From Acidimicrobiales bacterium (GTDB lineage Bacteria > Actinomycetota > Acidimicrobiia > Acidimicrobiales > Acidimicrobilacustridaceae): a stretch of DNA of 64,000 bases. The position numbers and the translations under genes were made by a program. Below, piece after piece: positions 1 through 64,000 of the stretch. The notes below the pieces were generated by a model. The model searched no databases. It was not told the DNA's origin and was given only the letters and a program-made list of their open reading frames with translations. The stretch's first letter is position 1, and every line of letters begins with the position of its first letter. The stretch covers positions 24,047 to 88,046 of the forward strand of contig JAURMR010000026.1 of the NCBI GenBank assembly GCA_030830565.1. The letters are read 5' to 3'.

Positions 1-1305
1 TTGCACAACATCGCCGGTGGGAGTGACGATCGCAGAGAAGCCCGTGGGCGCTGCTTGCAGTACCCATCGACCTGATTCGATCGCGCGCAATTGACTTGAT
101 GCAACTTGTTGCGTTTGCACTTGCGTCAACCAGTAACTCGAACCATTCGTTGGGTTGAGCAAGATCTGACCACCGTGCAGTACGCCGTCGCGTCCACGAT
201 TGGTAAAGAAGATTTCCCAAGAGATCGCAACGGCGAGGTCTCCTGCAGGGGTATGCAAGATTGCCGGTTCACTGCCGGCGACTGCGTCGCGCGATGGAAG
301 CCCGCTGTTGGAACCTGCGATCTGTTCAAGGATGCCTCGTAATGGCACGTATTCACCAAACGGAACTCGGCGAACTTTGTCGTAACGCTCACCCGAAGAA
401 CCGTCGGGCAGGTACACGATCGATGCATTGGCAAAGTTCGAAGAATCGATCCCTTCGGTAATGCCGACAACGAGGGTTGTGTCGAGGCTCGAAGCCAAAG
501 CAGAGAGTTCTGCGTTCTCGCGATTTACCGAAATCGGTCCTTCGACAGCCACGACATTTTCGGGCCAAAGGACAAGGTCAACGGGAGTCGTGACGCGCTT
601 GGTCGCTTCGATATGCCGATTGAAAACATCGCGTGGGTTGGTTTCCGTTGCTCGTGTCCCTTGCGGCCCGCCGCCTTGAACGACTGCGGCATTGATCGCG
701 CGAATGTCATGGCCGCTGGGAGCAATGATCGCAACGAGCCACAACGCAACGACTCCAGCAATCGTGATGGCGCCGAGAAGGTGGCGACGTTCCCAAAGCG
801 CCGACAACGCCACGCCAATCACCGCAACGGCGAAGGTGACACCGACGGCACAGAGCACTCGAGCGATCTGACCCAACGGGGCACTGGCCTGACCCATTGC
901 GGTCGTTGCTAATGGAACTCCGCCAAAGGGAAAGGTGCATCGTGCTGCTTCGGCAAGTGTGAATGCGGCAGGAAGTGCAAGCCATCGAACCCACGAACGA
1001 GAACTTCGTCCCGGCACAGCAAGGCCAGCAACGCCCACGTACACCGCAAACACGATGACGGCGATGGGGTAGCCGGGTGGGGTGAGGTCGACCATCCACA
1101 ACATCGTCGGCGCAAACCACGCAATCGCGAGAACTGTTGATCGGACGAATCGAGCGCGGGGCTTGGCGTTACAGAGCAAGCGGTCCCACATCGCAACGCC
1201 GATAAACGCAAGTGGCCACCATCCCCACGGGGGAATTGACGCAGCAATGAGCAGACCAGCAATGACAGCGCGGAGCAACGCTCGGAGTGCGCGCGGGTCG
1301 ATCAT
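1..1305 (-). CDS. lnt: Apolipoprotein N-acyltransferase, partial (3' end outside window)
   Basis: The frame is open from an ATG at 1305 down to base 1 (435 codons) with no stop, so the C-terminus is missing. Lnt transfers the third acyl chain to the N-terminal cysteine of lipoproteins at the outer face of the cytoplasmic membrane. Residues 1 to about 190 are mostly hydrophobic, fitting the membrane helices, and a nitrilase-fold domain follows. Two members of the Glu-Lys-Cys triad are visible: E249 in LVLWPENVV and K310 in RYDKVRRVPFGEY. The third position reads AVAISWEIF, so the usual catalytic cysteine is S362. K-to-S spacing is 52, the same as K335-C387 in E. coli. The gene starts 4 bases after the metal permease stop, so it is probably co-transcribed with it. 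The family is clear; activity is doubtful because of C-to-S. Confidence 0.88.
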   Translation of the reverse strand, partial: MIDPRALRALLRAVIAGLLIAASIPPWGWWPLAFIGVAMWDRLLCNAKPRARFVRSTVLAIAWFAPTMLWMVDLTPPGYPIAVIVFAVYVGVAGLAVPGRSSRSWVRWLALPAAFTLAEAARCTFPFGGVPLATTAMGQASAPLGQIARVLCAVGVTFAVAVIGVALSALWERRHLLGAITIAGVVALWLVAIIAPSGHDIRAINAAVVQGGGPQGTRATETNPRDVFNRHIEATKRVTTPVDLVLWPENVVAVEGPISVNRENAELSALASSLDTTLVVGITEGIDSSNFANASIVYLPDGSSGERYDKVRRVPFGEYVPLRGILEQIAGSNSGLPSRDAVAGSEPAILHTPAGDLAVAISWEIFFTNRGRDGVLHGGQILLNPTNGSSYWLTQVQTQQVASSQLRAIESGRWVLQAAPTGFSAIVTPTGDVVQ

Positions 1306-1309
1306 CAGT

Positions 1310-2155
1310 TCAAGCGTGCGCGAGATGTGTACGGCGTCCGATGCGACTTACGAGCTCGCGGCCGGCCAACACAATAAAGAAGATCGCAACTGCGGTGCCC
1401 GCCATCGTTGCGCCGGCCGCAGTATCGAAGTGATAGGTGATGATCAGCCCGATGAAGATTGACGAGACACCGATAAGGCAGGCAGTCACCATCATTGTGG
1501 GCACTCGTCGGACGAGTAGTGCCGCAGTGGCAGGTGGTGCAATCAGTAATCCGAAGACCAGCAACGTTCCAACAGTTCGGAACGAAGCAACGATCGCAAT
1601 AGCGATAAGCGTGAGCATTGCGATGTGCGCGAGCCGAGGGCGCATGCCCAGTGACGCGGCTTTATCGGAGTTGAACGACAGCGCGAGGAACAAGCGGTGG
1701 AACACGACGACTGCGATGAGGGTGACGACCGCTGCAATTGATTGCAGCCAAATGTCGGAGTTCTTCACGCCGAGGACAGAACCGAAGAGAAACGACGTGA
1801 GATCGCCGGTGAACGAACGAGTTCTCGAAATGATCACGACACCGAGCGCGAGCATGCCTACAAAGAGCAAGCCAATACCGGTATCAGCAGAGAGTTTTGA
1901 GGCGCGGTTCACGAGATTGATGCCGATGACCATGATGATCGCCGAAACGAATGCGCCAATGGCGATATCGATACCAACAATGAACGCAACGGCAATGCCG
2001 GGCATTACGCCGTGGGCAAGCGCGTCTCCCATAAACGACATACCCCGGATAACAACCCATGTGCCGATGAGCGAGCACGTGACCGCGGCGAGACAACCGG
2101 CGAACAATGCTCGCAGGATGAAGTCGTAGTGGAAGGGGTCAGTGAGCCAGGACAC
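1310..2155 (-). CDS. Zinc/manganese ABC transporter permease (ZnuB/MntB family)
   Basis: An ABC-3 family membrane permease of 281 residues with eight or nine hydrophobic helices, including the family signature around GDALAHGVMPGIAVAF near residue 45. It would form the channel for Zn(II) or Mn(II) uptake. It lies 44 bases downstream of the binding-protein gene on the same strand, and lnt follows 4 bases later. No ATPase (ZnuC) gene is in this cluster, which is unusual, so the ATP-hydrolysing subunit must come from elsewhere. Family membership does not separate zinc from manganese; the Fur/Zur-like operator upstream favours zinc. Confidence 0.9.
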   Translation of the reverse strand: MSWLTDPFHYDFILRALFAGCLAAVTCSLIGTWVVIRGMSFMGDALAHGVMPGIAVAFIVGIDIAIGAFVSAIIMVIGINLVNRASKLSADTGIGLLFVGMLALGVVIISRTRSFTGDLTSFLFGSVLGVKNSDIWLQSIAAVVTLIAVVVFHRLFLALSFNSDKAASLGMRPRLAHIAMLTLIAIAIVASFRTVGTLLVFGLLIAPPATAALLVRRVPTMMVTACLIGVSSIFIGLIITYHFDTAAGATMAGTAVAIFFIVLAGRELVSRIGRRTHLAHA

Positions 2156-2199
2156 AGTGGTGGGAGGCTAGAGGCTGCCTCGAATCCGAGCGAGATTGG

Positions 2200-3210
2200 T
2201 CAGCGACCAGTCAAGCCATTGGCGATGAGCCGAGCCGTGGCGACGATGAGGCCGGGATAGGTGTCGGTGTCGCTGCCGGGCTCTCCGAGTGTGTCTGTTG
2301 AAAGTTCGACGACCTGCACCTTCGACCCGACTTCACGGCTCACCGTGTCGATCAATTTCGCCGAAACGGTGCTTTCGGAAAATATCGCTTTCACATTGTT
2401 CGCTTTGATGAGTTCAACGAGTTCAGAAAGGTCGGCAGCACTCGGTTCGGCCATTGTCGATCCGCCTGGGATCACCGTTCCGATGACTTCAAGGTTGAAT
2501 CGATTGGCGAAGTATTCGAGCGCGTCGTGGTTGGTGACGAGTTTGCGTTGATCGGCGGGAACCACCGAAAGGATCTCGATTGCCTGAGCCTGGGCAGCCA
2601 GTGCGGAATCCGCGTAGGTCGCAGCACGCGACTGAAACCCAGCTGCATCAAGACCGGTTGTGGCTGCTAACTGCCCAGCAACGAGCGAGGCAGCGGTTGC
2701 CATGCGTTCGGGATCAAGCCACACGTGCGGATCTTCTGATCCGTGACCGTGTTCCTCTTCCGCGGGGCCGGGTTCTGAATGGTTCTCAGTGATTGCGAGC
2801 GGATCGAGTTCCTCGCCGACTTCGTAGACGGTGACACCATCTCGACGTGCACCATCAATGGAGCTTTCGAGTTGCTGTTCAAGACCAAGTCCGTTGGCCA
2901 CAATGAGCGATGCATCCCGCAGTCGAGCCGCTTGGGCTGCTGATGGTTCGAAATCATGGGGATCGGCGCCAAGTGGAATCAACACCTCAACCGTGACGTC
3001 CTCGCCGCCGACTGCCTCTACGAGTTCGCCCAGAATCGGGGTAGTTGCGATAACGAGAGGCTTCTTCGATCCATCGGCACCATTGGCCGAGTCGCCGCTA
3101 CAAGCAGTGAGGAATCCCAGAGCAAGCATCGCGACCAACGCAGTCGCGGCGAGCGACAGCTGTCTCCCTCGAAAAGATTGAAGCGAAGTGAGGTGGTTGA
3201 AGCGCAACAT
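2200..3210 (-). CDS. znuA: Metal ABC transporter substrate-binding lipoprotein (ZnuA-like)
   Basis: A cluster A-I metal-binding protein of 336 residues. The N-terminus has a lipoprotein signal peptide ending in LGFLTAC, so C37 is the probable lipidated cysteine. The metal-site histidines are visible in GADPHDFEP and in SEDPHVWLDP, preceded by a short acidic/His loop (EEEHGHGSED) typical of zinc-binding ZnuA proteins. A third region, VTNHDALEYFANRF, carries the next conserved histidine. The protein captures Zn(II) outside the membrane and delivers it to the permease encoded just downstream. A palindromic operator lies 18-36 bases upstream of the ATG. Zinc is preferred over manganese because of the His-rich loop. 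Confidence 0.88.
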   Translation of the reverse strand: MLRFNHLTSLQSFRGRQLSLAATALVAMLALGFLTACSGDSANGADGSKKPLVIATTPILGELVEAVGGEDVTVEVLIPLGADPHDFEPSAAQAARLRDASLIVANGLGLEQQLESSIDGARRDGVTVYEVGEELDPLAITENHSEPGPAEEEHGHGSEDPHVWLDPERMATAASLVAGQLAATTGLDAAGFQSRAATYADSALAAQAQAIEILSVVPADQRKLVTNHDALEYFANRFNLEVIGTVIPGGSTMAEPSAADLSELVELIKANNVKAIFSESTVSAKLIDTVSREVGSKVQVVELSTDTLGEPGSDTDTYPGLIVATARLIANGLTGR

Positions 3211-3227
3211 GCTGACTCCATAGTGAG

Positions 3228-3246
3228 AATGAGAAGCGTTCTCATT
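3228..3246. promoter_or_regulatory. Zur/Fur-like operator upstream of znuA
   Basis: A perfect inverted repeat, AATGAGAA-GCG-TTCTCATT, lies 18-36 bases upstream of the znuA start. Its size and its TGAGAA/TTCTCA arms resemble Fur-family (Zur) boxes of actinobacteria, and its position would let a bound repressor cover the promoter. Assignment to Zur is inference from sequence style and from the metal-uptake gene it precedes. Confidence 0.65.
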
Positions 3247-3285
3247 ATGGGCCTCAGGTCTGAGGCTTGCAACTCGCCCCTCGAA

Positions 3286-3867
3286 TTACTGGCCTGGGAG
3301 CTTGAGGCGTGGAGGCAGGAGTAGATCGGCGATGGCGGAATAGGGCTGCACTTCCGCTTCGATGGTGAGCGCTCCAGCCTTTTCGAACTGCAGAGTGATC
3401 GGAATCTTCTGACCAACCGAGAGTGGTGCCGTCAGTCCGCTGAGGAGGAGTTGGTCACCACCCGGAATGAACTTCAGTTCGGTGAAGCCAGGGATATCGA
3501 TGCGATCGACGGTGATGTACGTGCCACCAGTTGCTGGCATATTGGGAGTACTTGTCGTCGTTGTTGGATCAATGATCTGCAGTTCGATAGATCTCGCCGC
3601 CGGGGATGTCGCGCTCAGCAAGGTGTCAGATCCCCCGGCATTGTTGAGAATGAAATATGCGCCGGTTGGATCGTTCTCGGCACCAATAAGTTCGGTGCGC
3701 GTCGAAAGATCGGGTGAAGGACTCTTGAACGGTCGGACGAATCCGACGACAACCAAGATGCCAATGCAGAACAACACGACGAACACCGGAGCGAAGCGCA
3801 CGATGCGCGAATAGATGTCGGGCTTGCGATCGGGCGTGGGAGCTGCGGCGGGGGAATCGCTCGTCAT
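3286..3867 (-). CDS. PCuAC-like (DUF461) membrane-anchored protein lacking copper ligands
   Basis: A 193-residue protein with one membrane helix near residues 24-45 (FAPVFVVLFCIGILVVVGFV) and an extracytoplasmic domain. The domain follows the PCuAC copper-chaperone pattern: GAYFILNNAGGSDTLLSA, then SPAARSIELQ, then FIPGGDQLLLSGL, PLSVGQKIPITLQFEKAG and a final strand. In copper-binding members the second and third segments contain His and Met (ELH, HLML); here they read ELQ and DQLLL. The fold is therefore recognisable but the canonical Cu(I) site is absent. The gene lies between the esterase and znuA on the same strand. It may be a structural or assembly protein rather than a chaperone. Confidence 0.6.
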   Translation of the reverse strand: MTSDSPAAAPTPDRKPDIYSRIVRFAPVFVVLFCIGILVVVGFVRPFKSPSPDLSTRTELIGAENDPTGAYFILNNAGGSDTLLSATSPAARSIELQIIDPTTTTSTPNMPATGGTYITVDRIDIPGFTELKFIPGGDQLLLSGLTAPLSVGQKIPITLQFEKAGALTIEAEVQPYSAIADLLLPPRLKLPGQ

Positions 3868-3922
3868 TGACGGTCCATTCTCTTTGCGATGGCCTCATCC
3901 TTACCGCCTCGCCGGCCACTGG

Positions 3923-4585
3923 TCAGATCGGGGGACTGTGCGGTTGCTCGCCCCGCGCGACTGCATCGAGCCATACGGCCAACGCAGAGGTGAGTGGTGT
4001 GTCGAACCGATGGCCGCCACTGACTTCCTTCCACGTCACGAGTGCGTCGGCCCGGTGGAGGGCCTTTGATGCGGAACGACCGCGGATCGGCTCAACGAGT
4101 TCGTCGTCTTCGCCGTGGGCAAGGAGCACGGGTCGGCCGGCAGCCCGCGAGAGATCAATCGATTGGTCGTCGCGGGTTGGTAGATACGCCGCAAGAGCGG
4201 CGGTGGCACGCGGTGTCACCACCGAGGTCGGATCGACGAGGTGCGCGAGAGCGATGGCGCCACCTTGAGAAAAACCAACAACAACGAGTTCATCGTTACT
4301 CAGGCCGGTTTCGGTGAGAACCGACACACAGAGTGCATCGATCGCACCGACCGCCGCGCCAAGCGCAACAGGGTCAGGTCCGTTTTCGTCAACGTCATAC
4401 CAATACGGACCGCGGTCGCTTGGGGTCTGCGGCTCAACCGTGACGATCAGCCAGTTTTCGTTGGGGTCGAACGATGACGCGCGCTCAAGAAACGGCTCAG
4501 GCCTATCGCCATAACCGGGAATGAGAACGAGCACTCGTTCGGGCGTTGTGGGCCCTCGTCGAATGCTTCGCAAAGTTTCGGTCAT
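3923..4585 (-). CDS. Phospholipase/carboxylesterase family alpha/beta hydrolase
   Basis: A serine hydrolase of 220 residues. The nucleophile elbow is GFSQG, the acid residue lies in LLAHGEDDELV and the catalytic histidine in SGGHRFD, in the order and spacing of the YpfH/carboxylesterase family. The N-terminal strand VLVLIPGYGDRPEPF supplies the oxyanion loop. The substrate cannot be told. I chose the ATG at 4585 (MTETLRS) over an in-frame ATG at 4624 because it overlaps the stop of the upstream NlpC/P60 gene as ATGA, a common coupling arrangement in this window. No signal peptide is visible, so it is probably cytoplasmic. Confidence 0.75.
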   Translation of the reverse strand: MTETLRSIRRGPTTPERVLVLIPGYGDRPEPFLERASSFDPNENWLIVTVEPQTPSDRGPYWYDVDENGPDPVALGAAVGAIDALCVSVLTETGLSNDELVVVGFSQGGAIALAHLVDPTSVVTPRATAALAAYLPTRDDQSIDLSRAAGRPVLLAHGEDDELVEPIRGRSASKALHRADALVTWKEVSGGHRFDTPLTSALAVWLDAVARGEQPHSPPI

Positions 4586-5127
4586 CGAACCCTTCCAGCT
4601 CGTGTCGTTGCGCCAGTCCACCAATCGATGGAGTCATAGCGCACCACACCAGAGCTGTTGGGTGCGTGAATCATGATGCCGTCGCCCACATACAGGCCGA
4701 CGTGGTCGGGCTCGCCGCCGCCGAAGCCCCAGTTGAACAGGAGATCGCCGGGTTGAAGATCTTCGAGCGAGATCTGGTCGACCGCCGCCCATTGAGCGCC
4801 GGAATTGTGGGGTAGCTCGACGCCAAGTTGCCTCCACGCCCAGCTCGTGAAGCCGGAGCAGTCGAAGGCATTGGGGCCAGCAGCGGAATACACATACGGA
4901 GCGCCGAGTTTGGTTTCGCCTGCATCAATGACGGCCTGGCCGATGGCCATGCGCCAGGTGGCAGCGGTGAGTTGGGCACCACTTTCGGGAACCGGCGCGG
5001 ACGCCGTTGCCGGCGTGACGACAAGCGCGGCACTCGGGCGGGTGGAGAATCCGAGGCCAAAGGTGAGTACGGCTGCGGCAAGGGCAATGGAAACGAGGCT
5101 GGTCCGGCCAAGGGGGGTTGATCGCAT
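4582..5127 (-). CDS. Secreted NlpC/P60 peptidoglycan endopeptidase
   Basis: A 181-residue protein with a signal peptide (hydrophobic segment about residues 12-28, then an Ala/Pro-rich stretch) and a C-terminal NlpC/P60 domain. The catalytic residues are C90 in AFDCSGFTSW, H142 in PDHVGLYVGDG and H154 in MIHAPN. Such enzymes cleave stem peptides of peptidoglycan and act in cell separation and wall turnover. No SH3 or coiled-coil targeting domain is present, so it is a minimal secreted hydrolase. It overlaps the downstream esterase by ATGA. The upstream region contains a striking 11-base-periodic array of GTTGC/GCAAC sites that may control it. Confidence 0.88.
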   Translation of the reverse strand: MRSTPLGRTSLVSIALAAAVLTFGLGFSTRPSAALVVTPATASAPVPESGAQLTAATWRMAIGQAVIDAGETKLGAPYVYSAAGPNAFDCSGFTSWAWRQLGVELPHNSGAQWAAVDQISLEDLQPGDLLFNWGFGGGEPDHVGLYVGDGIMIHAPNSSGVVRYDSIDWWTGATTRAGRVR

Positions 5128-5128
5128 T

Positions 5129-5188
5129 GTTACGAAAGTGTTGCGGTTTCATCGCAGTCTCGCAACGTAGCCGCAACGGTTTTGCAAC
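5129..5188. promoter_or_regulatory. Helically phased GTTGC/GCAAC array upstream of the NlpC/P60 gene
   Basis: Five-base sites lie on an exact 11-base grid: GTTAC at 5129, GTTGC at 5140, then GCAAC at 5162, 5173 and 5184. The grid position at 5151 is degenerate. The left two are inverted relative to the right three. All sit within 61 bases of the start codon of the cell-wall hydrolase. One site per helical turn suggests cooperative binding on one face of the DNA. The GTAAC/GCAAC half sites recall MtrA boxes, and MtrA controls wall hydrolases in other actinobacteria, but that assignment is inference. Confidence 0.5.
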
Positions 5189-5217
5189 AAATAGCGCCCT
5201 GAGCAGGGGAAATGCCC

Positions 5218-5234
5218 GTGACATTTTCTGTCAC
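5218..5234. promoter_or_regulatory. Inverted repeat GTGACA-n5-TGTCAC
   Basis: A perfect 6-5-6 inverted repeat lies between hemY and the NlpC/P60 gene, about 90 bases upstream of the latter's start. It could be an operator. The half-site spacing does not match the CRP consensus (it is GTGA-n9-TCAC, not n6). The regulator is unknown. Confidence 0.4.
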
Positions 5235-5265
5235 ATATCGATCAAATGTGGCTGTTTTTGACGCG

Positions 5266-6675
5266 TCAGGCGATGGCAGCGGCGGCCTGGCGACCCTGGC
5301 GAATGCAGGCCGGGAGACCAAGTCCGTCATAGGCGGCGCCGGCAATATGAATGCCGGGAGCTTCTGCGGCAACGCCCGAACGCCACGACGCAACACGAGC
5401 CGGATGGCCGGGCCGGTATTGCGGCAGTGCGTCGATCCAGCGGGTGACTCTTGATGCGAGTGGTGGAGCGTTGATGCCCATCGTGGTCTCGAGATCGATG
5501 CTCAACGCTGCAACGAGCGCTGCATCATCAAGATCAAGAGCGTGGGTATCGCCATGCTTGCCCGCAGACACCCGCAGGATTGCGACCTCGGGGTCGTCGA
5601 GGTGCGCCCATTTGGCCGATGCCCATGAACACGCGGTGAGTGTTGGCAACGGATCGGTTTGGGCGACAAGAAATCCACTGGCATCGAGTGGAACGCCGAG
5701 AGATTTTTTGGAGATGGCAAGCGTGACCATCGCTGCCGAGGCGTACTCAAGTGACGCGAGATCGCGAGCTGGTTCGGGAGCGATCGTCTCAAGCAGACGT
5801 GCGGTTGGGTGGGCAGGTGTCGCGAGGATGATTTCCTCTGCAGTAATTGGACCGAGCGGAGTGGAGAGCGTCCACGTCTTTTCGCCCCGGGTGATCGAAG
5901 CCACCGGGCACGACAGATGAACGGGCACGTCGGCCTGAGTGAGTCGAGCGAGCATCAGATCGGTCAGTGTTTGCGTTCCCACCGGGATGCCGTGGAAGAC
6001 CGGTGTCTCGGGGTTGATCTGTGCTGCTGTCGATTGCGCGCGCAACGCAGTGATGAGGCTTGGTGACGTGCGCGCAGCAACGGCGATCTGCGCCGCACCG
6101 GCCGCAAGACTCAGATAGTCGGCGTCGCCGGCGTTCACACCCGAGAGAAGTGGCGACACCAATTTCTCGTGAACTTCATCGCCCAGTCGCGTTCGGATGA
6201 GGTCTCCGACCGATTGATCATCGGCACCATCGGGATCGACCCCGTTTGCGCTATCGATCCATTCGGTGCGGGTGAGATCTTGTGAAGCGCGTGCGAGTCC
6301 GTCATCGCTCACAATTCCTGATGCTGCGAGCGCATCGAGATCCGTCGGCACGCCAAGTACGAGACCAGATGGCAAATGGTGAAGACCGCCATTCACCCAG
6401 ACGTAGGCGGACTTTTGCGCGGGCGAAGTGAGAATTGTTTGAAGACCAAGCTCGCGACAAAGTTCAAGTGCTTCCGGAACGCGAGCAAGAAACGCGTCGG
6501 CGCCGCAATCAACCGGACGGCCAGCAAAGGGAGTGGTGAGAATCTTTCCACCGACTCGTTCGCTTGCCTCAACCACAACGACATCAGTGTCAGGACGGTT
6601 TGTCGCGAGAGTGAATGCTGCGGTGAGCCCGGTGATGCCGGCACCAACAACAACGACTCGTCGACGACTTGTCAT
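5266..6675 (-). CDS. hemY: Protoporphyrinogen/coproporphyrinogen III oxidase (HemY/CgoX)
   Basis: A flavoprotein of 469 residues. The N-terminal FAD site is VVVGAGITGLTAAFTLA, followed by the acidic end of strand 2 (VVVVEASERVGG) and the family segment PVDCGADAFLARVPEALELC. The C-terminus ends in the second FAD motif, GIHIAGAAYDGLGLPACI. In organisms with this HemY type, the enzyme oxidises coproporphyrinogen III to coproporphyrin III using oxygen, ahead of iron insertion. Its ATG overlaps the hemH stop as ATGA. The gene order hemE-hemH-hemY matches Bacillus subtilis, and the ferrochelatase is of the coproporphyrin type, so a coproporphyrin-dependent route is likely. Confidence 0.93.
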   Translation of the reverse strand: MTSRRRVVVVGAGITGLTAAFTLATNRPDTDVVVVEASERVGGKILTTPFAGRPVDCGADAFLARVPEALELCRELGLQTILTSPAQKSAYVWVNGGLHHLPSGLVLGVPTDLDALAASGIVSDDGLARASQDLTRTEWIDSANGVDPDGADDQSVGDLIRTRLGDEVHEKLVSPLLSGVNAGDADYLSLAAGAAQIAVAARTSPSLITALRAQSTAAQINPETPVFHGIPVGTQTLTDLMLARLTQADVPVHLSCPVASITRGEKTWTLSTPLGPITAEEIILATPAHPTARLLETIAPEPARDLASLEYASAAMVTLAISKKSLGVPLDASGFLVAQTDPLPTLTACSWASAKWAHLDDPEVAILRVSAGKHGDTHALDLDDAALVAALSIDLETTMGINAPPLASRVTRWIDALPQYRPGHPARVASWRSGVAAEAPGIHIAGAAYDGLGLPACIRQGRQAAAAIA

Positions 6676-7583
6676 TGGATCTGTGCGACAACCAAATCGG
6701 CGAGTGCAGTCATGACAACCTCATCGGCATTCAGTGAACGTGTACGACCGAACGCGAGGCCGAGTTCTTCGGCGACCTTTGCCGCTTCGATATCGAGGTC
6801 ATAGAGCACCTCGAGGTGGTCCGAAGTGAAACCTTGTGCGCATACCAGCACGCCATCGGCAGATCCCTCAGCTGCGATGCGACGGAGTTCATCAAGGATG
6901 TCCGGACCACGCCATGGTTCCGGCGTTCGACCAGCGCTTTGCCAACCGAGGGACCAACTTTTGAGTCCGAGCTGTTCGGCGACGTAGGTCGCGCTGGCTG
7001 CGAGTTCGTCTGGGTACGGGTCGTTCTCCAGCACTCGTTCAGGCAGTGAATGGGCGGTGAATAGCACCGTGGTGCGCTCGGGAAGCAAAGCAAGGGCGTC
7101 GCGAACTGCCGAGGTAAGGAAGTCGAGATAGGCCTGTTCGAGGTGCCAATTGTTGATGCCGTGCATCGTGAGCCCACGTTCGGCGCCAGCCTCAGCGGCC
7201 CGTCGCTGGTATTCGCCAACGCTGAATCCTGAGAAATGGGGAGCAAGAACAAGACCAACCGCATCGGTGATTCCCGCGTCGGCCAACTCGGCAACGCCGT
7301 CTTCAATAAACGGTTCAGCGTGTTTCTGTCCAAGAACAACGGTCCAGGCTCCAGGCATGCGTGCTTCGAGTGCGGACTCGAGTGCCGCCCGTTGCGCTTC
7401 AGTGAGGCTTGCAAGGGGAGAGATGCCACCGATTGCGTCGTAGCGTGAAATGAGATCAGCAAGTTGCTGTGGCTCTGGTGCGCGACCGCGACGAATGTGT
7501 GTGTAGTACGGCTCAATATCCGCAGGTGTACGGGGCGTTCCGTAGGCCATCACTACGAGGCCAATTTTGGATTCAGTGCTCAT
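6672..7583 (-). CDS. hemH: Ferrochelatase (coproporphyrin ferrochelatase type)
   Basis: A 303-residue soluble enzyme that inserts Fe(II) into the porphyrin. It matches the Gram-positive monomeric type closely: GQKHAEPFIEDGVAELADAG, VLAPHFSGFSVGEYQRRA, FTAHSLPERV, SLGWQSAGRTPEPWRGPD and QGFTSDHLEVLYDLDIE. The histidine of SAHSLPE-like and the glutamate of DHLEVLYD are the catalytic pair. No [2Fe-2S] cysteine cluster is evident at the C-terminus. The closest remembered relative by motif is B. subtilis HemH (CpfC), which acts on coproporphyrin III. It overlaps hemE and hemY by four bases on each side, making a coupled three-gene operon. Confidence 0.93.
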   Translation of the reverse strand: MSTESKIGLVVMAYGTPRTPADIEPYYTHIRRGRAPEPQQLADLISRYDAIGGISPLASLTEAQRAALESALEARMPGAWTVVLGQKHAEPFIEDGVAELADAGITDAVGLVLAPHFSGFSVGEYQRRAAEAGAERGLTMHGINNWHLEQAYLDFLTSAVRDALALLPERTTVLFTAHSLPERVLENDPYPDELAASATYVAEQLGLKSWSLGWQSAGRTPEPWRGPDILDELRRIAAEGSADGVLVCAQGFTSDHLEVLYDLDIEAAKVAEELGLAFGRTRSLNADEVVMTALADLVVAQIQ

Positions 7584-8647
7584 TGTGCGACTCCATCACA
7601 TCGACCTTCGTTATGGACAAGTTCAACAACACGTTCAAGGACGGTTGGATCAGTTTCGGGCATCACGCCATGGCCGAGATTGAAAATGTGCGCCGGATTA
7701 CCGGCGTTGCGACGAAGAACGTCGCGTGTTGCCTCGGCAACAACATCCCAAGGAGCAAATGCCAGTGCGGGATCAAGGTTTCCTTGCAGTGCGATGTTCG
7801 CGGGCACACGCGTGCGTGCGACATCAAGTGGGACGCGCCAGTCAACGCCAACAACGTCGGCGCCGGCTGCAGCCATGAGTCCAAGGAGTTCGCCCGTTCC
7901 CACACCGAAATGAATACGGGGAACATTGAGGTCGGCAACTTCGGCGAACACTCGTTGACTATGCGGAAGTACAAACTTCTCGTAATCGGGAGCGCTCAAC
8001 GTTCCGGCCCACGAATCGAAAATTTGAACTGCAACAGCACCGTTCTCAATCTGCGAACGTAACGACACAATCGCGAGATCGGAAAGTCGTTCCATCAGCT
8101 TGTGCCAAAGACCAGGATCGCCGTGCATCAGAGCTTTGGTTTTCGTGTAGGTGCGAGAAGGTCGACCTTCGATCAGGTAACTCGCGACGGTGAAAGGTGC
8201 GCCGGCGAATCCGATCAATGGCACCGGAAGTTCGCGAGCGAGGATGCGCACGGTCTCGAGCACATACGGCGTATCGGCTTCGGGGTCGAGCGGGCGAAGT
8301 CGTTCGAGGTCGGCAGCGCGAGTGAAGGGCTGCTCCACGACTGGGCCAACACCCGGCGCAACATCGACGCCGAAACCAATTGCCGCAACCGGCACGACGA
8401 TGTCGGAATAGAGGATGGCGGCGTCGACGTCATATCGACGCACCGGCTGCATCGTGATCTCGGCTGAGAGTTCGGGGTCGGCGATGGCGTCGAGGATGCT
8501 TCCCGAGCCGCGGATTGACCGGTACTCGGGCAGGGACCGTCCGGCCTGTCGCATGAACCACACCGGCACGCGATCGCCCGGACCTCCGAGGATGCCGCGG
8601 CAGGCTCGTAGGAAGGGCGGGAGAGGGGAAGGGGCTGCATCGGTCAC
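7580..8647 (-). CDS. hemE: Uroporphyrinogen decarboxylase
   Basis: An enzyme of 355 residues that converts uroporphyrinogen III to coproporphyrinogen III. The N-terminal signature PVWFMRQAGRSLPEYR, with both conserved arginines, is present. The later motif IGFAGAPFTVASYLIEG and the C-terminal NLGHGVMPETDP (catalytic His) are also typical. It uses a GTG start at 8647 and is the first gene of the minus-strand hemE-hemH-hemY operon. It diverges from helD across 150 bases that hold an imperfect direct repeat. The upstream heme genes lie 13 kb away on the other strand. Confidence 0.95.
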   Translation of the reverse strand: MTDAAPSPLPPFLRACRGILGGPGDRVPVWFMRQAGRSLPEYRSIRGSGSILDAIADPELSAEITMQPVRRYDVDAAILYSDIVVPVAAIGFGVDVAPGVGPVVEQPFTRAADLERLRPLDPEADTPYVLETVRILARELPVPLIGFAGAPFTVASYLIEGRPSRTYTKTKALMHGDPGLWHKLMERLSDLAIVSLRSQIENGAVAVQIFDSWAGTLSAPDYEKFVLPHSQRVFAEVADLNVPRIHFGVGTGELLGLMAAAGADVVGVDWRVPLDVARTRVPANIALQGNLDPALAFAPWDVVAEATRDVLRRNAGNPAHIFNLGHGVMPETDPTVLERVVELVHNEGRCDGVAQ

Positions 8648-8677
8648 GAGGCCACGCTACCGACAAGGTCTCGCCGG

Positions 8678-8763
8678 GGAGAATCCGGCGGCCTGAGGCC
8701 ATTTGGTTGAGGACCGCTAAAGTGAAGAACCCCCTTCGGAGCCCCGCTGGAGAATTCCGGCGG
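8678..8763. repeat. Imperfect direct repeat in the hemE-helD divergent promoter region
   Basis: The 14-15 base motif GGAGAAT(T)CCGGCGG occurs at 8678-8691 and again at 8749-8763, 71 bases apart, each followed by a GCCT-containing stretch. The first copy also forms a small hairpin, with CGCCGG and CCGGCG arms around a 7-base loop. Both copies lie between the two divergent start codons, so they may be binding sites for a shared regulator. No convincing -35/-10 pair could be assigned by eye. Confidence 0.45.
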
Positions 8764-8797
8764 ATCGAAGAAGGCCTCAAATCATTCGACGGAGCCC

Positions 8798-10921
8798 ATG
8801 GCCCCACATCCCGATCTCGAAGCCGAACAGGCCTATATCGATCACGCGTATGCGTGTCTCGAAGAGTCGCGGCAGGCCGCGTCTCGGCTGACGTCGATGG
8901 TCGAGGTCGGTCGGGGCGGCACGGAACAGGCTCGGTTTGAGCGTGAAGTCATCCACGAGACCGTGTTCAACCGGCTGACACAACTTCAGCTGGGCGATGC
9001 GGCCCTGTGCTTCGGTCGGATTGATCGCGAAGCTGAATCACCCGATGGGCTGATGGAGAGTTTCTATATCGGTCGAATTGCTGTGAGTGATTCCGCGCAG
9101 GATCCGGTGATTGTTGATTGGCGAGCGCCGGTGGCGGAACCGTTTTACCGTGCAACCGGTCGGCAACCAATGGGGTTGGCTCGTCGACGGCATTTCGCAA
9201 CTCGGGGCCGTCGTCTGCTGGGCGTAGAAGACGAACTCTTCGGCGCAACACTGGCGAGCCTCGGCATGCCCGTTGGTGAAGCGACCGTCGATACGGGCAA
9301 TGTCGTTCGTGGCCAAGGCGCGTTGTTCACCGCACTTGAAACAGCGCGCACCGGTCGCCTCGGCGACATTGTTGCAACCATTCAGGGCGAGCAGGACGAA
9401 ATCATTCGTGCACCACTTCCTGGCGTACTTGTGGTCCAAGGTGGACCAGGCACAGGCAAGACTGTGGTTGCACTGCACCGCGCTGCTTACCTGCTGTACA
9501 CGCATCGTTTCCCACTTGAAGGTCAGGGCGTTCTTGTCATCGGCCCGAATCGATTGTTCCTCGGGTACATCGAACAGGTGCTGCCGTCGCTCGGCGAAGC
9601 GGGAGTCGAACTTGCGGTGCTCGCGGATCTTGTTCCCGATGTGAGTATCCGTCATTACGACGTCGGGCTGACATCACGCGTGAAGGGTGACCCGCGCATG
9701 GTGTCGTTCCTTTCGCGAGCAATTCGTGACCGTCAACGTCCGTTGCGTTCTGATTTGGTCGTTGGATACGGACTTCAACGACTCACCGTTTCCCGTTCGC
9801 GCAGCGCACAAATCATTTCTGATGCTCGTCGTCGCTATCGCCGACACAATCCGGCGCGCAAGTACGTCGAAAACGAACTCTTTGCCGAACTTGCACTTTC
9901 GGGTCGTGGGGAAATCGCAGCGTCTGAAGTTCGAGAACGTCTGCGTCGTGACCCTTCTATTCGTGAAGCACTTGAGTGGATGTGGCCAACGCTCACTCCT
10001 GCGCAGTTCCTGCACGATCTCTACGGCGCGCGTGGGTTGCTGCGCAATGCGGCAGGAACATCGCTCTCTGAAGCCGAATGGCAATCGTTGCATCGTGAGC
10101 GTTCTGAATCGGTAAGCGAAATCGACTGGACCCACGACGATGCGCCACTTCTTGACGAAGCTCGGGCGCTGCTCGGGCCAAAGCCGCGTCGCCGTCGTCA
10201 GGGCGAAGCCAATGATGACGATGAAATTCGTACCTACGGCCACATCGTCGTCGATGAGGCACAGGATCTTTCACCGATGCAACTGCGCATGCTTGAACGC
10301 CGTTCGCTGAATGGTTCGATGACTGTGGTGGGTGACATTGCCCAAGCCACCGGTCAGTGGGCACATGAATCTTGGGAAGAAATTCTTTCGTTACTTCCGT
10401 CGAAGCGAGAGCCACGACGAAACGAACTCACACTCGGTTATCGGCTGCCTGCGCCAATCATGAAACTCGCGGCGCGTGTGCTGCGATGGGCAGCCCCGGA
10501 CCTTCGGCCACCGCGTTCGGTTCGAGAAGACGGCGCTGAACCGATTATTGAGCGCGCTGCACCAGGGCAATTAGCCCAAACTGTTGCTGCAGTAACGCTC
10601 GGTGAACGCGCGGCTGTTGATCCCGGTCAGGTCGCAGTCGTGTGTGCGTCATCAATCATTGATGAAGTATGTGATGGACTCGAAGAAGCCGGAATCGCGT
10701 TCGGCCGGGCTACTCGCCATGGTCTTGAACATCGCGTCACAGTTGTTGAAGTCGGACTCGTGAAGGGTCTTGAAGTCGATGCAGTGATTGTGGTGGAGCC
10801 GTCACTGATTGTTGCCGAACAGGCACAAGGAAACCGCGCGCTGTACGTGGCGCTCACCCGTGCAACGAAACGCCTCGCGATCGTCCATGAAGACGATCTG
10901 CCCGAGTCACTTCTCGACTAA
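8798..10921 (+). CDS. helD: HelD-type UvrD-like superfamily 1 helicase, RNA polymerase recycling factor
   Basis: A 707-residue ATPase. The N-terminus (about residues 1-60, LEAEQAYIDHAYACLEESRQ) is a predicted coiled coil like the arm that HelD inserts into RNA polymerase. Walker A is GGPGTGKTVVALHR near residue 215, Walker B is VVDEAQDLSPMQ near residue 485, and motif VI is YVALTRATKRLAIV at the C-terminus. HelD proteins release stalled or rifampicin-bound RNA polymerase from DNA. UvrD/PcrA repair helicases are larger and lack this N-terminal arm. The protein is similar in length to mycobacterial HelD. It is convergent with the DtxR-family gene with only 15 bases between. Confidence 0.8.
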   Translation: MAPHPDLEAEQAYIDHAYACLEESRQAASRLTSMVEVGRGGTEQARFEREVIHETVFNRLTQLQLGDAALCFGRIDREAESPDGLMESFYIGRIAVSDSAQDPVIVDWRAPVAEPFYRATGRQPMGLARRRHFATRGRRLLGVEDELFGATLASLGMPVGEATVDTGNVVRGQGALFTALETARTGRLGDIVATIQGEQDEIIRAPLPGVLVVQGGPGTGKTVVALHRAAYLLYTHRFPLEGQGVLVIGPNRLFLGYIEQVLPSLGEAGVELAVLADLVPDVSIRHYDVGLTSRVKGDPRMVSFLSRAIRDRQRPLRSDLVVGYGLQRLTVSRSRSAQIISDARRRYRRHNPARKYVENELFAELALSGRGEIAASEVRERLRRDPSIREALEWMWPTLTPAQFLHDLYGARGLLRNAAGTSLSEAEWQSLHRERSESVSEIDWTHDDAPLLDEARALLGPKPRRRRQGEANDDDEIRTYGHIVVDEAQDLSPMQLRMLERRSLNGSMTVVGDIAQATGQWAHESWEEILSLLPSKREPRRNELTLGYRLPAPIMKLAARVLRWAAPDLRPPRSVREDGAEPIIERAAPGQLAQTVAAVTLGERAAVDPGQVAVVCASSIIDEVCDGLEEAGIAFGRATRHGLEHRVTVVEVGLVKGLEVDAVIVVEPSLIVAEQAQGNRALYVALTRATKRLAIVHEDDLPESLLD

Positions 10922-10936
10922 CGCAACACAGGTCGT

Positions 10937-11608
10937 TTAGGCGGCGGTAACGAGAATTCGCTGTGTTGCGAATTGATTGATTTCGACGGTTTGGCCATCG
11001 ATTTCCACGACCGTTATGCCTTTTGCCGCAAGTGCCGTGACAGTTCCTGAATGACCAGGCAAAAGTGACGAGGACTCAAGAAATTCAAGAAGTCCGGGAG
11101 TGAACTCGAGTTCTTCGGGAATTCGAGACACCGTGAATGTCTGGCCGACAGTGAGTGTGTCAAGAGTGACCGAGGTTGGCGGCTGATAGTCGGTTCCCGG
11201 AATTGGGTTGCCGTGCGGACACGTGGTGGGGTCCCCGAGCGCGCGCATCATCGCCACTTCGACGGTGGGAGAGATGACGTGTTCCCAACGACCAGCTTCG
11301 TCGTGGGCTTCGGCCCAAGAGAGTCCGAGCATGTCGGTGAGGAACCGTTCGGCAAGTCGGTGACGACGAACGACGGTTTCGGCGAGGGAATGGCCATCGG
11401 GAAGCAAGCGAATGACGCCGCCATTGATTTCGATAAGGCCAGCGCCTTCCATGCGACGAATCATTTCGGAGACCGCTGGGCGAGAAACTTCGAGTCGTTC
11501 GGCGATGCGTGCCTGAATGACGTCAACGTCGTCTTCGCGCAACTCGAAGATGGCCTCGCAATATTCCTCAAAGGCGGGGTGCCATTCGCGCTGCTTATTC
11601 GGGGCCAT
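10937..11608 (-). CDS. DtxR/IdeR-family metal-dependent transcriptional regulator
   Basis: A 223-residue regulator with an N-terminal winged helix (IQARIAERLEVSRPAVSEMI), a central dimerisation/metal domain and a C-terminal SH3-like domain (from about residue 145), as in DtxR and IdeR. The ancillary metal ligands H83, E87 and H102 are in place. The primary site is atypical. Helix 1 reads FEEYCEAIFEL, giving E15/E18 like the acidic pair of MntR instead of the DtxR methionine. The DEACRWEH motif reads DEAGRWEH, so the cysteine is G106, with E109 and H110 kept. It probably represses metal uptake or storage genes, but whether Fe or Mn is the effector is open. It lies 42 bases downstream of the sedolisin gene. 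Confidence 0.88.
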   Translation of the reverse strand: MAPNKQREWHPAFEEYCEAIFELREDDVDVIQARIAERLEVSRPAVSEMIRRMEGAGLIEINGGVIRLLPDGHSLAETVVRRHRLAERFLTDMLGLSWAEAHDEAGRWEHVISPTVEVAMMRALGDPTTCPHGNPIPGTDYQPPTSVTLDTLTVGQTFTVSRIPEELEFTPGLLEFLESSSLLPGHSGTVTALAAKGITVVEIDGQTVEINQFATQRILVTAA

Positions 11609-11650
11609 AGGGAGAGTCTACGGGTGAGCGCCAATGACGCGGCGGGCGGA

Positions 11651-12988
11651 TCAGCCGGTGAACGCAGGCTTCACTGGCTCACGAGGTGATGTGAGCGCGC
11701 CTAGCAGCTTGGCGAATCGGAGCTCACCGAGGCCGCTGGCAAGATCGAACCCGTCGCCGGCATCGCAGCAATCAACCTCGGGATAAATGCGGTTCGAGCC
11801 GAGCACAACATCAAAGAAGGAAGCTCGGTCGACCTCGGTGCCCTTGGCGGTCGCATAGAGAACCTGATGGAGGTTGCTTGGGAACGCAATGCCTTTGGCG
11901 GAAAGCGCTGTTCGAACCGATGCAAAAGCACCGGCATACAGAGGGGCAGCAAAACTTGTTCCCTCACCGGCAAACCACGCTCCTGATCCATCAATAAATG
12001 CGTATCCAGGTTGCCCGGCGAGAGCGCTGACATCGGGCACTCGACGTCCAGCGCGCTTGTTTGGGAGCAGCCCGTCTTGCCAACTCGGGGTCGCGGAGAA
12101 GTGCGCAGAAATCCCGCCGCCGCCTGCCCCGCAACGTGTGGGAAGTGATGTTGCATCCCACACCTTGATCGTGTCGAGCGGCGTGAATTGAGTCCCGCCG
12201 ACAGAGATCACAGAAGGGGAACTTGCGGGATAGTTCATCATTTCGTCGCGTCGCGAATCTTGGATGCATTGAGGGTGCGGTGAACATTCCGATGGTCCGG
12301 CATCTCCTGCAGCCTTAAAGAACCAAATTCCGGCATCGGTGAGTCGTTGGAGCGCTTGTTCGGTGCGGGCGATCGCTCCTGGATGGTTGTCGTTCCAACT
12401 GGTTTCGCAACTTCCGAAACTCAATGAAACGACATCAACGCGACGTCCGTCGGTGAGTGAAGCGTTCGTAATGCCGTCGATGATTGCAGCGAGATCGGTT
12501 TGCTCGTTGCCGGTCGTCACCAATGAGTAGATGCGGTCAATGTTGGGAGCGCCTATGGAGAGTGCTTGAACATCGCCTTGTGCTTCGTTTCCACTCGCAG
12601 GAAATGCGCCGGTCGTGATGACTGCATCACCGTTTCCGTTGAACGTCACGAGTCGCTGATCGAGTGGATCTCCCGGGAGGCCGAAGCATTGGCGCCAATC
12701 GCTGAACGCGGAGTCGTCGACGGACTGGTTGAACTCAATAACCGCTGCCGTCCGACCGCGTCCATCAAAACCACTGTTGTGAATTTCTGTGAGGTCGTAG
12801 TGGTTGGCGATTTCCTGCGGAGTGCGCGAGTTGCTATTTGGACGAGACCCACAAATTGCAGGCAGCGCCTGCGATTGAACCGAAGGCGAAACATCGAGCG
12901 CCGAAGCAACGTCGATTCCCAGAAATCCGGCAATCAGGAGTGCTGAAACAACGACTATGGAACGCGAGCGGCGGGTGCGGGTTGGCAT
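11651..12988 (-). CDS. Secreted S53-family serine-carboxyl peptidase (sedolisin)
   Basis: A 445-residue protein with a signal peptide (hydrophobic residues about 11-29). The sedolisin catalytic set is visible: E135 and D139 in GNEAQGDVQ (Glu-x3-Asp), D229 of the oxyanion hole in KAAGDAGPSEC, and nucleophile S345 in GEGTSFAAPLYAG. The strand VDVVSLSFGSCE and the calcium-site region near the C-terminus also fit. Most sedolisins carry a long activation pro-domain of roughly 170-200 residues; here the catalytic domain begins about 45 residues in, so the pro-domain is missing. It would cleave proteins outside the cell. It lies 24 bases downstream of the PPOX gene on the same strand. Confidence 0.83.
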   Translation of the reverse strand: MPTRTRRSRSIVVVSALLIAGFLGIDVASALDVSPSVQSQALPAICGSRPNSNSRTPQEIANHYDLTEIHNSGFDGRGRTAAVIEFNQSVDDSAFSDWRQCFGLPGDPLDQRLVTFNGNGDAVITTGAFPASGNEAQGDVQALSIGAPNIDRIYSLVTTGNEQTDLAAIIDGITNASLTDGRRVDVVSLSFGSCETSWNDNHPGAIARTEQALQRLTDAGIWFFKAAGDAGPSECSPHPQCIQDSRRDEMMNYPASSPSVISVGGTQFTPLDTIKVWDATSLPTRCGAGGGGISAHFSATPSWQDGLLPNKRAGRRVPDVSALAGQPGYAFIDGSGAWFAGEGTSFAAPLYAGAFASVRTALSAKGIAFPSNLHQVLYATAKGTEVDRASFFDVVLGSNRIYPEVDCCDAGDGFDLASGLGELRFAKLLGALTSPREPVKPAFTG

Positions 12989-13012
12989 CGCACCAGTATG
13001 GCAATCGCTGGG

Positions 13013-13408
13013 TTAGCCCCGACCCATGATTCGGGTCACTGCGATCTCAATGACGACGCGGTCATCTCGCTGCTTTGGTTCCCGATAGCGACCTGCATAG
13101 CGCTTTACCGCCATCGCCACTCGCTCTGGGTCACCGGTCACGGTTGCGGTGCCTTCGAGTGACAGCCATCGGCCGCCATCGACCTGACAAACGGCTGCCG
13201 GTGAACCGGGTCGCTCGGCAACGTTGCGTGCTTTGCGACTTCCCGCCCAGGTAATGACACGCACGAGCGATTCATCGGGATCCCACGTGAAGCCAACCGC
13301 AACGACGTGAGGAGTGTTGTCGGCGCGCATTGTTGTGAGTGACGCCAAATGACGTTCGGTGAGGAACGTGGTGACTTCGGGTCCGAGAGCAGCAGGGTTG
13401 TGGGCCAT
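13013..13408 (-). CDS. PPOX-class (F420/FMN-binding) pyridoxamine-oxidase-like protein
   Basis: A 131-residue split beta-barrel protein: FLTERHLASLTTMRADNTPH at the start, VVAVGFTWD, then GSRKARNVAERPGSPAAVCQ and a WLSLEGTATV strand. This is the pattern of the small Rv1155/TIGR03618-like F420-dependent group. Substrate and cofactor (F420 or FMN) cannot be fixed by eye. An upstream in-frame ATG at 13525 would add a low-complexity Arg/Ser stretch lying inside the permease gene. I chose the ATG at 13408 because it shares its A with the permease stop (TGATG) and begins at the conserved domain. Confidence 0.78.
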   Translation of the reverse strand: MAHNPAALGPEVTTFLTERHLASLTTMRADNTPHVVAVGFTWDPDESLVRVITWAGSRKARNVAERPGSPAAVCQVDGGRWLSLEGTATVTGDPERVAMAVKRYAGRYREPKQRDDRVVIEIAVTRIMGRG

Positions 13409-15966
13409 CAGTCGCTCGAGATCGCTCGAAGAACGTCGAGACGAGCTGCTCGACGAGCCGGATAGAGAGCGGCACCAACGCCGGCCAAGATCGCGATGAT
13501 CACGATGATCACGAGCTGGCTCCAAGGAATTGCGAAGGAAGTGATGCCCTCATCAACCAGAGCGGTCACCAGCGCCCATCCGAAAATGATGCCGATGACG
13601 AGGCCGATAAGCGTGCCCATCAAGCTGATAATGACCGACTCGAGTCGAATCGTTGAACGAACTTGGCGACGGCTCATGCCAACGGCTCGAAGGAGGCCGA
13701 GTTCGCGGGTTCGTTCATAGACGGACAACAACAGCGTGTTGACCACGCCCACAATTGCGATGATGAGAGCGAGTGCCAGAAGCACGTAGACGATCTGCAG
13801 GAACTGGTTGACCTGATCGGTCTGTGACTTCTTGTATTCGTTCAGGTTCTGGAGTTTGGCGCCAGGAACCGCGTCGGTTACTGCCTTGAGTCCCGGGAGT
13901 GCTGCGTCGACTCCCGCTGACGACGTGTCATCAAGTTTGATGTAAATCGCTGAATACGTTTGCTGTGAAGGTGGCACCAACGTATTGAACTGGTCGGTGG
14001 AGATGATCCAACCTGGACCTTGAATCGGGAATTCCGTCTTGTAGATCGATGTGAGAGTCAGTGTGGTTGCGCCACCCTGAAGAAACACCAATTGGACTGG
14101 ATCGCCGACTTTGAGGTTCTTGTCCTTCGCGAGTTTTTCGGAGGCGGCGATCTGGCCAACGCCGAGCGAAACGAAAGATCCTTCGACGTCGTTGAATTCG
14201 ATGACCTGCGAGATCGCATCTGGATCAACCGCAAGAATGACCTTGCCGGAGTTCCCAACGTTGGCGAACGTCGCGCTGATGCCAGCAGCAACACGAACTC
14301 CCGCCACATTGTCAAGGTCTGTCGCCATTGATTGGGGAAGCGCGGTTGATCCGAAACTTTCGGTCGTCACCACGTATTGGCCGGTGACCGATTGATTAAT
14401 CGCGTCCACGGTCGATGCTTTGACCGACTGGGCGGTGACAGCGATGAAGCCGACAAGGCCGATACCGATCATGAGTGCCGAGGCTGTGGTTGATGTTCGA
14501 CGCGGATTACGCATCGCGTTTTCGCGTGCGAGACGTCCGGTGATTCGGCTGGCCTTCTGCAGCGGCCATCCGAGTGCACTGGCAAAGGGCGTCGCAATGA
14601 CCGGGCCGATAACGGTGAGCGCAATGAAGACGAAGAATGCTCCGCCGCCGATGATCTGCAGCCCGGAATCGGAATTGCCGTTGAGGCCGAACCAAAGCAT
14701 GAATGCGCCCAGAGCAAGAAGAATCAGCCCGAACGCGACGCGAAGTCGTGATGCACCGGTTCGATCCACTGCGACATCACGCATTGCGGCGATTGGCGGA
14801 ACAGTCGCTGCACGACGAGCCGGGAACAGCGCAGAAACGAGCGTGATGATTGTTCCAACGAGCAAGGAAACGAGGACTGCAACTGGCGGAATGACGATCG
14901 GCGTATCGGGGCCCGAGAAGCCGATTGATTGCATCAGTTTGTTGAGACCAATAGCCAAAAGCACACCGCAACCCACGCCAACGATCGAAGCGGTAAGACC
15001 AACGAAGAAGGCTTCGAGAACGATTGAACGCAGCACTTGACCGCGGCTTGCTCCAAGTGCTCGGAGAAGGGCGAGTTCCTTTGTGCGTTGCGCAACGATG
15101 ATTGAGAACGTGTTGTAGATAATGAACGAGCCAACGAACAATGCGATTAACGCAAACACCAAGAGGAAGGTGCTGAAGATTCCGATGATCTTCTGAAACG
15201 CACTCTGACTTTCTTCGGTGAACTCGGCACCGGTGATTGCTTCAGTCCCTGAAGGTATGGCTTTTGAGATCGCTTCACTCAATTGCGTCTGGGACACGTT
15301 GTTTTGGCCGGCAACCGAAATCCAGTCGTACGTGCCAGGTTCGCCAACGAGGGTCTGGATCGTTGGGGTTGCAAAAAGTGCGGCCTGTGCGCCACCCCAA
15401 GTTTCAAGTTTTCCGAATTTCGCGACGCCTACGACCTTGAACGACTGCACACCCTTTGTGGCGGAAACGTTGACCGTGTCGCCAACGGCGTAGTTCCCTT
15501 GGTCGGCAGTTTTCACATCAAGGACGATGTCGTTCGCAGCAACTGGCGGCGCGCCGTTGACAAGTGTCCATCCGTTCAGCGATGGAGAATCAAGCCAGTT
15601 GAGTCCGAAGTTCGGCGGACCTTGTGCCGTCACCAGTGGTTGATTGTCTTTGTCGAGAACCTTGATTTGGCCGACAACTTGTCCTTCAGCGGCCTCAACT
15701 CCGGGGACACCGATGACCGTGGGCAATACCGATTCAGAAATTCGGGTTCGCTCCGGGCCGAACGGAGTGTCGACTTCATTTGTTGAACGAACAACGACAT
15801 CGATCGACGCGTAAACGTCAGCAAATACCTTGTCGAAACTCGCGCTCACGCTTGATGTCAGTACCTGCGTGCCCGACATGAAGGCAACGCCGAGGAGGAC
15901 ACTGACCGCGGTCGCGATGAGGCGAACCTTGTGGGCCATGAGCCCACGCAACGTGACTTTCAGCAC
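13408..15966 (-). CDS. FtsX/MacB-like ABC transporter permease
   Basis: An 852-residue membrane protein with a duplicated FtsX architecture. An N-terminal helix precedes a MacB-type periplasmic domain (about residues 40-230), then three helices with the signature ELALLRALGASRGQV. A middle pair of helices and a second extracytoplasmic domain follow, and a last three-helix block has RELGLLRAVGMSRRQV. Such permeases pair with LolD/MacB-type ATPases in mechanotransmission or in export of peptides and lipids. The ATPase gene ends one base upstream, confirming the pair. It uses a GTG start. The substrate is unknown. Confidence 0.88.
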   Translation of the reverse strand: MLKVTLRGLMAHKVRLIATAVSVLLGVAFMSGTQVLTSSVSASFDKVFADVYASIDVVVRSTNEVDTPFGPERTRISESVLPTVIGVPGVEAAEGQVVGQIKVLDKDNQPLVTAQGPPNFGLNWLDSPSLNGWTLVNGAPPVAANDIVLDVKTADQGNYAVGDTVNVSATKGVQSFKVVGVAKFGKLETWGGAQAALFATPTIQTLVGEPGTYDWISVAGQNNVSQTQLSEAISKAIPSGTEAITGAEFTEESQSAFQKIIGIFSTFLLVFALIALFVGSFIIYNTFSIIVAQRTKELALLRALGASRGQVLRSIVLEAFFVGLTASIVGVGCGVLLAIGLNKLMQSIGFSGPDTPIVIPPVAVLVSLLVGTIITLVSALFPARRAATVPPIAAMRDVAVDRTGASRLRVAFGLILLALGAFMLWFGLNGNSDSGLQIIGGGAFFVFIALTVIGPVIATPFASALGWPLQKASRITGRLARENAMRNPRRTSTTASALMIGIGLVGFIAVTAQSVKASTVDAINQSVTGQYVVTTESFGSTALPQSMATDLDNVAGVRVAAGISATFANVGNSGKVILAVDPDAISQVIEFNDVEGSFVSLGVGQIAASEKLAKDKNLKVGDPVQLVFLQGGATTLTLTSIYKTEFPIQGPGWIISTDQFNTLVPPSQQTYSAIYIKLDDTSSAGVDAALPGLKAVTDAVPGAKLQNLNEYKKSQTDQVNQFLQIVYVLLALALIIAIVGVVNTLLLSVYERTRELGLLRAVGMSRRQVRSTIRLESVIISLMGTLIGLVIGIIFGWALVTALVDEGITSFAIPWSQLVIIVIIAILAGVGAALYPARRAARLDVLRAISSD

Positions 15967-15967
15967 G

Positions 15968-16723
15968 TCAGGCCCCGAAGCTCTTCATGCGATCGATCAC
16001 CGAATCTGTAGTGGGCGATTGCAGATCGTCGACAACCTTCCCATCGACGAGAAATACAACACGGTCGGCGTAACTCGCAGCGAGGGGATCGTGGGTCACC
16101 ATCACGATTGTCTGCGCGAATTTGTCAACGGCTGTGCGCATGAACTCGAGAATTTCTGAACCACTGCGTGAATCGAGGTTGCCGGTGGGTTCGTCTGCAA
16201 AAATAATTGCAGGCTGACTCGCAAGTGCGCGTGCAACGGCGACGCGTTGCTGCTGCCCACCTGAAAGTTCACTCGGGCGGTGCGAAAGGCGATCACCAAG
16301 GCCAACAGTGGCGACGATGGTGTCGAGCCATTCCTGATCTGGGGTGCGACCGGCAAGATCCATCGGAAGTGTGATGTTCTCCAGCGCGGTCAACGTGGGT
16401 ACAAGGTTGAACGCCTGGAAGACGAAGCCGATTGTGTCGCGGCGCATGCGCGTGAGCTGCTTGTCGTTCAACCCACTCAGATCGACGTCTCCGATGAAGA
16501 TTCGACCAGTGTTGATGGTGTCGAGACCAGCAACGCAATGCATCAGGGTGGACTTGCCACTGCCGGACGGGCCCATGATGGCGGTGAACTTGCTCCGCTC
16601 AAAAGAAACGCTCACATTGTCAAGAGCGGTAACGAGCGTGTCGCCGGCTCCATAGACCTTGGTGACGCTCTCGGTATGAGCAGCAGTCGAGGTACCGGCA
16701 GGAGAAGAAGTAGTCGTTGTCAC
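15968..16723 (-). CDS. ABC transporter ATP-binding protein (LolD/MacB family)
   Basis: A 251-residue ATPase with Walker A GPSGSGKST, Q-loop FVFQAFNLVPTLTALEN, signature LSGGQQQRVAVARALA, Walker B IIFADEPTGNLDSR and the switch histidine in VMVTHDP. The FADEPTGNLD sequence is characteristic of the LolD/MacB/FtsE subgroup that drives FtsX-type permeases, and such a permease gene follows one base after the stop. The start is a GTG at 16723 without a clear Shine-Dalgarno, and no other plausible start is near. A hairpin lies between this gene and the peroxiredoxin gene upstream. Confidence 0.9.
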   Translation of the reverse strand: MTTTTSSPAGTSTAAHTESVTKVYGAGDTLVTALDNVSVSFERSKFTAIMGPSGSGKSTLMHCVAGLDTINTGRIFIGDVDLSGLNDKQLTRMRRDTIGFVFQAFNLVPTLTALENITLPMDLAGRTPDQEWLDTIVATVGLGDRLSHRPSELSGGQQQRVAVARALASQPAIIFADEPTGNLDSRSGSEILEFMRTAVDKFAQTIVMVTHDPLAASYADRVVFLVDGKVVDDLQSPTTDSVIDRMKSFGA

Positions 16724-16751
16724 GGCCGAAAGGCTAGGGCCTAGACGCGCG

Positions 16752-16779
16752 AAGGGGACAGGCGGTGGCCCGTCCCCTT
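16752..16779 (-). terminator. Hairpin between the peroxiredoxin and ABC ATPase genes
   Basis: Arms AAGGGGAC (16752-16759) and GTCCCCTT (16772-16779) enclose an inner GGC/GCC stem and a GGTG loop. The hairpin lies about 25 bases after the peroxiredoxin stop and 30 bases before the ATPase start. On the minus strand only a short TTC follows, so it is a weak Rho-independent terminator or an attenuating structure. Confidence 0.5.
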
Positions 16780-16802
16780 TGACGAATCGAACGACGGATT
16801 AC

Positions 16803-17438
16803 TCAGCGGTTGGGCTGAGGGGTAATGCGGAGGTAGGGCTTGAGCTTGGTGAATCCTTTGGGGAAACGCTCGGTGGCCTCTTCATCCGAAAGGGCCGGAA
16901 CGACGATGACGTCATCTCCATCCTTCCAGTTCGCCGGCGTTGCAACTTTGTAGCCATCGGTGAGCTGCAGTGAGTCGATGACTCGCAGGAGTTCGTCGAA
17001 ATTGCGTCCGGTGCTGGCCGGATAGGTGAGGATGAGGCGAACTTTGTTGGCCGGATCGATCACAAAGACCGAGCGAACGGTCATGGTGTCGCTGGCGTTC
17101 GGGTGGATCATGTCGTAGAGGTCGGCCACGGTTCGGTCCGGGTCGGCGATCATGGGGAAGTTGACGGCCTGGCCTTGCGTCTCCTCAATATCGCCTTCCC
17201 ACGAGATGTGGGAGTCGACCGGGTCGACCGAAAGTCCGATCGGCTTGACGTTGCGCTTGTCCCATTCGGGCTTGAGTTTGGCCACGGTGCCCAGTTCAGT
17301 GGTGCACACGGGGGTGAAGTCCTTGGGGTGGGAGAAGAGGACGGCCCAAGAGTCACCCTTCCAGTCGTGGAAGGACACGCTGCCCTGGGTGGTCTCAGCG
17401 GTGAAATCGGGGGCGGTATCGCCAAGGCGTAGTGCCAT
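16803..17438 (-). CDS. 1-Cys peroxiredoxin (Prx6/AhpC-TSA family)
   Basis: A 211-residue thiol peroxidase. The peroxidatic cysteine is C45 in the motif DFTPVCTTELG. The long C-terminal domain (LSDEEATERFPKGFTKLKPYLR) is typical of the Prx6 group, which lacks a resolving cysteine. It reduces hydrogen peroxide and organic hydroperoxides in the cytoplasm. Length and motif spacing are normal. It stands alone, with 139 bases upstream before the CDF gene, and no recognisable OxyR or other regulator beside it. Confidence 0.93.
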   Translation of the reverse strand: MALRLGDTAPDFTAETTQGSVSFHDWKGDSWAVLFSHPKDFTPVCTTELGTVAKLKPEWDKRNVKPIGLSVDPVDSHISWEGDIEETQGQAVNFPMIADPDRTVADLYDMIHPNASDTMTVRSVFVIDPANKVRLILTYPASTGRNFDELLRVIDSLQLTDGYKVATPANWKDGDDVIVVPALSDEEATERFPKGFTKLKPYLRITPQPNR

Positions 17439-17577
17439 GTTTCTGAAGCCTCCGTGGCTCGAAAGTGGGTGGGGGCGACATCATGCCCGAACCTCGCACA
17501 AAAGTCGACCTGTTTGGTCGGGAATTCAGTTTCGGCAGGATTTGATGCTGAGAAGCCCCTATTTGCTGACGTAGATC

Positions 17578-18534
17578 TCAGTCGGCGTCAAGACCTGACC
17601 ATGGGTCGCCCACGTTGCCCTTCTCAGGGCGAACGACATCGGGTTCAAGGAAGATTCGACTCGCTGTTGGCACAGCGGTTCTGACGCGTGCCTCTGTCTC
17701 GTCGATGATGTTGGCGAGGTCTTTCATCGTGAGCGATTGATCGAATTCAACTTTTGCGGCAACGAGGATGTCGTCGGGTCCGATGTGCTCGGTGCGAAGG
17801 GAAATGAGTCGTTGTACCGATGGCGTCGCCACGATGGCCGACTCAATAGCGGTTTCATCTTCCATGGTCGCGGATTCGCCGATCAAAAGGCTCTTCATCT
17901 CAGCAGCGAGAACGATCGCGATCACGCCGAGTAATGCTCCGATGGTGATCGACCCCACCCCGTCCCAAACACCATTGCCTGTGGCCGCGGCCACGGAAAC
18001 GGCGATGAGGGCAAACACCAAACCAAACAATGCGCCGGTGTCCTCGAGAAGCACGACGGGAAGCTCGGGTGATTTGGAGCGACGGATGTAGGCCGACCAC
18101 GAACTCTTTCCTTTTACATGCCGCGCTTCGACGACAGCGGTTCTGAATGAATTGGCTTCGAGGAGAATCGAAAAAAGAAGAATGCCAATGGCCCAGGACG
18201 GTGACTCAAGCGGATGAGGATGCAGCACCTTCTCAACGCCTTCGTACATCGCGAACATTGAACCCAAAGAAAATAAAATGATTGAGACTACAAAGGCCCA
18301 AAAATAACGCTCGCGGCCGAATCCAAACTGATGGAGTCGGGTTGGTGTCATCGAGGCCCGCTTGCCACCGAAAAGCAGCAGTACCTGATTGCCTGTGTCG
18401 GCCAGCGAATGAATGCTTTCGGCGAGAAGCGAACTCGACATGGTGAAGAGGAAGCCAGCAAATTTGGCAACTGCAATGCCGAAGTTCGCAATCATCGCTG
18501 CGACGATTGCGCGTTTTGATCCGCCTGTAGACAT
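17578..18534 (-). CDS. Cation diffusion facilitator (CDF) family metal exporter
   Basis: A 318-residue membrane protein with about five or six helices and a C-terminal cytoplasmic dimerisation domain (SVQRLISLRTEHIGPDDILV to FLEPD). The helix II metal motif is AESIHSLADTGNQVLLL (His-x3-Asp). The helix V motif reads LLEDTGALFGL, where many zinc CDFs have His-x3-Asp, so the site resembles the EDT subgroup. It would export Zn, Fe, Co or Mn in exchange for protons. It lies 38 bases downstream of ppa on the same strand and may be co-transcribed with it. Confidence 0.9.
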   Translation of the reverse strand: MSTGGSKRAIVAAMIANFGIAVAKFAGFLFTMSSSLLAESIHSLADTGNQVLLLFGGKRASMTPTRLHQFGFGRERYFWAFVVSIILFSLGSMFAMYEGVEKVLHPHPLESPSWAIGILLFSILLEANSFRTAVVEARHVKGKSSWSAYIRRSKSPELPVVLLEDTGALFGLVFALIAVSVAAATGNGVWDGVGSITIGALLGVIAIVLAAEMKSLLIGESATMEDETAIESAIVATPSVQRLISLRTEHIGPDDILVAAKVEFDQSLTMKDLANIIDETEARVRTAVPTASRIFLEPDVVRPEKGNVGDPWSGLDAD

Positions 18535-18572
18535 GAAGTGTTTCTAGTCGTTCCGATGCGTGATGGGTGGAG

Positions 18573-19064
18573 TCAATGCCCGTTTGGCACGTAACGAGCG
18601 AGCGAGGCAGCGATTTCTGTCCATGCTGCATCCTTCCCTTCGAAATCTCCGACCTCGGAAAACTTTCCCGGTTCAAGGTCTTTGTAGATCGAGAAGAAGT
18701 GTTTGATTTCGGCGAGCGTTTCGGCGGGAATGTCGTCGATGTTCGCGGCGTCGCGCCAACGTGGCTCACGATGGTGCACGCACAGGATCTTGGCGTCGCG
18801 GCCGGCGTCATCGGTCATCCACATCACGCCGACGGGGCGAACATGAATCCAACAACCAGGGAATGTTGGGTCCTCGGTCAGGACAAGGACATCGAGCGGA
18901 TCGCCGTCCTCGGAGAGGGTGTCAGGAATGAATCCGTATTCGGTGGGGTAGGTCGTGGCAGAGAAGAGGCGACGATCGAGGCGAATTCGGCCTGTTTCGT
19001 GGTCGATCTCATACTTATTGCGGCTGCCACGAGGGATTTCGATGACGACATCGATGGTTTCCAT
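18573..19064 (-). CDS. ppa: Inorganic pyrophosphatase (family I)
   Basis: A 163-residue soluble enzyme that hydrolyses pyrophosphate and drives biosynthetic reactions forward. The signature EDGDPLDVLVLT carries the three aspartates for metal binding. IPRGSRNKYEID at the start and the later HFFSIYKDLEPGK are also family hallmarks. Length is normal for the bacterial family I enzyme. Start at ATG 19064. It diverges from the dehydrogenase-like gene, with 72 bases between. Confidence 0.96.
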   Translation of the reverse strand: METIDVVIEIPRGSRNKYEIDHETGRIRLDRRLFSATTYPTEYGFIPDTLSEDGDPLDVLVLTEDPTFPGCWIHVRPVGVMWMTDDAGRDAKILCVHHREPRWRDAANIDDIPAETLAEIKHFFSIYKDLEPGKFSEVGDFEGKDAAWTEIAASLARYVPNGH

Positions 19065-19136
19065 TTGCCCATTCTGCCCGGTTCCCGGTCAGGCGGAGGA
19101 AGGACGAGTTCAGGGACTGTGCGAGACTCACCGATC

Positions 19137-20030
19137 GTGACTACGCGCAAACTCACCTCAACCGACGGTTTCGTTGTCATCGATCTTGATGATGCTCCGA
19201 TCGCCGTTGGCATTGTTCGCTCTGCACCCAAGGTGCTTGTCGACGGAGCCACGTGGCTTGCTCGCTCCGAGACCTACCGGTATGCGTTCTTTGGTCGCAA
19301 GGTGTCGGGTGCGTCGGCAGCGGTGAACGCGCCCGTCGATGCCAAGGCAGATGCTCTCAGCGCGTTTGCTACAGAACTCGCCGAAGACTCGTTCTCCTCA
19401 GTCCATCTCACCGCGGGCCGAGGAGTTTCGGCAGACGATCTGTCTGCGTTGCGCTCCCGTGATCCTCGTCCCGAAGAGTGGTGGGCGCAGCGCGACGCAC
19501 TCACCGCCTCTGGAATTGTTGCCGCAGCTGATCGTGCGCTCGGCGGACTCGCCGGACGCACCGTTGCGATTGAAACGTTCGATGCGGTGTCGTCATCGCT
19601 TGGCGATCTTTTTCGGTCGGCGGGAGCAACTGTCATCGAACCTGATATTTCTGAAGATGCCAATGCGGTACTTCATGCCGAAGTTGACGTCTTGGTTGCA
19701 GGCTCGAAAGTGGGTGTCATTGGGCATGCCAATGTCGAGAATGTGCGTGCGAAATTGATCGTTCCCAGTGGCTCGATGCCTGTCACCGCAAAAGCGCTTG
19801 CTGCGTTTGTGCGCGCCGGCGTCGTGGTGCTTCCTGATTTCGTCACAACTTCCGGGCACCTGGCTGCATGGCCAGTCGATGATTCGCCAACCGACGCCTC
19901 CGAACTCGTGGGCGATGCGATCGCGCAGGTCATTGACGCTCCCAACGGAGCGCTTCTCGGCGCGTGTGAAATTGCCGAGGCGTTTCTTTCAAGTTGGGCA
20001 ACAGTTCCCTTCGGCCGACCGATCGCCTGA
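19137..20030 (+). CDS. Glu/Leu/Phe/Val dehydrogenase-like protein, probable pseudoenzyme
   Basis: A 297-residue protein starting at GTG 19137 (the frame is open further upstream, but that part is antisense to ppa). Its pattern follows leucine/glutamate dehydrogenases: WLARSETYRYAFFGRKVSG aligns with the active-site segment, VHLTAGRGVSADDL with the dimer-to-NAD linker, and ENVRAKLIVPSGSMPVTAKA plus GVVVLPDFVTTSGHLAAW with the C-terminal domain. The lysines expected in TYKNA and GGGK are replaced (TYRYA, SGASA), and the Rossmann glycine motif reads ETFDAVS. The chain is also shorter than active enzymes. It is probably catalytically dead or has a new function. It lies 5 bases upstream of the photolyase gene. 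Confidence 0.7.
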   Translation: MTTRKLTSTDGFVVIDLDDAPIAVGIVRSAPKVLVDGATWLARSETYRYAFFGRKVSGASAAVNAPVDAKADALSAFATELAEDSFSSVHLTAGRGVSADDLSALRSRDPRPEEWWAQRDALTASGIVAAADRALGGLAGRTVAIETFDAVSSSLGDLFRSAGATVIEPDISEDANAVLHAEVDVLVAGSKVGVIGHANVENVRAKLIVPSGSMPVTAKALAAFVRAGVVVLPDFVTTSGHLAAWPVDDSPTDASELVGDAIAQVIDAPNGALLGACEIAEAFLSSWATVPFGRPIA

Positions 20031-20035
20031 TCAGC

Positions 20036-21430
20036 ATGGCCACAACGTCGGGGTTGGTGTGGTTCCGTCGGGACCTTCGTCTTGATGACAATCCGGCTTG
20101 GTCTGCGGCAACTTCCGAGCATGGCGAGGTCACTGCACTGTTCGTAGTCGATCCAGCGCTTTTTGATCGCGCAAGTTCGCGTCGCGCTTCTCGACTCTTA
20201 GGAGATGTCGCTGCCCTCGATGAATCGCTTTCTGAACATGGTGGCCGACTGCTCGTTCGTGTTGGCGACCCCCGAGTTGTTGTCCCGCAGGAAGCAAAAC
20301 GGTTGAACGTTGCTGCGGTTCACCTCAACCATGACGTGACGCCGTATGCGGCTGAGCGCGATGGCTTCGTGCAGTCTGCTCTCGAATCGCTTGGAGTGGA
20401 GTGGGTTCCCGAGTGGGGAACCTTGGTGCACGAACCAGGGAAAATACGAACGAATGCTGGTTCGCTTTCACAAGTATTCACGCCCTTTTTTCGTGTTTGG
20501 GAACGTACGCCGTGGACACCATGGCCGACGAGTGGGGACGCGAAAATTGCGAATGACTGCGGAGACGCGCTTCCCGTTTCAACTGGCAGTTACCCGTTAC
20601 TCGATGGTGAAACGGGCGAAGCGGCGCTGCCCGGCGAGCGTGGAGCGCTTGCACGTCTTGGTCTCGCTGCCGGCCGCGCGGACTCTTACGACGAGGATCG
20701 AAACACTCCATCGATCCTTGGGACATCACAACTTTCGATAGACCTCCGCTTTGGGACGGTATCGCCGAGGCGCGCTGCGCAAGTTATTGGTGAGTCCACC
20801 GCCGGACGCGCAGCATTAGTTCGGCAACTCGCGTGGCGCGATTGGTATGCGCATTTGCTGGCCGCAACGCCGACACTGGTAGAGCAACCGATGAAGTCGC
20901 AGTACGCAGCAATTGAGTGGCGTAAGGACGACGAAGGTTTTGAGGCGTGGAAGAACGGTCAAACCGGTTACCCGTTCGTTGATGCAGGAATGCGCCAACT
21001 TCGTGAAACGGGTTGGATGCACAACCGGGTTCGAATGGTGACTGCGTCGTTCCTTGTCAAGAATTTGCTTATCGATTGGCGACGCGGTGAGAAGTATTTC
21101 CGACACGTGTTGCTTGATGCCGATGTTTCGCAGAACGTAGGAAATTGGCAATGGGTTGCGGGCACCGGTCCCGATGCTTCGCCGTACAACCGGGTGTTCA
21201 ACCCCGTTTTACAAAGCCAACGGTTCGACGCAAGTGGTGACTACATCCGACGATGGGTGCCTGAGCTTGCAGGTCTTGATTCTTCGGCAATCCACGAGCC
21301 TTGGACGGTTGGTCCACTTGAACTCGCAGCTGCAGGAATTGAACTAGGAACCGATTACCCGGATCCGATTGTCGACTTGGCGTTCAGTCGCGGCCGCGTA
21401 CTTGACGCTTACGCAGCCGCGAAACGTTGA
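20036..21430 (+). CDS. phr: Deoxyribodipyrimidine photolyase
   Basis: A 464-residue flavoprotein that splits UV-induced pyrimidine dimers using blue light. The N-terminal antenna domain begins GLVWFRRDLRLDDNPAW. The FAD/DNA domain is visible in LVRQLAWRDWYAHLLA, GYPFVDAGMRQLRETGWMHN, RMVTASFLVKNLLIDWRRGE and NVGNWQWVAGTGPDASPY; these are class I CPD photolyase signatures, including the tryptophans of the electron-transfer chain. The start at ATG 20036 is chosen because it begins at the conserved domain, five bases after the preceding stop. It is convergent with whiB, with three bases between. A 6-4 photolyase or cryptochrome is less likely but not excluded. Confidence 0.93.
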   Translation: MATTSGLVWFRRDLRLDDNPAWSAATSEHGEVTALFVVDPALFDRASSRRASRLLGDVAALDESLSEHGGRLLVRVGDPRVVVPQEAKRLNVAAVHLNHDVTPYAAERDGFVQSALESLGVEWVPEWGTLVHEPGKIRTNAGSLSQVFTPFFRVWERTPWTPWPTSGDAKIANDCGDALPVSTGSYPLLDGETGEAALPGERGALARLGLAAGRADSYDEDRNTPSILGTSQLSIDLRFGTVSPRRAAQVIGESTAGRAALVRQLAWRDWYAHLLAATPTLVEQPMKSQYAAIEWRKDDEGFEAWKNGQTGYPFVDAGMRQLRETGWMHNRVRMVTASFLVKNLLIDWRRGEKYFRHVLLDADVSQNVGNWQWVAGTGPDASPYNRVFNPVLQSQRFDASGDYIRRWVPELAGLDSSAIHEPWTVGPLELAAAGIELGTDYPDPIVDLAFSRGRVLDAYAAAKR

Positions 21431-21433
21431 ACG

Positions 21434-21736
21434 TCAGGATGCTCGGGCAGCGTCCTGAACTGAACGGCGGCTGATTGATCGTGGGGAGTGCCCAGCAGCA
21501 GCACGCTCTTCTTCATTCTCTCCGCCCCAGAATCCGTTCTCACGATTTTCGCGGGCCATCTCACGGCATTCGAAGTTGACCGGGCAGGCCGCGCACATGG
21601 CGCGAGCAGTCGCTTCACGACGGACTCGACGTTCAGGGCGTTCCCCGGCAATGCCGAAGAAAAGGTTTGTTCGACCCTTGCAAGAAGCGTGGTCCATCCA
21701 TTCGGGCCGGGCTACTGCGAGCAACATGGATTCCAT
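21434..21736 (-). CDS. WhiB-family iron-sulfur transcriptional regulator
   Basis: A 100-residue protein with the four cysteines that hold the [4Fe-4S] cluster: C19, C48, C51 and C57 (HASCKG, AMCAACPVNFEC). It also has the turn GFWGGENEEER and a short Arg-rich C-terminus for DNA contact. WhiB proteins are found only in actinobacteria and their phages, so this gene supports the phylum assignment. They work with the main sigma factor. Which subgroup (WhiB1-7) cannot be fixed by eye. The upstream region shared with cobA-hemD contains two inverted repeats. Confidence 0.93.
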   Translation of the reverse strand: MESMLLAVARPEWMDHASCKGRTNLFFGIAGERPERRVRREATARAMCAACPVNFECREMARENRENGFWGGENEEERAAAGHSPRSISRRSVQDAARAS

Positions 21737-21790
21737 CTCAACTCCTGGGTTCGTGAACCGAGTGACGTCGTCGTCATGAGGTGTAACGGA

Positions 21791-21837
21791 ATTTAGTGCT
21801 AAATATTTCGCGTTCCTCAGGAAACTTTCGAGAACGC
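21791..21837. promoter_or_regulatory. Inverted repeats in the whiB / cobA-hemD intergenic region
   Basis: Two elements lie between the divergent starts. ATTTAG-TG-CTAAAT (21791-21804) is a perfect palindrome with a 2-base spacer. GCGTTC (21810-21815) and GAACGC (21832-21837) are paired arms, with a TTCC-TCA-GGAA palindrome between them. They are AT-richer than the surroundings and may be promoter or operator elements for either gene. The regulator is unknown. Confidence 0.45.
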
Positions 21838-21899
21838 TCTGTGACCTTGGGCATAGGTGGCCGAGACCGAGACCGAAGCCTTCCCCCTAGGCTCACGCC

Positions 21900-23435
21900 G
21901 TGACTGTCTTTCTCGTCGGAGCTGGGCCGGGCGATCCGGGATTGCTAACCGTTCGCGGGGCTGAAGCCTTGGCGATGGCCGACGTTGTGGTCTACGACCG
22001 CCTGTCAGTTGGCGCCCTCCTCGAACTGGCTCCCCCCGAGGCCGAGCGCATCAGTGTGGCGAAATCGGCTGGAAAAGCCGTGATGCCACAGGACGACATC
22101 AATGCCTTGCTGGTGAAGAAGGGGAAACAGGGCCTGACCGTGGTTCGCCTCAAGGGCGGTGACCCGTTTGTCTTTGCCCGTGGGGGAGAGGAAGCGGCTG
22201 CGCTTGCCGAAGCTGGTCTCCACTACGAAGTCGTGCCTGGAGTGACCTCCGCGATCGCGGTTCCGGCTTATGCCGGTATCCCCGTCACATTGCGCCACTC
22301 GTCCACTTCGTTCACCGTTATTACTGGTCACGAGGATCCCGATAAAAGTGATGAAGTCAATTGGGAGGCCGCTGCACAATTAGGCGGCACCATCGTGATC
22401 CTCATGGGCGTTGGGCGCCTGCCGAAAATTGTCAATCGTTTAATTGCCGGTGGACTGGCGCCAGAAACACCAGCGGCCGCTATTCGATGGGGCACCCGCC
22501 CCGAACAGCACACGGTGCGTTCGACCCTTGGCGCAATCGCAAATGAACCGTTGGCATCGCCGAGCGTGATTGTTGTTGGTCAGGTTGCGGCGATGGACCT
22601 TTCGTGGTTCGAATCGCGACCGCTTTTTGGGAAGAAAGTGATCGTGACGCGACCAAGGCACCAATCTTCGGTGCTTGCCGACCGATTGCGGGAGGAAGGC
22701 GCCGAGGCCCTGATCGTTCCGACAATCGAAATCGTCGATCCGCTTGACGGAGGCGCAGCGTTGGCTGCAGCGATCACGCAGCTTCACGCGTATGACTGGG
22801 TTATTCTCACTTCTGCCAACGGCGCGGCCCGGTTCTGTGAACAGCTTCGCGACGGTCGTGATCTCGCTGGTGTGAAGCTCGCGGCAATCGGTCCCGGTAC
22901 TGCCGATGTTCTCGCGGAACACAATCTTGTGGCTGACCTGATTCCCGATCGATTTATCGCTGAATCACTGCTTGAGGCGTTTCCGTTGCCGCAGGTCGAT
23001 GACAATCGCAGAGTCCTGCTCGCGCGCGCCGAGGTTGCCCGTGATGTCTTGCCCGACGGACTGCGCGAAATGGGATGGCGTGTCGACGTGGTCGATGCCT
23101 ACCGAACGATTCCGGTTGTACCAACTGACGCTGAACGCGAGCGAGTTGTTCGTGCAGACGTCGTGACGTTTACGTCCTCGTCGACCGTCGAGAACTGGGT
23201 GGCCGCGTTCGGAACGGAAACGCTCCCAAAAACTGTGGCGTGCATCGGCCCAATTACGGCTGACACAGCTCGACGTGCGGGCATGCGAATCGATGTCATC
23301 GCTGACGTCCACACGATCGACGGGCTCGTCGACGCGCTCGTTGAGCGCACCGCTCACCCATCCGCACCAAAGAACAAGACTCCACGGCGTTCCGGTCGTG
23401 GCTCTCGATTCGGCCGCCAACAGCGGCGTGCCTAG
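21900..23435 (+). CDS. cobA-hemD: Fused uroporphyrinogen-III C-methyltransferase / uroporphyrinogen-III synthase
   Basis: A 511-residue bifunctional protein with a GTG start at 21900. Residues 1 to about 240 are a SUMT domain: VFLVGAGPGDPGLLTVRGAE, VVRLKGGDPFVFARGGEEA and YAGIPVTLRHSSTSFT. It methylates uroporphyrinogen III to precorrin-2, for cobalamin or siroheme. Residues about 245-490 are a HemD domain (VIVTRPRHQSSVLADRL, DWVILTSANGAARF, VTFTSSSTVENWV), which makes uroporphyrinogen III from hydroxymethylbilane. The order SUMT then HemD is common in actinobacteria. The short Arg-rich tail is probably unstructured. It is followed by hemB 11 bases later. hemC, usually adjacent, is absent here. 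Confidence 0.94.
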   Translation: MTVFLVGAGPGDPGLLTVRGAEALAMADVVVYDRLSVGALLELAPPEAERISVAKSAGKAVMPQDDINALLVKKGKQGLTVVRLKGGDPFVFARGGEEAAALAEAGLHYEVVPGVTSAIAVPAYAGIPVTLRHSSTSFTVITGHEDPDKSDEVNWEAAAQLGGTIVILMGVGRLPKIVNRLIAGGLAPETPAAAIRWGTRPEQHTVRSTLGAIANEPLASPSVIVVGQVAAMDLSWFESRPLFGKKVIVTRPRHQSSVLADRLREEGAEALIVPTIEIVDPLDGGAALAAAITQLHAYDWVILTSANGAARFCEQLRDGRDLAGVKLAAIGPGTADVLAEHNLVADLIPDRFIAESLLEAFPLPQVDDNRRVLLARAEVARDVLPDGLREMGWRVDVVDAYRTIPVVPTDAERERVVRADVVTFTSSSTVENWVAAFGTETLPKTVACIGPITADTARRAGMRIDVIADVHTIDGLVDALVERTAHPSAPKNKTPRRSGRGSRFGRQQRRA

Positions 23436-23446
23436 GCTCTGCACCG

Positions 23447-24430
23447 ATGAGTTTCCCCCAACGCCGACTCCGTCGCCTCCGTCGAACACCTGCGCTTCGT
23501 CGTCTGGTCGCCGAAACGCGACTCACGCCGGCCGATCTGATCGCTCCGTTGTTCGTGCGCGAAGGGATCACTGAGCCGCAGCCGATTGCATCAATCCCAG
23601 GTGTCGTTCAGCACACGCTTGGGTCACTACGCGCTGAAGTCGCCGACTTGATCGGACTTGGTGTTCCGGGCGTCATTCTCTTTGGTGTTCCGGAAAAGAA
23701 AGATGACATTGGTTCGGGTGCTTGGGATCCCGACGGCATTGTGCAGATTGCTTTGCGTGAGTTGCGCGACACCTTTGGCGATCGTGTTGTCCTGATGTCC
23801 GACCTTTGTCTTGACGAGTACACCTCGCACGGTCATTGCGGTGTGCTTGATGGACGGGGCAGCGTTGACAACGACGCGACACTCGACCTCTACGCAAATA
23901 TTGCGATCGCTCAAGCAGCGGCGGGTGCTGATGTGGTTGCGCCTTCAGGCATGATGGACGGTTCCGTTGCAGCGATTCGCGACGCGCTTGATGAAGATGA
24001 CTTCACTGAAACGGCGATCATGGCTTACTCGGCGAAGTACGCGTCAGCGATGTACGGCCCCTTTCGCGACGCGGTCGATGTCACGATTGAGGACGGCGGA
24101 GATCGCAAGGGCTACCAACAAGATCCTGCAAATGCGCGCGAGTCGCTCGAGGAAATTCGTCAAGACATTCTCGAAGGCGCAGACATCGTGATGGTGAAGC
24201 CGGCGATGTCGTATCTCGACATCATCGCAAGGGCACGCCAAGAAGTCGACATTCCTATGGCTGCGTATCACGTGTCGGGTGAATACGCGATGGTCAAGGC
24301 GGCAGCAGAGCGCGGATGGATCGATGGGGACGCAGTTGCAATTGAGCAACTCACATCGATTCGTCGGGCGGGTGCCGACATGGTCCTTACCTATTTCGCG
24401 CGAGATGTCGCCGAACTCCTTAACGATTGA
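23447..24430 (+). CDS. hemB: Delta-aminolevulinic acid dehydratase (porphobilinogen synthase)
   Basis: A 327-residue enzyme that condenses two 5-aminolevulinate molecules to porphobilinogen. The two Schiff-base lysines lie in IMAYSAKYASAMYGPFRDA and in DIVMVKPAMSYLDII. The metal loop reads LCLDEYTSHGHCGVLD. The three-cysteine zinc enzymes have Cys-x-Cys at the start of this loop, but here the second position is Asp, so the site is a hybrid between the zinc (C-x-C...C) and magnesium (A-x-D...D) types. The gene lies 11 bases after cobA-hemD and 4 bases before hemL, in one operon. Confidence 0.95.
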   Translation: MSFPQRRLRRLRRTPALRRLVAETRLTPADLIAPLFVREGITEPQPIASIPGVVQHTLGSLRAEVADLIGLGVPGVILFGVPEKKDDIGSGAWDPDGIVQIALRELRDTFGDRVVLMSDLCLDEYTSHGHCGVLDGRGSVDNDATLDLYANIAIAQAAAGADVVAPSGMMDGSVAAIRDALDEDDFTETAIMAYSAKYASAMYGPFRDAVDVTIEDGGDRKGYQQDPANARESLEEIRQDILEGADIVMVKPAMSYLDIIARARQEVDIPMAAYHVSGEYAMVKAAAERGWIDGDAVAIEQLTSIRRAGADMVLTYFARDVAELLND

Positions 24431-24434
24431 ATTC

Positions 24435-25700
24435 ATGACACCAACAAACGAATCACTCTTCGAACGTGGTCAGCGCGTCATACCCGGCGGAGTGAACTCG
24501 CCTGTTCGCGCATTCCGTTCAGTGGGTGGAACCCCTTATTTCGTAGCCAGTGGCAACGGTGCGCGTGTCACCGATGTCGAAGGAACGACATTCCTTGATC
24601 TTGTGCAGAGCTATGGCGCGATCATCGCTGGACATGCGCACCCAAAGATCATTGAAGCAATCCAGAAGGCAGCCGTAGACGGAACGTCATTTGGCGCGCC
24701 AACGCCGCGAGAAGTTGAACTCGCGGAAGCGATTAACGAACGCGTGCCATCCTGCGAAAAGTTGCGCATGGTAAATAGCGGAACCGAAGCCACGATGAGC
24801 GCGATTCGCGTTGCCCGAGGCGCAACCGGTCGACCGAAGATTTTGAAGTTCGCGGGAAATTATCACGGACACAGTGATGGTCTGCTTGTTTCAGGTGGAA
24901 CAGCGATGGCATCGCTTGGCATTCCGGCCTCGGCTGGCGTTACCGAAAACGCAATTGCCGACACTGTTGTTGCGCCCTACAACGTCGTGCCGACGCTTGA
25001 CGAATCGTTCGCTGCGATCATCGTAGAACCATGTGCCGCGAATATGGGACTCGTTCCGCCTGCGCCCGGTTTCCTTGAAGGACTCCGTGCCGAATGTGAT
25101 CGTGTCGGCGCACTGTTGATCTTTGATGAAGTCATCACCGGGTTCCGCGTTGCGCGCGGCGGCGCACAACAACTTCTCGGTGTCACTCCTGATCTCACTG
25201 CATTCGGAAAGATCATTGGTGGCGGTCTTCCCGTCGGTGCATTTGGCGGGCGCGCCGATGTGATGGACAACCTCGCTCCGCTAGGGCCCGTGTATCAGGC
25301 AGGAACGCTTTCAGGGAATCCGCTCGCAACGGCTGCAGGACTTGCTGCACTGTCGTTGCTTGATGATGACGCGTACGCGTTGATTGAGTCGCGAGCCGAT
25401 TGTCTCGCTGGTTCGCTCGCAAACGCATTTGGGGCTGCGGGAATCAATGTTTGTGTTCCGCGATTCGCAACACTGGTCGGATTGTTCTTTGGTGAAACGC
25501 CGCCGACTGACTACGTCAGTGCGTGCACAACCGATGAAGCGTTGTATGCAGCGTTCTTTCATGAACTTCTCGATCGACATGTTGCGATTGCTCCAGGGGC
25601 GTACGAAGTGATGTTCCCGGGTCTTGCACACGACGACGAAGTTCTGACGGCGATAAGCGATGCTGCGCACGTGGCCGCTGCAGCGGTTGCATCGCGTTAA
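24435..25700 (+). CDS. hemL: Glutamate-1-semialdehyde 2,1-aminomutase
   Basis: A 421-residue PLP enzyme that converts glutamate-1-semialdehyde to 5-aminolevulinate, the second step of the C5 heme pathway. PLP-site motifs are clear: LRMVNSGTEATMSAIRVAR, KFAGNYHGHSDGLLVSGG, LIFDEVITGFRVARGGAQ and the Schiff-base lysine in LTAFGKIIGGGLPVGAFGG. I chose the ATG at 24435 because it begins at the conserved MTPTNESLFERGQRVIPGGV segment and follows the hemB stop by four bases. The first C5 enzyme (hemA) is not in the window. A hairpin follows downstream. Confidence 0.96.
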   Translation: MTPTNESLFERGQRVIPGGVNSPVRAFRSVGGTPYFVASGNGARVTDVEGTTFLDLVQSYGAIIAGHAHPKIIEAIQKAAVDGTSFGAPTPREVELAEAINERVPSCEKLRMVNSGTEATMSAIRVARGATGRPKILKFAGNYHGHSDGLLVSGGTAMASLGIPASAGVTENAIADTVVAPYNVVPTLDESFAAIIVEPCAANMGLVPPAPGFLEGLRAECDRVGALLIFDEVITGFRVARGGAQQLLGVTPDLTAFGKIIGGGLPVGAFGGRADVMDNLAPLGPVYQAGTLSGNPLATAAGLAALSLLDDDAYALIESRADCLAGSLANAFGAAGINVCVPRFATLVGLFFGETPPTDYVSACTTDEALYAAFFHELLDRHVAIAPGAYEVMFPGLAHDDEVLTAISDAAHVAAAAVASR

Positions 25701-25705
25701 TCAAA

Positions 25706-25741
25706 CTGCGCTGATACGACTGCGCCGATACATCTGCGCTG
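25706..25741 (+). repeat. 14-base tandem repeat, 2.6 copies, after hemL
   Basis: Units CTGCGCTGATACGA (25706-25719), CTGCGCCGATACAT (25720-25733) and a partial CTGCGCTG (25734-25741) are head to tail in the short gap between hemL and the convergent cytochrome gene. No function is apparent. It may be a replication-slippage product. Confidence 0.6.
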
Positions 25742-25778
25742 CAACAACGTCGCGACTACAACATCGCTGTACGCGAAA

Positions 25779-25800
25779 GGACCCCGCCGAAGCGGGGCCC
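25779..25800. terminator. Bidirectional hairpin terminator between hemL and the cytochrome c gene
   Basis: CCCCGC and GCGGGG arms flank a CGAA tetraloop, extended by an outer GG/CC pair after one mismatch. It lies 79 bases after the hemL stop and 26 bases after the stop of the convergent cytochrome c gene. On the minus strand it is followed by TTTC; on the plus strand the tail is T-poor. It probably insulates the two convergent operons. Confidence 0.65.
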
Positions 25801-25825
25801 GTTCAAACAAAACTGTTGCAGTGTC

Positions 25826-26626
25826 TTACGACTTTGAACCAACTGGCATTGTCCAGTTCGGCTGAATCGTGAGCTTTCCGCTTGGATCAAACAGCGGCGT
25901 GCCTTCGGGCGTGATGAGTTCGCCTGCTGCGTTGAGCATCGGCTTTCCATCGCCGTAGGTGATGTTCCCAGTTGCATCAACTGTGGTCTTGCCGCCGGAA
26001 AGCGTTTCCCACTCGTAGCGCACAACTGCGAGCAATTCAGCCTGGGAGAGCGACTTATCAAAGTTCGGCATTGGGTTGCCGTTGTAACTCAGCGTCTTGT
26101 GTTGTCCGCCTTCGCGAGCCGGATCGCCGTACGGCGTGCCGGCTGGGCCAGTTCCGTTTGAACCGATCCACACAAACTCAAGTTGACCAAGGATGTCGGG
26201 GAATGTGGCAACAAGTGCGCCGTCGGTCATCACGCGACCGACACCTCCGCCACCTCCAGCACCGTGACAACCTGCGCAGTTCGCAGCGAAGATCGTTCCG
26301 CCGGTTGCCAACTGAGAAGGTGCTCCACTCGATGCGGGGGAGAGGCCACCGATATAGATGACAGCCCACAGCGGCAGGAAGGCCAGCACGGGCATGGCCC
26401 AGAACGGGATCTTCTTGCGCTTGATTGCTGCTTCGACATACGGCGGAACCGGTTCAGGCGCTGCCGCGGGTGCAACGGCGGCAGGAGCAGCAGCTGCAGC
26501 AGCGGTTGCCTTCTCGACCGGTGCGCTCTCGGCGGCCGGTGCTGCATCGGCAGCGGGTGTTCCACCGTCGAGCGATGTCCGACGGTCTTTGGAGCGCTTG
26601 AGCAGATGCTCGGGAACTTCGGTCAC
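25826..26626 (-). CDS. Membrane-anchored monoheme cytochrome c
   Basis: A 266-residue protein. It opens with a charged segment (VPEHLLKRSKDRR), then an Ala/Pro-rich linker (about 22-62), one membrane helix (about 74-95) and an extracytoplasmic cytochrome c domain. The heme site is C117-A-G-C120-H121 and the distal ligand is probably M186 in GNPMPNF. The start is GTG 26626, preceded by a good GGAGGA Shine-Dalgarno; the frame is open further upstream but carries no domain. Its N-terminal motif recurs in the cytochrome b C-terminal subunit across the divergent promoter. It probably shuttles electrons between the bc complex and an oxidase. Confidence 0.82.
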   Translation of the reverse strand: MTEVPEHLLKRSKDRRTSLDGGTPAADAAPAAESAPVEKATAAAAAAPAAVAPAAAPEPVPPYVEAAIKRKKIPFWAMPVLAFLPLWAVIYIGGLSPASSGAPSQLATGGTIFAANCAGCHGAGGGGGVGRVMTDGALVATFPDILGQLEFVWIGSNGTGPAGTPYGDPAREGGQHKTLSYNGNPMPNFDKSLSQAELLAVVRYEWETLSGGKTTVDATGNITYGDGKPMLNAAGELITPEGTPLFDPSGKLTIQPNWTMPVGSKS

Positions 26627-26929
26627 GGTTCCTCCGAAGCGGACGGGGAGAGGATGGGAGCAGTGATCGGGCGGAGCAATCGGCGAAGCCAACTGACACC
26701 GTCCGGACTCGTGCAAACCTAGACGACGCGGAGAGGGCGGAGCCAAGTATCGAGACCGAGAGTTCGCGAACTTCCACTGGTGAAATGTCACGTCCACGAA
26801 TGACGCGTGGAATGTCTCAACTCCCGTGTGGCGGTGCTAGACAAGTGGGGCGCCAAACCGACCCGATCGGACTTGGCTCAGTTCTGTCCGTACCATTTGT
26901 GCAAACGTTCACGAGGGAGGCCAACCCGG
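26627..26929. promoter_or_regulatory. Divergent promoter region of the respiratory cluster
   Basis: This 303-base gap separates the cytochrome c gene (minus) from the membrane protein/ferredoxin/bc genes (plus). It contains a perfect 12-base palindrome, AGTTCGCGAACT, at 26761-26772. A 6-7-6 inverted repeat, TCCACG and CGTGGA, lies at 26793-26811. Near the plus-strand start there is a strong GAGGGAGG Shine-Dalgarno at 26913-26920. No promoter hexamers could be assigned with confidence. No small gene was recognised in it. Confidence 0.5.
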
Positions 26930-27385
26930 GTGGTTGCGTTCATCGCATCGGTGCTTGTAGCGGTTCTTTTGACCGCTCTGGTGATTCCGATGGCCAAGCG
27001 ACGTCCAGTAGGTACCCCGCTCACTTGGGGCGAGGCCATGGTGGCGTCGGTTTATGCCTTTTTCCTTATGTTTTGGGTGTATGGGCTCGTCCCGCACCTT
27101 TGGCTGACATGGTCGGACAATGAACTTGGTTGGCGTCCGGACAACATCGTCTACGGGCCCTTCGGGATTTTGAAGCCGCAAGCGGTTGACGGCTGGAATC
27201 CCGTCACGATCACCTATCAATCGATCCGCGACATCATCGCTGTTCTGATTTATGTCGTTCTTCTCGGTGGCCAGATCGCTCTGTGGATGTGGTGGCAGAA
27301 CCGCGGCAAGCGTGCGGCAGCGGCAGAAACCGCTCAGGCCACGGCAACCTCCGAATACGGCCGTCCGCTGGTCCGGAAGAGCTGA
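26930..27385 (+). CDS. Unrecognised membrane protein at the head of the bc operon
   Basis: A 151-residue protein that I cannot assign to a family. A GTG start at 26930, ten bases after a GAGGGAGG Shine-Dalgarno, is preferred over an upstream in-frame ATG that would add a polar stretch of 41 residues. It has three hydrophobic helices: about residues 2-20, 37-62 and 103-125. The loop after helix 2 has a conserved-looking WSDNELGWRPDNIVYGPFG, and the tail is basic/Ala-rich. It lies two bases upstream of the ferredoxin gene and in line with the cytochrome b, Rieske and cytochrome c genes, so it is probably a small subunit or anchor of that electron-transfer complex. Confidence 0.7.
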   Translation: MVAFIASVLVAVLLTALVIPMAKRRPVGTPLTWGEAMVASVYAFFLMFWVYGLVPHLWLTWSDNELGWRPDNIVYGPFGILKPQAVDGWNPVTITYQSIRDIIAVLIYVVLLGGQIALWMWWQNRGKRAAAAETAQATATSEYGRPLVRKS

Positions 27386-27387
27386 TC

Positions 27388-27804
27388 ATGGCCCGCATTG
27401 ACGCCAATCCCCCGATGCCGGAGTTCCGCGACGATTACGTCTTGCGGGAAGTCGACGCGGAATGGCTGTCGAAGGCGGTCAAGCCAAAGCAATTCATTCA
27501 TATTGACCAGTCCGAATGCATTACGTGCGAAGGCTGTGTCGATATCTGCCCGTGGAAGTGCATCCATTTGGTTCGCACTTCTTCCATCGATGAGGCCCTC
27601 GGGACCGAATTGCCAGGGGACGATCCCGGCGACCATTCCGTCTTCCTCATCGACGACGATGTCTGCACCCGTTGCGCCCTTTGCGTCGACCGGTGCCCAA
27701 CAGGTGTCATCATCCTTGGAAAGGTCGGTGCTGCACCGGCCGATGGTGACTCCCATCAGCGCACGCCAACCCACGGCTACGGCTATGGCATGCGTCTCGG
27801 TTAG
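27388..27804 (+). CDS. 2x[4Fe-4S] ferredoxin
   Basis: A 138-residue ferredoxin with two CxxCxxCxxxC motifs: C44/47/50/54 (CITCEGCVDICP) and C93/96/99/103 (CTRCALCVDRCP). This is the low-potential 8Fe pattern. The two motifs are about 49 residues apart, with an acidic loop between (DDPGDHSV), and a 40-residue N-terminal extension begins the protein. I chose the ATG at 27388, two bases after the preceding membrane-protein stop. It leads the genes of the cytochrome b/Rieske complex, about 20 kb upstream of a complex I that lacks the NADH module. It could be an electron donor or acceptor for either. Confidence 0.9.
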   Translation: MARIDANPPMPEFRDDYVLREVDAEWLSKAVKPKQFIHIDQSECITCEGCVDICPWKCIHLVRTSSIDEALGTELPGDDPGDHSVFLIDDDVCTRCALCVDRCPTGVIILGKVGAAPADGDSHQRTPTHGYGYGMRLG

Positions 27805-27901
27805 TGCTACACCTTGTTTTTCCTGATTTTTTCTGTCGTTTAGAACTCGAACCACCCTCCCGGAATCGTTCCTCGATCCCGGCTCACACGGAGTAACTGC
27901 C

Positions 27902-28690
27902 TTGGCAAAGACCATGGAGCGCCCTAGCGGGAAGAAGACCCCCGCCCAGCGCGTCAGTGAAATCGTCGACAAGACGCAGGGCTCACAGGCCTGGAATTCA
28001 ATCTTCCGACCCGGGTCGGTGTTCCGTAAGGGCTACACCGATAGCCCACGTAACCGCTCGTACGTGATCATGAACAGCGTGCTGTACCACCTTCACCCGG
28101 TGAAGGTGAAGCGACACGCGGTCAAGGTCAGCTACACCCTCTGCCTCGGTGGCTTGAGCTTCTTCCTCTTCATCCTGCTCACCATCACCGGCATCTTCTT
28201 GATGTTCTTCTATCGCCCCACCGCGGCGCAGGCATGGAATGACATCTACACCCTTCAGACTTCGGTGGCCTTTGGGCTTCTCGTGCGAAATATGCACAGA
28301 TGGGCCGCCCACCTCATGGTGCTGTCGGTCTTCCTCCATATGGCTCGCGTCTTCTACCACGGCGCCTACAAGCCACCCCGAGAATTCAACTGGGTCATCG
28401 GCGTCATTCTTCTGACCCTCACCCTTCTTCTTTCCTTCACCGGTTACCTCCTTCCGTGGGATCAGCTCGCACTTTGGGCGGTAACGGTGGGTACGAACAT
28501 GATGGGCTACACGCCTGTGTTTGGCGACCAAGTGAGATTCGTGCTCCTTGGTGGTAAGGAAATCGGTACCGACACCTTGTTGCGTTGGTACGTCTTGCAT
28601 GTGTTGTTTGTTCCGTTTGTGACTGTCATCTTCCTTGCGATCCACTTCTGGCGGGTCCGCAAGGACGGCGGCATCTCCGGACCGTTGTGA
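27902..28690 (+). CDS. Cytochrome b N-terminal subunit, b6 type (menaquinol:cytochrome c reductase)
   Basis: A 262-residue four-helix cytochrome b. The heme ligands are H132 and H146 in helix B (14 apart) and H233 and H248 in helix D (15 apart), the spacing of b6f rather than of mitochondrial bc1. C81 in the LCLGG segment aligns with the cysteine that holds heme c_n in b6. The end RKDGGISGPL and the segments YKPPREFNW and TGYLLPWDQLALWAV are b6-like too. The protein oxidises menaquinol with the Rieske subunit. A TTG start at 27902 is favoured because GGAG lies ten bases upstream; the next ATG (27914) is farther from it. Confidence 0.92.
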   Translation: MAKTMERPSGKKTPAQRVSEIVDKTQGSQAWNSIFRPGSVFRKGYTDSPRNRSYVIMNSVLYHLHPVKVKRHAVKVSYTLCLGGLSFFLFILLTITGIFLMFFYRPTAAQAWNDIYTLQTSVAFGLLVRNMHRWAAHLMVLSVFLHMARVFYHGAYKPPREFNWVIGVILLTLTLLLSFTGYLLPWDQLALWAVTVGTNMMGYTPVFGDQVRFVLLGGKEIGTDTLLRWYVLHVLFVPFVTVIFLAIHFWRVRKDGGISGPL

Positions 28691-28700
28691 TCGAGGCGCC

Positions 28701-29483
28701 ATGACTGAGATCCCTGAACACCTCCGTAAGCGGGCCGAAGAGGCCAAGGCCAAGGCAGCAGCTAAGGCTGCTGGCGACGCGCCCGCCGAAGTAGCAGCGG
28801 AAGCTCCGGCCGCAGCTGCTCCCAGCGCGGGCGATAGCCGAATCCCGGCCCATCTGCTTGAGCGTTCAAAGTCGGCCAAGGCCAAGAAGGAAGGCGGCGC
28901 TGAAGCCGCTGCACCGGCCGCTACCGGCGGTGGCGTCGCCACCGCTGTCGCTGACGCAGCTCCGCCCCCCACCGCAACGGGCCCTGGTGGTCACACGCAG
29001 CGCTTGCTCACGGTGGTCAAGGCCGGCTCTATTCAGGACGTCAAGGCCACACCAGTCGACAAGGTGCACACATGGCCGCACCTTTTGGCCGTGGAATTCG
29101 TTGCGGCTCTCGCCATTACGGTTTTCACCCTGATCTTCTCGATCTTCGTGAATGCCCCGCTGCTTGAGCTTGCAAATATCAATCAGACCCCGAACCCGTC
29201 GAAGGCCCCGTGGTACTTCCTCGGACTTCAGGAACTGCTCACGATGTTCCATCCAATGGTCGCTGGTGTGACCATTCCGGGTATGGGCATCTTCTTGCTC
29301 ATTCTCGCTCCGTACATCGACAAGAACCCGTCGAATAAGCCTGAGGATCGTAAGTTCGCGATCTCACTTTTCACGGTTCAGCTCATGTTCTGGGCAGTAC
29401 TCGTAATCATTGGTTCCTTCTTCCGCGGTCCTGGCTTCAACTTTGTGACGCCTTGGACTGGCGGTCTGTTCTTCGAGTTGTGA
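28701..29483 (+). CDS. Cytochrome b C-terminal subunit (subunit IV-like) with Ala/Lys-rich N-terminal tail
   Basis: A 260-residue protein. Residues 1-98 are a cytoplasmic Ala/Lys/Pro-rich tail with two copies of a motif, IPEHLRKRAEEAK (4-16) and IPAHLLERSKSAK (48-60). Three helices of the subunit IV type follow from about residue 128. The quinol-site motif PEWY of subunit IV reads A169-P-W-Y172 here (KAPWYFLGLQELL), so the glutamate is absent at that position. The start at ATG 28701 is 10 bases after the b6 gene. Together with b6 it forms a split cytochrome b. Confidence 0.88.
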   Translation: MTEIPEHLRKRAEEAKAKAAAKAAGDAPAEVAAEAPAAAAPSAGDSRIPAHLLERSKSAKAKKEGGAEAAAPAATGGGVATAVADAAPPPTATGPGGHTQRLLTVVKAGSIQDVKATPVDKVHTWPHLLAVEFVAALAITVFTLIFSIFVNAPLLELANINQTPNPSKAPWYFLGLQELLTMFHPMVAGVTIPGMGIFLLILAPYIDKNPSNKPEDRKFAISLFTVQLMFWAVLVIIGSFFRGPGFNFVTPWTGGLFFEL

Positions 29484-29508
29484 TGGCGCAAACGCAGGAG
29501 TCCCCCAA

Positions 29509-30363
29509 ATGAATCCTCTAGTCATCGTTATCCCCGTCGTCGTTGTTCTGGCCGGCGTGGTGTTGTTCGCTGCTTCACGTCGTCGTGATAGCGGCGGTGC
29601 AACCGGTGCGCTCAGCCGCGAAACGGTTAAGCGCGATAAACCGGCAACCGCTCTGGAGACCGACGCAGAGCTCGTTGGCGTTTCTGGTCGTCAGGTTGAG
29701 GCAACCGCTGCGCTTGACCGTCGCCCGGCCGCACCGGCAACGCAAAACACTGACGTTGCACCGTTCGTTGCTCCCGATGCTGACGCCATTGGTATCTCTC
29801 GCCGCAAGTTCTTTAATCGGTCCATCATCGTGATGATGGGCCTCGGCCTTTCCGGCTTTGGCGCAGCGATTCTTGCTTTCCTTTGGCCGATGCCGAAGGG
29901 TGGCTTCGGCTCAAAGATTCGTGTTGGTGCTGTCTCGGACGTACTCGCCAAGATCAGCGCGAACAAGGGTTTCTTGTATTCGGCCGAGGGTCGTATGTGG
30001 CTCACCGCGTATCCCACTTCGGCAATCGAAAAGGCCAAGGCGGTTTATCCGTCGGCAGTGCTTCCATCAATGGAAGCGGGCGTCGTTGCTCTCTACCAGA
30101 AGTGCCCACATCTCGGTTGCCGCGTTCCCTCTTGCCAGACCTCGCAATGGTTTGAGTGCCCCTGCCATGGTTCGCAGTACAACCTTGCTGGCGAAAAGAA
30201 GGGTGGCCCGGCGCCGCGTGGCATGGATCGCTTTGCGACATCGGTAACCGCCGACGTGCTTACGGTCGATACCGGCACGATCCTTCAGGGTCCGGCGATC
30301 GGAACGAACACCACAGGCCAGGAAGCTGAAGGCCCACATTGTGTGGGTGGAGGAAGTCACTGA
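29509..30363 (+). CDS. qcrA: Rieske iron-sulfur protein of the bc complex
   Basis: A 284-residue protein with a membrane helix at about 4-20, a long linker, a second helix at about 104-126 preceded by an SRRKFF twin-arginine-like motif, and a C-terminal Rieske domain. The [2Fe-2S] ligands are in C199-P-H201-L-G-C204 and C217-P-C219-H220-G-S. Two more cysteines (C204, C219) can form the usual disulfide, and C209 is extra. The end GGPAPRGMDRF is typical. It takes an electron from menaquinol and passes it to cytochrome c. Its stop overlaps the start of the diheme cytochrome by one base (TGATG). Confidence 0.93.
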   Translation: MNPLVIVIPVVVVLAGVVLFAASRRRDSGGATGALSRETVKRDKPATALETDAELVGVSGRQVEATAALDRRPAAPATQNTDVAPFVAPDADAIGISRRKFFNRSIIVMMGLGLSGFGAAILAFLWPMPKGGFGSKIRVGAVSDVLAKISANKGFLYSAEGRMWLTAYPTSAIEKAKAVYPSAVLPSMEAGVVALYQKCPHLGCRVPSCQTSQWFECPCHGSQYNLAGEKKGGPAPRGMDRFATSVTADVLTVDTGTILQGPAIGTNTTGQEAEGPHCVGGGSH

Positions 30364-31463
30364 TGCACGATCTGTTGATCCTGGCGAGCGCGCAGAAGAC
30401 CATCGGCTATGTCATTGCCGGCATTCTTTTGCTCGCGTTTGTTGTCGCCATCGCCGTCAATGTGCGCAAGGGCCGCGCCGAGGTGGGTTCGGAAGTCGAA
30501 CTTGCTGCCAACCGCAAGCCCTACATGGACGACGAAGAGCTGGAAACCAAGAAGCTCGATCGCACCCTTGGCCTCGGCCTTGTTGCGCTCGGCGTTATCG
30601 CTCTGACTCTTCCGCTCTACTGGCTGGCCGAACCTGGCCGTCAAGACGACATGGTCAAGCAGTTTGAAGATGTCGCAATCTCCCGTGGCGAAGAGCTCTA
30701 TACCGTTGGCGCACAGTGCGCTGGTTGCCACGGACCGAATGGCGTTGGTGGTGTTGCGAGTTACACCATCACCGATCCGGCAACTGGTAACTACGTCGAT
30801 CAGGTGCAGTGGAAAGCTCCGGCTCTCAACACGATCATGTATCGCTATACGCCCGAGCAGGTCACGTACATCCTGAACTACGGCCGTGGTTATTCGCCGA
30901 TGCCGGCGTGGGGTGCTCCTGGTGGTGGCCCACTCACTTCTCAGCAGATCGAAGAAATCATCGCGTATCTCACTTCGATTCAGCTTCCGGCCGAGCAGTC
31001 ACTGACCGAGGTTCAAGCCGAACTTGATCTCACCTGTAAGGCAGACGACGACGGTAACTGCACGATTCCGGGCGGCAAGTACAAGACCCTCGGTGAAGCA
31101 GTGTTCAACATGGGTTACGACACGGGCTTTGCTGGTGGCGCCTATGCGTGTGGACGTTGCCACACCAACGGATGGTCGTTTGGCCAAGCCAAGATTGCCG
31201 GTGGCGGTGCCATGGGTCCCAACCTCACTGGCGGATCCGAGTTGCGTCAGTTCCCCGTTGCAGCACAACAGGAAGCATTCGTTTCGGCCTACCCGAAGAT
31301 GGGAACGGCCTACGGCACCAACGGGTGGTCCAGCGGTCGCATGGGCAGTTTCGGCACCAATCCGAATGCGCAGGATCCAAAGACTGCAATCATGAGTGAA
31401 GATCAGGTCATGCTGACCCCGGCACAGATCGCAGCAGTTGTTGCGTACGAGCGGAGCCTCTGA
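30363..31463 (+). CDS. Membrane-anchored diheme cytochrome c subunit (QcrC-like)
   Basis: A 366-residue protein with two N-terminal helices (about 13-33 and 68-88) and two cytochrome c domains. The heme motifs are C119-A-G-C-H123 and C263-G-R-C-H267. Possible methionine ligands lie in YSPMPAWG (after the first heme) and near the C-terminus. An additional pair, C225 and C233, may form a disulfide. In actinobacteria the bc complex carries its own diheme cytochrome that bridges to the oxidase; here the membrane helices are at the N-terminus, the reverse of mycobacterial QcrC. It is coupled to the Rieske gene and to the next gene by TGATG overlaps. Confidence 0.87.
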   Translation: MHDLLILASAQKTIGYVIAGILLLAFVVAIAVNVRKGRAEVGSEVELAANRKPYMDDEELETKKLDRTLGLGLVALGVIALTLPLYWLAEPGRQDDMVKQFEDVAISRGEELYTVGAQCAGCHGPNGVGGVASYTITDPATGNYVDQVQWKAPALNTIMYRYTPEQVTYILNYGRGYSPMPAWGAPGGGPLTSQQIEEIIAYLTSIQLPAEQSLTEVQAELDLTCKADDDGNCTIPGGKYKTLGEAVFNMGYDTGFAGGAYACGRCHTNGWSFGQAKIAGGGAMGPNLTGGSELRQFPVAAQQEAFVSAYPKMGTAYGTNGWSSGRMGSFGTNPNAQDPKTAIMSEDQVMLTPAQIAAVVAYERSL

Positions 31464-32407
31464 TGCAAACAATGAACGTTCTCGCTGGCATCGCGTTTGA
31501 TCCAGGTATCCGTGGTGTTCTTGTTGTCATGGTGGGCGTCGTTGTTCTCATGGGCTCCACCTATCTCCTCCTTGCGACCAACGTTGGCGCCCGCTTGGGG
31601 TTCCTTCTGGCGTTGACCGGACTCTTCGGATGGTTGGTGATTCTTACGATGATCTGGTGGCTTACGCCGCCGGCGATTGGTCCTCGCGGCAATCTTCCGT
31701 CGTGGAAACCGGTCGAGATCTACGTCAATGGCGGTTCCGATCAAGCCAAAACCGACGCGCTCGCTGGGCTGATCGATCCGGCCTCGTTGCCGAAGGCTGA
31801 TCAGATTCTTGCGGGAAACCCCGATCTGGCAAAGGAGTTCCCGAACGGGTTCACCCTCTCCGACCTCCAGACCAATAACCCTGCAATCGTCTCGCAGTAC
31901 CTTGATGCCGAAGCGCTGAATGGCTGGTCGTTAGTTGGCGCTGCGAATGCCGGTGAAGCACAAGCTGCTGCCGACCTCGAACTCGCTGCATCAGGTGTGT
32001 TCAAGAGCGCAACGGAGTACAAGAAACTCAACGTCTGGGACTACGGCGGCAAGCCAACCCTGAAGGACGATTGCCCTGATGGCGGCACGATCTGCCGAGT
32101 GCAGCACCGCATCACTTCGGCGCTCCAGATCAAGAACCCGAAGCACTACTCCGTCGTGCAGGTGCAAAAGGTGATTCCGCAACAGACGATTCCTGGTCAG
32201 GCACCGCCGATCCCGAAGGCCGATCCTTCGCAGCCAGTGATTTCTGTGGTGATGGTCCGCGACATTGGCAACGAGCGAGTTATTCCGTTCTTGTACTTCG
32301 TGATTTCGTTGACGCTTTTCATCATTTCTGCATGGGCCTTGCACAACCGTGACAAGGTGCTCATGAAGAACAAGGCGATGGCCGACGCCGCTTCGAAGGA
32401 GAGCTGA
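31463..32407 (+). CDS. Unrecognised membrane protein between the bc and nuo operons
   Basis: A 314-residue protein not assignable by eye. It has two N-terminal helices (about 17-38 and 45-67, with LTMIWWLTPP), a long extracytoplasmic domain with a Cys pair (DDCPDGGTICRV) and one C-terminal helix (about 277-295) ending in a basic tail. It overlaps the diheme cytochrome stop by one base and ends 5 bases before nuoA, so it physically links the two respiratory operons. It may be an accessory subunit of the bc complex or a docking protein for the cytochrome. It has no heme, Fe-S or copper motif. Confidence 0.75.
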   Translation: MQTMNVLAGIAFDPGIRGVLVVMVGVVVLMGSTYLLLATNVGARLGFLLALTGLFGWLVILTMIWWLTPPAIGPRGNLPSWKPVEIYVNGGSDQAKTDALAGLIDPASLPKADQILAGNPDLAKEFPNGFTLSDLQTNNPAIVSQYLDAEALNGWSLVGAANAGEAQAAADLELAASGVFKSATEYKKLNVWDYGGKPTLKDDCPDGGTICRVQHRITSALQIKNPKHYSVVQVQKVIPQQTIPGQAPPIPKADPSQPVISVVMVRDIGNERVIPFLYFVISLTLFIISAWALHNRDKVLMKNKAMADAASKES

Positions 32408-32412
32408 CCAGC

Positions 32413-32871
32413 GTGGGGCAGTATCTGCCGATCTTCGCGATGCTTGTGTTGGCGATCATTTTCGCCGCCGTGAGCCGCGTTGTTTCGCAACTCCTCGCGC
32501 CCCGTCGACCTTCCGAAGCCAAGTCGTCTCCGTACGAATGCGGCATCGTGCCCGACCAAGGTCCGCCGGAACGATTCCCGGTGAAGTTCTTTCTGGTCGC
32601 GATGATTTTCATCGTGTTCGACATTGAAATCATTTTCTTGTTCCCGTTTGCGGTTGTGTTTCGTTCTCTTGGTGGCTACGGAATCGCTGCGATTCTGATT
32701 TTCACCGCAGCAGTGTTCGAGTCATTCGTGTATCTCATCGGCAACGGCGCGCTTGACTGGGGTCCGGCCAAGCATCTGCGTCGTTCCGGTGTTGTTTCTC
32801 CTGCCCGTACAGCGACGAGCACAATCCGTCGCGTCGGCCTCGAAGGCCGTTCGACTGAAGAGGCCGCATAA
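32413..32871 (+). CDS. nuoA: NADH:quinone oxidoreductase subunit A (first complex I)
   Basis: A small three-helix membrane subunit of complex I near the quinone channel, 152 residues with a GTG start. Conserved points are YECGIVP after helix 1 and FDIEIIFLFPF in helix 2. The 35-residue basic C-terminal tail (RRSGVVSPARTATST) is longer than usual. It is the first of fourteen genes nuoA-N. Stop and nuoB start are adjacent. Confidence 0.95.
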   Translation: MGQYLPIFAMLVLAIIFAAVSRVVSQLLAPRRPSEAKSSPYECGIVPDQGPPERFPVKFFLVAMIFIVFDIEIIFLFPFAVVFRSLGGYGIAAILIFTAAVFESFVYLIGNGALDWGPAKHLRRSGVVSPARTATSTIRRVGLEGRSTEEAA

Positions 32872-33459
32872 GTGTCGAGCGAGACCAGGCCAACAGGCGG
32901 ACTCCTTGAGTCCGGACTTGAAGGACTTAGCCACAACTTCCTTACCGGCACGCTTGAAGAGCTCGTCAAGTGGGCCCGTCGCCACAGTGTGATGCCCGCC
33001 ACGTTCGGTCTCGCGTGTTGCGCACTCGAGATGATGGCGGCTGGTGGTCCCCACTACGACCTCTCGCGCTACGGCATGGAAACCTTCCGCGCTTCGCCTC
33101 GTCAGGCCGATCTCATGATCGTTGCCGGGCGCGTGTCACAGAAGATGGCTCCGGTTCTTCGCCAGATTTACGACCAGATGATGGAACCCAAGTGGGTTAT
33201 CTCGATGGGAGTGTGTGCATCTTCAGGCGGCATGTTCAACAACTACGCCATCGTGCAGGGCGTCGATCAGATCGTTCCGGTCGATGTCTACGCACCGGGT
33301 TGTCCACCATCACCCGAAACGCTCATGCACGCGATCCTCACGCTTCACGACAAGATCAAGACCGGTGAACTCACTCGCCGCAAGGGTGAAGGCCTTGGTT
33401 TGGTCGTTGAACAGATGGGTCCCTCAGGACCTGTGCCTGTCACCTTGGGTCAGGGCTGA
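32872..33459 (+). CDS. nuoB: NADH:quinone oxidoreductase subunit B (first complex I)
   Basis: A 195-residue subunit that holds cluster N2, the last Fe-S centre before quinone. The four ligands are C49, C50 ([11 protein letters not shown]), C115 (MGVCASSGG) and C144 ([10 protein letters not shown]). It has a GTG start directly after the nuoA stop. The residues after C115 (ASSGGMFNN) differ from the second copy (ANCGGPYWD) in this window, showing the two nuoB genes are distinct lineages, not a recent duplication. Confidence 0.96.
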
Positions 33460-33461
33460 AC

Positions 33462-33992
33462 ATGACCGACATCGACGCCCAAGGTGGCGAGGCTGACACC
33501 CCAGCCGAGATCGCACCCGAGACCCTTTTCGACACCCTGCTGACTCGTTCACATGAGCAGCTTGTGTTGCATCCAATGCGAGAGAAGTACTCCTCTCTGC
33601 TCGCAACACTTCACAGTGCCGGATATCACTCCGTTATCGATTTGTGTGGAGTCGATTACCTCACAAACGATTCGCGCCAACTTCCCGAGGGCATTGAGCC
33701 GGAGCGTTTCGAAGTTGTGGTGAACCTCATCAACCACCGCGAACGTGCTCGACTTCGCTTACGAGTGCAGGTTCCTGAAACTGACCCTGTGCTTCCTTCG
33801 GCGTTCAATCTCTATCCCGGTACCGAAGCCATGGAACGTGAAACTTTCGACATGTTCGGCATCGCGTTCGATGGTCACCCTGACCTCACCCGAATCCTCA
33901 TGCCCGAGGACTGGATCGGACACCCGCTGCGCAAGGACTACGACGTAGGTCGAATTCCGGTGCAGTTCAAGGGCGCTCCCGCGAATCGTTGA
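33462..33992 (+). CDS. nuoC: NADH:quinone oxidoreductase subunit C (first complex I)
   Basis: A 176-residue peripheral-arm subunit with no cofactor. The family signature is near the C-terminus: [20 protein letters not shown] followed by [11 protein letters not shown]. An acidic N-terminal stretch ([12 protein letters not shown]) precedes it. It lies two bases after nuoB and 4 bases before nuoD. Confidence 0.95.
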
Positions 33993-33996
33993 TCTC

Positions 33997-35331
33997 ATGA
34001 CTGCAACTCACGAACTTCCTACGAATGTGAAGCAGACCTCCGAAGGCGGTCAAGAACTCACCTCAGCCGATGTTGTGGCTGCTGGCGAGCGACTCCGCGA
34101 ACTCGGGGCAGTTCTGCGCTTATCTGAGAACGACGCCCTCGTCGCCGAACGTGAACAGGTTTCCGACGACGAAACCATGATCATCAATATGGGTCCACAG
34201 CATCCGTCGACTCACGGTGTGTTGCGTCTCATGCTTGAGCTTCAGGGCGAGACCGTCCTTCGTTGTAAGCCCATCATCGGATACCTACATACCGGTATGG
34301 AGCGAACGGGCGAAGAACTCACCTATTTGCAGGGCCCCACCAACGTGACGCGCATGGATTACGCAGCGCCGTTGTTCACGGAACTTGCCTTCTCGCTCAC
34401 CGTTGAGAAGTTGCTCGACATCGAGGTGCCCGAGCGCGCGATCTGGATCCGCATGCTCATGACGGAGATGAATCGCATCTCTTCGCACCTGCTCTTCATG
34501 GCGACGAACGGCATGGATCTTGGGGCAGTGTCGATGATGCTTTACGGCTGGCGTGAACGCGAAGAAGCGCTTCGCTTCCTTCAGGAAGTCACCGGTCTGC
34601 GCATGAATCACAACTACATCCGTCCGGGTGGTGTCGCTGCCGATCTTCCCGACGGCTGGCGCGACGGTGTTCTGCGTCTACTGGACATGCTTCCTGGCCG
34701 CCTTGCGGAATACGACACGCTGCTTAACCAGCAGCCGATTTGGCGTGAACGACTTCAGGGTGTGGGCGCGATTTCTGCAGACGAATGTCTCGCTCTCGGA
34801 GTAACCGGACCGATCCTGCGTTCGACTGGTTACGACTGGGATCTTCGTCGCGATATGCCGTACCTCGCGTTCGACCAGGTGGACTTCGACGTAGTTGTCG
34901 GTTCGTATGGCGACTGTTTCGACCGTTACGCAATCCGCCTTGCGGAAATTCACGAGTCGATGAAGATCGTCCGTCAGTGCCTCGAAAAGATGCCGAAGGG
35001 CGACTACCGCATCCAAGACAAGAAAGTCACTCCGCCGCCGCGTGCGCGAATCGACGAGTCCATGGAAGCGCTCATCCACCACTTCAAGATCTTCACCGAA
35101 GGCTTCAAAGTTCCCGAGGGCGAGGCCTACGTTTCAATCGAATCGCCTCGCGGTGAACTCGGTTGCTACATCGTGAGCGACGGTTCATCGAAGCCGTACC
35201 GCATGCACGTTCGTGCCCCAAGTTTCGTGAACCTTCAAAGCCTTCCGCATCTCATGCACGGAAGCCTTGTTGCCGACGCCGTGGCCATCATCTCGAGCGT
35301 CGATCCCATCCTCGGGGAGGTCGATCGCTAA
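33997..35331 (+). CDS. nuoD: NADH:quinone oxidoreductase subunit D (first complex I)
   Basis: A 444-residue subunit that forms the quinone-binding cavity with NuoB. The core starts at INMGPQHPSTHGVLRLML near residue 64 and ends in EVDR. The quinone-head ligands His and Tyr are expected in GPQHPSTHG and in GYLHTGMERTGEELTYLQG. A 60-residue N-terminal extension is longer than in the second copy. The TAA stop overlaps the nuoE start by one base. Confidence 0.96.
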   Translation: MTATHELPTNVKQTSEGGQELTSADVVAAGERLRELGAVLRLSENDALVAEREQVSDDETMIINMGPQHPSTHGVLRLMLELQGETVLRCKPIIGYLHTGMERTGEELTYLQGPTNVTRMDYAAPLFTELAFSLTVEKLLDIEVPERAIWIRMLMTEMNRISSHLLFMATNGMDLGAVSMMLYGWREREEALRFLQEVTGLRMNHNYIRPGGVAADLPDGWRDGVLRLLDMLPGRLAEYDTLLNQQPIWRERLQGVGAISADECLALGVTGPILRSTGYDWDLRRDMPYLAFDQVDFDVVVGSYGDCFDRYAIRLAEIHESMKIVRQCLEKMPKGDYRIQDKKVTPPPRARIDESMEALIHHFKIFTEGFKVPEGEAYVSIESPRGELGCYIVSDGSSKPYRMHVRAPSFVNLQSLPHLMHGSLVADAVAIISSVDPILGEVDR

Positions 35332-35945
35332 TGGCTCGCCTTACGAACGACAACGTTGAACTCGCGCGCGAAATCATTGGCCGCTACCCGCGTCCGAAGT
35401 CTGCGCTCATCCCCTTGTTGCACCTTGCACAAGAACAAGACGGGTATCTCACCGACGACGCAATGGCGCATATCGGTGAACTCGTCGGCGTTTCATCTGC
35501 TGAAGTTCTCGGGACTGCATCCTTCTACGAGATGTTCAAGATGGAGCCTGTTGGCCGCTACATGGTCAATATCTGCACCAATATTTCGTGCCAGCTGCGC
35601 GGTGGCGAGGAACTTCTCGCTCACGCAGAAAAGACGCTCGGCATTCGCCCCGGACAAACAACCTCCGACGGTCTTTTCACTCTTGAAGACGTCGAATGCA
35701 TTGCAGCGTGCACCGAAGCTCCGTGCTTGCAGGTGAACTACCGCTACGAACACCGAATCTCGAACGAAGGCTTTGATCAACTCGTGAACGATCTTCGCGC
35801 CGGCCGTCGCACCGACGTTCCCGCACATGGTGTTCTTGCTGAAGTTCGTCAGCACATTCCAGAAGATCGTCGTGCAGGTGTTGTTACCCCTGAAGACAAA
35901 GATGTACCGGTCTGGATCTCAGCAGCGGGGGAGAGCAACCGATGA
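35331..35945 (+). CDS. nuoE: NADH:quinone oxidoreductase subunit E (first complex I)
   Basis: A 204-residue thioredoxin-like subunit with [2Fe-2S] cluster N1a. Ligands are C82 and C87 (NICTNISCQLRGG) and C123 and C127 (ECIAACTEAPC). With NuoF and NuoG it makes the NADH-oxidising module. It starts at ATG 35331, sharing its A with the nuoD stop. It overlaps nuoF by ATGA. No counterpart exists in the second complex I operon. Confidence 0.95.
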   Translation: MARLTNDNVELAREIIGRYPRPKSALIPLLHLAQEQDGYLTDDAMAHIGELVGVSSAEVLGTASFYEMFKMEPVGRYMVNICTNISCQLRGGEELLAHAEKTLGIRPGQTTSDGLFTLEDVECIAACTEAPCLQVNYRYEHRISNEGFDQLVNDLRAGRRTDVPAHGVLAEVRQHIPEDRRAGVVTPEDKDVPVWISAAGESNR

Positions 35946-37285
35946 TTACTGACGCCCCTCGCATCATTACGTCGCGTTTTGACAATGCCGACAGCTTCAC
36001 GCTTTCTGGTTACGAAGCAACAGGCGGCTACCAAGCGCTGCGCAAAGCGCTCGGAATGGGGCCGGCTGCAGTAGCTGACGAAGTCAAGACAGCGACACTT
36101 CTTGGCCGTGGCGGTGCAGGTTTCCCCGCTGGCGTGAAGTGGGGTCTTGCCCCAGAGAACGTGTGGCCTCGTTACCTCGTTGTCAACGGCGACGAGTCCG
36201 AACCGGGCACCTACAAGGATCGCCTCCTCATGGAGCGCGATCCTCACCAGCTCATTGAAGGCGTGCTGCTCGCGTGTTATGCGATCGGTTGCGGCCAAGC
36301 TTTCCTTTACGTGCGCGGCGAAATGCCGCTTGCTCAGGAACGCATCGCTGCCGCACTGAACGATGCCTACGCAGCTGGTTACATCGGCAAGAACATCCTT
36401 GGTTCAAACTTTTCCGTTGACATTGTTCTTTCTTGGGGTGCGGGCGCTTACATCGTGGGCGAAGAAACTGCACTCATCGAAAGTCTTGAAGGCAATCGCG
36501 GTATGCCGCGTCTGAAGCCGCCGTTTTTCCCGGCGGCCAAGGGTCTGTACATGCAGCCCACGATCGTGAACAACGTCGAGACGCTTTCGAATCTGCCCTG
36601 GATCGTTACCAATGGCGGTGAGGCATTCGCAGCACTTGGCGCAGAGACCTCACGCGGCACGCGCATGTTCGCTGTGTCCGGTCATGTGAAGAACCCTGGT
36701 GTGTTCGAGGTCGAATACGGCGTCACCACATTCCGCGATCTCATTTACGCCCCCCAGTACGCAGGCGGCATCCTCGGCGATCGCGCGTTGAAGGCGTATA
36801 TCCCCGGCGGCGCGTCGGCTCCTTGGTTCTTCGAAGAGCATCTTGATCTTCCGCTCGAGAAGGTCACTGTCGATCGTGCCGGTTCAATGCTTGGCTCTGG
36901 TGCTGTCGTCGTAATGGACGAAACCACCGACGCTGTTAAAGCGTGTCTTCGCGTGGTTCGTTTCTTTGCTCGCGAATCGTGTGGCAAGTGCGCACCGTGT
37001 CGCGAAGGAACAACGTGGCTCGAAAAAATTCTGCAACGAATCCAGGATGGTTACGGACGTCCCAGTGATCTCGATCTGCTCATGGATGTCTCTGACAACA
37101 TTTCTCCCGGAATCGCGTGGCCGCCGAAGCAGACAACAATCTGCCCGCTTGGTCCGTCGGCAGTGTCGCCCATCGCGTCGGCTCTGCAGCGTTTCCGTCC
37201 TGAGTTCGAAGCGCGTATTGCTCAGGCCGAAGAGGCTCGTCACTCGGTTCCCGTGAACATCTCGAAGGTGTCGTCGCATGGCTGA
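35942..37285 (+). CDS. nuoF: NADH:quinone oxidoreductase subunit F (first complex I)
   Basis: A 447-residue subunit that binds NADH and FMN. The glycine-rich nucleotide site is LLGRGGAGFPAGVKWG near residue 55, with VVNGDESEPGTYKDR for the flavin side. Cluster N3 cysteines are in ESCGKCAPCREGT (about 343-350) and QTTICPLG (about 400). It overlaps nuoG by 8 bases. Its presence makes this complex a standard NADH-using enzyme. Confidence 0.96.
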   Translation: MITDAPRIITSRFDNADSFTLSGYEATGGYQALRKALGMGPAAVADEVKTATLLGRGGAGFPAGVKWGLAPENVWPRYLVVNGDESEPGTYKDRLLMERDPHQLIEGVLLACYAIGCGQAFLYVRGEMPLAQERIAAALNDAYAAGYIGKNILGSNFSVDIVLSWGAGAYIVGEETALIESLEGNRGMPRLKPPFFPAAKGLYMQPTIVNNVETLSNLPWIVTNGGEAFAALGAETSRGTRMFAVSGHVKNPGVFEVEYGVTTFRDLIYAPQYAGGILGDRALKAYIPGGASAPWFFEEHLDLPLEKVTVDRAGSMLGSGAVVVMDETTDAVKACLRVVRFFARESCGKCAPCREGTTWLEKILQRIQDGYGRPSDLDLLMDVSDNISPGIAWPPKQTTICPLGPSAVSPIASALQRFRPEFEARIAQAEEARHSVPVNISKVSSHG

Positions 37286-39962
37286 GTCGGACGTGACCCC
37301 GATCGACGGCGTGGCCGTCGAAATCAATGGTGTTGAGGTCATCGCCCACAAGGGTGAACTCCTCATCGATGCTGCGGAACGCACTGGCACGTACATTCCG
37401 CGTTTCTGTTACCACGAGCGCATGAACCCCGTCGGCATGTGCAGGATGTGTTTGGTCGAGGTCGATACAGGTCGCGGTCCGGCACTCCAACCGAGCTGCA
37501 TGCTCGAGTGCACGCCTGGGATGAAGGCTGATACAGAATCCGCCGTCACCAAGAAGGCTCAAGACGGCATTCTTGAATTCCTGCTTGCGAATCACCCGCT
37601 TGATTGTCCGGTCTGCGATAAGGGCGGCGAATGCCCGCTTCAGGATCAGACCATGGCCTATGGCCCCGGCGAAAGCCGCTTCGTCGAAGAGAAGCGTCAC
37701 AAGGAAAAGCCGATTCCGATCAGCGACCTTGTGCTCCTCGACCGTGAGCGCTGCATCCTTTGCGACCGTTGCACACGTTTCGCGAAGGAAGTGGCTGGCG
37801 ATCCGCTCATTCACTTCATTCATCGCGGCAACAACACCGAAGTCAATACGTTCCCGGATGAACCATTCGCTTCGTACTTCAGTGGCAACACCGTTCAGAT
37901 CTGTCCGGTGGGCGCGCTTACGTCGTCGACCTACCGTTTCAAGGCTCGTCCCTGGGATCTTGAAACCACTGAATCAACATGTCAGACCTGTTCGGTTGGT
38001 TGTCGTATTTCAATCGACTCATCGCGCGATCAGGTGCAGCGTTTCGCCGGTGTCGACATTGATCCTGTCAACTGGGGTTGGCTGTGCGATAAGGGCCGCT
38101 TCTCCAGCGAAGTCGTAACGTCCGACGCTCGACTTTCCGAGCCGCTCGTGCGAGACGGTTCCGGCCTCGTTCCAGCCAAGTGGTCCGACGCGCTGAATCG
38201 TTTCGCGAAAGCGCTCGACAACGCGTCGTCGGCACAATCGATTGGTGTCATCGGAGGCTCACGTCTCACGAACGAAGACGCCTACGCATGGTCGAAGTTC
38301 TTTAAGGGTGTTCTCGCTACGGACAACGTCGATGCACAACTCGGCGACGGACTTCCCGCTCATGTCGTGCTCGGTCTCCCCAGCGCAACGATCGATGAAG
38401 TTTGCGCTCCCGGCGGCACGGTCTTGTTGCTTGGTCCTGATGTGAAGGAAGAACTTCCGGTTCTGTTCCTTCGTCTCCGCCACGCAGCAGTCGAAGATCG
38501 CGTCACCATCGTCGAGGTTTCACCCCGTTCCACTGGCGTTACTTCTCTCACGAAGGCATCAGTGCATCCTCGCCCGGGCGAAACGGCTGACGTTGTTGCT
38601 GCGCTCATGAGTTCGGCTGCCATCGATCGCGAGATCGCTGGTGTTGCGGCTGCAGAGCTCGAAGCCGCACGCGCCGCACTTGCCGCCGCAACGGGACCAA
38701 TCACTGTGGTGCTCGGTCGCGCATCGCTTGCTGAATCAGCAAGCGTCACTGTCGCCGCTGCTTCAGCCATTCTCGCCGCTCGTCCCGACACCACGTTCCT
38801 TTCGGCGCTTCGCCGCTCGAACGTGCGCGGTGCGCTCGACATGGGTCTTGCCCCGGGACTTCTTCCCGGTCGCGTCACCCTCGAAGACGGTGCTGAGTGG
38901 TACTCCGAAGTCTGGCCATCGATGCCGGCGGCGGTCGGGCTCGACACTGAAGGCATTCTTCGTGCCGCTGCGGACGGACGCATCGACGTCCTTGTTCTCC
39001 TCGGCGCCGATCCGCTTTCCGATTTCACCGATGCCGACCTTGCTGAACGTGGTCTCACTGGTGCGCGCACAGTGCTCTCTGTCGACACCGCACTCAATCC
39101 ATCAAGCAAGCGAGCCGACATTGTCTTGGCTGCGGCAGGTTTCGCCGAAAAGGCCGGCACCACCACCAACATCGAAGGCCGCGTCAGCACGTTGTCGCAG
39201 CGGGTTACGCCGCCAGGCACCGCACGCGCCGACTGGATGCTGGCTGCTGAGGTTTCAACCCGACTCGGAACCGACCTCGGTTTCGAAAGTTTCGGCGACG
39301 TGCTTGCTGAAATCTCTGCAGTCGCACCTGCCTACCTTGCACTCGACCAAGCCATTGCCGAAGGTTCACCCGATGGCGTCATGCTTCCGCTCGACGTTGT
39401 GGTCATCATTGATGAAGACGACGAGGACATTGTGATCGTCGATGAAACTGTCACCGTTTCACAAGACGGTGCCGAGGTCGATGTCACCGCCGATGTTGTC
39501 GTTGATGATGCCGACGCCGCTGACTCGGAAAGTACTGAAGGGCTGATCGAGATCATCGCTGACGACGCGGATGTTGCTGGCTCGATGCCTCCATTTGTGC
39601 AGTTCACCCCAATCCAGATGGTCACCGCTCCTCCGGTGGATTCCTACAGTTTCCGACTTGTCGCTTCTCGCAAGTTGTACGACCAGGGAACGCTGGTGCA
39701 GTCAGCGCCTTCACTGGCACCGCTTGCTCCAGGATCAACGGTCTCGCTGAACCCATGGGAATTCGATCGACTCGGAGTCGCCACGGGTGGCCGTGCAATC
39801 GTTCGCACCGCAAAGGCGTCGGTGAACGTCACCGTTCAGTCCGATTCAGGTGTGCCGCGTGGTGTGGCCGCAATGATCGTGAATCAGGCCGACGGTCGCG
39901 TGAGCGATCTTGTGTCTGCCGATGAACTCGTTGCAGAAGTCAGAATTGAGACTGCACCATGA
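37278..39962 (+). CDS. nuoG: NADH:quinone oxidoreductase subunit G (first complex I), with acidic insertion
   Basis: An 894-residue iron-sulfur subunit. From the N-terminus: a [2Fe-2S] ferredoxin domain (CYHERMNPVGMCRMCLVEVD), a His-Cys3 segment (CPVCDKGGECPLQDQ), [4Fe-4S] sites (CILCDRCTRFAKEV) and CQTCSVGCR, then a molybdopterin-oxidoreductase-like domain without catalytic use. Residues about 702-770 are an unusual acidic insertion rich in Asp, Glu and Val (IIDEDDEDIVIVDE and repeats), just before the C-terminal domain. Codon use there looks like the rest of the gene. It overlaps nuoH by ATGA. Confidence 0.95.
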   Translation: MAESDVTPIDGVAVEINGVEVIAHKGELLIDAAERTGTYIPRFCYHERMNPVGMCRMCLVEVDTGRGPALQPSCMLECTPGMKADTESAVTKKAQDGILEFLLANHPLDCPVCDKGGECPLQDQTMAYGPGESRFVEEKRHKEKPIPISDLVLLDRERCILCDRCTRFAKEVAGDPLIHFIHRGNNTEVNTFPDEPFASYFSGNTVQICPVGALTSSTYRFKARPWDLETTESTCQTCSVGCRISIDSSRDQVQRFAGVDIDPVNWGWLCDKGRFSSEVVTSDARLSEPLVRDGSGLVPAKWSDALNRFAKALDNASSAQSIGVIGGSRLTNEDAYAWSKFFKGVLATDNVDAQLGDGLPAHVVLGLPSATIDEVCAPGGTVLLLGPDVKEELPVLFLRLRHAAVEDRVTIVEVSPRSTGVTSLTKASVHPRPGETADVVAALMSSAAIDREIAGVAAAELEAARAALAAATGPITVVLGRASLAESASVTVAAASAILAARPDTTFLSALRRSNVRGALDMGLAPGLLPGRVTLEDGAEWYSEVWPSMPAAVGLDTEGILRAAADGRIDVLVLLGADPLSDFTDADLAERGLTGARTVLSVDTALNPSSKRADIVLAAAGFAEKAGTTTNIEGRVSTLSQRVTPPGTARADWMLAAEVSTRLGTDLGFESFGDVLAEISAVAPAYLALDQAIAEGSPDGVMLPLDVVVIIDEDDEDIVIVDETVTVSQDGAEVDVTADVVVDDADAADSESTEGLIEIIADDADVAGSMPPFVQFTPIQMVTAPPVDSYSFRLVASRKLYDQGTLVQSAPSLAPLAPGSTVSLNPWEFDRLGVATGGRAIVRTAKASVNVTVQSDSGVPRGVAAMIVNQADGRVSDLVSADELVAEVRIETAP

Positions 39963-41173
39963 ACATGCTCGGTGGTGATCCGCTTCTCTCTGGTCAAGTC
40001 GACCTAGCCGTCGTACTCATCGTCCTTCTGAAGGTCGTTGGCGTCTTCGCGTTCCTTCTGGTGGCGACCATGCTGATGATTTGGTTCGAACGAAAGGTTG
40101 TGGGCGACTTCCAAAACCGAGTCGGACCAAACACCGCTGGTCCGTTCGGCATCCTTCAGACGCTCGCCGATGGCATCAAGTTCTTCTTCAAGGAAGATCT
40201 CATTCCTGATCGCGCAGAACGGCGTGTCTTCATCCTTGCGCCGCTGCTCACAGTGGTACCTGCGTTCTTGTTGTTCACGATTGTTCCGTTCGGTGGCGAT
40301 TTCAGTAACGGTCACGACGGATCAGTCGAACTGTTCGGCCACACCACCTATCTGCAGCTTGCCGATCCTTCGATCGGTATTTTGTTCGCGCTCGCGATGT
40401 CATCCATCGCGGTTTACGGCGTGATGCTCGCCGGTTGGTCATCGGGCTCGAAGTACCCGCTTATCGGTTCAGTGCGCGCGTCAGCCCAGATGGTGTCGTA
40501 CGAAGCTGCACTTGGTCTGTCCGTGTGCGCCGTTGTACTCACCACCGGCACGCTCAGCACCCACGGCATCGTGATGGCGCAGGCGGGAAGCGGTTGGGGC
40601 GGATTCATTCCTCACTGGAATCTCATCGCGGCAGGCTTCGTACCGTTTGTGGTCTTCTTGCTTGCCAGCCAGGCCGAACTCAATCGTCCGCCATTCGATC
40701 TCGTTGAAGCAGAACAGGAACTCGTCGGTAGCTATCACACCGAATATTCCTCAATCCGCTTCGCTCTGTTCTTTGTTGCGGAGTTCATGAACTCCGTCAC
40801 CATGGCCGCAATTATTGTCACCTTGTTCTTGGGCGGCCCCGCTGGCCCCGCACTTCTCGGACCAGGTTGGCTCTGGGGAATCATTTGGTTCCTCCTCAAG
40901 ATGACTGCGTTCCTGTTCCTTTTCGTTTGGGTGCGCAGCACGCTCCCTCGTGTTCGTTACGACCAACTTATGGATCTTGGTTGGAAGGTGCTCATTCCGC
41001 TTTCGCTCGGATGGCTCCTCCTTCTTGCCACCTTCTGGGTGGCTCGCGATCAGCACTGGAATGGATTCGTCACGGTTGCCATTGGCGCTGTCGTTGGCCT
41101 GACTGGCTACGGCTTGCTCAAAGCAGCGATTGCAACCTCAAAAGCTCGCCGACTTGAAGGGGTGGTCGACTGA
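39959..41173 (+). CDS. nuoH: NADH:quinone oxidoreductase subunit H (first complex I)
   Basis: A 404-residue membrane subunit with eight or more helices that forms the quinone entry channel. Family motifs are ERKVVGDFQNRVGPN, GILQTLADGIKFFFKEDL and AELNRPPFDLVEAEQELV, which carries the conserved acidic residues of the proton path. The C-terminal helices extend about 50 residues beyond the usual length. It overlaps nuoG and nuoI by one to four bases. Confidence 0.96.
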   Translation: MNMLGGDPLLSGQVDLAVVLIVLLKVVGVFAFLLVATMLMIWFERKVVGDFQNRVGPNTAGPFGILQTLADGIKFFFKEDLIPDRAERRVFILAPLLTVVPAFLLFTIVPFGGDFSNGHDGSVELFGHTTYLQLADPSIGILFALAMSSIAVYGVMLAGWSSGSKYPLIGSVRASAQMVSYEAALGLSVCAVVLTTGTLSTHGIVMAQAGSGWGGFIPHWNLIAAGFVPFVVFLLASQAELNRPPFDLVEAEQELVGSYHTEYSSIRFALFFVAEFMNSVTMAAIIVTLFLGGPAGPALLGPGWLWGIIWFLLKMTAFLFLFVWVRSTLPRVRYDQLMDLGWKVLIPLSLGWLLLLATFWVARDQHWNGFVTVAIGAVVGLTGYGLLKAAIATSKARRLEGVVD

Positions 41174-41898
41174 TGGGTTACCTCGGTGGTTTCCTGGTCA
41201 GCCTGCGCCAGATCGGTCGCAAGCAGCGCGTTACGACGCAGTATCCAAAAGAAAAGGCACCCAAGCCGATTCGCGTGCACGGTCGTCACGTTCTCAATCG
41301 TTACGAAGACGGAATGGAAAAGTGCATCGGCTGCGAACTCTGCGCCGGCGTCTGTCCTGCCAAGTGCATTTTTGTACGCGGCGCCGACAACCCCATTGAT
41401 GATCCCGTGTCTCCCGGTGAGCGCTTTGGCTACATCTACGAGATCAACTATCTCCGTTGTATCCATTGCGATCTTTGCGTCGAGGCCTGCCCGACTGAAG
41501 CAATTACCGAGAGCAAGATGTTCGAGTTCTCGTTCACAAGTCGTGCCGATGCGATTTACACCAAAGCCGAACTCGTGGTTGACGACGACGGCATGCCGCA
41601 AAAGATGCCATGGGAAGATTGGCGCGAAGGCGAAGACACGCCAACGTCTGCATGGATGCGTGCAACCTCTCCTTCAGGTAGCGCTGCATTCGAAGGCGTT
41701 GTTGGTTGGTCCGGTGAGCTTGGCTACGGAATCCGTGCGCCGGAAGCAGCACAGGACATCAAGGATTCGGTGAACACACCGCTCGACATGATCGATGAGC
41801 ATGGCCATGGTCACGAGGATCACGCGCCAGGTACTCCGGAACACGTTTCTCCCGGACACGACCACCACGACGACGGTGAATGGGGCGGTGATCGCTGA
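41173..41898 (+). CDS. nuoI: NADH:quinone oxidoreductase subunit I (first complex I), with His-rich tail
   Basis: A 241-residue ferredoxin-like subunit holding clusters N6a and N6b: C51/54/57/61 (CIGCELCAGVCP) and C96/99/102/106 (CIHCDLCVEACP). NuoI is usually shorter (about 160-180 residues); here roughly 70 residues are added. They end in a His/Asp-rich tail (DEHGHGHEDHAPG, SPGHDHHDDGE) that could bind divalent metal. The second NuoI in this window lacks it. Confidence 0.94.
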   Translation: MGYLGGFLVSLRQIGRKQRVTTQYPKEKAPKPIRVHGRHVLNRYEDGMEKCIGCELCAGVCPAKCIFVRGADNPIDDPVSPGERFGYIYEINYLRCIHCDLCVEACPTEAITESKMFEFSFTSRADAIYTKAELVVDDDGMPQKMPWEDWREGEDTPTSAWMRATSPSGSAAFEGVVGWSGELGYGIRAPEAAQDIKDSVNTPLDMIDEHGHGHEDHAPGTPEHVSPGHDHHDDGEWGGDR

Positions 41899-41900
41899 TT

Positions 41901-42503
41901 ATGGAAACCGCCGTTTTCATCGTCTGTGCGCTCATCGTTTTGGCCGGAGGTCTCGGGGTCGTTTCCTCGCGTAATCCCGTCCACGCTGCACTCAGTCTCA
42001 TTGCGACATTGTTCGGAATCGCGGTGCTCTTCTTGAACTTGGGCGCAGAACTTCTCGCCGTCGTGCAGGTCATCGTTTACACAGGCGCCATCGTTGTTCT
42101 CATCCTCTTCGTCATGATGCTTTTGGGCGTCGACAGCGAAGAAGACCTTGAAACCGAACCATTGGTGGGGCAGCGATTGCTTGCCGGCCTTGTCGGCCTC
42201 CTGTTCCTTGGTGCGATCCTCGCCATCATCATCATCGGTAAGGAATCAATCGTTACTGGTTCGCATTCAGTGACCAGCGCCATTTCGCCCACGGTCTCGA
42301 ACATCACCCAAATCGGCACCGAGCTCTTCACGACCTACGTCTTCCCGCTCGAAGTCACTGCCGGCCTTCTCACCATCGCTGTAGTCGGCGCTGTCGTTCT
42401 TTCTCGTCGTCCTCGCGACCTCGAGCCCATTCCGGAGCCTGAGTCGATGACTGATATGGGTGACGAACCGCTCACCGCCATTCCCGAGGAAGGAGCGCAC
42501 TGA
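41901..42503 (+). CDS. nuoJ: NADH:quinone oxidoreductase subunit J (first complex I)
   Basis: A 200-residue subunit with five helices. The conserved helix 3 is [20 protein letters not shown], containing the pi-bulge region that links quinone chemistry to proton pumping. The tail is acidic. It overlaps nuoK by one base at 42503. Confidence 0.95.
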
Positions 42504-42811
42504 TGGGTTCGAACCTTTCGCTTGCGTACCTGATGCTCTCGGCGATTCTTTTCGTGATCGGCGGAGTTGGTGTTCTAATCCGTCGCAATCCACTCGTCAT
42601 GATCATGTGCGTCGAACTCATGCTCAACGCCGTGAACTTGTCGTTTGTGACATTCGGAAAGATGCTCGATGACATTTCTGGTCAGATCATCGTGTTCTTC
42701 GTCATGGTCGTTGCCGCCGCAGAAGTTGTGGTTGGTCTCGCACTCATCGTGGCGATGGCACGTCGTCGTCCCGGCGCTACCGCCGATGACCTTCGGACAT
42801 TGAGGGGGTAG
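42503..42811 (+). CDS. nuoK: NADH:quinone oxidoreductase subunit K (first complex I)
   Basis: A 102-residue three-helix subunit. The two conserved glutamates are in [14 protein letters not shown] and in [15 protein letters not shown], both essential for proton transfer in the family. Length is normal. It shares its first base with the nuoJ stop. Confidence 0.96.
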
Positions 42812-42816
42812 GGGCC

Positions 42817-44811
42817 ATGGTCGAACTTGTCTGGTTAATCCCTGCACTACCCCTCGCCGGGTTCTTGCTCTTGGTGTTCTTCGGTAAGCGCATTGGTGAA
42901 CCTCGTGCCGGATGGATCGGCACGGGAGCAGTTGCGCTTTCATTTGTCACCGCATGCGTGGTATTCGCTGGCCTTTGGAACGAACCCGAGCACACCTTTG
43001 AAGCGTCGTTGTTCAAGTGGATTCCTGCTGGCAACTTCAACGTCGATATTGGAATCCTTCTTGATCCGTTGTCGATGGCCATGGTGCTGTTCATTACTGG
43101 AATCGCATCGCTGATCCATCTCTACTCAATCGGCTACATGCATGGAGATAGCCGATTCCCGCGTTTCTTCACCTACCTGAACCTTTTTGTGTTCTCGATG
43201 CTCGTTCTCGTTCTCGGCGACAACTTGGTTCTCACCTTCCTTGGTTGGGAAGGCGTGGGTGCGTGTTCATACTTCCTCATCGCGTTCTGGTTCGAGAAGG
43301 AAGAGAATGCGAGCGCTGGCAAGAAGGCCTTCATCACCAACCGAGTTGGTGACTGGGGCTTCATGGTGGCCATCTTCATGACCTTCTTCGCCTTCGGAAC
43401 CGTTACCTACACAGAGTTTCTTCCGATGGCCCCAGGTCTGGCTCAGACCACCGCAACATTTATTGCGCTCATGCTGTTCGTTGGCGCCATCGGTAAGTCA
43501 GCCCAGATCCCGCTGTTCATTTGGTTGCCTGACGCAATGGCTGGTCCGACTCCAGTTTCCGCCCTCATCCACGCAGCAACAATGGTGACCGCGGGCGTCT
43601 ACCTGTTGGTTCGCGTGAATCCGATCATCGCGGCCTCGGCATCGTGGATTCCGTGGATGATCGCGATCGTTGGTATCGCCACTGCATTCCTTGCGGCCAC
43701 GATCGCTCTGGCCCAGCAGGACATCAAGAAGGTCCTTGCGTACTCGACCGTCAGCCAGCTCGGATACATGTTCCTGGCTGTTGGTGTTGGTGGGTACAGC
43801 GCTGCGATTTTCCACATGATCACGCATGCTTTCTTCAAGGCACTGCTCTTCCTTGGCGCCGGTTCGGTCATCCACGGAATGCATGAAGAGCAAGACATGC
43901 GGCGCATGGGTGCGCTTCGCAGAATCATGCCGGTTACCGCCGTCACCTTCATCATTGGTTGGCTCGCGATTGCCGGTGTGCCGCCGTTCTCCGGTTTCTG
44001 GTCGAAGGACGACATCCTCGCTTATGCATTGCACAAGAGCCCGATCCTTTATGTCATCGGTCTCATCACCGCTTTGCTCACGGCGTTCTACATGAGCCGC
44101 CTTGTCTTCCGGGTGTTCTACGGCGATTCCCGTTGGGGCGAATCGGCCGAAGGCGAACTCGCGAACCTCAACGCACACACAGCAACCGATGCAGCCGATG
44201 CTGGCGCTGAAGATCACGCCGATGCACACGAGGATTCCCACGCGGACACTCATGCCGGTCACGGCGCAGTGCACCCGCACGAGTCCAAGTGGCCAATGTT
44301 GGTGCCGCTCATTGTGCTTGCGTTCTTCGCTGCTACCGCGGGCGTCCTCAACCTTCCGTTTACGGAAAACCTTGAGTTCCTGAACCGCTGGCTCGAACCG
44401 GTTGTCGGAGAAAATCAGGTGCACTTGCACCTTGGTGGCGCCCAACTCACGTTTGAACTGTTGCTCTCTACGACGATCGCGCTTCTCGGAATCTTCGCTG
44501 CCTACATGGTCTATTTGAAGAAGAAGATCGACCCCAGTCGTATCGAACTTCCGTTCTTCGCCAATGGTTGGTACATCGACCAGGGCATCACGGCGTTTAT
44601 GGGCGGAATCGGCCGCAAGGGCTTTGAACTCATTGCCATGTTCGACAAGGTGGTTATCGATGGTGCAGTTAATGGTGTCGGTCGAGCCACCCGTGGTGGG
44701 GCTTCCCGACTCCGTGCCATTGAAAACGGTTATGTGCGTTGGTATGCGCTCATGATCGGTGTCGGCGCTGTTCTGATCGTCGCATTCGTAATGACGCAGG
44801 TGAGCTTCTGA
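42817..44811 (+). CDS. nuoL: NADH:quinone oxidoreductase subunit L (first complex I)
   Basis: A 664-residue antiporter-like proton-pump subunit with about 16 helices. Typical motifs are WEGVGACSYFLIAFWFEKEE, GKSAQIPLFIWLPDAMAGPT, LIHAATMVTAGVYLL and LAYSTVSQLGYMFLAVG. Between helices, at residues about 455-490, is a His/Asp/Glu-rich loop (AEDHADAHEDSHADTHAGHG). The stop overlaps the nuoM start. Confidence 0.95.
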   Translation: MVELVWLIPALPLAGFLLLVFFGKRIGEPRAGWIGTGAVALSFVTACVVFAGLWNEPEHTFEASLFKWIPAGNFNVDIGILLDPLSMAMVLFITGIASLIHLYSIGYMHGDSRFPRFFTYLNLFVFSMLVLVLGDNLVLTFLGWEGVGACSYFLIAFWFEKEENASAGKKAFITNRVGDWGFMVAIFMTFFAFGTVTYTEFLPMAPGLAQTTATFIALMLFVGAIGKSAQIPLFIWLPDAMAGPTPVSALIHAATMVTAGVYLLVRVNPIIAASASWIPWMIAIVGIATAFLAATIALAQQDIKKVLAYSTVSQLGYMFLAVGVGGYSAAIFHMITHAFFKALLFLGAGSVIHGMHEEQDMRRMGALRRIMPVTAVTFIIGWLAIAGVPPFSGFWSKDDILAYALHKSPILYVIGLITALLTAFYMSRLVFRVFYGDSRWGESAEGELANLNAHTATDAADAGAEDHADAHEDSHADTHAGHGAVHPHESKWPMLVPLIVLAFFAATAGVLNLPFTENLEFLNRWLEPVVGENQVHLHLGGAQLTFELLLSTTIALLGIFAAYMVYLKKKIDPSRIELPFFANGWYIDQGITAFMGGIGRKGFELIAMFDKVVIDGAVNGVGRATRGGASRLRAIENGYVRWYALMIGVGAVLIVAFVMTQVSF

Positions 44812-46460
44812 TGATCGCTTCGGTGCTTTCCTCCGTACTCGCGTCAGAAGGCGCGCCATCGTTCCCGATTCTTCCGGCACTGGTTTTCGTTCCGTTGGTC
44901 GGTGCGATTCTCATTGCACTGATGCCGAGTTCCCGCCCGGAACTTTCGCGACAGATGGCGGTGCTTACGGCGCTGCTCACCGGCATTCTCAGCATCGCGT
45001 TGCTGGTCAAGTTCAAGACTGACGACGCAGGCTTCCAGTTTGTGGTTCAGCAAACGTGGGTGGAGTCACTCGACATCAAGTTCTTCCTTGGTGTCGATGG
45101 CATCTCGCTCTTCCTTGTCGTACTCACCGGCATCCTGTTCCCGATCGCGTTGTTTGCGGCCAAACCGGAACACAGTCCGAAGGGCTACTACGCCTGGCTC
45201 ACCCTGCTTATGGCCGGTTGTATGGGTGCGTTCTTGTCTCTCGATCTCTTCCTCTTCTTCTTGATGTTCGAGATCACGCTCGTTCCGCTCTACATGCTCA
45301 TTGGCAAGTGGGGTCACGGTCGCCGGGTCTACGCCGCAACAAAGTTCTTCCTCTACACGATGCTTGGCTCAGCCTTCATGCTGGTTTCCATTGTGACGTT
45401 GGCGGTCCTCGCTGGCGCTGGCGACAAGGGTGGTGTGTCGTTCGACTTCACCAAGATCATCGCCACCGACAATTTGGCGACGAGTACAGGCCGTTGGTTG
45501 TTCCTTGGTATGGCGATCGCATTTGCGGTGAAGGTCCCGTCCTTCCCGTTCCATACGTGGTTGCCCGATGCCCACACTGAAGCACCGACCGCAGGTTCGA
45601 TTGACCTCGCCGGCATTCTTCTGAAGCTCGGCACGTACGGTTTCCTTCGCTACGGACTCGAACTTTTCCCAGAAGCGACAGTTTGGTTTGCACCGGTGAT
45701 GCTCACGTTGGCCACGATCGGTGTCGTCTATGGCGGCATCGTTGCGGCCATGCAACGGAACCTCAAGCGTCTCGTTGCGTATTCATCAGTCGCCCATATG
45801 GGCTTTGCCCTCATGGGTCTGTTTGCGCTGAATGTCGAAGGCATTGAGGGCTCTGTGCTTCAAATGATCAATCACGGCATCACCACCGGTGCGTTGTTCA
45901 TCCTTCTTGGCTTCCTCTACTCACGCCGACACACCTACGAGATTTCTCAGCTGAAGGGCATCGCCAAAGTTGCACCGGTGTTTGCTGGTGTCTTCACACT
46001 CGTGATGCTCGCGTCCATCGGTGTTCCCGGACTCAACGGATTCGTTGGTGAATTTCTTGTCCTCCTCGGAACCTTCGTAGCGAATCGCTGGTGGGCAGTC
46101 ATTGCCGCAACTGGCGTGATTATCGCTGCGCTCTATTTGCTCTGGGCCTACCAGCGTGTGTTCCAAGGCGAACCGGACGAAGCCAACAAGAACTTCCCGG
46201 ATCTCAAGATTTCCGAGAAGCTCGTCATGGCTCCGCTTGTCGTACTCATCATCTTCCTCGGTATCTACCCAAAACCGGTTCTTGATCGCATCGCTCCATC
46301 GGTGAAGAGAGTCGTGACTCGACTCGAAGTTCAGGTCGATGGGTTCAAGGAGCCGATCACCCGAAAAGGCGCTGACCTTCTCAAGATCGAATCCTCACAC
46401 TTGAACACGGGTGAACATGCGCTTGGTGTAGCCACGAACGGAAAGGGAGCGAACCAGTGA
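44811..46460 (+). CDS. nuoM: NADH:quinone oxidoreductase subunit M (first complex I)
   Basis: A 549-residue antiporter-like subunit with 13-14 helices. Helix 5 carries the functional glutamate in FEITLVPLYMLIGKWG; further motifs are VKVPSFPFHTWLPDAHTEAP and YSSVAHMGFALMGLFALN. The start at ATG 44811 is chosen because it shares a base with the nuoL stop; the frame is open upstream inside nuoL. It overlaps nuoN by GTGA. Confidence 0.95.
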   Translation: MIASVLSSVLASEGAPSFPILPALVFVPLVGAILIALMPSSRPELSRQMAVLTALLTGILSIALLVKFKTDDAGFQFVVQQTWVESLDIKFFLGVDGISLFLVVLTGILFPIALFAAKPEHSPKGYYAWLTLLMAGCMGAFLSLDLFLFFLMFEITLVPLYMLIGKWGHGRRVYAATKFFLYTMLGSAFMLVSIVTLAVLAGAGDKGGVSFDFTKIIATDNLATSTGRWLFLGMAIAFAVKVPSFPFHTWLPDAHTEAPTAGSIDLAGILLKLGTYGFLRYGLELFPEATVWFAPVMLTLATIGVVYGGIVAAMQRNLKRLVAYSSVAHMGFALMGLFALNVEGIEGSVLQMINHGITTGALFILLGFLYSRRHTYEISQLKGIAKVAPVFAGVFTLVMLASIGVPGLNGFVGEFLVLLGTFVANRWWAVIAATGVIIAALYLLWAYQRVFQGEPDEANKNFPDLKISEKLVMAPLVVLIIFLGIYPKPVLDRIAPSVKRVVTRLEVQVDGFKEPITRKGADLLKIESSHLNTGEHALGVATNGKGANQ

Positions 46461-48148
46461 TCGCGGCCCTTCTCGCTCAGGTCGATCCCAGCATGTTGCG
46501 CGGTGGCGAAACTGTCGCCGAGACACTGGATTCCGGAATAGTTCGCGTGGCCGGCCCGTCAATCGATTGGCTTGCTCTTCTTCCGATGCTCATCTTGTTG
46601 GTGGGCGGACTTCTCACGCTGACGTTCTCTTCGTTCCTGAAGAAGCGTGAGCCGAAGGGTCTCTTTACTTGGACCACGGTCGCCATCGCGGTTGCCGCGG
46701 CAATAAGTGTGGTGCCCACGTGGGCCCGTGTTCAGGGCTGGAACTCCGTCCTTTGGTGGAACCTGAACCAAACGAACACCGGTCCGTTCAGCACCGCTGG
46801 GGGAGCGGTCGGCATCGACGGCTTCTCGCTTTTCATCACTGTCGTGTTGTGTGCCGGTGTTGTACTCGCTGCGTTGTTGGCCGACGGCTTCCTTCGCCGG
46901 GAGTCCATGACCGGGCCTGAGTTCTACGTTCTTCTGCTTCTTTCAGCAGTTGGTGGCGTCATCATGGCGATGTCGAACGATCTCATCGTTCTGTTCATTG
47001 GTCTTGAGACCCTTTCGATTGCGGTCTACGTGCTTGCGGGCATGAACCTGCGCCGAGTCCAGTCCCAGGAGTCAGGGCTCAAGTACTTCGTCCTCGGCGC
47101 GTTCTCGTCTGCGTTCCTCCTCTACGGCATCGCGATGCTCTACGGAGCCACCGGTTCAACGAACTTCGTTGACATTCGCGAATTCATGTCCGCAGTCGTT
47201 CCGATCCACAACGGCCTGCTGCTCCTCGGGCTTGTGCTTGTGCTTGTCGGCTTGGCCTTCAAGATCTCGGCAGTTCCATTCCATGCATGGAGCCCCGATG
47301 TCTATGACGGTGCGCCGACACCGGCAACGGCGTGGATGGCATCAGGTGTGAAGGCCGCTGCCGTTGCTGGTCTCGTTCGTGTCTTCATGCTCACGTTCTC
47401 GAACTACGCCTCAACTTGGAAGCCGATCGTTTACGTCTTGGCGATTCTGTCGATGGTTCTTGGTGCGGCACTGGCCATTGTCCAGAGCAACGTCAAGCGC
47501 ATGCTGGCGTACTCCTCGATCAGCCACGCGGGCTTCATCTTGATGGCGATCGAAGCCAATACTGCAAACGGGATTTCGGCTGCAGCGTTCTATGTTGCGG
47601 TCTACACCTTCATGGTGGCTGGGTCCTTCGGTGTGGCCACGATCGTTGGCCGCAAGGGCGACGGCAATCACCAGCTTTCGGATTACAAGGGCCTTGTCCG
47701 CTCGAATCCATGGCTGGCCGGATCGTTCATCGTCATGCTTCTGGCTCAGGCTGGTGTTCCGTTCACCGCTGGCTTCTTTGCCAAGTTCTTGGCGATCACT
47801 GCAGCGGCCGATGCTCATGCGGTGCCGCTGGCAATCATTGCCATGGTGTCGGCAGTGATTTCGGCCTTCCTCTATCTCCGCATCATCGTCGCCATGTTCA
47901 TGTCCGGCGGCGACGACGGCACCGAAGATGTCATCGATCGCTCGAACCGACTTCGGGTTCCCTTTGCCGCAGGTCTGGCCATCGGAATCTGTGTGGTCGT
48001 CACGATCGGCTACGGACTGCTTCCAGATCTACTGCTCAAACCCGCTCGCAATGCCACACCGGCAGCGGTTCAGTACGAACGACCCACTGACACGATCGAC
48101 CTCGGCTTGGCCGGATCCACTACTGGGTCCACCACCGCCGGCCGTTGA
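46457..48148 (+). CDS. nuoN: NADH:quinone oxidoreductase subunit N (first complex I)
   Basis: A 563-residue antiporter-like subunit and last gene of the first operon. Motifs are LIVLFIGLETLSIAVYVLAG, AFKISAVPFHAWSPDVYDGA and MLAYSSISHAGFILMAIEA. It has a GTG start overlapping nuoM. The Gly/Ser/Thr-rich C-terminal tail ends in TTGSTTAGR. The 78 bases to the next nuoA hold no clear terminator. Confidence 0.95.
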   Translation: MIAALLAQVDPSMLRGGETVAETLDSGIVRVAGPSIDWLALLPMLILLVGGLLTLTFSSFLKKREPKGLFTWTTVAIAVAAAISVVPTWARVQGWNSVLWWNLNQTNTGPFSTAGGAVGIDGFSLFITVVLCAGVVLAALLADGFLRRESMTGPEFYVLLLLSAVGGVIMAMSNDLIVLFIGLETLSIAVYVLAGMNLRRVQSQESGLKYFVLGAFSSAFLLYGIAMLYGATGSTNFVDIREFMSAVVPIHNGLLLLGLVLVLVGLAFKISAVPFHAWSPDVYDGAPTPATAWMASGVKAAAVAGLVRVFMLTFSNYASTWKPIVYVLAILSMVLGAALAIVQSNVKRMLAYSSISHAGFILMAIEANTANGISAAAFYVAVYTFMVAGSFGVATIVGRKGDGNHQLSDYKGLVRSNPWLAGSFIVMLLAQAGVPFTAGFFAKFLAITAAADAHAVPLAIIAMVSAVISAFLYLRIIVAMFMSGGDDGTEDVIDRSNRLRVPFAAGLAIGICVVVTIGYGLLPDLLLKPARNATPAAVQYERPTDTIDLGLAGSTTGSTTAGR

Positions 48149-48226
48149 TCCCGCAAGATTGAACCACTCTCTTTATGTCACGAGGATTTCATGCCGTGTT
48201 CGGCCCTTCTGTAGTGTCCGGGAACG
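48149..48226 (+). promoter_or_regulatory. Gap between the two complex I operons
   Basis: This is the largest gap between consecutive nuo genes (78 bases) and probably holds the promoter of the second operon. A TTGAAC at 48162-48167 could be a -35 box, but no well-spaced -10 was found by eye. No terminator hairpin is evident, so read-through from the first operon is possible. Confidence 0.3.
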
Positions 48227-48601
48227 ATGACTGAGTACTCCGATTTCGTCAGGCAGTACCTCACTGTTGCGATTTTCGCCGGTGTTGGTATTGGCCTCGG
48301 TGCCGGTCTTCTCGCCATTGGCAAGATTTTCCGACCAACGCGCCCCCAAGAGCAGAAGTATCTCGTCTACGAATCGGGTGTTGACCCGGTCGGTTCCGGC
48401 TGGTCGCAGAGCCAAATTCGCTATTACATCTACGCCCTCCTCTTTGTCATGTTCGACGTGGAAGCGGTGTTCATGTTCCCGTGGGCGACACAACTCGAGT
48501 CTTACGGTGTGTTCGGTTTGGTCGAGATGCTGATTTTCGTGGCGATCTTGGCCCTGGGCCTCCTGTACGCCTGGCGCAAGAAGGTGCTTCGATGGGCCTA
48601 G
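48227..48601 (+). CDS. nuoA: Complex I subunit A, second (11-subunit) enzyme
   Basis: A 124-residue three-helix subunit. Motifs are [20 protein letters not shown] and [12 protein letters not shown]. It is shorter than the first copy, without the basic tail, and is closer in style to common bacterial NuoA. It overlaps the following nuoB by ten bases. It starts a second operon with the order A-B-C-D-H-I-J-K-L-M-N. Confidence 0.94.
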
Positions 48602-49092
48602 TAGAAAGCGGCAAGCTGCCCAAGCCGCTCTCCAAACTCCTCAATATCTCGCGGAAGTACTCCATCTGGGCCTACCAGTGGGGTCTCGCGTGCTGCGCGA
48701 TCGAAATGGGTGCGGCATTTGCGTCCCCCCGTTACGACGTCATGCGCCTCGGGGTCATTCCCTTCCCGGCGAGCCCTCGCCAGGCCGACCTTGTGGTCAT
48801 CGCCGGCACCGTCACCGACAAACTCGCTCCGGCAGTTGTTCGTCTTTATGAGCAGATGCCCGACCCCAAGTACGTCATCTCAATGGGATCCTGCGCGAAC
48901 TGCGGCGGCCCCTACTGGGATAGCTATTCAGTGACCAAGGGTGTCGATCAGTTGATTCCCGTCGATGTCTACGTTCCCGGTTGCCCGCCACGTCCCGAAG
49001 CATTGCTTGAAGGAATCATCCTTCTGCAGGAACGCATTGCGCACGAAGATATGGCCGAGCGTTGGAAGGGTGAGCCAATTGTCGTCGGCTGA
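48592..49092 (+). CDS. nuoB: Complex I subunit B, second enzyme
   Basis: A 166-residue N2-cluster subunit with ligands C34, C35 (LACCAIEMG), C101 (GSCANCGG) and C131 (VPGCPPRPE). The [14 protein letters not shown] segment is the classical NuoB type, unlike the first copy. The ATG at 48592 overlaps nuoA and begins at the conserved region; the frame is open upstream inside nuoA. Cluster N2 is intact, so the enzyme can reduce quinone. Confidence 0.95.
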
Positions 49093-49753
49093 CACTGAGA
49101 CGCTCGAAGAGGCAGCGCCGGCAATCGACGAAGCGCGCGAGGCTGTTCTGGCCGAGATCACTGCGCGCCTTGGCGAAGGTGTCGTCGGTTCGCATATCCG
49201 TCCTGGCGACGACCTCTGGATTCGCGTCGATCGCGCCAATTGGGTTGCTGCCGCTGAAGCAGCGAAAGCCATGGGCTATCGCTTCTTCGACTTTCTTTCC
49301 GCAATCGATTGGCTTCCTTCGCCCTTCGGTCGCGACATGGATTCACAGGAAGACCGCGTTGTTTCTGGTACTCCGGCAAAGGAACCAGAAGCAATGGTGC
49401 AGGGCTATGCCGGTGGCGAAACCCGCTTTCAGCTTCTTGCGCGCGTGTACTCAATCAGCGCAGGAATGGGCATCACGTTCAAGTGCGATCTTCCCGATGA
49501 CGATCTCACTGCAGGTACTTGGTCGAACGTCTACGCCGGGGCGAACTGGCACGAACGTGAAGCCCGCGAAATGTTTGGTTTCTCCTTCGACGGACACCCG
49601 AACATGATCAACCTGTACTTGCCTGCCGATTTTGTGGGGCATCCTCTTCGTAAAGACTTCCCGTTGTTGGCTCGTCGGGTTCGCCCGTGGCCCGGCATCG
49701 TCGACGTCGAACCGATGCCCGGTGTTGCCGATGAGGAAGGAGAGGGTGAATGA
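49079..49753 (+). CDS. nuoC: Complex I subunit C, second enzyme
   Basis: A 224-residue subunit. The signature is [20 protein letters not shown] followed by [21 protein letters not shown] chose a TTG start at 49079 because GGAAGGG lies eight bases upstream and the downstream residues are acidic and domain-like. A GTG at 49070 is an alternative but overlaps that ribosome site. An insertion (about residues 75-100, [14 protein letters not shown]) is not in the first copy. It overlaps nuoD by ATGA. Confidence 0.9.
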
Positions 49754-50925
49754 CCGCCATTAGCGATCCGCAATCCGTTGCTGCTCTCGCCGCCGAAGCA
49801 GTCGATAACCGCGTCAACCTCGATTTCGAAACCGAGGGCATGACCCTCAACATGGGTCCGCAGCATCCCGCCACCCACGGAACGTTGCGCATCATTGCTC
49901 GACTCGATGGCGAACAGGTCATCTCTGCCGAACCGATGTGCGGTTACATGCATCGCGGTTACGAAAAACTCACCGAGGTTCGGACCTACCCGCAGATCAA
50001 TGCGCTCATCAATCGTATCGATTGGCTCGGAAGCTTCGCGAACGAAGTTCCGTTCATCCTTGCGGCAGAAAAGCTCATGGGTGTTGAAGCGCCGCCTCGT
50101 GCGCAGTGGATTCGCACCATCCTCTTTGAAATGTCGCGCATTGCGAACATCTCTTTGTTCCTTGGTGACTTTGGTTTGCAGCTCGGCGGTATGACCGCTG
50201 GTTTCTACGCATTCCGCGATCGCGAATGGGTTCTGAACCAGATCGAGTCAGCAACCGGTGGACGTTTCCACCCGAACTTCGACCGCATTGGTGGCCTTAA
50301 GGACGATTTGCCGAAGGGCTGGATTGAGTCCTCACATACCGCAATGGACAAGCTCCTTGCGTTCTGCGATGAGTTGGAAGACCTTCTCGTCGGCAATGAA
50401 ATCTTCCAAGCCCGTACTCGCGGCATCGGCGTTATCCCCGCCGAGATCGCTCTTTCCTACGGACTTTCCGGGGCCAATCTCCGTGCTTCTGGCGTCGACT
50501 GGGATCTTCGTCGCGACAACTGCCCTCCCGGACTCGTTTACGACAAGGCCGACTGGAAAGTTTGGACACATCCGGACGGCGATTGTTTCGCTCGTACGTG
50601 GGTCCGCCTCCAGGAAACTCGCGAAGCGGCAAAGATCGTGAAGCAACTTCTCGACACCATCCCGAGTGGTCCGGTGATGGCCAAGGTCCCACGCATCATC
50701 AAGGTGCCCGAGGGCGAGGCCTACGTCGCCACCGAGAATCCTCTCGGCGAAATGGGTTACTACGTCGTGTCGAAGGGTGATCTTGTTCCGTTCCGCGTCA
50801 AGATCCGTTCGGCCTCGTTCAACAACATTTCCATCGTGCCGTGGGTGGCTCGGGGTGCGTACGTTCCCGACCTCATCTCAATTCTCGGCAGCCTCTATTT
50901 CATCTTGGGTGACATCGACCGATGA
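49750..50925 (+). CDS. nuoD: Complex I subunit D, second enzyme
   Basis: A 391-residue quinone-site subunit. The core runs from LNMGPQHPATHGTLRIIA to LGDIDR. MCGYMHRGYEKLTEVRTYPQ replaces the GYLHTGMERTGEELTYLQG of the first copy, again showing the two enzymes are separate lineages. Its ATGA overlap with nuoC and four-base overlap with nuoH leave no room for E, F or G, which usually follow here. Confidence 0.95.
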   Translation: MTAISDPQSVAALAAEAVDNRVNLDFETEGMTLNMGPQHPATHGTLRIIARLDGEQVISAEPMCGYMHRGYEKLTEVRTYPQINALINRIDWLGSFANEVPFILAAEKLMGVEAPPRAQWIRTILFEMSRIANISLFLGDFGLQLGGMTAGFYAFRDREWVLNQIESATGGRFHPNFDRIGGLKDDLPKGWIESSHTAMDKLLAFCDELEDLLVGNEIFQARTRGIGVIPAEIALSYGLSGANLRASGVDWDLRRDNCPPGLVYDKADWKVWTHPDGDCFARTWVRLQETREAAKIVKQLLDTIPSGPVMAKVPRIIKVPEGEAYVATENPLGEMGYYVVSKGDLVPFRVKIRSASFNNISIVPWVARGAYVPDLISILGSLYFILGDIDR

Positions 50926-51959
50926 CCCTTCTTCTTGCTTCGTTCGCGCCGCCGTATTGGCTTTCGACCCTTATCAAGGTTCTTGTCGTCAGCGCAGTCG
51001 TTCCCACTACCGCCCTTATTCTCGGCATGGTCTTCTTGTTCAAGATCATGTCGTGGATGCAAAGCCGTCTTGGTCCGCAAGAAGCTGGCCCGCGTGGAAC
51101 CCTGCAGCTTCTTGCTGACGGGGTGAAGTTCCTTCAGAAGGAAGACATCGCTCCGAACGGTGCCGATCTCTGGGTCTTTAAGGTCGCGCCGCTCGTGGTG
51201 CTCATGTCCACCCTTCTGCTCTACGTTGCCCTTCCGGCCTCGATGCACCTTGTTGTCGCCGACCTCGACGTTGGTGTGTTCTTCGTGCTTGCGATTTCGT
51301 CGCTTTCGGTCATCGGCGTACTGATGGCGGGTTGGTCATCAGCCAGCAAGTACTCCCTCATGGGTGCGCTTCGTGCTGCCGGTCAGCTCATTGCCTATGA
51401 ACTTCCGATGGTGCTCGCCGTCATCGGTGTCGTCATTCAGGCTGGAACGATGAGCCTCAACGGAATTGTTGTCGCTCAAAATGAGTCGGCGATTTTCGGA
51501 TGGAGCGGCATCGGCTATCCCTACATCCTCACGCAGTTCCTCGGCTTCTTCATCTTCATCGCCGCGGTTCAGGCAGAACTCACCCAGCCTCCGTTCGATA
51601 TGCCAGTTGCCGAATCCGAAATCGTTTCCGGATATCAGGTGGAATACACCGGCTTCCGTTTCCTCATTTTCTTCTTGGCCGAATTTGCGACGGCGTTCGC
51701 CTTTGCTGCAATCGCTGCGGTGCTGTTCCTTGGCGGTTGGGCTGTTCCGTGGCTTCCGGTCTCAAGTGACTGGTATTACGTGCTCGGTCCGATCGTGTTG
51801 TTCGCAAAGGTCATGATCGTTGCGTTCATCATTTTCTGGGTGCGATTCACCTACCCACGTTTCCGTGAAGACCAACTCCAGAGCCTTGCCTGGAAGGTTC
51901 TTATCCCGCTTGCGCTCGTGAACATTGTCGTCACGGCTGTGCTGAAGGTGGTGCTCTGA
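50922..51959 (+). CDS. nuoH: Complex I subunit H, second enzyme
   Basis: A 345-residue membrane subunit with eight helices. Motifs are [35 protein letters not shown] and [18 protein letters not shown]. Normal length; shorter than the first NuoH. It directly follows nuoD, where the EFG genes would stand in a standard operon. Confidence 0.95.
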
Positions 51960-52468
51960 TGCCCCCCAAGCCCAAGGTTCCTGGTCTCATTAAGGGTCTC
52001 GGCGTCACGTTTGGCGAGATGGTCAAGACCCTCAAGGACGGGCCGCAAACCACGCAGTATCCGCATGAACGCGAAGAAGTTGCGCCTCGTGCTCGTGGCG
52101 TTATTGCGCTTCACGAAGAAAACTGCACCTCGTGCATGTTGTGTGCTCGTGAGTGTCCCGATTGGTGCATCTTCATCGAGGCGCACAAGTACCTCGCTCC
52201 GCCGCGCCGCGAGGGTGGCAAGCCGCGCCAGAAGAACCAACTCGATCGTTTCGATATCGACTTTTCGCTCTGCATGTACTGCGGTATCTGCGTCGAGGTT
52301 TGCCCGTTCGATGCGCTTTTTTGGAGCCCCGAACACGAGTACTCCGAAATTCGAATTGCCGATCTTCTCCACGACAAGTCGCGTCTTGACCAGTGGATGC
52401 AAACGGTTCCCGATTTCGAACCGTATGAAGCAGGCTCTGATGCCAAGGTCAGGAAGGTGCCGCGCTGA
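51959..52468 (+). CDS. nuoI: Complex I subunit I, second enzyme
   Basis: A 169-residue subunit with two [4Fe-4S] sites: C56/59/62/66 ([12 protein letters not shown]) and C105/108/111/115 ([12 protein letters not shown]). In complex I without an NADH module, the homologous subunit is the probable entry point for electrons from ferredoxin. It lacks the His-rich tail of the first copy. TGATG overlap with nuoH. Confidence 0.94.
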
Positions 52469-52977
52469 TGCTCGCCCTTCTTGTTGCTCAGAACATCGCG
52501 TTCTACATCATCGCTGCGCTGATGGTGGTTGGTGCGATTCGCGTCGTCACAACCAAGAACGTCATGCACGCCGCACTTTGGCTCGTTCTCGTTCTTTCAG
52601 GTGCTGCGGCCCAGTACATCCTGCTCGCCGCAGAATTTGTTGCCATTACGCAGGTGCTCGTTTATCTCGGTGCCATCATCGTTCTGTTCTTGTTCGGCAT
52701 CATGCTCACCCGAGCAAAGACCGGCAATGACGACGATCTTGATAATAAGAAGTCAGCGAAGTTCATTGGCGCTGGTATCGGTGTTCTCTTGCTTGGGCTC
52801 ATGAGCTTCTCGCTCATCGATGGCTTCAAGGACACTGAATTCGGAGACCTCACGGTGCAGCGCACCGCCGAGGTCAGCGATTCCATCTTCTCGACCTATC
52901 TGCTTCCGTTTGAGGTGTTGTCGGTGCTTCTGCTCGCTGCACTCATTGGCGCCATCGTGATTGCGAGGCGTGACTGA
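52468..52977 (+). CDS. nuoJ: Complex I subunit J, second enzyme
   Basis: A 169-residue, five-helix membrane subunit. The conserved segment is ITQVLVYLGAIIVLFLFGIM. It overlaps the nuoI stop and the nuoK start by one base each. Normal length. Confidence 0.94.
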   Translation: MLALLVAQNIAFYIIAALMVVGAIRVVTTKNVMHAALWLVLVLSGAAAQYILLAAEFVAITQVLVYLGAIIVLFLFGIMLTRAKTGNDDDLDNKKSAKFIGAGIGVLLLGLMSFSLIDGFKDTEFGDLTVQRTAEVSDSIFSTYLLPFEVLSVLLLAALIGAIVIARRD

Positions 52978-53291
52978 TGTTCCTCAACCAGTTCCTCCTC
53001 CTTGCCGCCATTCTCTTTTGCATCGGCGTCTACGGAGTTCTTGCACGCAAGAACGGCGTTCTCGTTCTCATGTCGATCGAACTCATTCTCAATGCAGTGA
53101 ACATCAACCTCGTTGCGTTTGGCGCCTACTGGCACGTGAACGACATGGCCAACGTCTCCGGCCAGGTGTTTGCGCTGTTCGTTATCGCAGTTGCCGCCGC
53201 CGAGGTTGGTGTCGGCCTCGCGCTCGTGCTGCTCATTTACCGGAACCGACAAAGCATCGACATTGATGATGTCGACATGCTGAAGGGCTGA
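52977..53291 (+). CDS. nuoK: Complex I subunit K, second enzyme
   Basis: A 104-residue, three-helix subunit with the glutamates of LMSIELILNAVNI and VAAAEVGVGLALVL. It lies 5 bases before nuoL. Intact, so the membrane proton path looks complete. Confidence 0.95.
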   Translation: MFLNQFLLLAAILFCIGVYGVLARKNGVLVLMSIELILNAVNINLVAFGAYWHVNDMANVSGQVFALFVIAVAAAEVGVGLALVLLIYRNRQSIDIDDVDMLKG

Positions 53292-53296
53292 TCGTC

Positions 53297-55519
53297 GTGT
53301 TCAACATGATCGACAAGGTCTGGATCATCCCCGCCCTCATGGCGGCGTCGTTCCTCGTCATCCTCTTCTTTGGCAAGCGTTGGGGTACACGAGCCACCGC
53401 CGGCATCGGTATCGCCTCGGTGTCCATCTGCCTGATTCTTTCGGTTGTCGTTGCCGGCAACTGGATTAGTCGCGTCAATCATCCACCTACTGGCGCTGCG
53501 CTCGCTGCTGACATCGCCGCTGCGAACGGGCTTACTCCGCAGACGGGCGAAACCATCGGCGAAGAAGCCAATGCCGCCACGAAGGATTCTGGCGAAACTG
53601 TCACTACCGACTCGCACGCGTCCTCGGAAGAGGGTCATGCCGCTGAGTCGGGCGAACATGGTGGAGAACACGAAAGTGTTCCGCCCGTTGTGCGCACCGT
53701 CACCTGGTTCCAAATCGGTGGCATGGAATTCGAGATGGGCACCCTCGTTGACGGCCTTGCCGCAATGATGCTCATCACGGTCTGCATCATTTCGTTGCTG
53801 GTCCACATCTACTCAACTGAGTACCTGCACGGCGACGTTCGTTTCACCCACTACTACGCGTTCCTTTCGCTCTTCACTGCTTCAATGCTCTTCTATGTGC
53901 TCAGCTCGAACACGTTGCAGATGTTGATGGGCTGGGAGCTAGTGGGCGTCTGTTCGTTCGGATTGATTGGCCATTGGTGGGAGGAAAAGAAGAACACCGA
54001 TGCTGCGCTTAAGGCCTTCCTCACCAACCGCGTTGGCGATATCGGTCTCATCCTCGGCGTCATCATCACCTTCTTTGCCGCCGGCGGCATCAGCTTCAAC
54101 GTCCTGCACATCAACGAATATGCGCTGTCGGGTAACGCGAACACCACGCTTTTGTTGGTCGGAGCACTGTGTCTCTTTGGTGGTGTTACCTCAAAGTCAG
54201 GCCAGTTCCCACTGCACACCTGGTTGCCGGACGCTATGGCCGGTCCGACTCCGGTTTCGGCGCTTATTCACGCCGCCACCATGGTTGTCGCCGGTGTGTA
54301 TTTGATCGCCCGGCTCTATGCCGTGTTCTTCTCCGGTCTTGCGATCGGAAGCAGCACCTTCCACTACGTCGCATTCATCGGCGGCTTCACCACCATCATC
54401 GGCGGCCTGTTGGCTTTCGTGCAGACCGACCTCAAGAAGGTGCTGGCGTACTCCACGATTTCGCAGCTTGGCTACATGGTCATGGCGCTCGGTGTTGGCG
54501 CCTGGACCGCTGGTGTGTTCCATCTGTTCACACACGCGTTCTTCAAGGCGTGCTTGTTCCTTGGCGCTGGCTCGGTGAGTCATGCGTGTCACCACACCTT
54601 CGATATGCGCGAGATGGGCGGTCTTCGTAAGAAGATGCCAGTCACGCACGCCACGTTCCTTGTTGCGACTCTTGCGCTCGCAGGCATTTTCCCGCTTGCC
54701 GGTTTCTGGTCGAAGGACGAAATTCTTGCTGGTTCAGCAAGCGGTCAAGAAAACGCTTACACGATCATGCTGATCTTCGGTCTGATCACGGCGTTCCTCA
54801 CCGCTGCGTACATGGGCCGCGCCTACTGGATGACGTTCTGGGGTAAGTACCGCGGTCACGCTCACCCGCACGAATCACCAAAGGTCATCACCGTTCCGCT
54901 CATCATCCTTGCGGGCTGTGCAGTGTTCCTGGGCTTCACGAACTTCCCCAAGTCGTTCTTCGGCATCAAACTGCCGGGGAGCGTTACGACGAGGTTCGAA
55001 CATTTTGTCGAGCCAACGTTCTCCTTTCCTCCGTTGCAGCACGCGGAGTTCACGCCGTGGCTCGCAATTGCCTCGACAATTCTTGCTGCCGGCGGCTTGT
55101 TCCTTGCATACCAGTACTACGAGAAGAATCGCGGTCCGCACGGACTGACCTCTCGCAACAAGGTCGCGCTTGCCGGTTACACCTTCCTCGAGAACAAGTA
55201 CTACCTCGACGATCTCTACACCGGCGTTATCGCGGGCAGTACGAAGGGCCCGATCGCCCGTGCTGCGAATTGGTTCAATCAGAACATCCTTGATGGCGTC
55301 ATCAATGGCATCGGATTTGTCGCTCGCAAGATCGCAGGCGTCGTCTATGTCTTTGGTGATCAGCTCATCATCGATGGAGCAGTGAACGGATCAGGTCAAG
55401 GTTCTGAAGGAGCAGGTCAACTGCTTCGCAAGATCCAGACCGGCAAGGTCCAGCAGTACGCCTCGATCCTCTTTGCCGGCGCGGTCGTCCTCGCCGGTGT
55501 ACTCGTGTTCGTCGTCTAG
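53297..55519 (+). CDS. nuoL: Complex I subunit L, second enzyme
   Basis: A 740-residue antiporter-like subunit with a GTG start. Motifs are WELVGVCSFGLIGHWWEEKK, GKSGQFPLHTWLPDAMAGPT-like (TSKSGQFPLHTWLPDAM) and LAYSTISQLGYMVMALG. Residues about 75-140 form an acidic/His-rich extracytoplasmic loop (SHASSEEGHAAESGEHGGEH) not found in the common family. The amphipathic connecting helix and final helix of NuoL are present at the C-terminus. Confidence 0.94.
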   Translation: MFNMIDKVWIIPALMAASFLVILFFGKRWGTRATAGIGIASVSICLILSVVVAGNWISRVNHPPTGAALAADIAAANGLTPQTGETIGEEANAATKDSGETVTTDSHASSEEGHAAESGEHGGEHESVPPVVRTVTWFQIGGMEFEMGTLVDGLAAMMLITVCIISLLVHIYSTEYLHGDVRFTHYYAFLSLFTASMLFYVLSSNTLQMLMGWELVGVCSFGLIGHWWEEKKNTDAALKAFLTNRVGDIGLILGVIITFFAAGGISFNVLHINEYALSGNANTTLLLVGALCLFGGVTSKSGQFPLHTWLPDAMAGPTPVSALIHAATMVVAGVYLIARLYAVFFSGLAIGSSTFHYVAFIGGFTTIIGGLLAFVQTDLKKVLAYSTISQLGYMVMALGVGAWTAGVFHLFTHAFFKACLFLGAGSVSHACHHTFDMREMGGLRKKMPVTHATFLVATLALAGIFPLAGFWSKDEILAGSASGQENAYTIMLIFGLITAFLTAAYMGRAYWMTFWGKYRGHAHPHESPKVITVPLIILAGCAVFLGFTNFPKSFFGIKLPGSVTTRFEHFVEPTFSFPPLQHAEFTPWLAIASTILAAGGLFLAYQYYEKNRGPHGLTSRNKVALAGYTFLENKYYLDDLYTGVIAGSTKGPIARAANWFNQNILDGVINGIGFVARKIAGVVYVFGDQLIIDGAVNGSGQGSEGAGQLLRKIQTGKVQQYASILFAGAVVLAGVLVFVV

Positions 55520-55536
55520 GAGCCCAGGACAATTCG

Positions 55537-57096
55537 ATGAAAGATTTCCTGAACAGTTGGGGTATCAGCCTGATGGTGTTCCTCCCACTTGTGGGAGCAC
55601 TCGCCATGTTGGTCGTGCCCAAGGCCAAGGAGCAGTTCCACAAGGTTGTCGCATTGGCGGCAAGCCTCGTGGTGGGCTTCATCGGCATTCTGATCATGAC
55701 CAACTTCGACTACGACGCGAACGGTCAGCTGCAGTTTGTTGTTGACAAGGCGTGGATCCCGATCATCAACAGCCGATACATCGTGGGAATCGACGGCATC
55801 TCGCTGCCGATGATCGCCCTCACGCTGCTCATCGTGCCGTTGTGCATCATCTACTCCTGGAATCACTTCCCGGAACCGAAGAACCCCAAGGCGTTCCTTA
55901 TTCTGATTCTCATCCTCGAAACCGGCATGCTCGGTTCGTTCGTTGCGCAGGACCTCATCCTGTTCTTCGTCTTCTTCGAGGTTGTGCTCCTCCCGATGTA
56001 CTTCATGATCGGCGTGTGGGGTGGGGAAAAGCGTCAGTACGCGTCGCTCAAGTTCTTCCTCTACACGTTGTTCGGTTCGGCGCTCATGATCGTCGCCTTC
56101 CTTTCGCTGTATTTCCTCTCCGACAAGATCCCGGTCAACGGCGAGATGATGCATTCGTTCGACATGCGCCTACTCCCCGAACTCGCCACTGGTATTTCCA
56201 CCGGTGCTGCGCTCTGGATCTTCGGTGGCATGTTCATGGGCTTCGGCATCAAGGTTCCGATGTTCCCGTTCCACACGTGGTTGCCCGACGCGCACACGCA
56301 GGCGCCGACCGTTGGTTCGGTCATCCTGGCCGCAGTGCTCCTGAAGCTCGGAACGTACGGCTTCATCCGTATCGCCATTCCGATCCTTCCCGGTGCTGCA
56401 GAGAAGTGGGCGCCGTTCATCGGTCTGCTCGCGGTGATCGGCATCATCTACGGAGCTCTGTGCTGTTTGGCGCAGACCGACATGAAGCGACTCATCGCGT
56501 TCTCATCGGTTTCGCATATGGGTTTTGTGATGCTTGGTATCGCCACGCTCACCACCTTCGGTTTCCAAGCCGCAATTTTCGGCATGGTTGCTCACGGCCT
56601 CATCACCGGCATGCTCTTCTTCGTCGCTGGTTCAACCAAGGACCGCTACCACACCCTCGACATCTCACGACTGGGCGGCATGCTCAAGTCGATGCCGCAT
56701 ATGGGCTGGATCCTCGGCTTCTCGGTCATGGCCTCTCTCGGGCTTCCCGGTCTTGCCGGTTTCTGGGGCGAGTTCCCTGCGATCCTGTCGGCCTATAACC
56801 CAGGTCTTGGTCTGAACGTCGCCTTCTTCCGTGTACTCATGGTGATCGCCGCTGTTGGCACGGTTCTTGCCGCTGCCTACCTCCTGTGGATGTATCAGCG
56901 TGTCGGCTTCGGTGTTCCGACGAAGGAATTTGAAGACGATCCACACCTGCATGACGTGACGTTCACTGAATGGGTGGCGTGGACTCCGATGCTCATCCTC
57001 ATCGTTGTGCTCGGCTTTGTTCCCAACATCATCTTCAAGGTCACTGACGGTGCGGTTTCCAACACCATCGCGATCGTGAACGGGCTCGGAGGCTGA
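55537..57096 (+). CDS. nuoM: Complex I subunit M, second enzyme
   Basis: A 519-residue antiporter-like subunit. Motifs are FEVVLLPMYFMIGVWGGEKR with the functional glutamate, IKVPMFPFHTWLPDAHTQAP and FSSVSHMGFVMLGIATL. It lies 17 bases after nuoL with its own Shine-Dalgarno (AGGAGCCC region). Normal length. Confidence 0.95.
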   Translation: MKDFLNSWGISLMVFLPLVGALAMLVVPKAKEQFHKVVALAASLVVGFIGILIMTNFDYDANGQLQFVVDKAWIPIINSRYIVGIDGISLPMIALTLLIVPLCIIYSWNHFPEPKNPKAFLILILILETGMLGSFVAQDLILFFVFFEVVLLPMYFMIGVWGGEKRQYASLKFFLYTLFGSALMIVAFLSLYFLSDKIPVNGEMMHSFDMRLLPELATGISTGAALWIFGGMFMGFGIKVPMFPFHTWLPDAHTQAPTVGSVILAAVLLKLGTYGFIRIAIPILPGAAEKWAPFIGLLAVIGIIYGALCCLAQTDMKRLIAFSSVSHMGFVMLGIATLTTFGFQAAIFGMVAHGLITGMLFFVAGSTKDRYHTLDISRLGGMLKSMPHMGWILGFSVMASLGLPGLAGFWGEFPAILSAYNPGLGLNVAFFRVLMVIAAVGTVLAAAYLLWMYQRVGFGVPTKEFEDDPHLHDVTFTEWVAWTPMLILIVVLGFVPNIIFKVTDGAVSNTIAIVNGLGG

Positions 57097-57100
57097 TCCG

Positions 57101-58612
57101 TTGCTCGCCCAGTTGCTGACCTTCGCCTGGAGTGCTCCAAGCCTCGACTATCACGCGCTCGCGCCCGAAATCATCGTGGCTGCGACCATCGTGGTGTTGA
57201 TTCTGCTCGATGCCTTCACTGGCGAGCGCTCGCGATGGGCGTCGTCATCGGTTGCCGGTATCGGTCTGCTGCTCGCGCTGATCCCTATTGCCACGCTGGC
57301 CTACGACGGCGTCGACCGAGTGATGTTCGGCGGCGGTTTCGTTGTCGACAGCTACGCACTCATCTTGCAGGCGCTGTTCCTTATCTCGGGTTACGTCGTG
57401 ATTCTTCTCTCGACGAACTACATCGCCGAAGGCGACTATCACGAGGGCGAGTACTACACGCTCCTGTTGTCGTCGGTGCTCGGCATGATGGTGATGGCGT
57501 CGGCTCGGGACCTCATCAGCATCTTCATTGCGCTTGAACTTGTTTCCATCCCGGCGTACATGATGGCGGCCTGGCGTAAGCGTGATCAGAAGAGCAACGA
57601 AGCGGGCTTGAAGTACTACCTCATGGGTGTTTTCGCATCCGCGATTCTTCTTTACGGCATGTCGCTTGTCTTCGGCATTACCGGGTCCACTTTGCTTGTC
57701 GAAATCGGAGCTGATCTCGGCTCGTATGTTTCTTCGCAACCGATCATCACACTGGGCATTGCATTTGTGCTTATTGGTTTTGCGTTCAAGGTCTCGGCGG
57801 TTCCGTTCCACCAGTGGGCGCCTGACACCTACGAAGGTGCGCCCACTCCGGTCACCTCGTTCTTGGCGGTTGCGTCCAAAGCTGCTGGATTTGTCGCAAT
57901 TCTCAATGTTCTGTTCATCGGTTTCTACGGCCGTAACGATGTGTGGGAGCCGCTTATGTGGGCGCTCGCTGCACTTTCGATGACCGTTGGCAATCTCATT
58001 GCCCTTCGCCAAACCAACGTCGTTCGCATGTTGGCCTACTCCGGTATCGCCCAGGCCGGCTACATCCTTGCTCCGCTCGCAGTTGCAGGTGCATCGCTTG
58101 GCACAGGCGGCGAAGCACTTCGTTCCATCGTTGTGTACTTGCTCATCTACGCAGGCATGAACCTTGGTGCCTTTGCTGTCGTGCTGGCTGTTGCCCGCAA
58201 GACGCGCTCAGGCGAGATCAAGAGTTTCGGTGGATTGTTCTCGTACGCACCGGCGCTCACGGTGTGCATGACGATCTTCCTGTTCTCGCTCGCTGGCATT
58301 CCTCCGGCGGCGGGTTGGTTTGCCAAGCTTTCGATCTTCAGTTCGCTGGCCTCGGCTGGAACGGCCTCGGGCTATGTGCTCGCAGTCATCGTGGGTCTTA
58401 ACTCGGTGATCGCGTTCGGTTACTACGGCCGCCTCATTCGTGTGATGTGGATGGACGAAGCCCCCGATGGCGATCGCTCTCCAATCAAGGTGCCGGCTTC
58501 GCTGTCGTTCGCACTCATCATCACCATGGCCGTCACGCTGGTGTGGGGTGTCTTCCCCGGAGCGCTTACGCACTTCACTGATCAGGTCACGCTCTTCTCG
58601 CTGCTGCGTTAA
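57101..58612 (+). CDS. nuoN: Complex I subunit N, second enzyme
   Basis: A 503-residue antiporter-like subunit with a TTG start at 57101, four bases after the nuoM stop. Motifs are LISIFIALELVSIPAYMMAA, AFKVSAVPFHQWAPDTYEGA and MLAYSGIAQAGYILAPLAV. It is the last complex I gene of the second operon; the midA methyltransferase gene follows six bases later with no terminator. Confidence 0.94.
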   Translation: MLAQLLTFAWSAPSLDYHALAPEIIVAATIVVLILLDAFTGERSRWASSSVAGIGLLLALIPIATLAYDGVDRVMFGGGFVVDSYALILQALFLISGYVVILLSTNYIAEGDYHEGEYYTLLLSSVLGMMVMASARDLISIFIALELVSIPAYMMAAWRKRDQKSNEAGLKYYLMGVFASAILLYGMSLVFGITGSTLLVEIGADLGSYVSSQPIITLGIAFVLIGFAFKVSAVPFHQWAPDTYEGAPTPVTSFLAVASKAAGFVAILNVLFIGFYGRNDVWEPLMWALAALSMTVGNLIALRQTNVVRMLAYSGIAQAGYILAPLAVAGASLGTGGEALRSIVVYLLIYAGMNLGAFAVVLAVARKTRSGEIKSFGGLFSYAPALTVCMTIFLFSLAGIPPAAGWFAKLSIFSSLASAGTASGYVLAVIVGLNSVIAFGYYGRLIRVMWMDEAPDGDRSPIKVPASLSFALIITMAVTLVWGVFPGALTHFTDQVTLFSLLR

Positions 58613-58618
58613 ACGCTC

Positions 58619-59719
58619 ATGACCGAACAGTTCCGATCTCGGTTCCCGGTCGGAACAACGATGTCCTTCGCGCAGTACATGGACATCGCGCTCTACGACG
58701 AGTCACTTGGTTTTTACGCGACTATTGGTCGTGCTGGACGCCGTGGGGATTTCCTCACCAGTCCCGAAGTTGGGCCGTTGTTCGGCGCATTGATTGCGCG
58801 TCGACTTGATGAGGAATGGTTCGCCCTCGGTTCACCCGACATGTTTGTCGTCGTGGAGTTCGGTGCCGGGCCAGGAACACTCGCGAGATCTATCGCATTC
58901 GCAAAACCGGAATGTGCGCCCGCACTTCGCTACTTGATGGTGGAGCGTTCTGCCGAACAACGGACGTTGCACGCTGAGCACCTCGATGGTTGGCTTGGCG
59001 ATCTCGACGCTCCTGGTGTCGACTCGTTCGTGCGTGGCGTTGGCACCGGTCCGCGATTCGCTTCGAGTTCAATCGCGCCCTATGGAATCACTGGCGTTGT
59101 GTTGGCCAACGAACTTCTCGACAATCTCGCTTTCGACATCGTTCGACACGACGGCGAGGGAAACTTTGAACGACTCGATGTGCACCATGGCCAAGATGGT
59201 CTCGAGTTTGTCGTTGCTCCAACTGAAGTATCTGCGTCACTTGCCGCGGTGTTGTCATCTGCGACATCGGGGGAGTGGATGCCTCTCCAGGAACACGCAA
59301 CACAGTGGCTTGCAGCGGCGATCGATCGACTCGACCGCGGAGTCGTGATTGCGATCGACTACGGCGCGACAACTGCAGAGATTGCGGCTCGTCCGGAGAT
59401 GGGCTGGTTACGAACCTTCGTTGGGCAGGAGCGCGGAGGCCATCCACTCGACAATCCCGGCACCTGCGATATCACCACCGACGTTGCTGTTGACCAGCTT
59501 GCGACGATTGCTCGGCCATCGGTCATCACGACGCAACGGCAATTCCTCGAACGTGTCGGTATCGCGCAGCTTGTTGAAGAAGGAAGACAGATCTGGACGG
59601 AAAACGCATCGGCCCCCGACGTTGCTGCGCTTCGTGCTCGCAGCCGAATCGGAGAAGCCGAGGCGCTCCTTGAGTCCAGCAGCCTCGGAGATTTCGTCGT
59701 TCTTGAATGGACGGTTTGA
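58619..59719 (+). CDS. SAM-dependent methyltransferase, MidA/NDUFAF7 family
   Basis: A 366-residue class I methyltransferase of the DUF185 (MidA) family. It starts with FPVGTTMSFAQYMDIALYDE and GFYATIGRAGRRGDFLTSPE, and has the SAM motif VEFGAGPGTLARS near residue 80 and the later LANELLDNLAFD. The mitochondrial homologue NDUFAF7 methylates an arginine of NDUFS2 (the NuoD homologue) and is needed for complex I assembly. Its position six bases after nuoN suggests the same role here. The Arg target in NuoD has not been examined. Confidence 0.85.
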   Translation: MTEQFRSRFPVGTTMSFAQYMDIALYDESLGFYATIGRAGRRGDFLTSPEVGPLFGALIARRLDEEWFALGSPDMFVVVEFGAGPGTLARSIAFAKPECAPALRYLMVERSAEQRTLHAEHLDGWLGDLDAPGVDSFVRGVGTGPRFASSSIAPYGITGVVLANELLDNLAFDIVRHDGEGNFERLDVHHGQDGLEFVVAPTEVSASLAAVLSSATSGEWMPLQEHATQWLAAAIDRLDRGVVIAIDYGATTAEIAARPEMGWLRTFVGQERGGHPLDNPGTCDITTDVAVDQLATIARPSVITTQRQFLERVGIAQLVEEGRQIWTENASAPDVAALRARSRIGEAEALLESSSLGDFVVLEWTV

Positions 59720-59811
59720 GGGCGGTTATCGGCACCGGTCCGCCATCACCTGCGCCGGTAGGCTCACCTCGTTGATGCGGCGACACTTCGCCATTTGTTG
59801 AGGGGGATGCA

Positions 59812-61770
59812 ATGACCGAACCGACGATCGAGGACTACTTCCTTGAAGAGCGGACCTTTCCGCCGTCACCCGAGTTCGCCGCTGCGGCACTCACCTCGAA
59901 CGATTCGCTGTACCGCGAGGCCGACGCCGATTACGAAGCGTTCTGGGCCCGCCAAGCGCGCGAGCTTCTCGACTGGGACACCGATTTCACGACCACCCTC
60001 GAATGGGAACTTCCCTTCGCCAAGTGGTTTGTTGGCGGGAAACTCAATGTTTCGGAGAACTGCCTCGACCGTCATGTCGCCAATGGCATCGGCGATCGCG
60101 TGGCCTATCACTGGGAAGGTGAACCCGGCGATACGCGCACCATCACCTATGCCGATCTGCTCGGCGAAGTGAAGAAGTTCGCCAACGTTCTCAAGGGTCT
60201 TGGTCTTGAGAAGGGTGACCGCGCGGCGATCTACATGCCCATGATCCCCGAACTTCCCGTTGCGATGTTGGCGTGCACGCGAATTGGTGTCGCTCACTCG
60301 GTGATCTTCGGTGGCTTCTCGCCGGACTCAATCATCGATCGCGTTCACGATGGTGAATGCAAAGTCATCATCACTGCCGATGGTGGCTACCGACGCGGCG
60401 CGGCCTCGTTGTTGAAACCAAATGTCGATGTGGCGATGGAATCGTGCCCAACAGTGAGCAACGTTGTTGTTGTGCAACGCACGAATTCCGACGTGACCAT
60501 GGTTGACGGTCGTGACCACTGGTATCACGACCTCATGGCAACGGCCTCGACGGACTGTCCCGCCGCGCCAATGGAGTCAGAGCAGTTGCTGTATTTGCTC
60601 TACACCTCGGGCACAACGGCAAAGCCCAAGGGCATCATGCACACCACCGGTGGCTATCTCACCCAAGCAGCGTTTACCCATAAATACGTGTTTGATCTCA
60701 AGCCGGAATCGGATGTGTATTGGTGTTCGGCCGATATCGGTTGGGTGACCGGTCACAGTTACATCGTGTACGGACCGCTCGCGAACGGCGCAACATCGGT
60801 GCTGTATGAAGGAACTCCCGACACGCCGGACAAAGATCGCATATGGGACATCATCGAGCGCTACGGCGTCACACAGCTCTACACCGCGCCAACTGCCATT
60901 CGCATGTTCATGAAGTGGGGCGAACAAGAACCGCAAAAGCATGATCTTTCTTCCTTGCGCCTTCTTGGTTCGGTGGGCGAGCCGATTAACCCCGAAGCAT
61001 GGATGTGGTATTTCGAACACATTGGTGGCGGTCTTTGTCCGATTGTCGATACGTGGTGGCAGACCGAAACCGGCGGCATGATGATCACGCCGTTACCAGG
61101 TGTCACGACCCTCAAACCTGGTTCCGCCTGTTTCGCATTGCCCGGCATCGGTGTTGAAGTCGTTGATGAAGAGGGACACCCGATTGAGCGCGGCGGTGGC
61201 TATCTCACGCTGACGCGTCCGTGGCCGGGCATGTTGCGCGGCATTTGGGGGAACCCCGAGCGCTACAAGGACACCTACTGGAGTAAGTATCCAGGCCGTT
61301 ATTTCGCCGGGGACGGCGCCAAGATCGACGACGACGGCTACCTCTGGTTGCTTGGTCGTGTCGACGATGTCATGAACGTGTCGGGTCATCGCATCTCCAC
61401 GACGGAAGTGGAAAGTGCACTCGTCGATCACACATCTGTCGCCGAAGCTGCAGTGGTTGGTGCCAATGACGACCTCACGGGTCAAGCAATCGTCGCGTAT
61501 GTCATTGTGCGAGGGGGAGTGACTGCCGATGATGCCCTGGTGAACGATTTGCGGGCTCACGTTGCAACAAAGATCGGCCCAACGGCGCGACCAAAGCGCG
61601 TCATCATCGTTCCCGATCTTCCGAAAACTCGAAGCGGAAAGATCATGCGGCGCCTCTTGCGCGACATCGCTGATGGTCACGAACTTGGCGACACCACGAC
61701 CCTTGCGGACCCGTCAGTTGTCAATGCGATTCGCGAAAGCGCACTGCACGGACCAGGCAGCGGAGCGTGA
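59812..61770 (+). CDS. acs: Acetyl-CoA synthetase
   Basis: A 652-residue AMP-forming enzyme that activates acetate to acetyl-CoA. Motifs: the ATP loop LLYTSGTTAKPKGIMHTTGG, the AMP site DTWWQTETGGMMITPLPG, the hinge YFAGDGAKIDDDGYLWLLGR and the catalytic lysine in LPKTRSGKIMRR, the usual site of regulatory acetylation. Length is normal. It stands 92 bases after the methyltransferase. Its stop overlaps the start of the HAD gene (GTGATG). Confidence 0.96.
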   Translation: MTEPTIEDYFLEERTFPPSPEFAAAALTSNDSLYREADADYEAFWARQARELLDWDTDFTTTLEWELPFAKWFVGGKLNVSENCLDRHVANGIGDRVAYHWEGEPGDTRTITYADLLGEVKKFANVLKGLGLEKGDRAAIYMPMIPELPVAMLACTRIGVAHSVIFGGFSPDSIIDRVHDGECKVIITADGGYRRGAASLLKPNVDVAMESCPTVSNVVVVQRTNSDVTMVDGRDHWYHDLMATASTDCPAAPMESEQLLYLLYTSGTTAKPKGIMHTTGGYLTQAAFTHKYVFDLKPESDVYWCSADIGWVTGHSYIVYGPLANGATSVLYEGTPDTPDKDRIWDIIERYGVTQLYTAPTAIRMFMKWGEQEPQKHDLSSLRLLGSVGEPINPEAWMWYFEHIGGGLCPIVDTWWQTETGGMMITPLPGVTTLKPGSACFALPGIGVEVVDEEGHPIERGGGYLTLTRPWPGMLRGIWGNPERYKDTYWSKYPGRYFAGDGAKIDDDGYLWLLGRVDDVMNVSGHRISTTEVESALVDHTSVAEAAVVGANDDLTGQAIVAYVIVRGGVTADDALVNDLRAHVATKIGPTARPKRVIIVPDLPKTRSGKIMRRLLRDIADGHELGDTTTLADPSVVNAIRESALHGPGSGA

Positions 61771-62249
61771 TGGAAACTCCCGAGAACTGGCGATGGCGTG
61801 AAGGGCCCGTTGCGCCTGGCCCAACTGTTGTCTTCGATATGGATGGCGTGTTGTCGAACGCCAGCGATCGCCAACACCACATCGCGAATCGTGACTGGAA
61901 TGCCTTCTTCGAAGCTTGCGGTGATGACGAAGTCATTCATGAACTCGCTCGCTTACTCAGTTTGTTGGCACCGGAACTACACGTCGTGTTGCTGACCGCT
62001 CGACCGCTACGCGTGCAACCGCAAACGCTCGAATGGCTTGCCCGTCACGAACTGCGCTGGGACTTGTTGTGTATGCGTGAGGACCGCTCGGGACAAGAAG
62101 CGTGGGAATTTAAGAAGCGCACGGTTGGGCAACTTCGTGAGTTCGGACTTGATCTCAAACTTGCGTTTGAAGACGACCGAAAGAACGCGGATATGTTCCA
62201 CGGCGAAGGTGTCCCGTGCGTCTACATCCACTCGGGCTATTACGATTAA
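61770..62249 (+). CDS. HAD-family phosphatase domain protein
   Basis: A 159-residue haloacid-dehalogenase-fold protein. Motif I is VVFDMDGVLSNA, motif II is VVLLTARPL and motif IV is LAFEDDRKNADMF; this order matches the phosphatase domain of polynucleotide kinase-type enzymes. The substrate is not predictable. The start is either ATG 61770 or GTG 61767, which overlaps the acs stop; the ATG was taken. It is convergent with yajQ, 12 bases apart. Confidence 0.8.
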   Translation: METPENWRWREGPVAPGPTVVFDMDGVLSNASDRQHHIANRDWNAFFEACGDDEVIHELARLLSLLAPELHVVLLTARPLRVQPQTLEWLARHELRWDLLCMREDRSGQEAWEFKKRTVGQLREFGLDLKLAFEDDRKNADMFHGEGVPCVYIHSGYYD

Positions 62250-62261
62250 CCAGCGCTGCGA

Positions 62262-62750
62262 TTAGTCGCGGAAGTTTTCGAACTGTAGAGGGATCTCAAG
62301 ATCAACTTCTTTCAGTCCGGCAATGACGGCCTGAAGGTCGTCGCGCTTCTTTCCTGTCACGCGAACCTGTTCACCTTGGGTTTGCGACGACACACCCTTT
62401 AGGCCGAGTTCCTTGATGGCCTTGTTGACAGCCTTGGCTTTTTCGCTCGAAATGCCGGCAACGATCTTGACGGTCTGACGAACGGTTCCGCCGGCTGCGT
62501 CTTCGACCTTGCCGTAGTCAAGCGACTTGAGCGACACCTTGCGCTTCACCAACTTCTCTTCGAGAACCTGACGTACGGCGTTCAAGCGATCGGCACTGGC
62601 CGACGCCATTTCAATAGAGAGGTCCTTCAACTCGATCGACGAGTTGGTGTTTTTGAAATCGAAGCGAGTTGTGAGTTCTCGCGAGGCCTGATCGACCGCG
62701 TTTCGAACCTCTTGCTCATCAACCTCGGACACAACATCGAAGCTCGGCAT
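62262..62750 (-). CDS. yajQ: YajQ family cyclic di-GMP/nucleotide-binding protein (UPF0234)
   Basis: A 162-residue two-domain protein. It opens with MPSFDVVSEVDEQEVRNAVD and RFDFKNTNSSIEL, and ends with KSLDYGKVEDAAGGTVRQTV and QGEQVRVTGKKRDDLQAVI, the family pattern. Some homologues bind cyclic di-GMP. The ATG at 62750 starts at the conserved domain; the open frame upstream runs through the tRNA-Tyr gene and is not real. Confidence 0.93.
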   Translation of the reverse strand: MPSFDVVSEVDEQEVRNAVDQASRELTTRFDFKNTNSSIELKDLSIEMASASADRLNAVRQVLEEKLVKRKVSLKSLDYGKVEDAAGGTVRQTVKIVAGISSEKAKAVNKAIKELGLKGVSSQTQGEQVRVTGKKRDDLQAVIAGLKEVDLEIPLQFENFRD

Positions 62751-62802
62751 GATTTCCTCGTTCCGTCGACTCGCCTCGTGGGCGACCGCTGCGTGGGTTC
62801 CG

Positions 62803-62836
62803 TCCGGCAGCCCCGCCCGATGGGCGGGGAGCCGGA
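62803..62836 (-). terminator. Strong hairpin directly adjacent to the tRNA-Tyr CCA end
   Basis: An outer stem TCCGGC (62803-62808) / GCCGGA (62831-62836) and a perfect inner stem CCCCGCCC (62811-62818) / GGGCGGGG (62822-62829) with a 3-base loop form a 14-pair hairpin. It begins at the base next to the tRNA 3' CCA. There is no U-tract, so it may be a processing or transcription-stop structure rather than a simple intrinsic terminator. Confidence 0.65.
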
Positions 62837-62921
62837 TGGTGGGCCGGGATGGATTCGAACCATCGAAGGCAGAACCGACGGGTTTACAGCCCGTTCCCTT
62901 TGGCCGCTCGGGCACCGACCC
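62837..62921 (-). tRNA. tRNA-Tyr (GTA)
   Basis: Minus strand, 85 nt, class II. Acceptor 5' GGGTCGG pairs with CCGGCCC, with a discriminator A and an encoded CCA (62837-62839). The anticodon stem-loop is ACGGG-CTGTAAA-CCCGT, anticodon GTA. The variable arm is long, as in bacterial tRNA-Tyr. T arm GATGG-TTCGAAT-CCATC. Confidence 0.95.
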
Positions 62922-62977
62922 TGAAGGCGTGAACCTTAGCGGAGTGCCGACTGCCCTCCGAAAGTGAACAGCTCGCC

Positions 62978-63523
62978 TCAGAGCATCCGCTGCATGATCA
63001 CGACATCGAGCCACTTACCGAATTTCCGGCCAACTTCCCGCTCGGTGCCAACAATTTCAAAGCCAAGCGAACTATGGAGTCCGATCGAGGCGTCGTGGCC
63101 CCCAACGATTCGGGCCATAACGGCGTGAAATCCTCGGGTGGCGGCAATATCGAGAATCTCGGCCAAAAGGGCCCGGGCCACGCCTTGGCCCCGAAAGTCG
63201 GAATGGATATAGACCGAATCCTCGACGGTGGTGGCATAGGCAGGGCGGTCTCGGTACGGCGAGAGCGACGCAAAGCCGACGACCTGCCCGTCGATTTCGG
63301 CCACGACGACGGCCATTGCCCCAGAGCGCTGGTCGAGCCAAGCCAGCTGATCCTCAAGGGACCGGGGGACGAGGTCGAAGGTCACCGTCGTGCTCGTGAC
63401 CTCGGTGTTGTAGATCTCGCGGGTCGCTTCGGCATCTTCGGGACGGGCGAGACGGAGGTTCACGTCTGTCACCGTACCGGGGGCCTTGGCCGTGAGTTGG
63501 GAATCCCCTGTGGGGCGTGGCAA
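62978..63523 (-). CDS. GNAT family N-acetyltransferase
   Basis: A 181-residue acetyltransferase resembling the phosphinothricin acetyltransferase subgroup: LARPEDAEATREIYNTEVTS, VVAEIDGQVVGFASLSPYR, the acetyl-CoA loop IHSDFRGQGVARALL and HSSLGFEIVG. The real substrate is unknown. A TTG start at 63523 was chosen because an AGGAGG site lies seven bases upstream; a GTG at 63472 would begin closer to the conserved domain (VTDVNLRL) and cannot be excluded. Confidence 0.8.
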   Translation of the reverse strand: MPRPTGDSQLTAKAPGTVTDVNLRLARPEDAEATREIYNTEVTSTTVTFDLVPRSLEDQLAWLDQRSGAMAVVVAEIDGQVVGFASLSPYRDRPAYATTVEDSVYIHSDFRGQGVARALLAEILDIAATRGFHAVMARIVGGHDASIGLHSSLGFEIVGTEREVGRKFGKWLDVVIMQRML

Positions 63524-63556
63524 GATAACGCCTCCTTTGTCGGGCTTGCCCGACGC

Positions 63557-63629
63557 GCCCCCTTAGCTCAGTCGGCAGAGCGTTTCCATGGTAAGGAAAA
63601 GGTCGACAGTTCGATTCTGTCAGGGGGCT
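63557..63629 (+). tRNA. tRNA-Thr (GGT)
   Basis: A 73-nt tRNA. Acceptor GCCCCCT pairs with AGGGGGC. The anticodon stem-loop is TTTCC-ATGGTAA-GGAAA, anticodon GGT (Thr). CCA is not encoded. The T arm is GACAG-TTCGATT-CTGTC. Confidence 0.95.
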
Positions 63630-63664
63630 CTGTGCCGGAAGGGCTCCGCCCAACCGGCCAACAT

Positions 63665-63741
63665 GTCGGCGTAGCTCAGCTGGTCAGAGCACTCGGCTCA
63701 TAATCGAGTGGTCGTCGGTTCAAGTCCGACCGCCGACACCA
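63665..63741 (+). tRNA. tRNA-Met (CAT)
   Basis: A 77-nt tRNA including an encoded CCA (63739-63741). Acceptor GTCGGCG pairs with CGCCGAC, discriminator A. The anticodon loop CTCATAA gives CAT. The first pair G-C argues for an elongator tRNA rather than the initiator; tRNA-Ile2 with a modified C34 is the alternative. T arm GTCGG-TTCAAGT-CCGAC. Confidence 0.9.
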
Positions 63742-63871
63742 ATCGGTAACCAGTTACCAAGTCGCAGTACCCGCAGCATGCAGCACCCAGCACGAAATAC
63801 CCAGCACGTACTAATTCAGGCAAACGCCACCTAAAACCGGCAAACGCCACGAAAGGCACCAGGAGAAATCA
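63742..63871 (+). promoter_or_regulatory. tuf leader with short direct repeats and a palindrome
   Basis: Just after tRNA-Met, GGTAAC-CA-GTTACC (63745-63758) is a perfect palindrome. Two copies of ACCCAGCACG (63785 and 63799, 14 bases apart) and two of GGCAAACGCCAC (63819 and 63839, exactly 20 bases apart) follow. The Shine-Dalgarno AGGAG lies at 63861-63865. No start of transcription can be assigned. Confidence 0.4.
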
Positions 63872-64000
63872 ATGGCACGCGAGAAGTTCGAGCGGACCAA
63901 GCCCCACGCGAATGTGGGCACGATGGGTCATATCGATCATGGTAAGACCACGTTGACCGCGGCGATTACGAAGGTGTTGGCGGATGCTGATCCGTCGAAC
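63872..64000 (+). CDS. tuf: Elongation factor Tu, partial (3' end outside window)
   Basis: The first 43 codons of EF-Tu, starting [16 protein letters not shown]. The GTP-binding P-loop reads [14 protein letters not shown]. The usual GTIGHVDHGKT is [11 protein letters not shown] here, a mild change. A good AGGAGAAAT Shine-Dalgarno is seven bases upstream of the ATG at 63872. EF-Tu delivers aminoacyl-tRNA to the ribosome. The gene follows two tRNA genes, a context seen in several bacteria. Confidence 0.97.

Follow-up and report, generated by a model that had tools for sequence, protein, structure and literature searches.

The window (the whole 64,000 nt stretch analyzed; contig JAURMR010000026.1, positions 24,047–88,046, of the Acidimicrobiales bacterium assembly GCA_030830565.1, Acidimicrobilacustridaceae) contains 25 nuo genes, all open and on the + strand, arranged as two operons (Table 1): nuo1, with genes for all 14 subunits, and nuo2 (48227–58612), whose 11 genes (nuoABCDHIJKLMN) do not include nuoE, nuoF, or nuoG. 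A spacer of 78 bases separates the stop of nuoN1 (48148) from the start of nuoA2 (48227), and nuoD2 and nuoH2 overlap by four bases (ATGA). The original prediction, of complete 14- and 11-subunit operons lying back to back with this spacing and overlap, is borne out gene by gene. Pairing of two nuo clusters as such is already known: paired clusters have been published for Ca. Actinomarinales (PMC7771536), and for Streptomyces a second cluster has been described that stands apart and lacks the NADH module (PMC3765725; here and below, cited papers are represented by excerpts). New here is a gene for a MidA/NDUFAF7-family methyltransferase directly after the nuo2 operon.

Table 1. Features of the two nuo operons and the adjoining methyltransferase gene (window coordinates)
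Feature	Position	Strand	Remarks
nuo1 operon, nuoA-B-C-D-E-F-G-H-I-J-K-L-M-N	32413..48148	+	14 subunits
nuoD1	33997..35331	+	Thr99 in GYLHTGME at NDUFAF7 target position, codon 34291-34293
nuoA2	48227..48601	+	NF005839, 145 bits, cut-off 163
nuoB2	48592..49092	+	NCBIfam; N2 ligands Cys34, 35, 101, 131; start chosen
nuoC2	49073..49753	+	NCBIfam; start chosen
nuoD2	49750..50925	+	NCBIfam; Arg69 in GYMHRGYE, codon 49954-49956
nuoH2	50922..51959	+	NCBIfam
nuoI2	51959..52468	+	NCBIfam; both 4Fe-4S motifs intact
nuoJ2	52468..52977	+	NCBIfam
nuoK2	52977..53291	+	NCBIfam
nuoL2	53297..55519	+	NCBIfam
nuoM2	55537..57096	+	NCBIfam
nuoN2	57101..58612	+	Pfam PF00361
MidA/NDUFAF7-family (PF02636) methyltransferase gene	58619..59719	+	6 bases 3′ of nuoN2

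All 14 nuo1 proteins match fitting Pfam families above cut-off, and the products of nuoA2 to nuoM2 match the NCBIfam models of their own subunits, several with scores below the curated cut-offs. The start codons of nuoE1, nuoM1, nuoB2, and nuoC2 are our choices (the mechanical open reading frames are longer), and the NuoB2 and NuoC2 proteins scanned against NCBIfam began upstream of them. Judged by sequence motifs, the ligands for clusters N2, N6a, and N6b are present in nuo2, as had been proposed: the four cysteines of NuoB2 (accompanied by an extra Cys 104) and both CxxCxxCxxxCP motifs of NuoI2 are kept.

Age and distribution of the two enzymes

Identity between the copies is 47% for NuoB, 39% for NuoD, 28% for NuoI, and 43% for NuoH, too low for a recent duplication. 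In a tree built on NuoD (in place of NuoB), the NuoD1 sequences of the class form one clade and the NuoD2 sequences another, the latter nested in a larger clade with NuoD2 from other classes of the phylum. The copies are not sister paralogs within one genus, and the recent tandem duplication that the original prediction had rejected is ruled out by the identities and the tree together. Sequence comparison thus supports regarding the two enzymes of the window as old and distinct.

The survey of the class called for at the outset used a panel of 296 genomes, the same set serving for the NuoB, KorA, CofD, PF04432, and PF02636 searches. By thresholds of our own, NuoB2 was counted as present at E < 1e-60, KorA as absent with no match or E > 1e-80 (four good-quality genomes with partial KorA matches, G020, G040, G044, and G216, are thereby counted as lacking it), and CofD as absent with no match or E > 1e-10. 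For the co-occurrence tables, genome handles were copied by hand from the search outputs, and genomes without a listed match form the remainder; two fetched stretches (G021 and G120) were left out of the analysis. Among the 209 good-quality genomes from the class, 170 give a NuoB2-type match. Of all 239 genomes with nuo2, only 7 show fewer than two NuoB matches; the others have nuo1 as well.

The window's own genome (71% complete) has two NuoB genes and a single NuoF, whose sole domain lies inside nuo1 (window positions 36083–36598; G000:C20:60129–60644), and each of four congeners (93 to 100% complete) has one NuoF-type (PF01512) gene. The search for distant nuoEFG copies therefore found no second set in this genome or in 4/4 congeners, and the near-complete congeners argue against a hidden one. 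Elsewhere in the class, some genera carry 2 to 5 PF01512 genes.

A lone nuoEFG set in the genus, together with the regular presence of nuo1 beside nuo2, would suit an arrangement in which both Q modules share one NuoEFG module and the second enzyme, too, oxidizes NADH. Against it stands the strong divergence of NuoI and NuoB between the copies (identities given above), and we consider such sharing very improbable.

The methyltransferase and the arginine of the second NuoD

The product of the gene following nuoN2 scores 109 bits against Pfam PF02636 (cut-off 23.3), and its PDB sequence matches are a COG1565 protein, a DUF185 protein, and the NDUFAF7 homolog 5ztz (E 2.4e-10). Its AlphaFold2 model (pLDDT 95.8) finds COG1565, MidA, or DUF185 chains as its six best Foldseek matches (E 8.6e-26 to 9.8e-22), the next match following at E 1.2e-6. 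Core residues G82, G84, and N164 occur in at least 90% of 44 relatives, and E165 and D168 in 44/44; we take these five to be the SAM-site residues of NDUFAF7.

In DNA fetched around the methyltransferase gene from genomes having it (two f62 genomes with a NuoB2 match and no PF02636, G316 and G363, being left out), the gene lies directly 3′ of nuoN2 in 17 of 20 genomes; it is ~10 kb further on in two of the others and on another contig in the third. PF02636 is present in 162 of 170 good-quality genomes with nuo2 versus 6 of 39 without. Within the window's own order (96 genomes), present/absent counts are 61/1 with nuo2 and 3/31 without (Fisher's p 1.3e-20, a value that overstates the association because, on a NuoD1 tree of 40 rows, the losses of nuo2 need only three changes). 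Outside the order (200 genomes, many incomplete), the association is weaker, at 157/20 with nuo2 and 14/9 without; matches in families f73, f82, and f85 are also weaker (E 2e-19 to 5e-11). Among 14 control genomes, PF02636 occurs in Caulobacter, Synechococcus, and Haloferax and is missing from E. coli, Thermus composti, and others.

NDUFAF7 is a human complex I assembly factor that methylates Arg85 of NDUFS2 (PMC3829151). The corresponding arginine is dimethylated in Paracoccus, whereas E. coli has the arginine without the modification (PMC3750175), and Thermus has threonine there (PMC8042128); apart from assembly, what the methylation does for complex I has yet to be settled (PMC8042128). In the window, this arginine is carried by the second NuoD only (HRG versus HTG), the HTG of NuoD1 being the same as in Thermus. 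The motif GYMHRGYE recurs in NuoD2 of 19 of the 20 genomes fetched, and GYLHTGME in 38 of 39 NuoD1 sequences, 28 of them from genomes without nuo2 (one sequence was unreadable in each set); an arginine occupies the NuoD2 position in all 74 sequences long enough to cover it, from 80 named loci.

We put at about two in three the reading that two old, distinct complex I enzymes are encoded next to each other here, followed by a methyltransferase that dimethylates the arginine beside N2 in the second NuoD only. The enzyme would act on Arg69 of NuoD2 as NDUFAF7 does on Arg85 of NDUFS2, probably during assembly of the Q module, and the second complex would couple quinone reduction to proton pumping; methylation of NuoD2 itself is a prediction. 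Alternatively, the methyltransferase has some other protein as its substrate, or its gene is just a bystander, in a neighborhood inherited without functional meaning. The few independent losses of nuo2 are compatible with this, as is an acetyl-CoA synthetase-like gene that also lies downstream in 13 of the 20 genomes. So too are 15 genomes (families f64, f68, f86, f93, f65, and f61) that keep HRG, HRA, or HRS without a PF02636 match; they indicate that the second enzyme does not always need the methyltransferase, and they rule out any strict rule that HRG requires it. Some presumed target sites read HRA, and one genome (G380) has two PF02636 genes where only a threonine-type NuoD was seen. Against a bystander, the established NDUFAF7 substrate, NDUFS2, is the NuoD homolog (PMC3829151), and in 17 genomes of six other families, where no nuoD was matched in the nuo2 operon, the distance from an orphan nuoD2 to the methyltransferase gene is under 7 kb in 17/17 (within ~3 kb in 15), with HRG or HRA at the target site in each. 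A bystander is accordingly a distinctly less probable account, and we prefer methylation of the second NuoD.

Whether this extends to the phylum, we regard as evenly poised: in Actinomycetota, MidA/NDUFAF7 methylation would be a trait of the complex I that lacks an N module, the methylase would travel with nuoD2, also where that gene has moved out of its operon, and one membrane would hold an enzyme with methylated arginine at N2, served by a low-potential donor, and another with threonine at N2, served by NADH. If so, arginine methylation of complex I reaches outside its supposed proteobacterial home. Since the arginine and the linked methylase belong to one enzyme and the threonine to the other, such bacteria would also offer an internal control within one cell, in which loss of one small gene should hit one enzyme and spare the other. 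In open-licence literature, we found no description linking MidA/NDUFAF7 with actinobacterial or bacterial NuoD.

Electron donor of the second enzyme

The original prediction of a low-potential donor for the second enzyme is not settled: the survey removes simple answers, with KorA, F420 synthesis, and the FpoF-like protein each missing from some nuo2 lineages. The literature, too, leaves open where 11-subunit complex I gets its electrons (PMC11238625).

Were the second enzyme a ferredoxin:quinone oxidoreductase, with KorAB or a different ferredoxin reductase as its supplier, the presence of KorA in 144 of 170 good-quality nuo2 genomes would fit. The KorA model (TIGR03710) also gives weak matches in all 14 control genomes and exceeds its cut-off in 6. 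Ferredoxin is the described donor of the cyanobacterial enzyme and a proposed one in Desulfitobacterium (PMC11238625). Neither KorA (TIGR03710) nor the POR_N domain (PF01855) was found in any of five genomes of the genus, the window's own included, which makes ferredoxin from 2-oxoacid oxidoreductases unlikely in the genus and rules out KorAB as an obligate donor. In the order, KorA is present/absent in 41/21 genomes with nuo2 versus 24/10 without (p 0.82), and two f32 genomes (G009 and G080) have nuo2 without KorA, CofD, or PF04432. The ferredoxin reading thus seems rather unlikely.

F420H2, delivered by an FpoF-like protein, is the best-placed donor candidate in this genus, and the second enzyme may be an F420H2:quinone oxidoreductase fed by such a protein encoded elsewhere, a reading we hold tentatively and at somewhat less than even odds. 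CofD (F420 synthesis) and PF04432 occur in 5/5 genomes of the genus, which offer no POR_N protein as an alternative source; a congener (G023) has a 411-residue FpoF-like protein with 4Fe-4S, FrhB_N, and FrhB_C domains; and F420 has been proposed for Ca. Actinomarinales (PMC7771536). That protein, however, scores 131.6 bits against an FpoF cut-off of 475, and its gene is not near nuo2. Most relatives that lack nuo2 have likewise kept F420 synthesis and the FpoF-like protein; in the three compared (G126, G141, and G250), the latter is 63 to 66% identical to that of G023. PF04432 shows no clear link with nuo2 in the order (present/absent 61/1 with nuo2 versus 30/4 without) and so fails as a marker; 69 of 170 good-quality nuo2 genomes lack it, and it occurs in no f29 genome (0.6 to 1.1 Mb, a size resembling that of Actinomarinales). 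As an obligate donor, F420 is ruled out: within the order, CofD occurs whether or not nuo2 does, and G009 and G080 lack it while keeping nuo2. That none of the three markers is kept with the enzyme in every lineage would be in keeping with a docking site on the Q module at which different low-potential donors deliver electrons.

Comparison with known systems

The nuo2 operon conforms to the 11-subunit type without an N module in its gene content, its lack of nuoEFG, and its N2/N6 ligands. It has the same membrane and Q modules as the Fpo/Fqo F420H2 dehydrogenases, and the genus has an FpoF-like protein; however, the seven Fpo models matched by nuo2 (C, D, H, I, J, K, and L) all score below cut-off (in bits/cut-off, FpoD 319/600, FpoH 259/475, FpoL 414/1050, and FpoK 112/145). 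Scores for cyanobacterial/chloroplast NDH-1, which has extra subunits of its own such as NdhS and NdhV, are also below cut-off (NdhH 344/583 and NdhI 58/302 bits). The described 11-gene complex I of a strict anaerobe, for which ferredoxin is the proposed donor, matches nuo2 in its 11 genes and in their order but, in the excerpted account, has no paired 14-subunit set.

Closest in arrangement are the paired clusters of Ca. Actinomarinales (PMC7771536), which belong to the same class and comprise one complete cluster and one without EFG; there, the clusters are separated by a heliorhodopsin gene and iron genes, here by 78 bases, and the excerpts of that paper make no mention of a methyltransferase. 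The second cluster of Streptomyces (PMC3765725) likewise has no N module, with nuoD2 apart from the rest, but does not adjoin nuo1. A methyltransferase gene stands beside nuoD2 in three large f73 genomes, probably Streptomyces-like, and goes unmentioned in the excerpts of PMC3765725. The methyltransferase agrees with NDUFAF7/MidA (PMC3829151; 5ztz) in family and in predicted fold, and the neighboring NuoD has the HRG arginine; those proteins, as excerpted, are known from mitochondria and from alphaproteobacteria, where complex I includes an N module, whereas here the gene is tied to an enzyme that lacks one.

Two complex I operons and their neighbors

The region (G000:C20:24047-88046, from the 2.0-Mb, 44-contig, 71% complete genome G000) carries two intact complex I operons back to back, confirming the original observation: 14 genes (nuo1), then 78 bases, then 11 genes lacking nuoE/F/G (nuo2), with matched stretches of the two copies sharing 28 to 47% identity. 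Just upstream of nuoA1 lies what is likely a complex III set adjoining the two complex I sets.

Coordinates of features in the region
Feature	Position	Strand	Remarks
Likely complex III set	27902-32407		also Rieske protein, cytochrome c, and a 314-residue protein without a Pfam match
Cytochrome b, split in two genes	27902-28690 and 28635-29483		just upstream of nuoA1
nuo1	32413-48148	+	14 genes
nuo2	48227-58612	+	11 genes
nuoB2	48592-49092		
nuoL2	53297-55519		
Methyltransferase gene	58619-59719	+	366 codons, PF02636 domain; starts 6 bases past nuoN2
Acetyl-CoA synthetase-like gene	59812-61770		next after the methyltransferase gene

NuoB2 has an extra Cys in GSCANCGG, three residues past an N2 ligand, and reads FPASPRQ where NuoB1 reads FRASPRQ; the 68 distinct stretches caught by this pattern in the Acidimicrobiia comprise 31 with P and C, 2 with P and S, and 35 with R and S or T. 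The Arg of the NuoB1 motif appears to be the residue hydroxylated in mammals (position inferred from excerpts of PMC3750175). By eye, NuoL2 shows about 60 extra residues rich in His and Glu, inserted around positions 70 to 130, and no such stretch is seen in NuoL1.

Distribution and age of the second operon

Nearly all class genomes have a NuoB match (294 of 296); a NuoB2-type match (E below 1e-60) occurs in 239, or in 170 if only the 209 good-quality genomes are counted. We fetched loci from 20 genomes in 18 families, picked among genomes whose NuoB2 is on a long contig; all of them retain the gene order nuoABCDHIJKLMN wherever the stretch covers it. The paired arrangement first noticed in this region recurs in the class, with nuoN1 directly upstream of nuoA2 in 7/20 (its match starting 1.6 to 1.9 kb before nuoA2), on the same strand anywhere in the preceding 16 kb in 16/20, and absent from that interval in 4/20. 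L105, the closest named relative (NuoB2 96%), was submitted under the label of an Acidobacteria MAG; this label is doubtful because the nuo genes of L105 look like those of Acidimicrobiia.

In a tree of 113 NuoD sequences (SH-aLRT support only, with long branches outside), class NuoD1 (40 rows) and class NuoD2 (30 rows) each form one clade, bearing out the prediction of two distinct enzymes, and class NuoD2 is nested in a clade of 65 with NuoD2 of other classes of the phylum; both enzymes are thus older than the class. The pairing itself is already known: the consulted portion of PMC7771536 reports paired nuo clusters in "Ca. Actinomarinales," suggests F420, and cites a Streptomyces genome as precedent, and PMC3765725 (in part) describes a Streptomyces nuo cluster without the N module whose nuoD2 is located elsewhere.

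A methyltransferase probably associated with NuoD2

What is new is the gene following nuoN2, which we predict is likely a dedicated NDUFAF7-type methylase of complex I without the N module. A PDB sequence search with its product returned a COG1565 protein, a DUF185 protein, and an NDUFAF7 homologue; its structural model is confident (pLDDT 95.8, 44 aligned sequences), and the six best structure matches are its own family's structures, far ahead of the rest. NDUFAF7, which complex I assembly requires, dimethylates human NDUFS2 at Arg85 (PMC3829151, in part). This arginine belongs to an HRGXE motif and lies at a distance of 3.7 A from cluster N2; in Thermus, the position is occupied by Thr (extracts of PMC8042128). 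Paracoccus has the arginine in dimethylated form, and E. coli has it in unmodified form (PMC3750175, likewise in part). Among 14 control genomes scanned for PF02636, Caulobacter, Synechococcus, and Haloferax were positive, and no match was found in E. coli or Thermus composti.

The motif is HRG in 19/20 NuoD2 sequences and HTG in 38/39 NuoD1 sequences, the remaining one being unreadable in each set. The methyltransferase gene is next after nuoN2 in 17/20 fetched genomes; in 13/20, the acetyl-CoA synthetase-like gene is also downstream. Among good-quality genomes, PF02636 occurs in 162/170 with nuo2 versus 6/39 without it; three of these six are weak matches (G256, G261, and G285; E 9e-6 to 1e-10), and the others (G098, G162, and G172) come from families mostly retaining nuo2. 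Three changes (one clade of 26 rows, G114, and G036) suffice on a NuoD1 tree comprising 28 genomes that lack nuo2 and 12 rows that have it, indicating about three losses of nuo2; the methyltransferase gene is absent in G114, G036, and 23 of the 26 rows.

The strongest point comes from outside the class, because there the gene is tied to nuoD2 itself, and this holds for at least two clades of the NuoD tree. In 17 genomes (families f61, 2; f62, 9; f73, 3; f82, 1; f85, 1; f96, 1), the nuo2 operon gave no nuoD match, and nuoD2 is instead located close to the methyltransferase gene, no more than about 3 kb away in 15 genomes and at 6.5 to 6.7 kb in 2. Within f61, G301 and G315 have nuoD2 outside the operon beside the methyltransferase gene, and G329 has it inside, with no PF02636 match. 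In three f73 loci (L292, L293, and L294; genomes of about 8 to 10 Mb, probably Streptomyces-like), the two genes adjoin, 0 to 0.2 kb apart.

There are limits to this tie. Fifteen genomes (f64, f68, f86, f93, f65, and f61) retain the NuoD2 arginine without a PF02636 match, as does E. coli, and the association is weaker in 200 class genomes outside the Acidimicrobiales. G380 has two PF02636 genes, and the sole NuoD seen is Thr-type; the motif is HRG in G333 and unreadable in the PF02636-bearing f65 genomes G344 and G355.

Electron donors of the second enzyme

Within the order, none of KorA, CofD, and PF04432 tracks nuo2. Of the 170 good-quality nuo2 genomes, KorA is missing by our own threshold in 26 (4 with part matches), PF04432 in 69, CofD in 4, and all three in 2 (G009 and G080). 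G009 (f32; L048 and L068) has both nuo operons and no KorA, POR_N, CofD, or PF04432 match, and the same applies to G080 from its genus. Since markers are missing in various nuo2 genomes, the second enzyme seems able to use different donors, which seem not to be uniform across lineages.

In all five genomes of the present genus, including G000, KorA and the POR_N domain were not found, and CofD and PF04432 were (PF04432 occurs in 169/296 class genomes). Judged from gene content, F420H2 is the best-placed candidate donor in this genus. The PF04432 gene of congener G023 (L291:5393-6628) specifies a 411-residue protein containing 4Fe-4S, FrhB_N, and FrhB_C domains; although the protein scores below the FpoF cut-off and its gene is not near nuo2, it has the same domain make-up as FpoF, an enzyme class listed for Euryarchaeota in the consulted part of an F420 review (PMC8498797).
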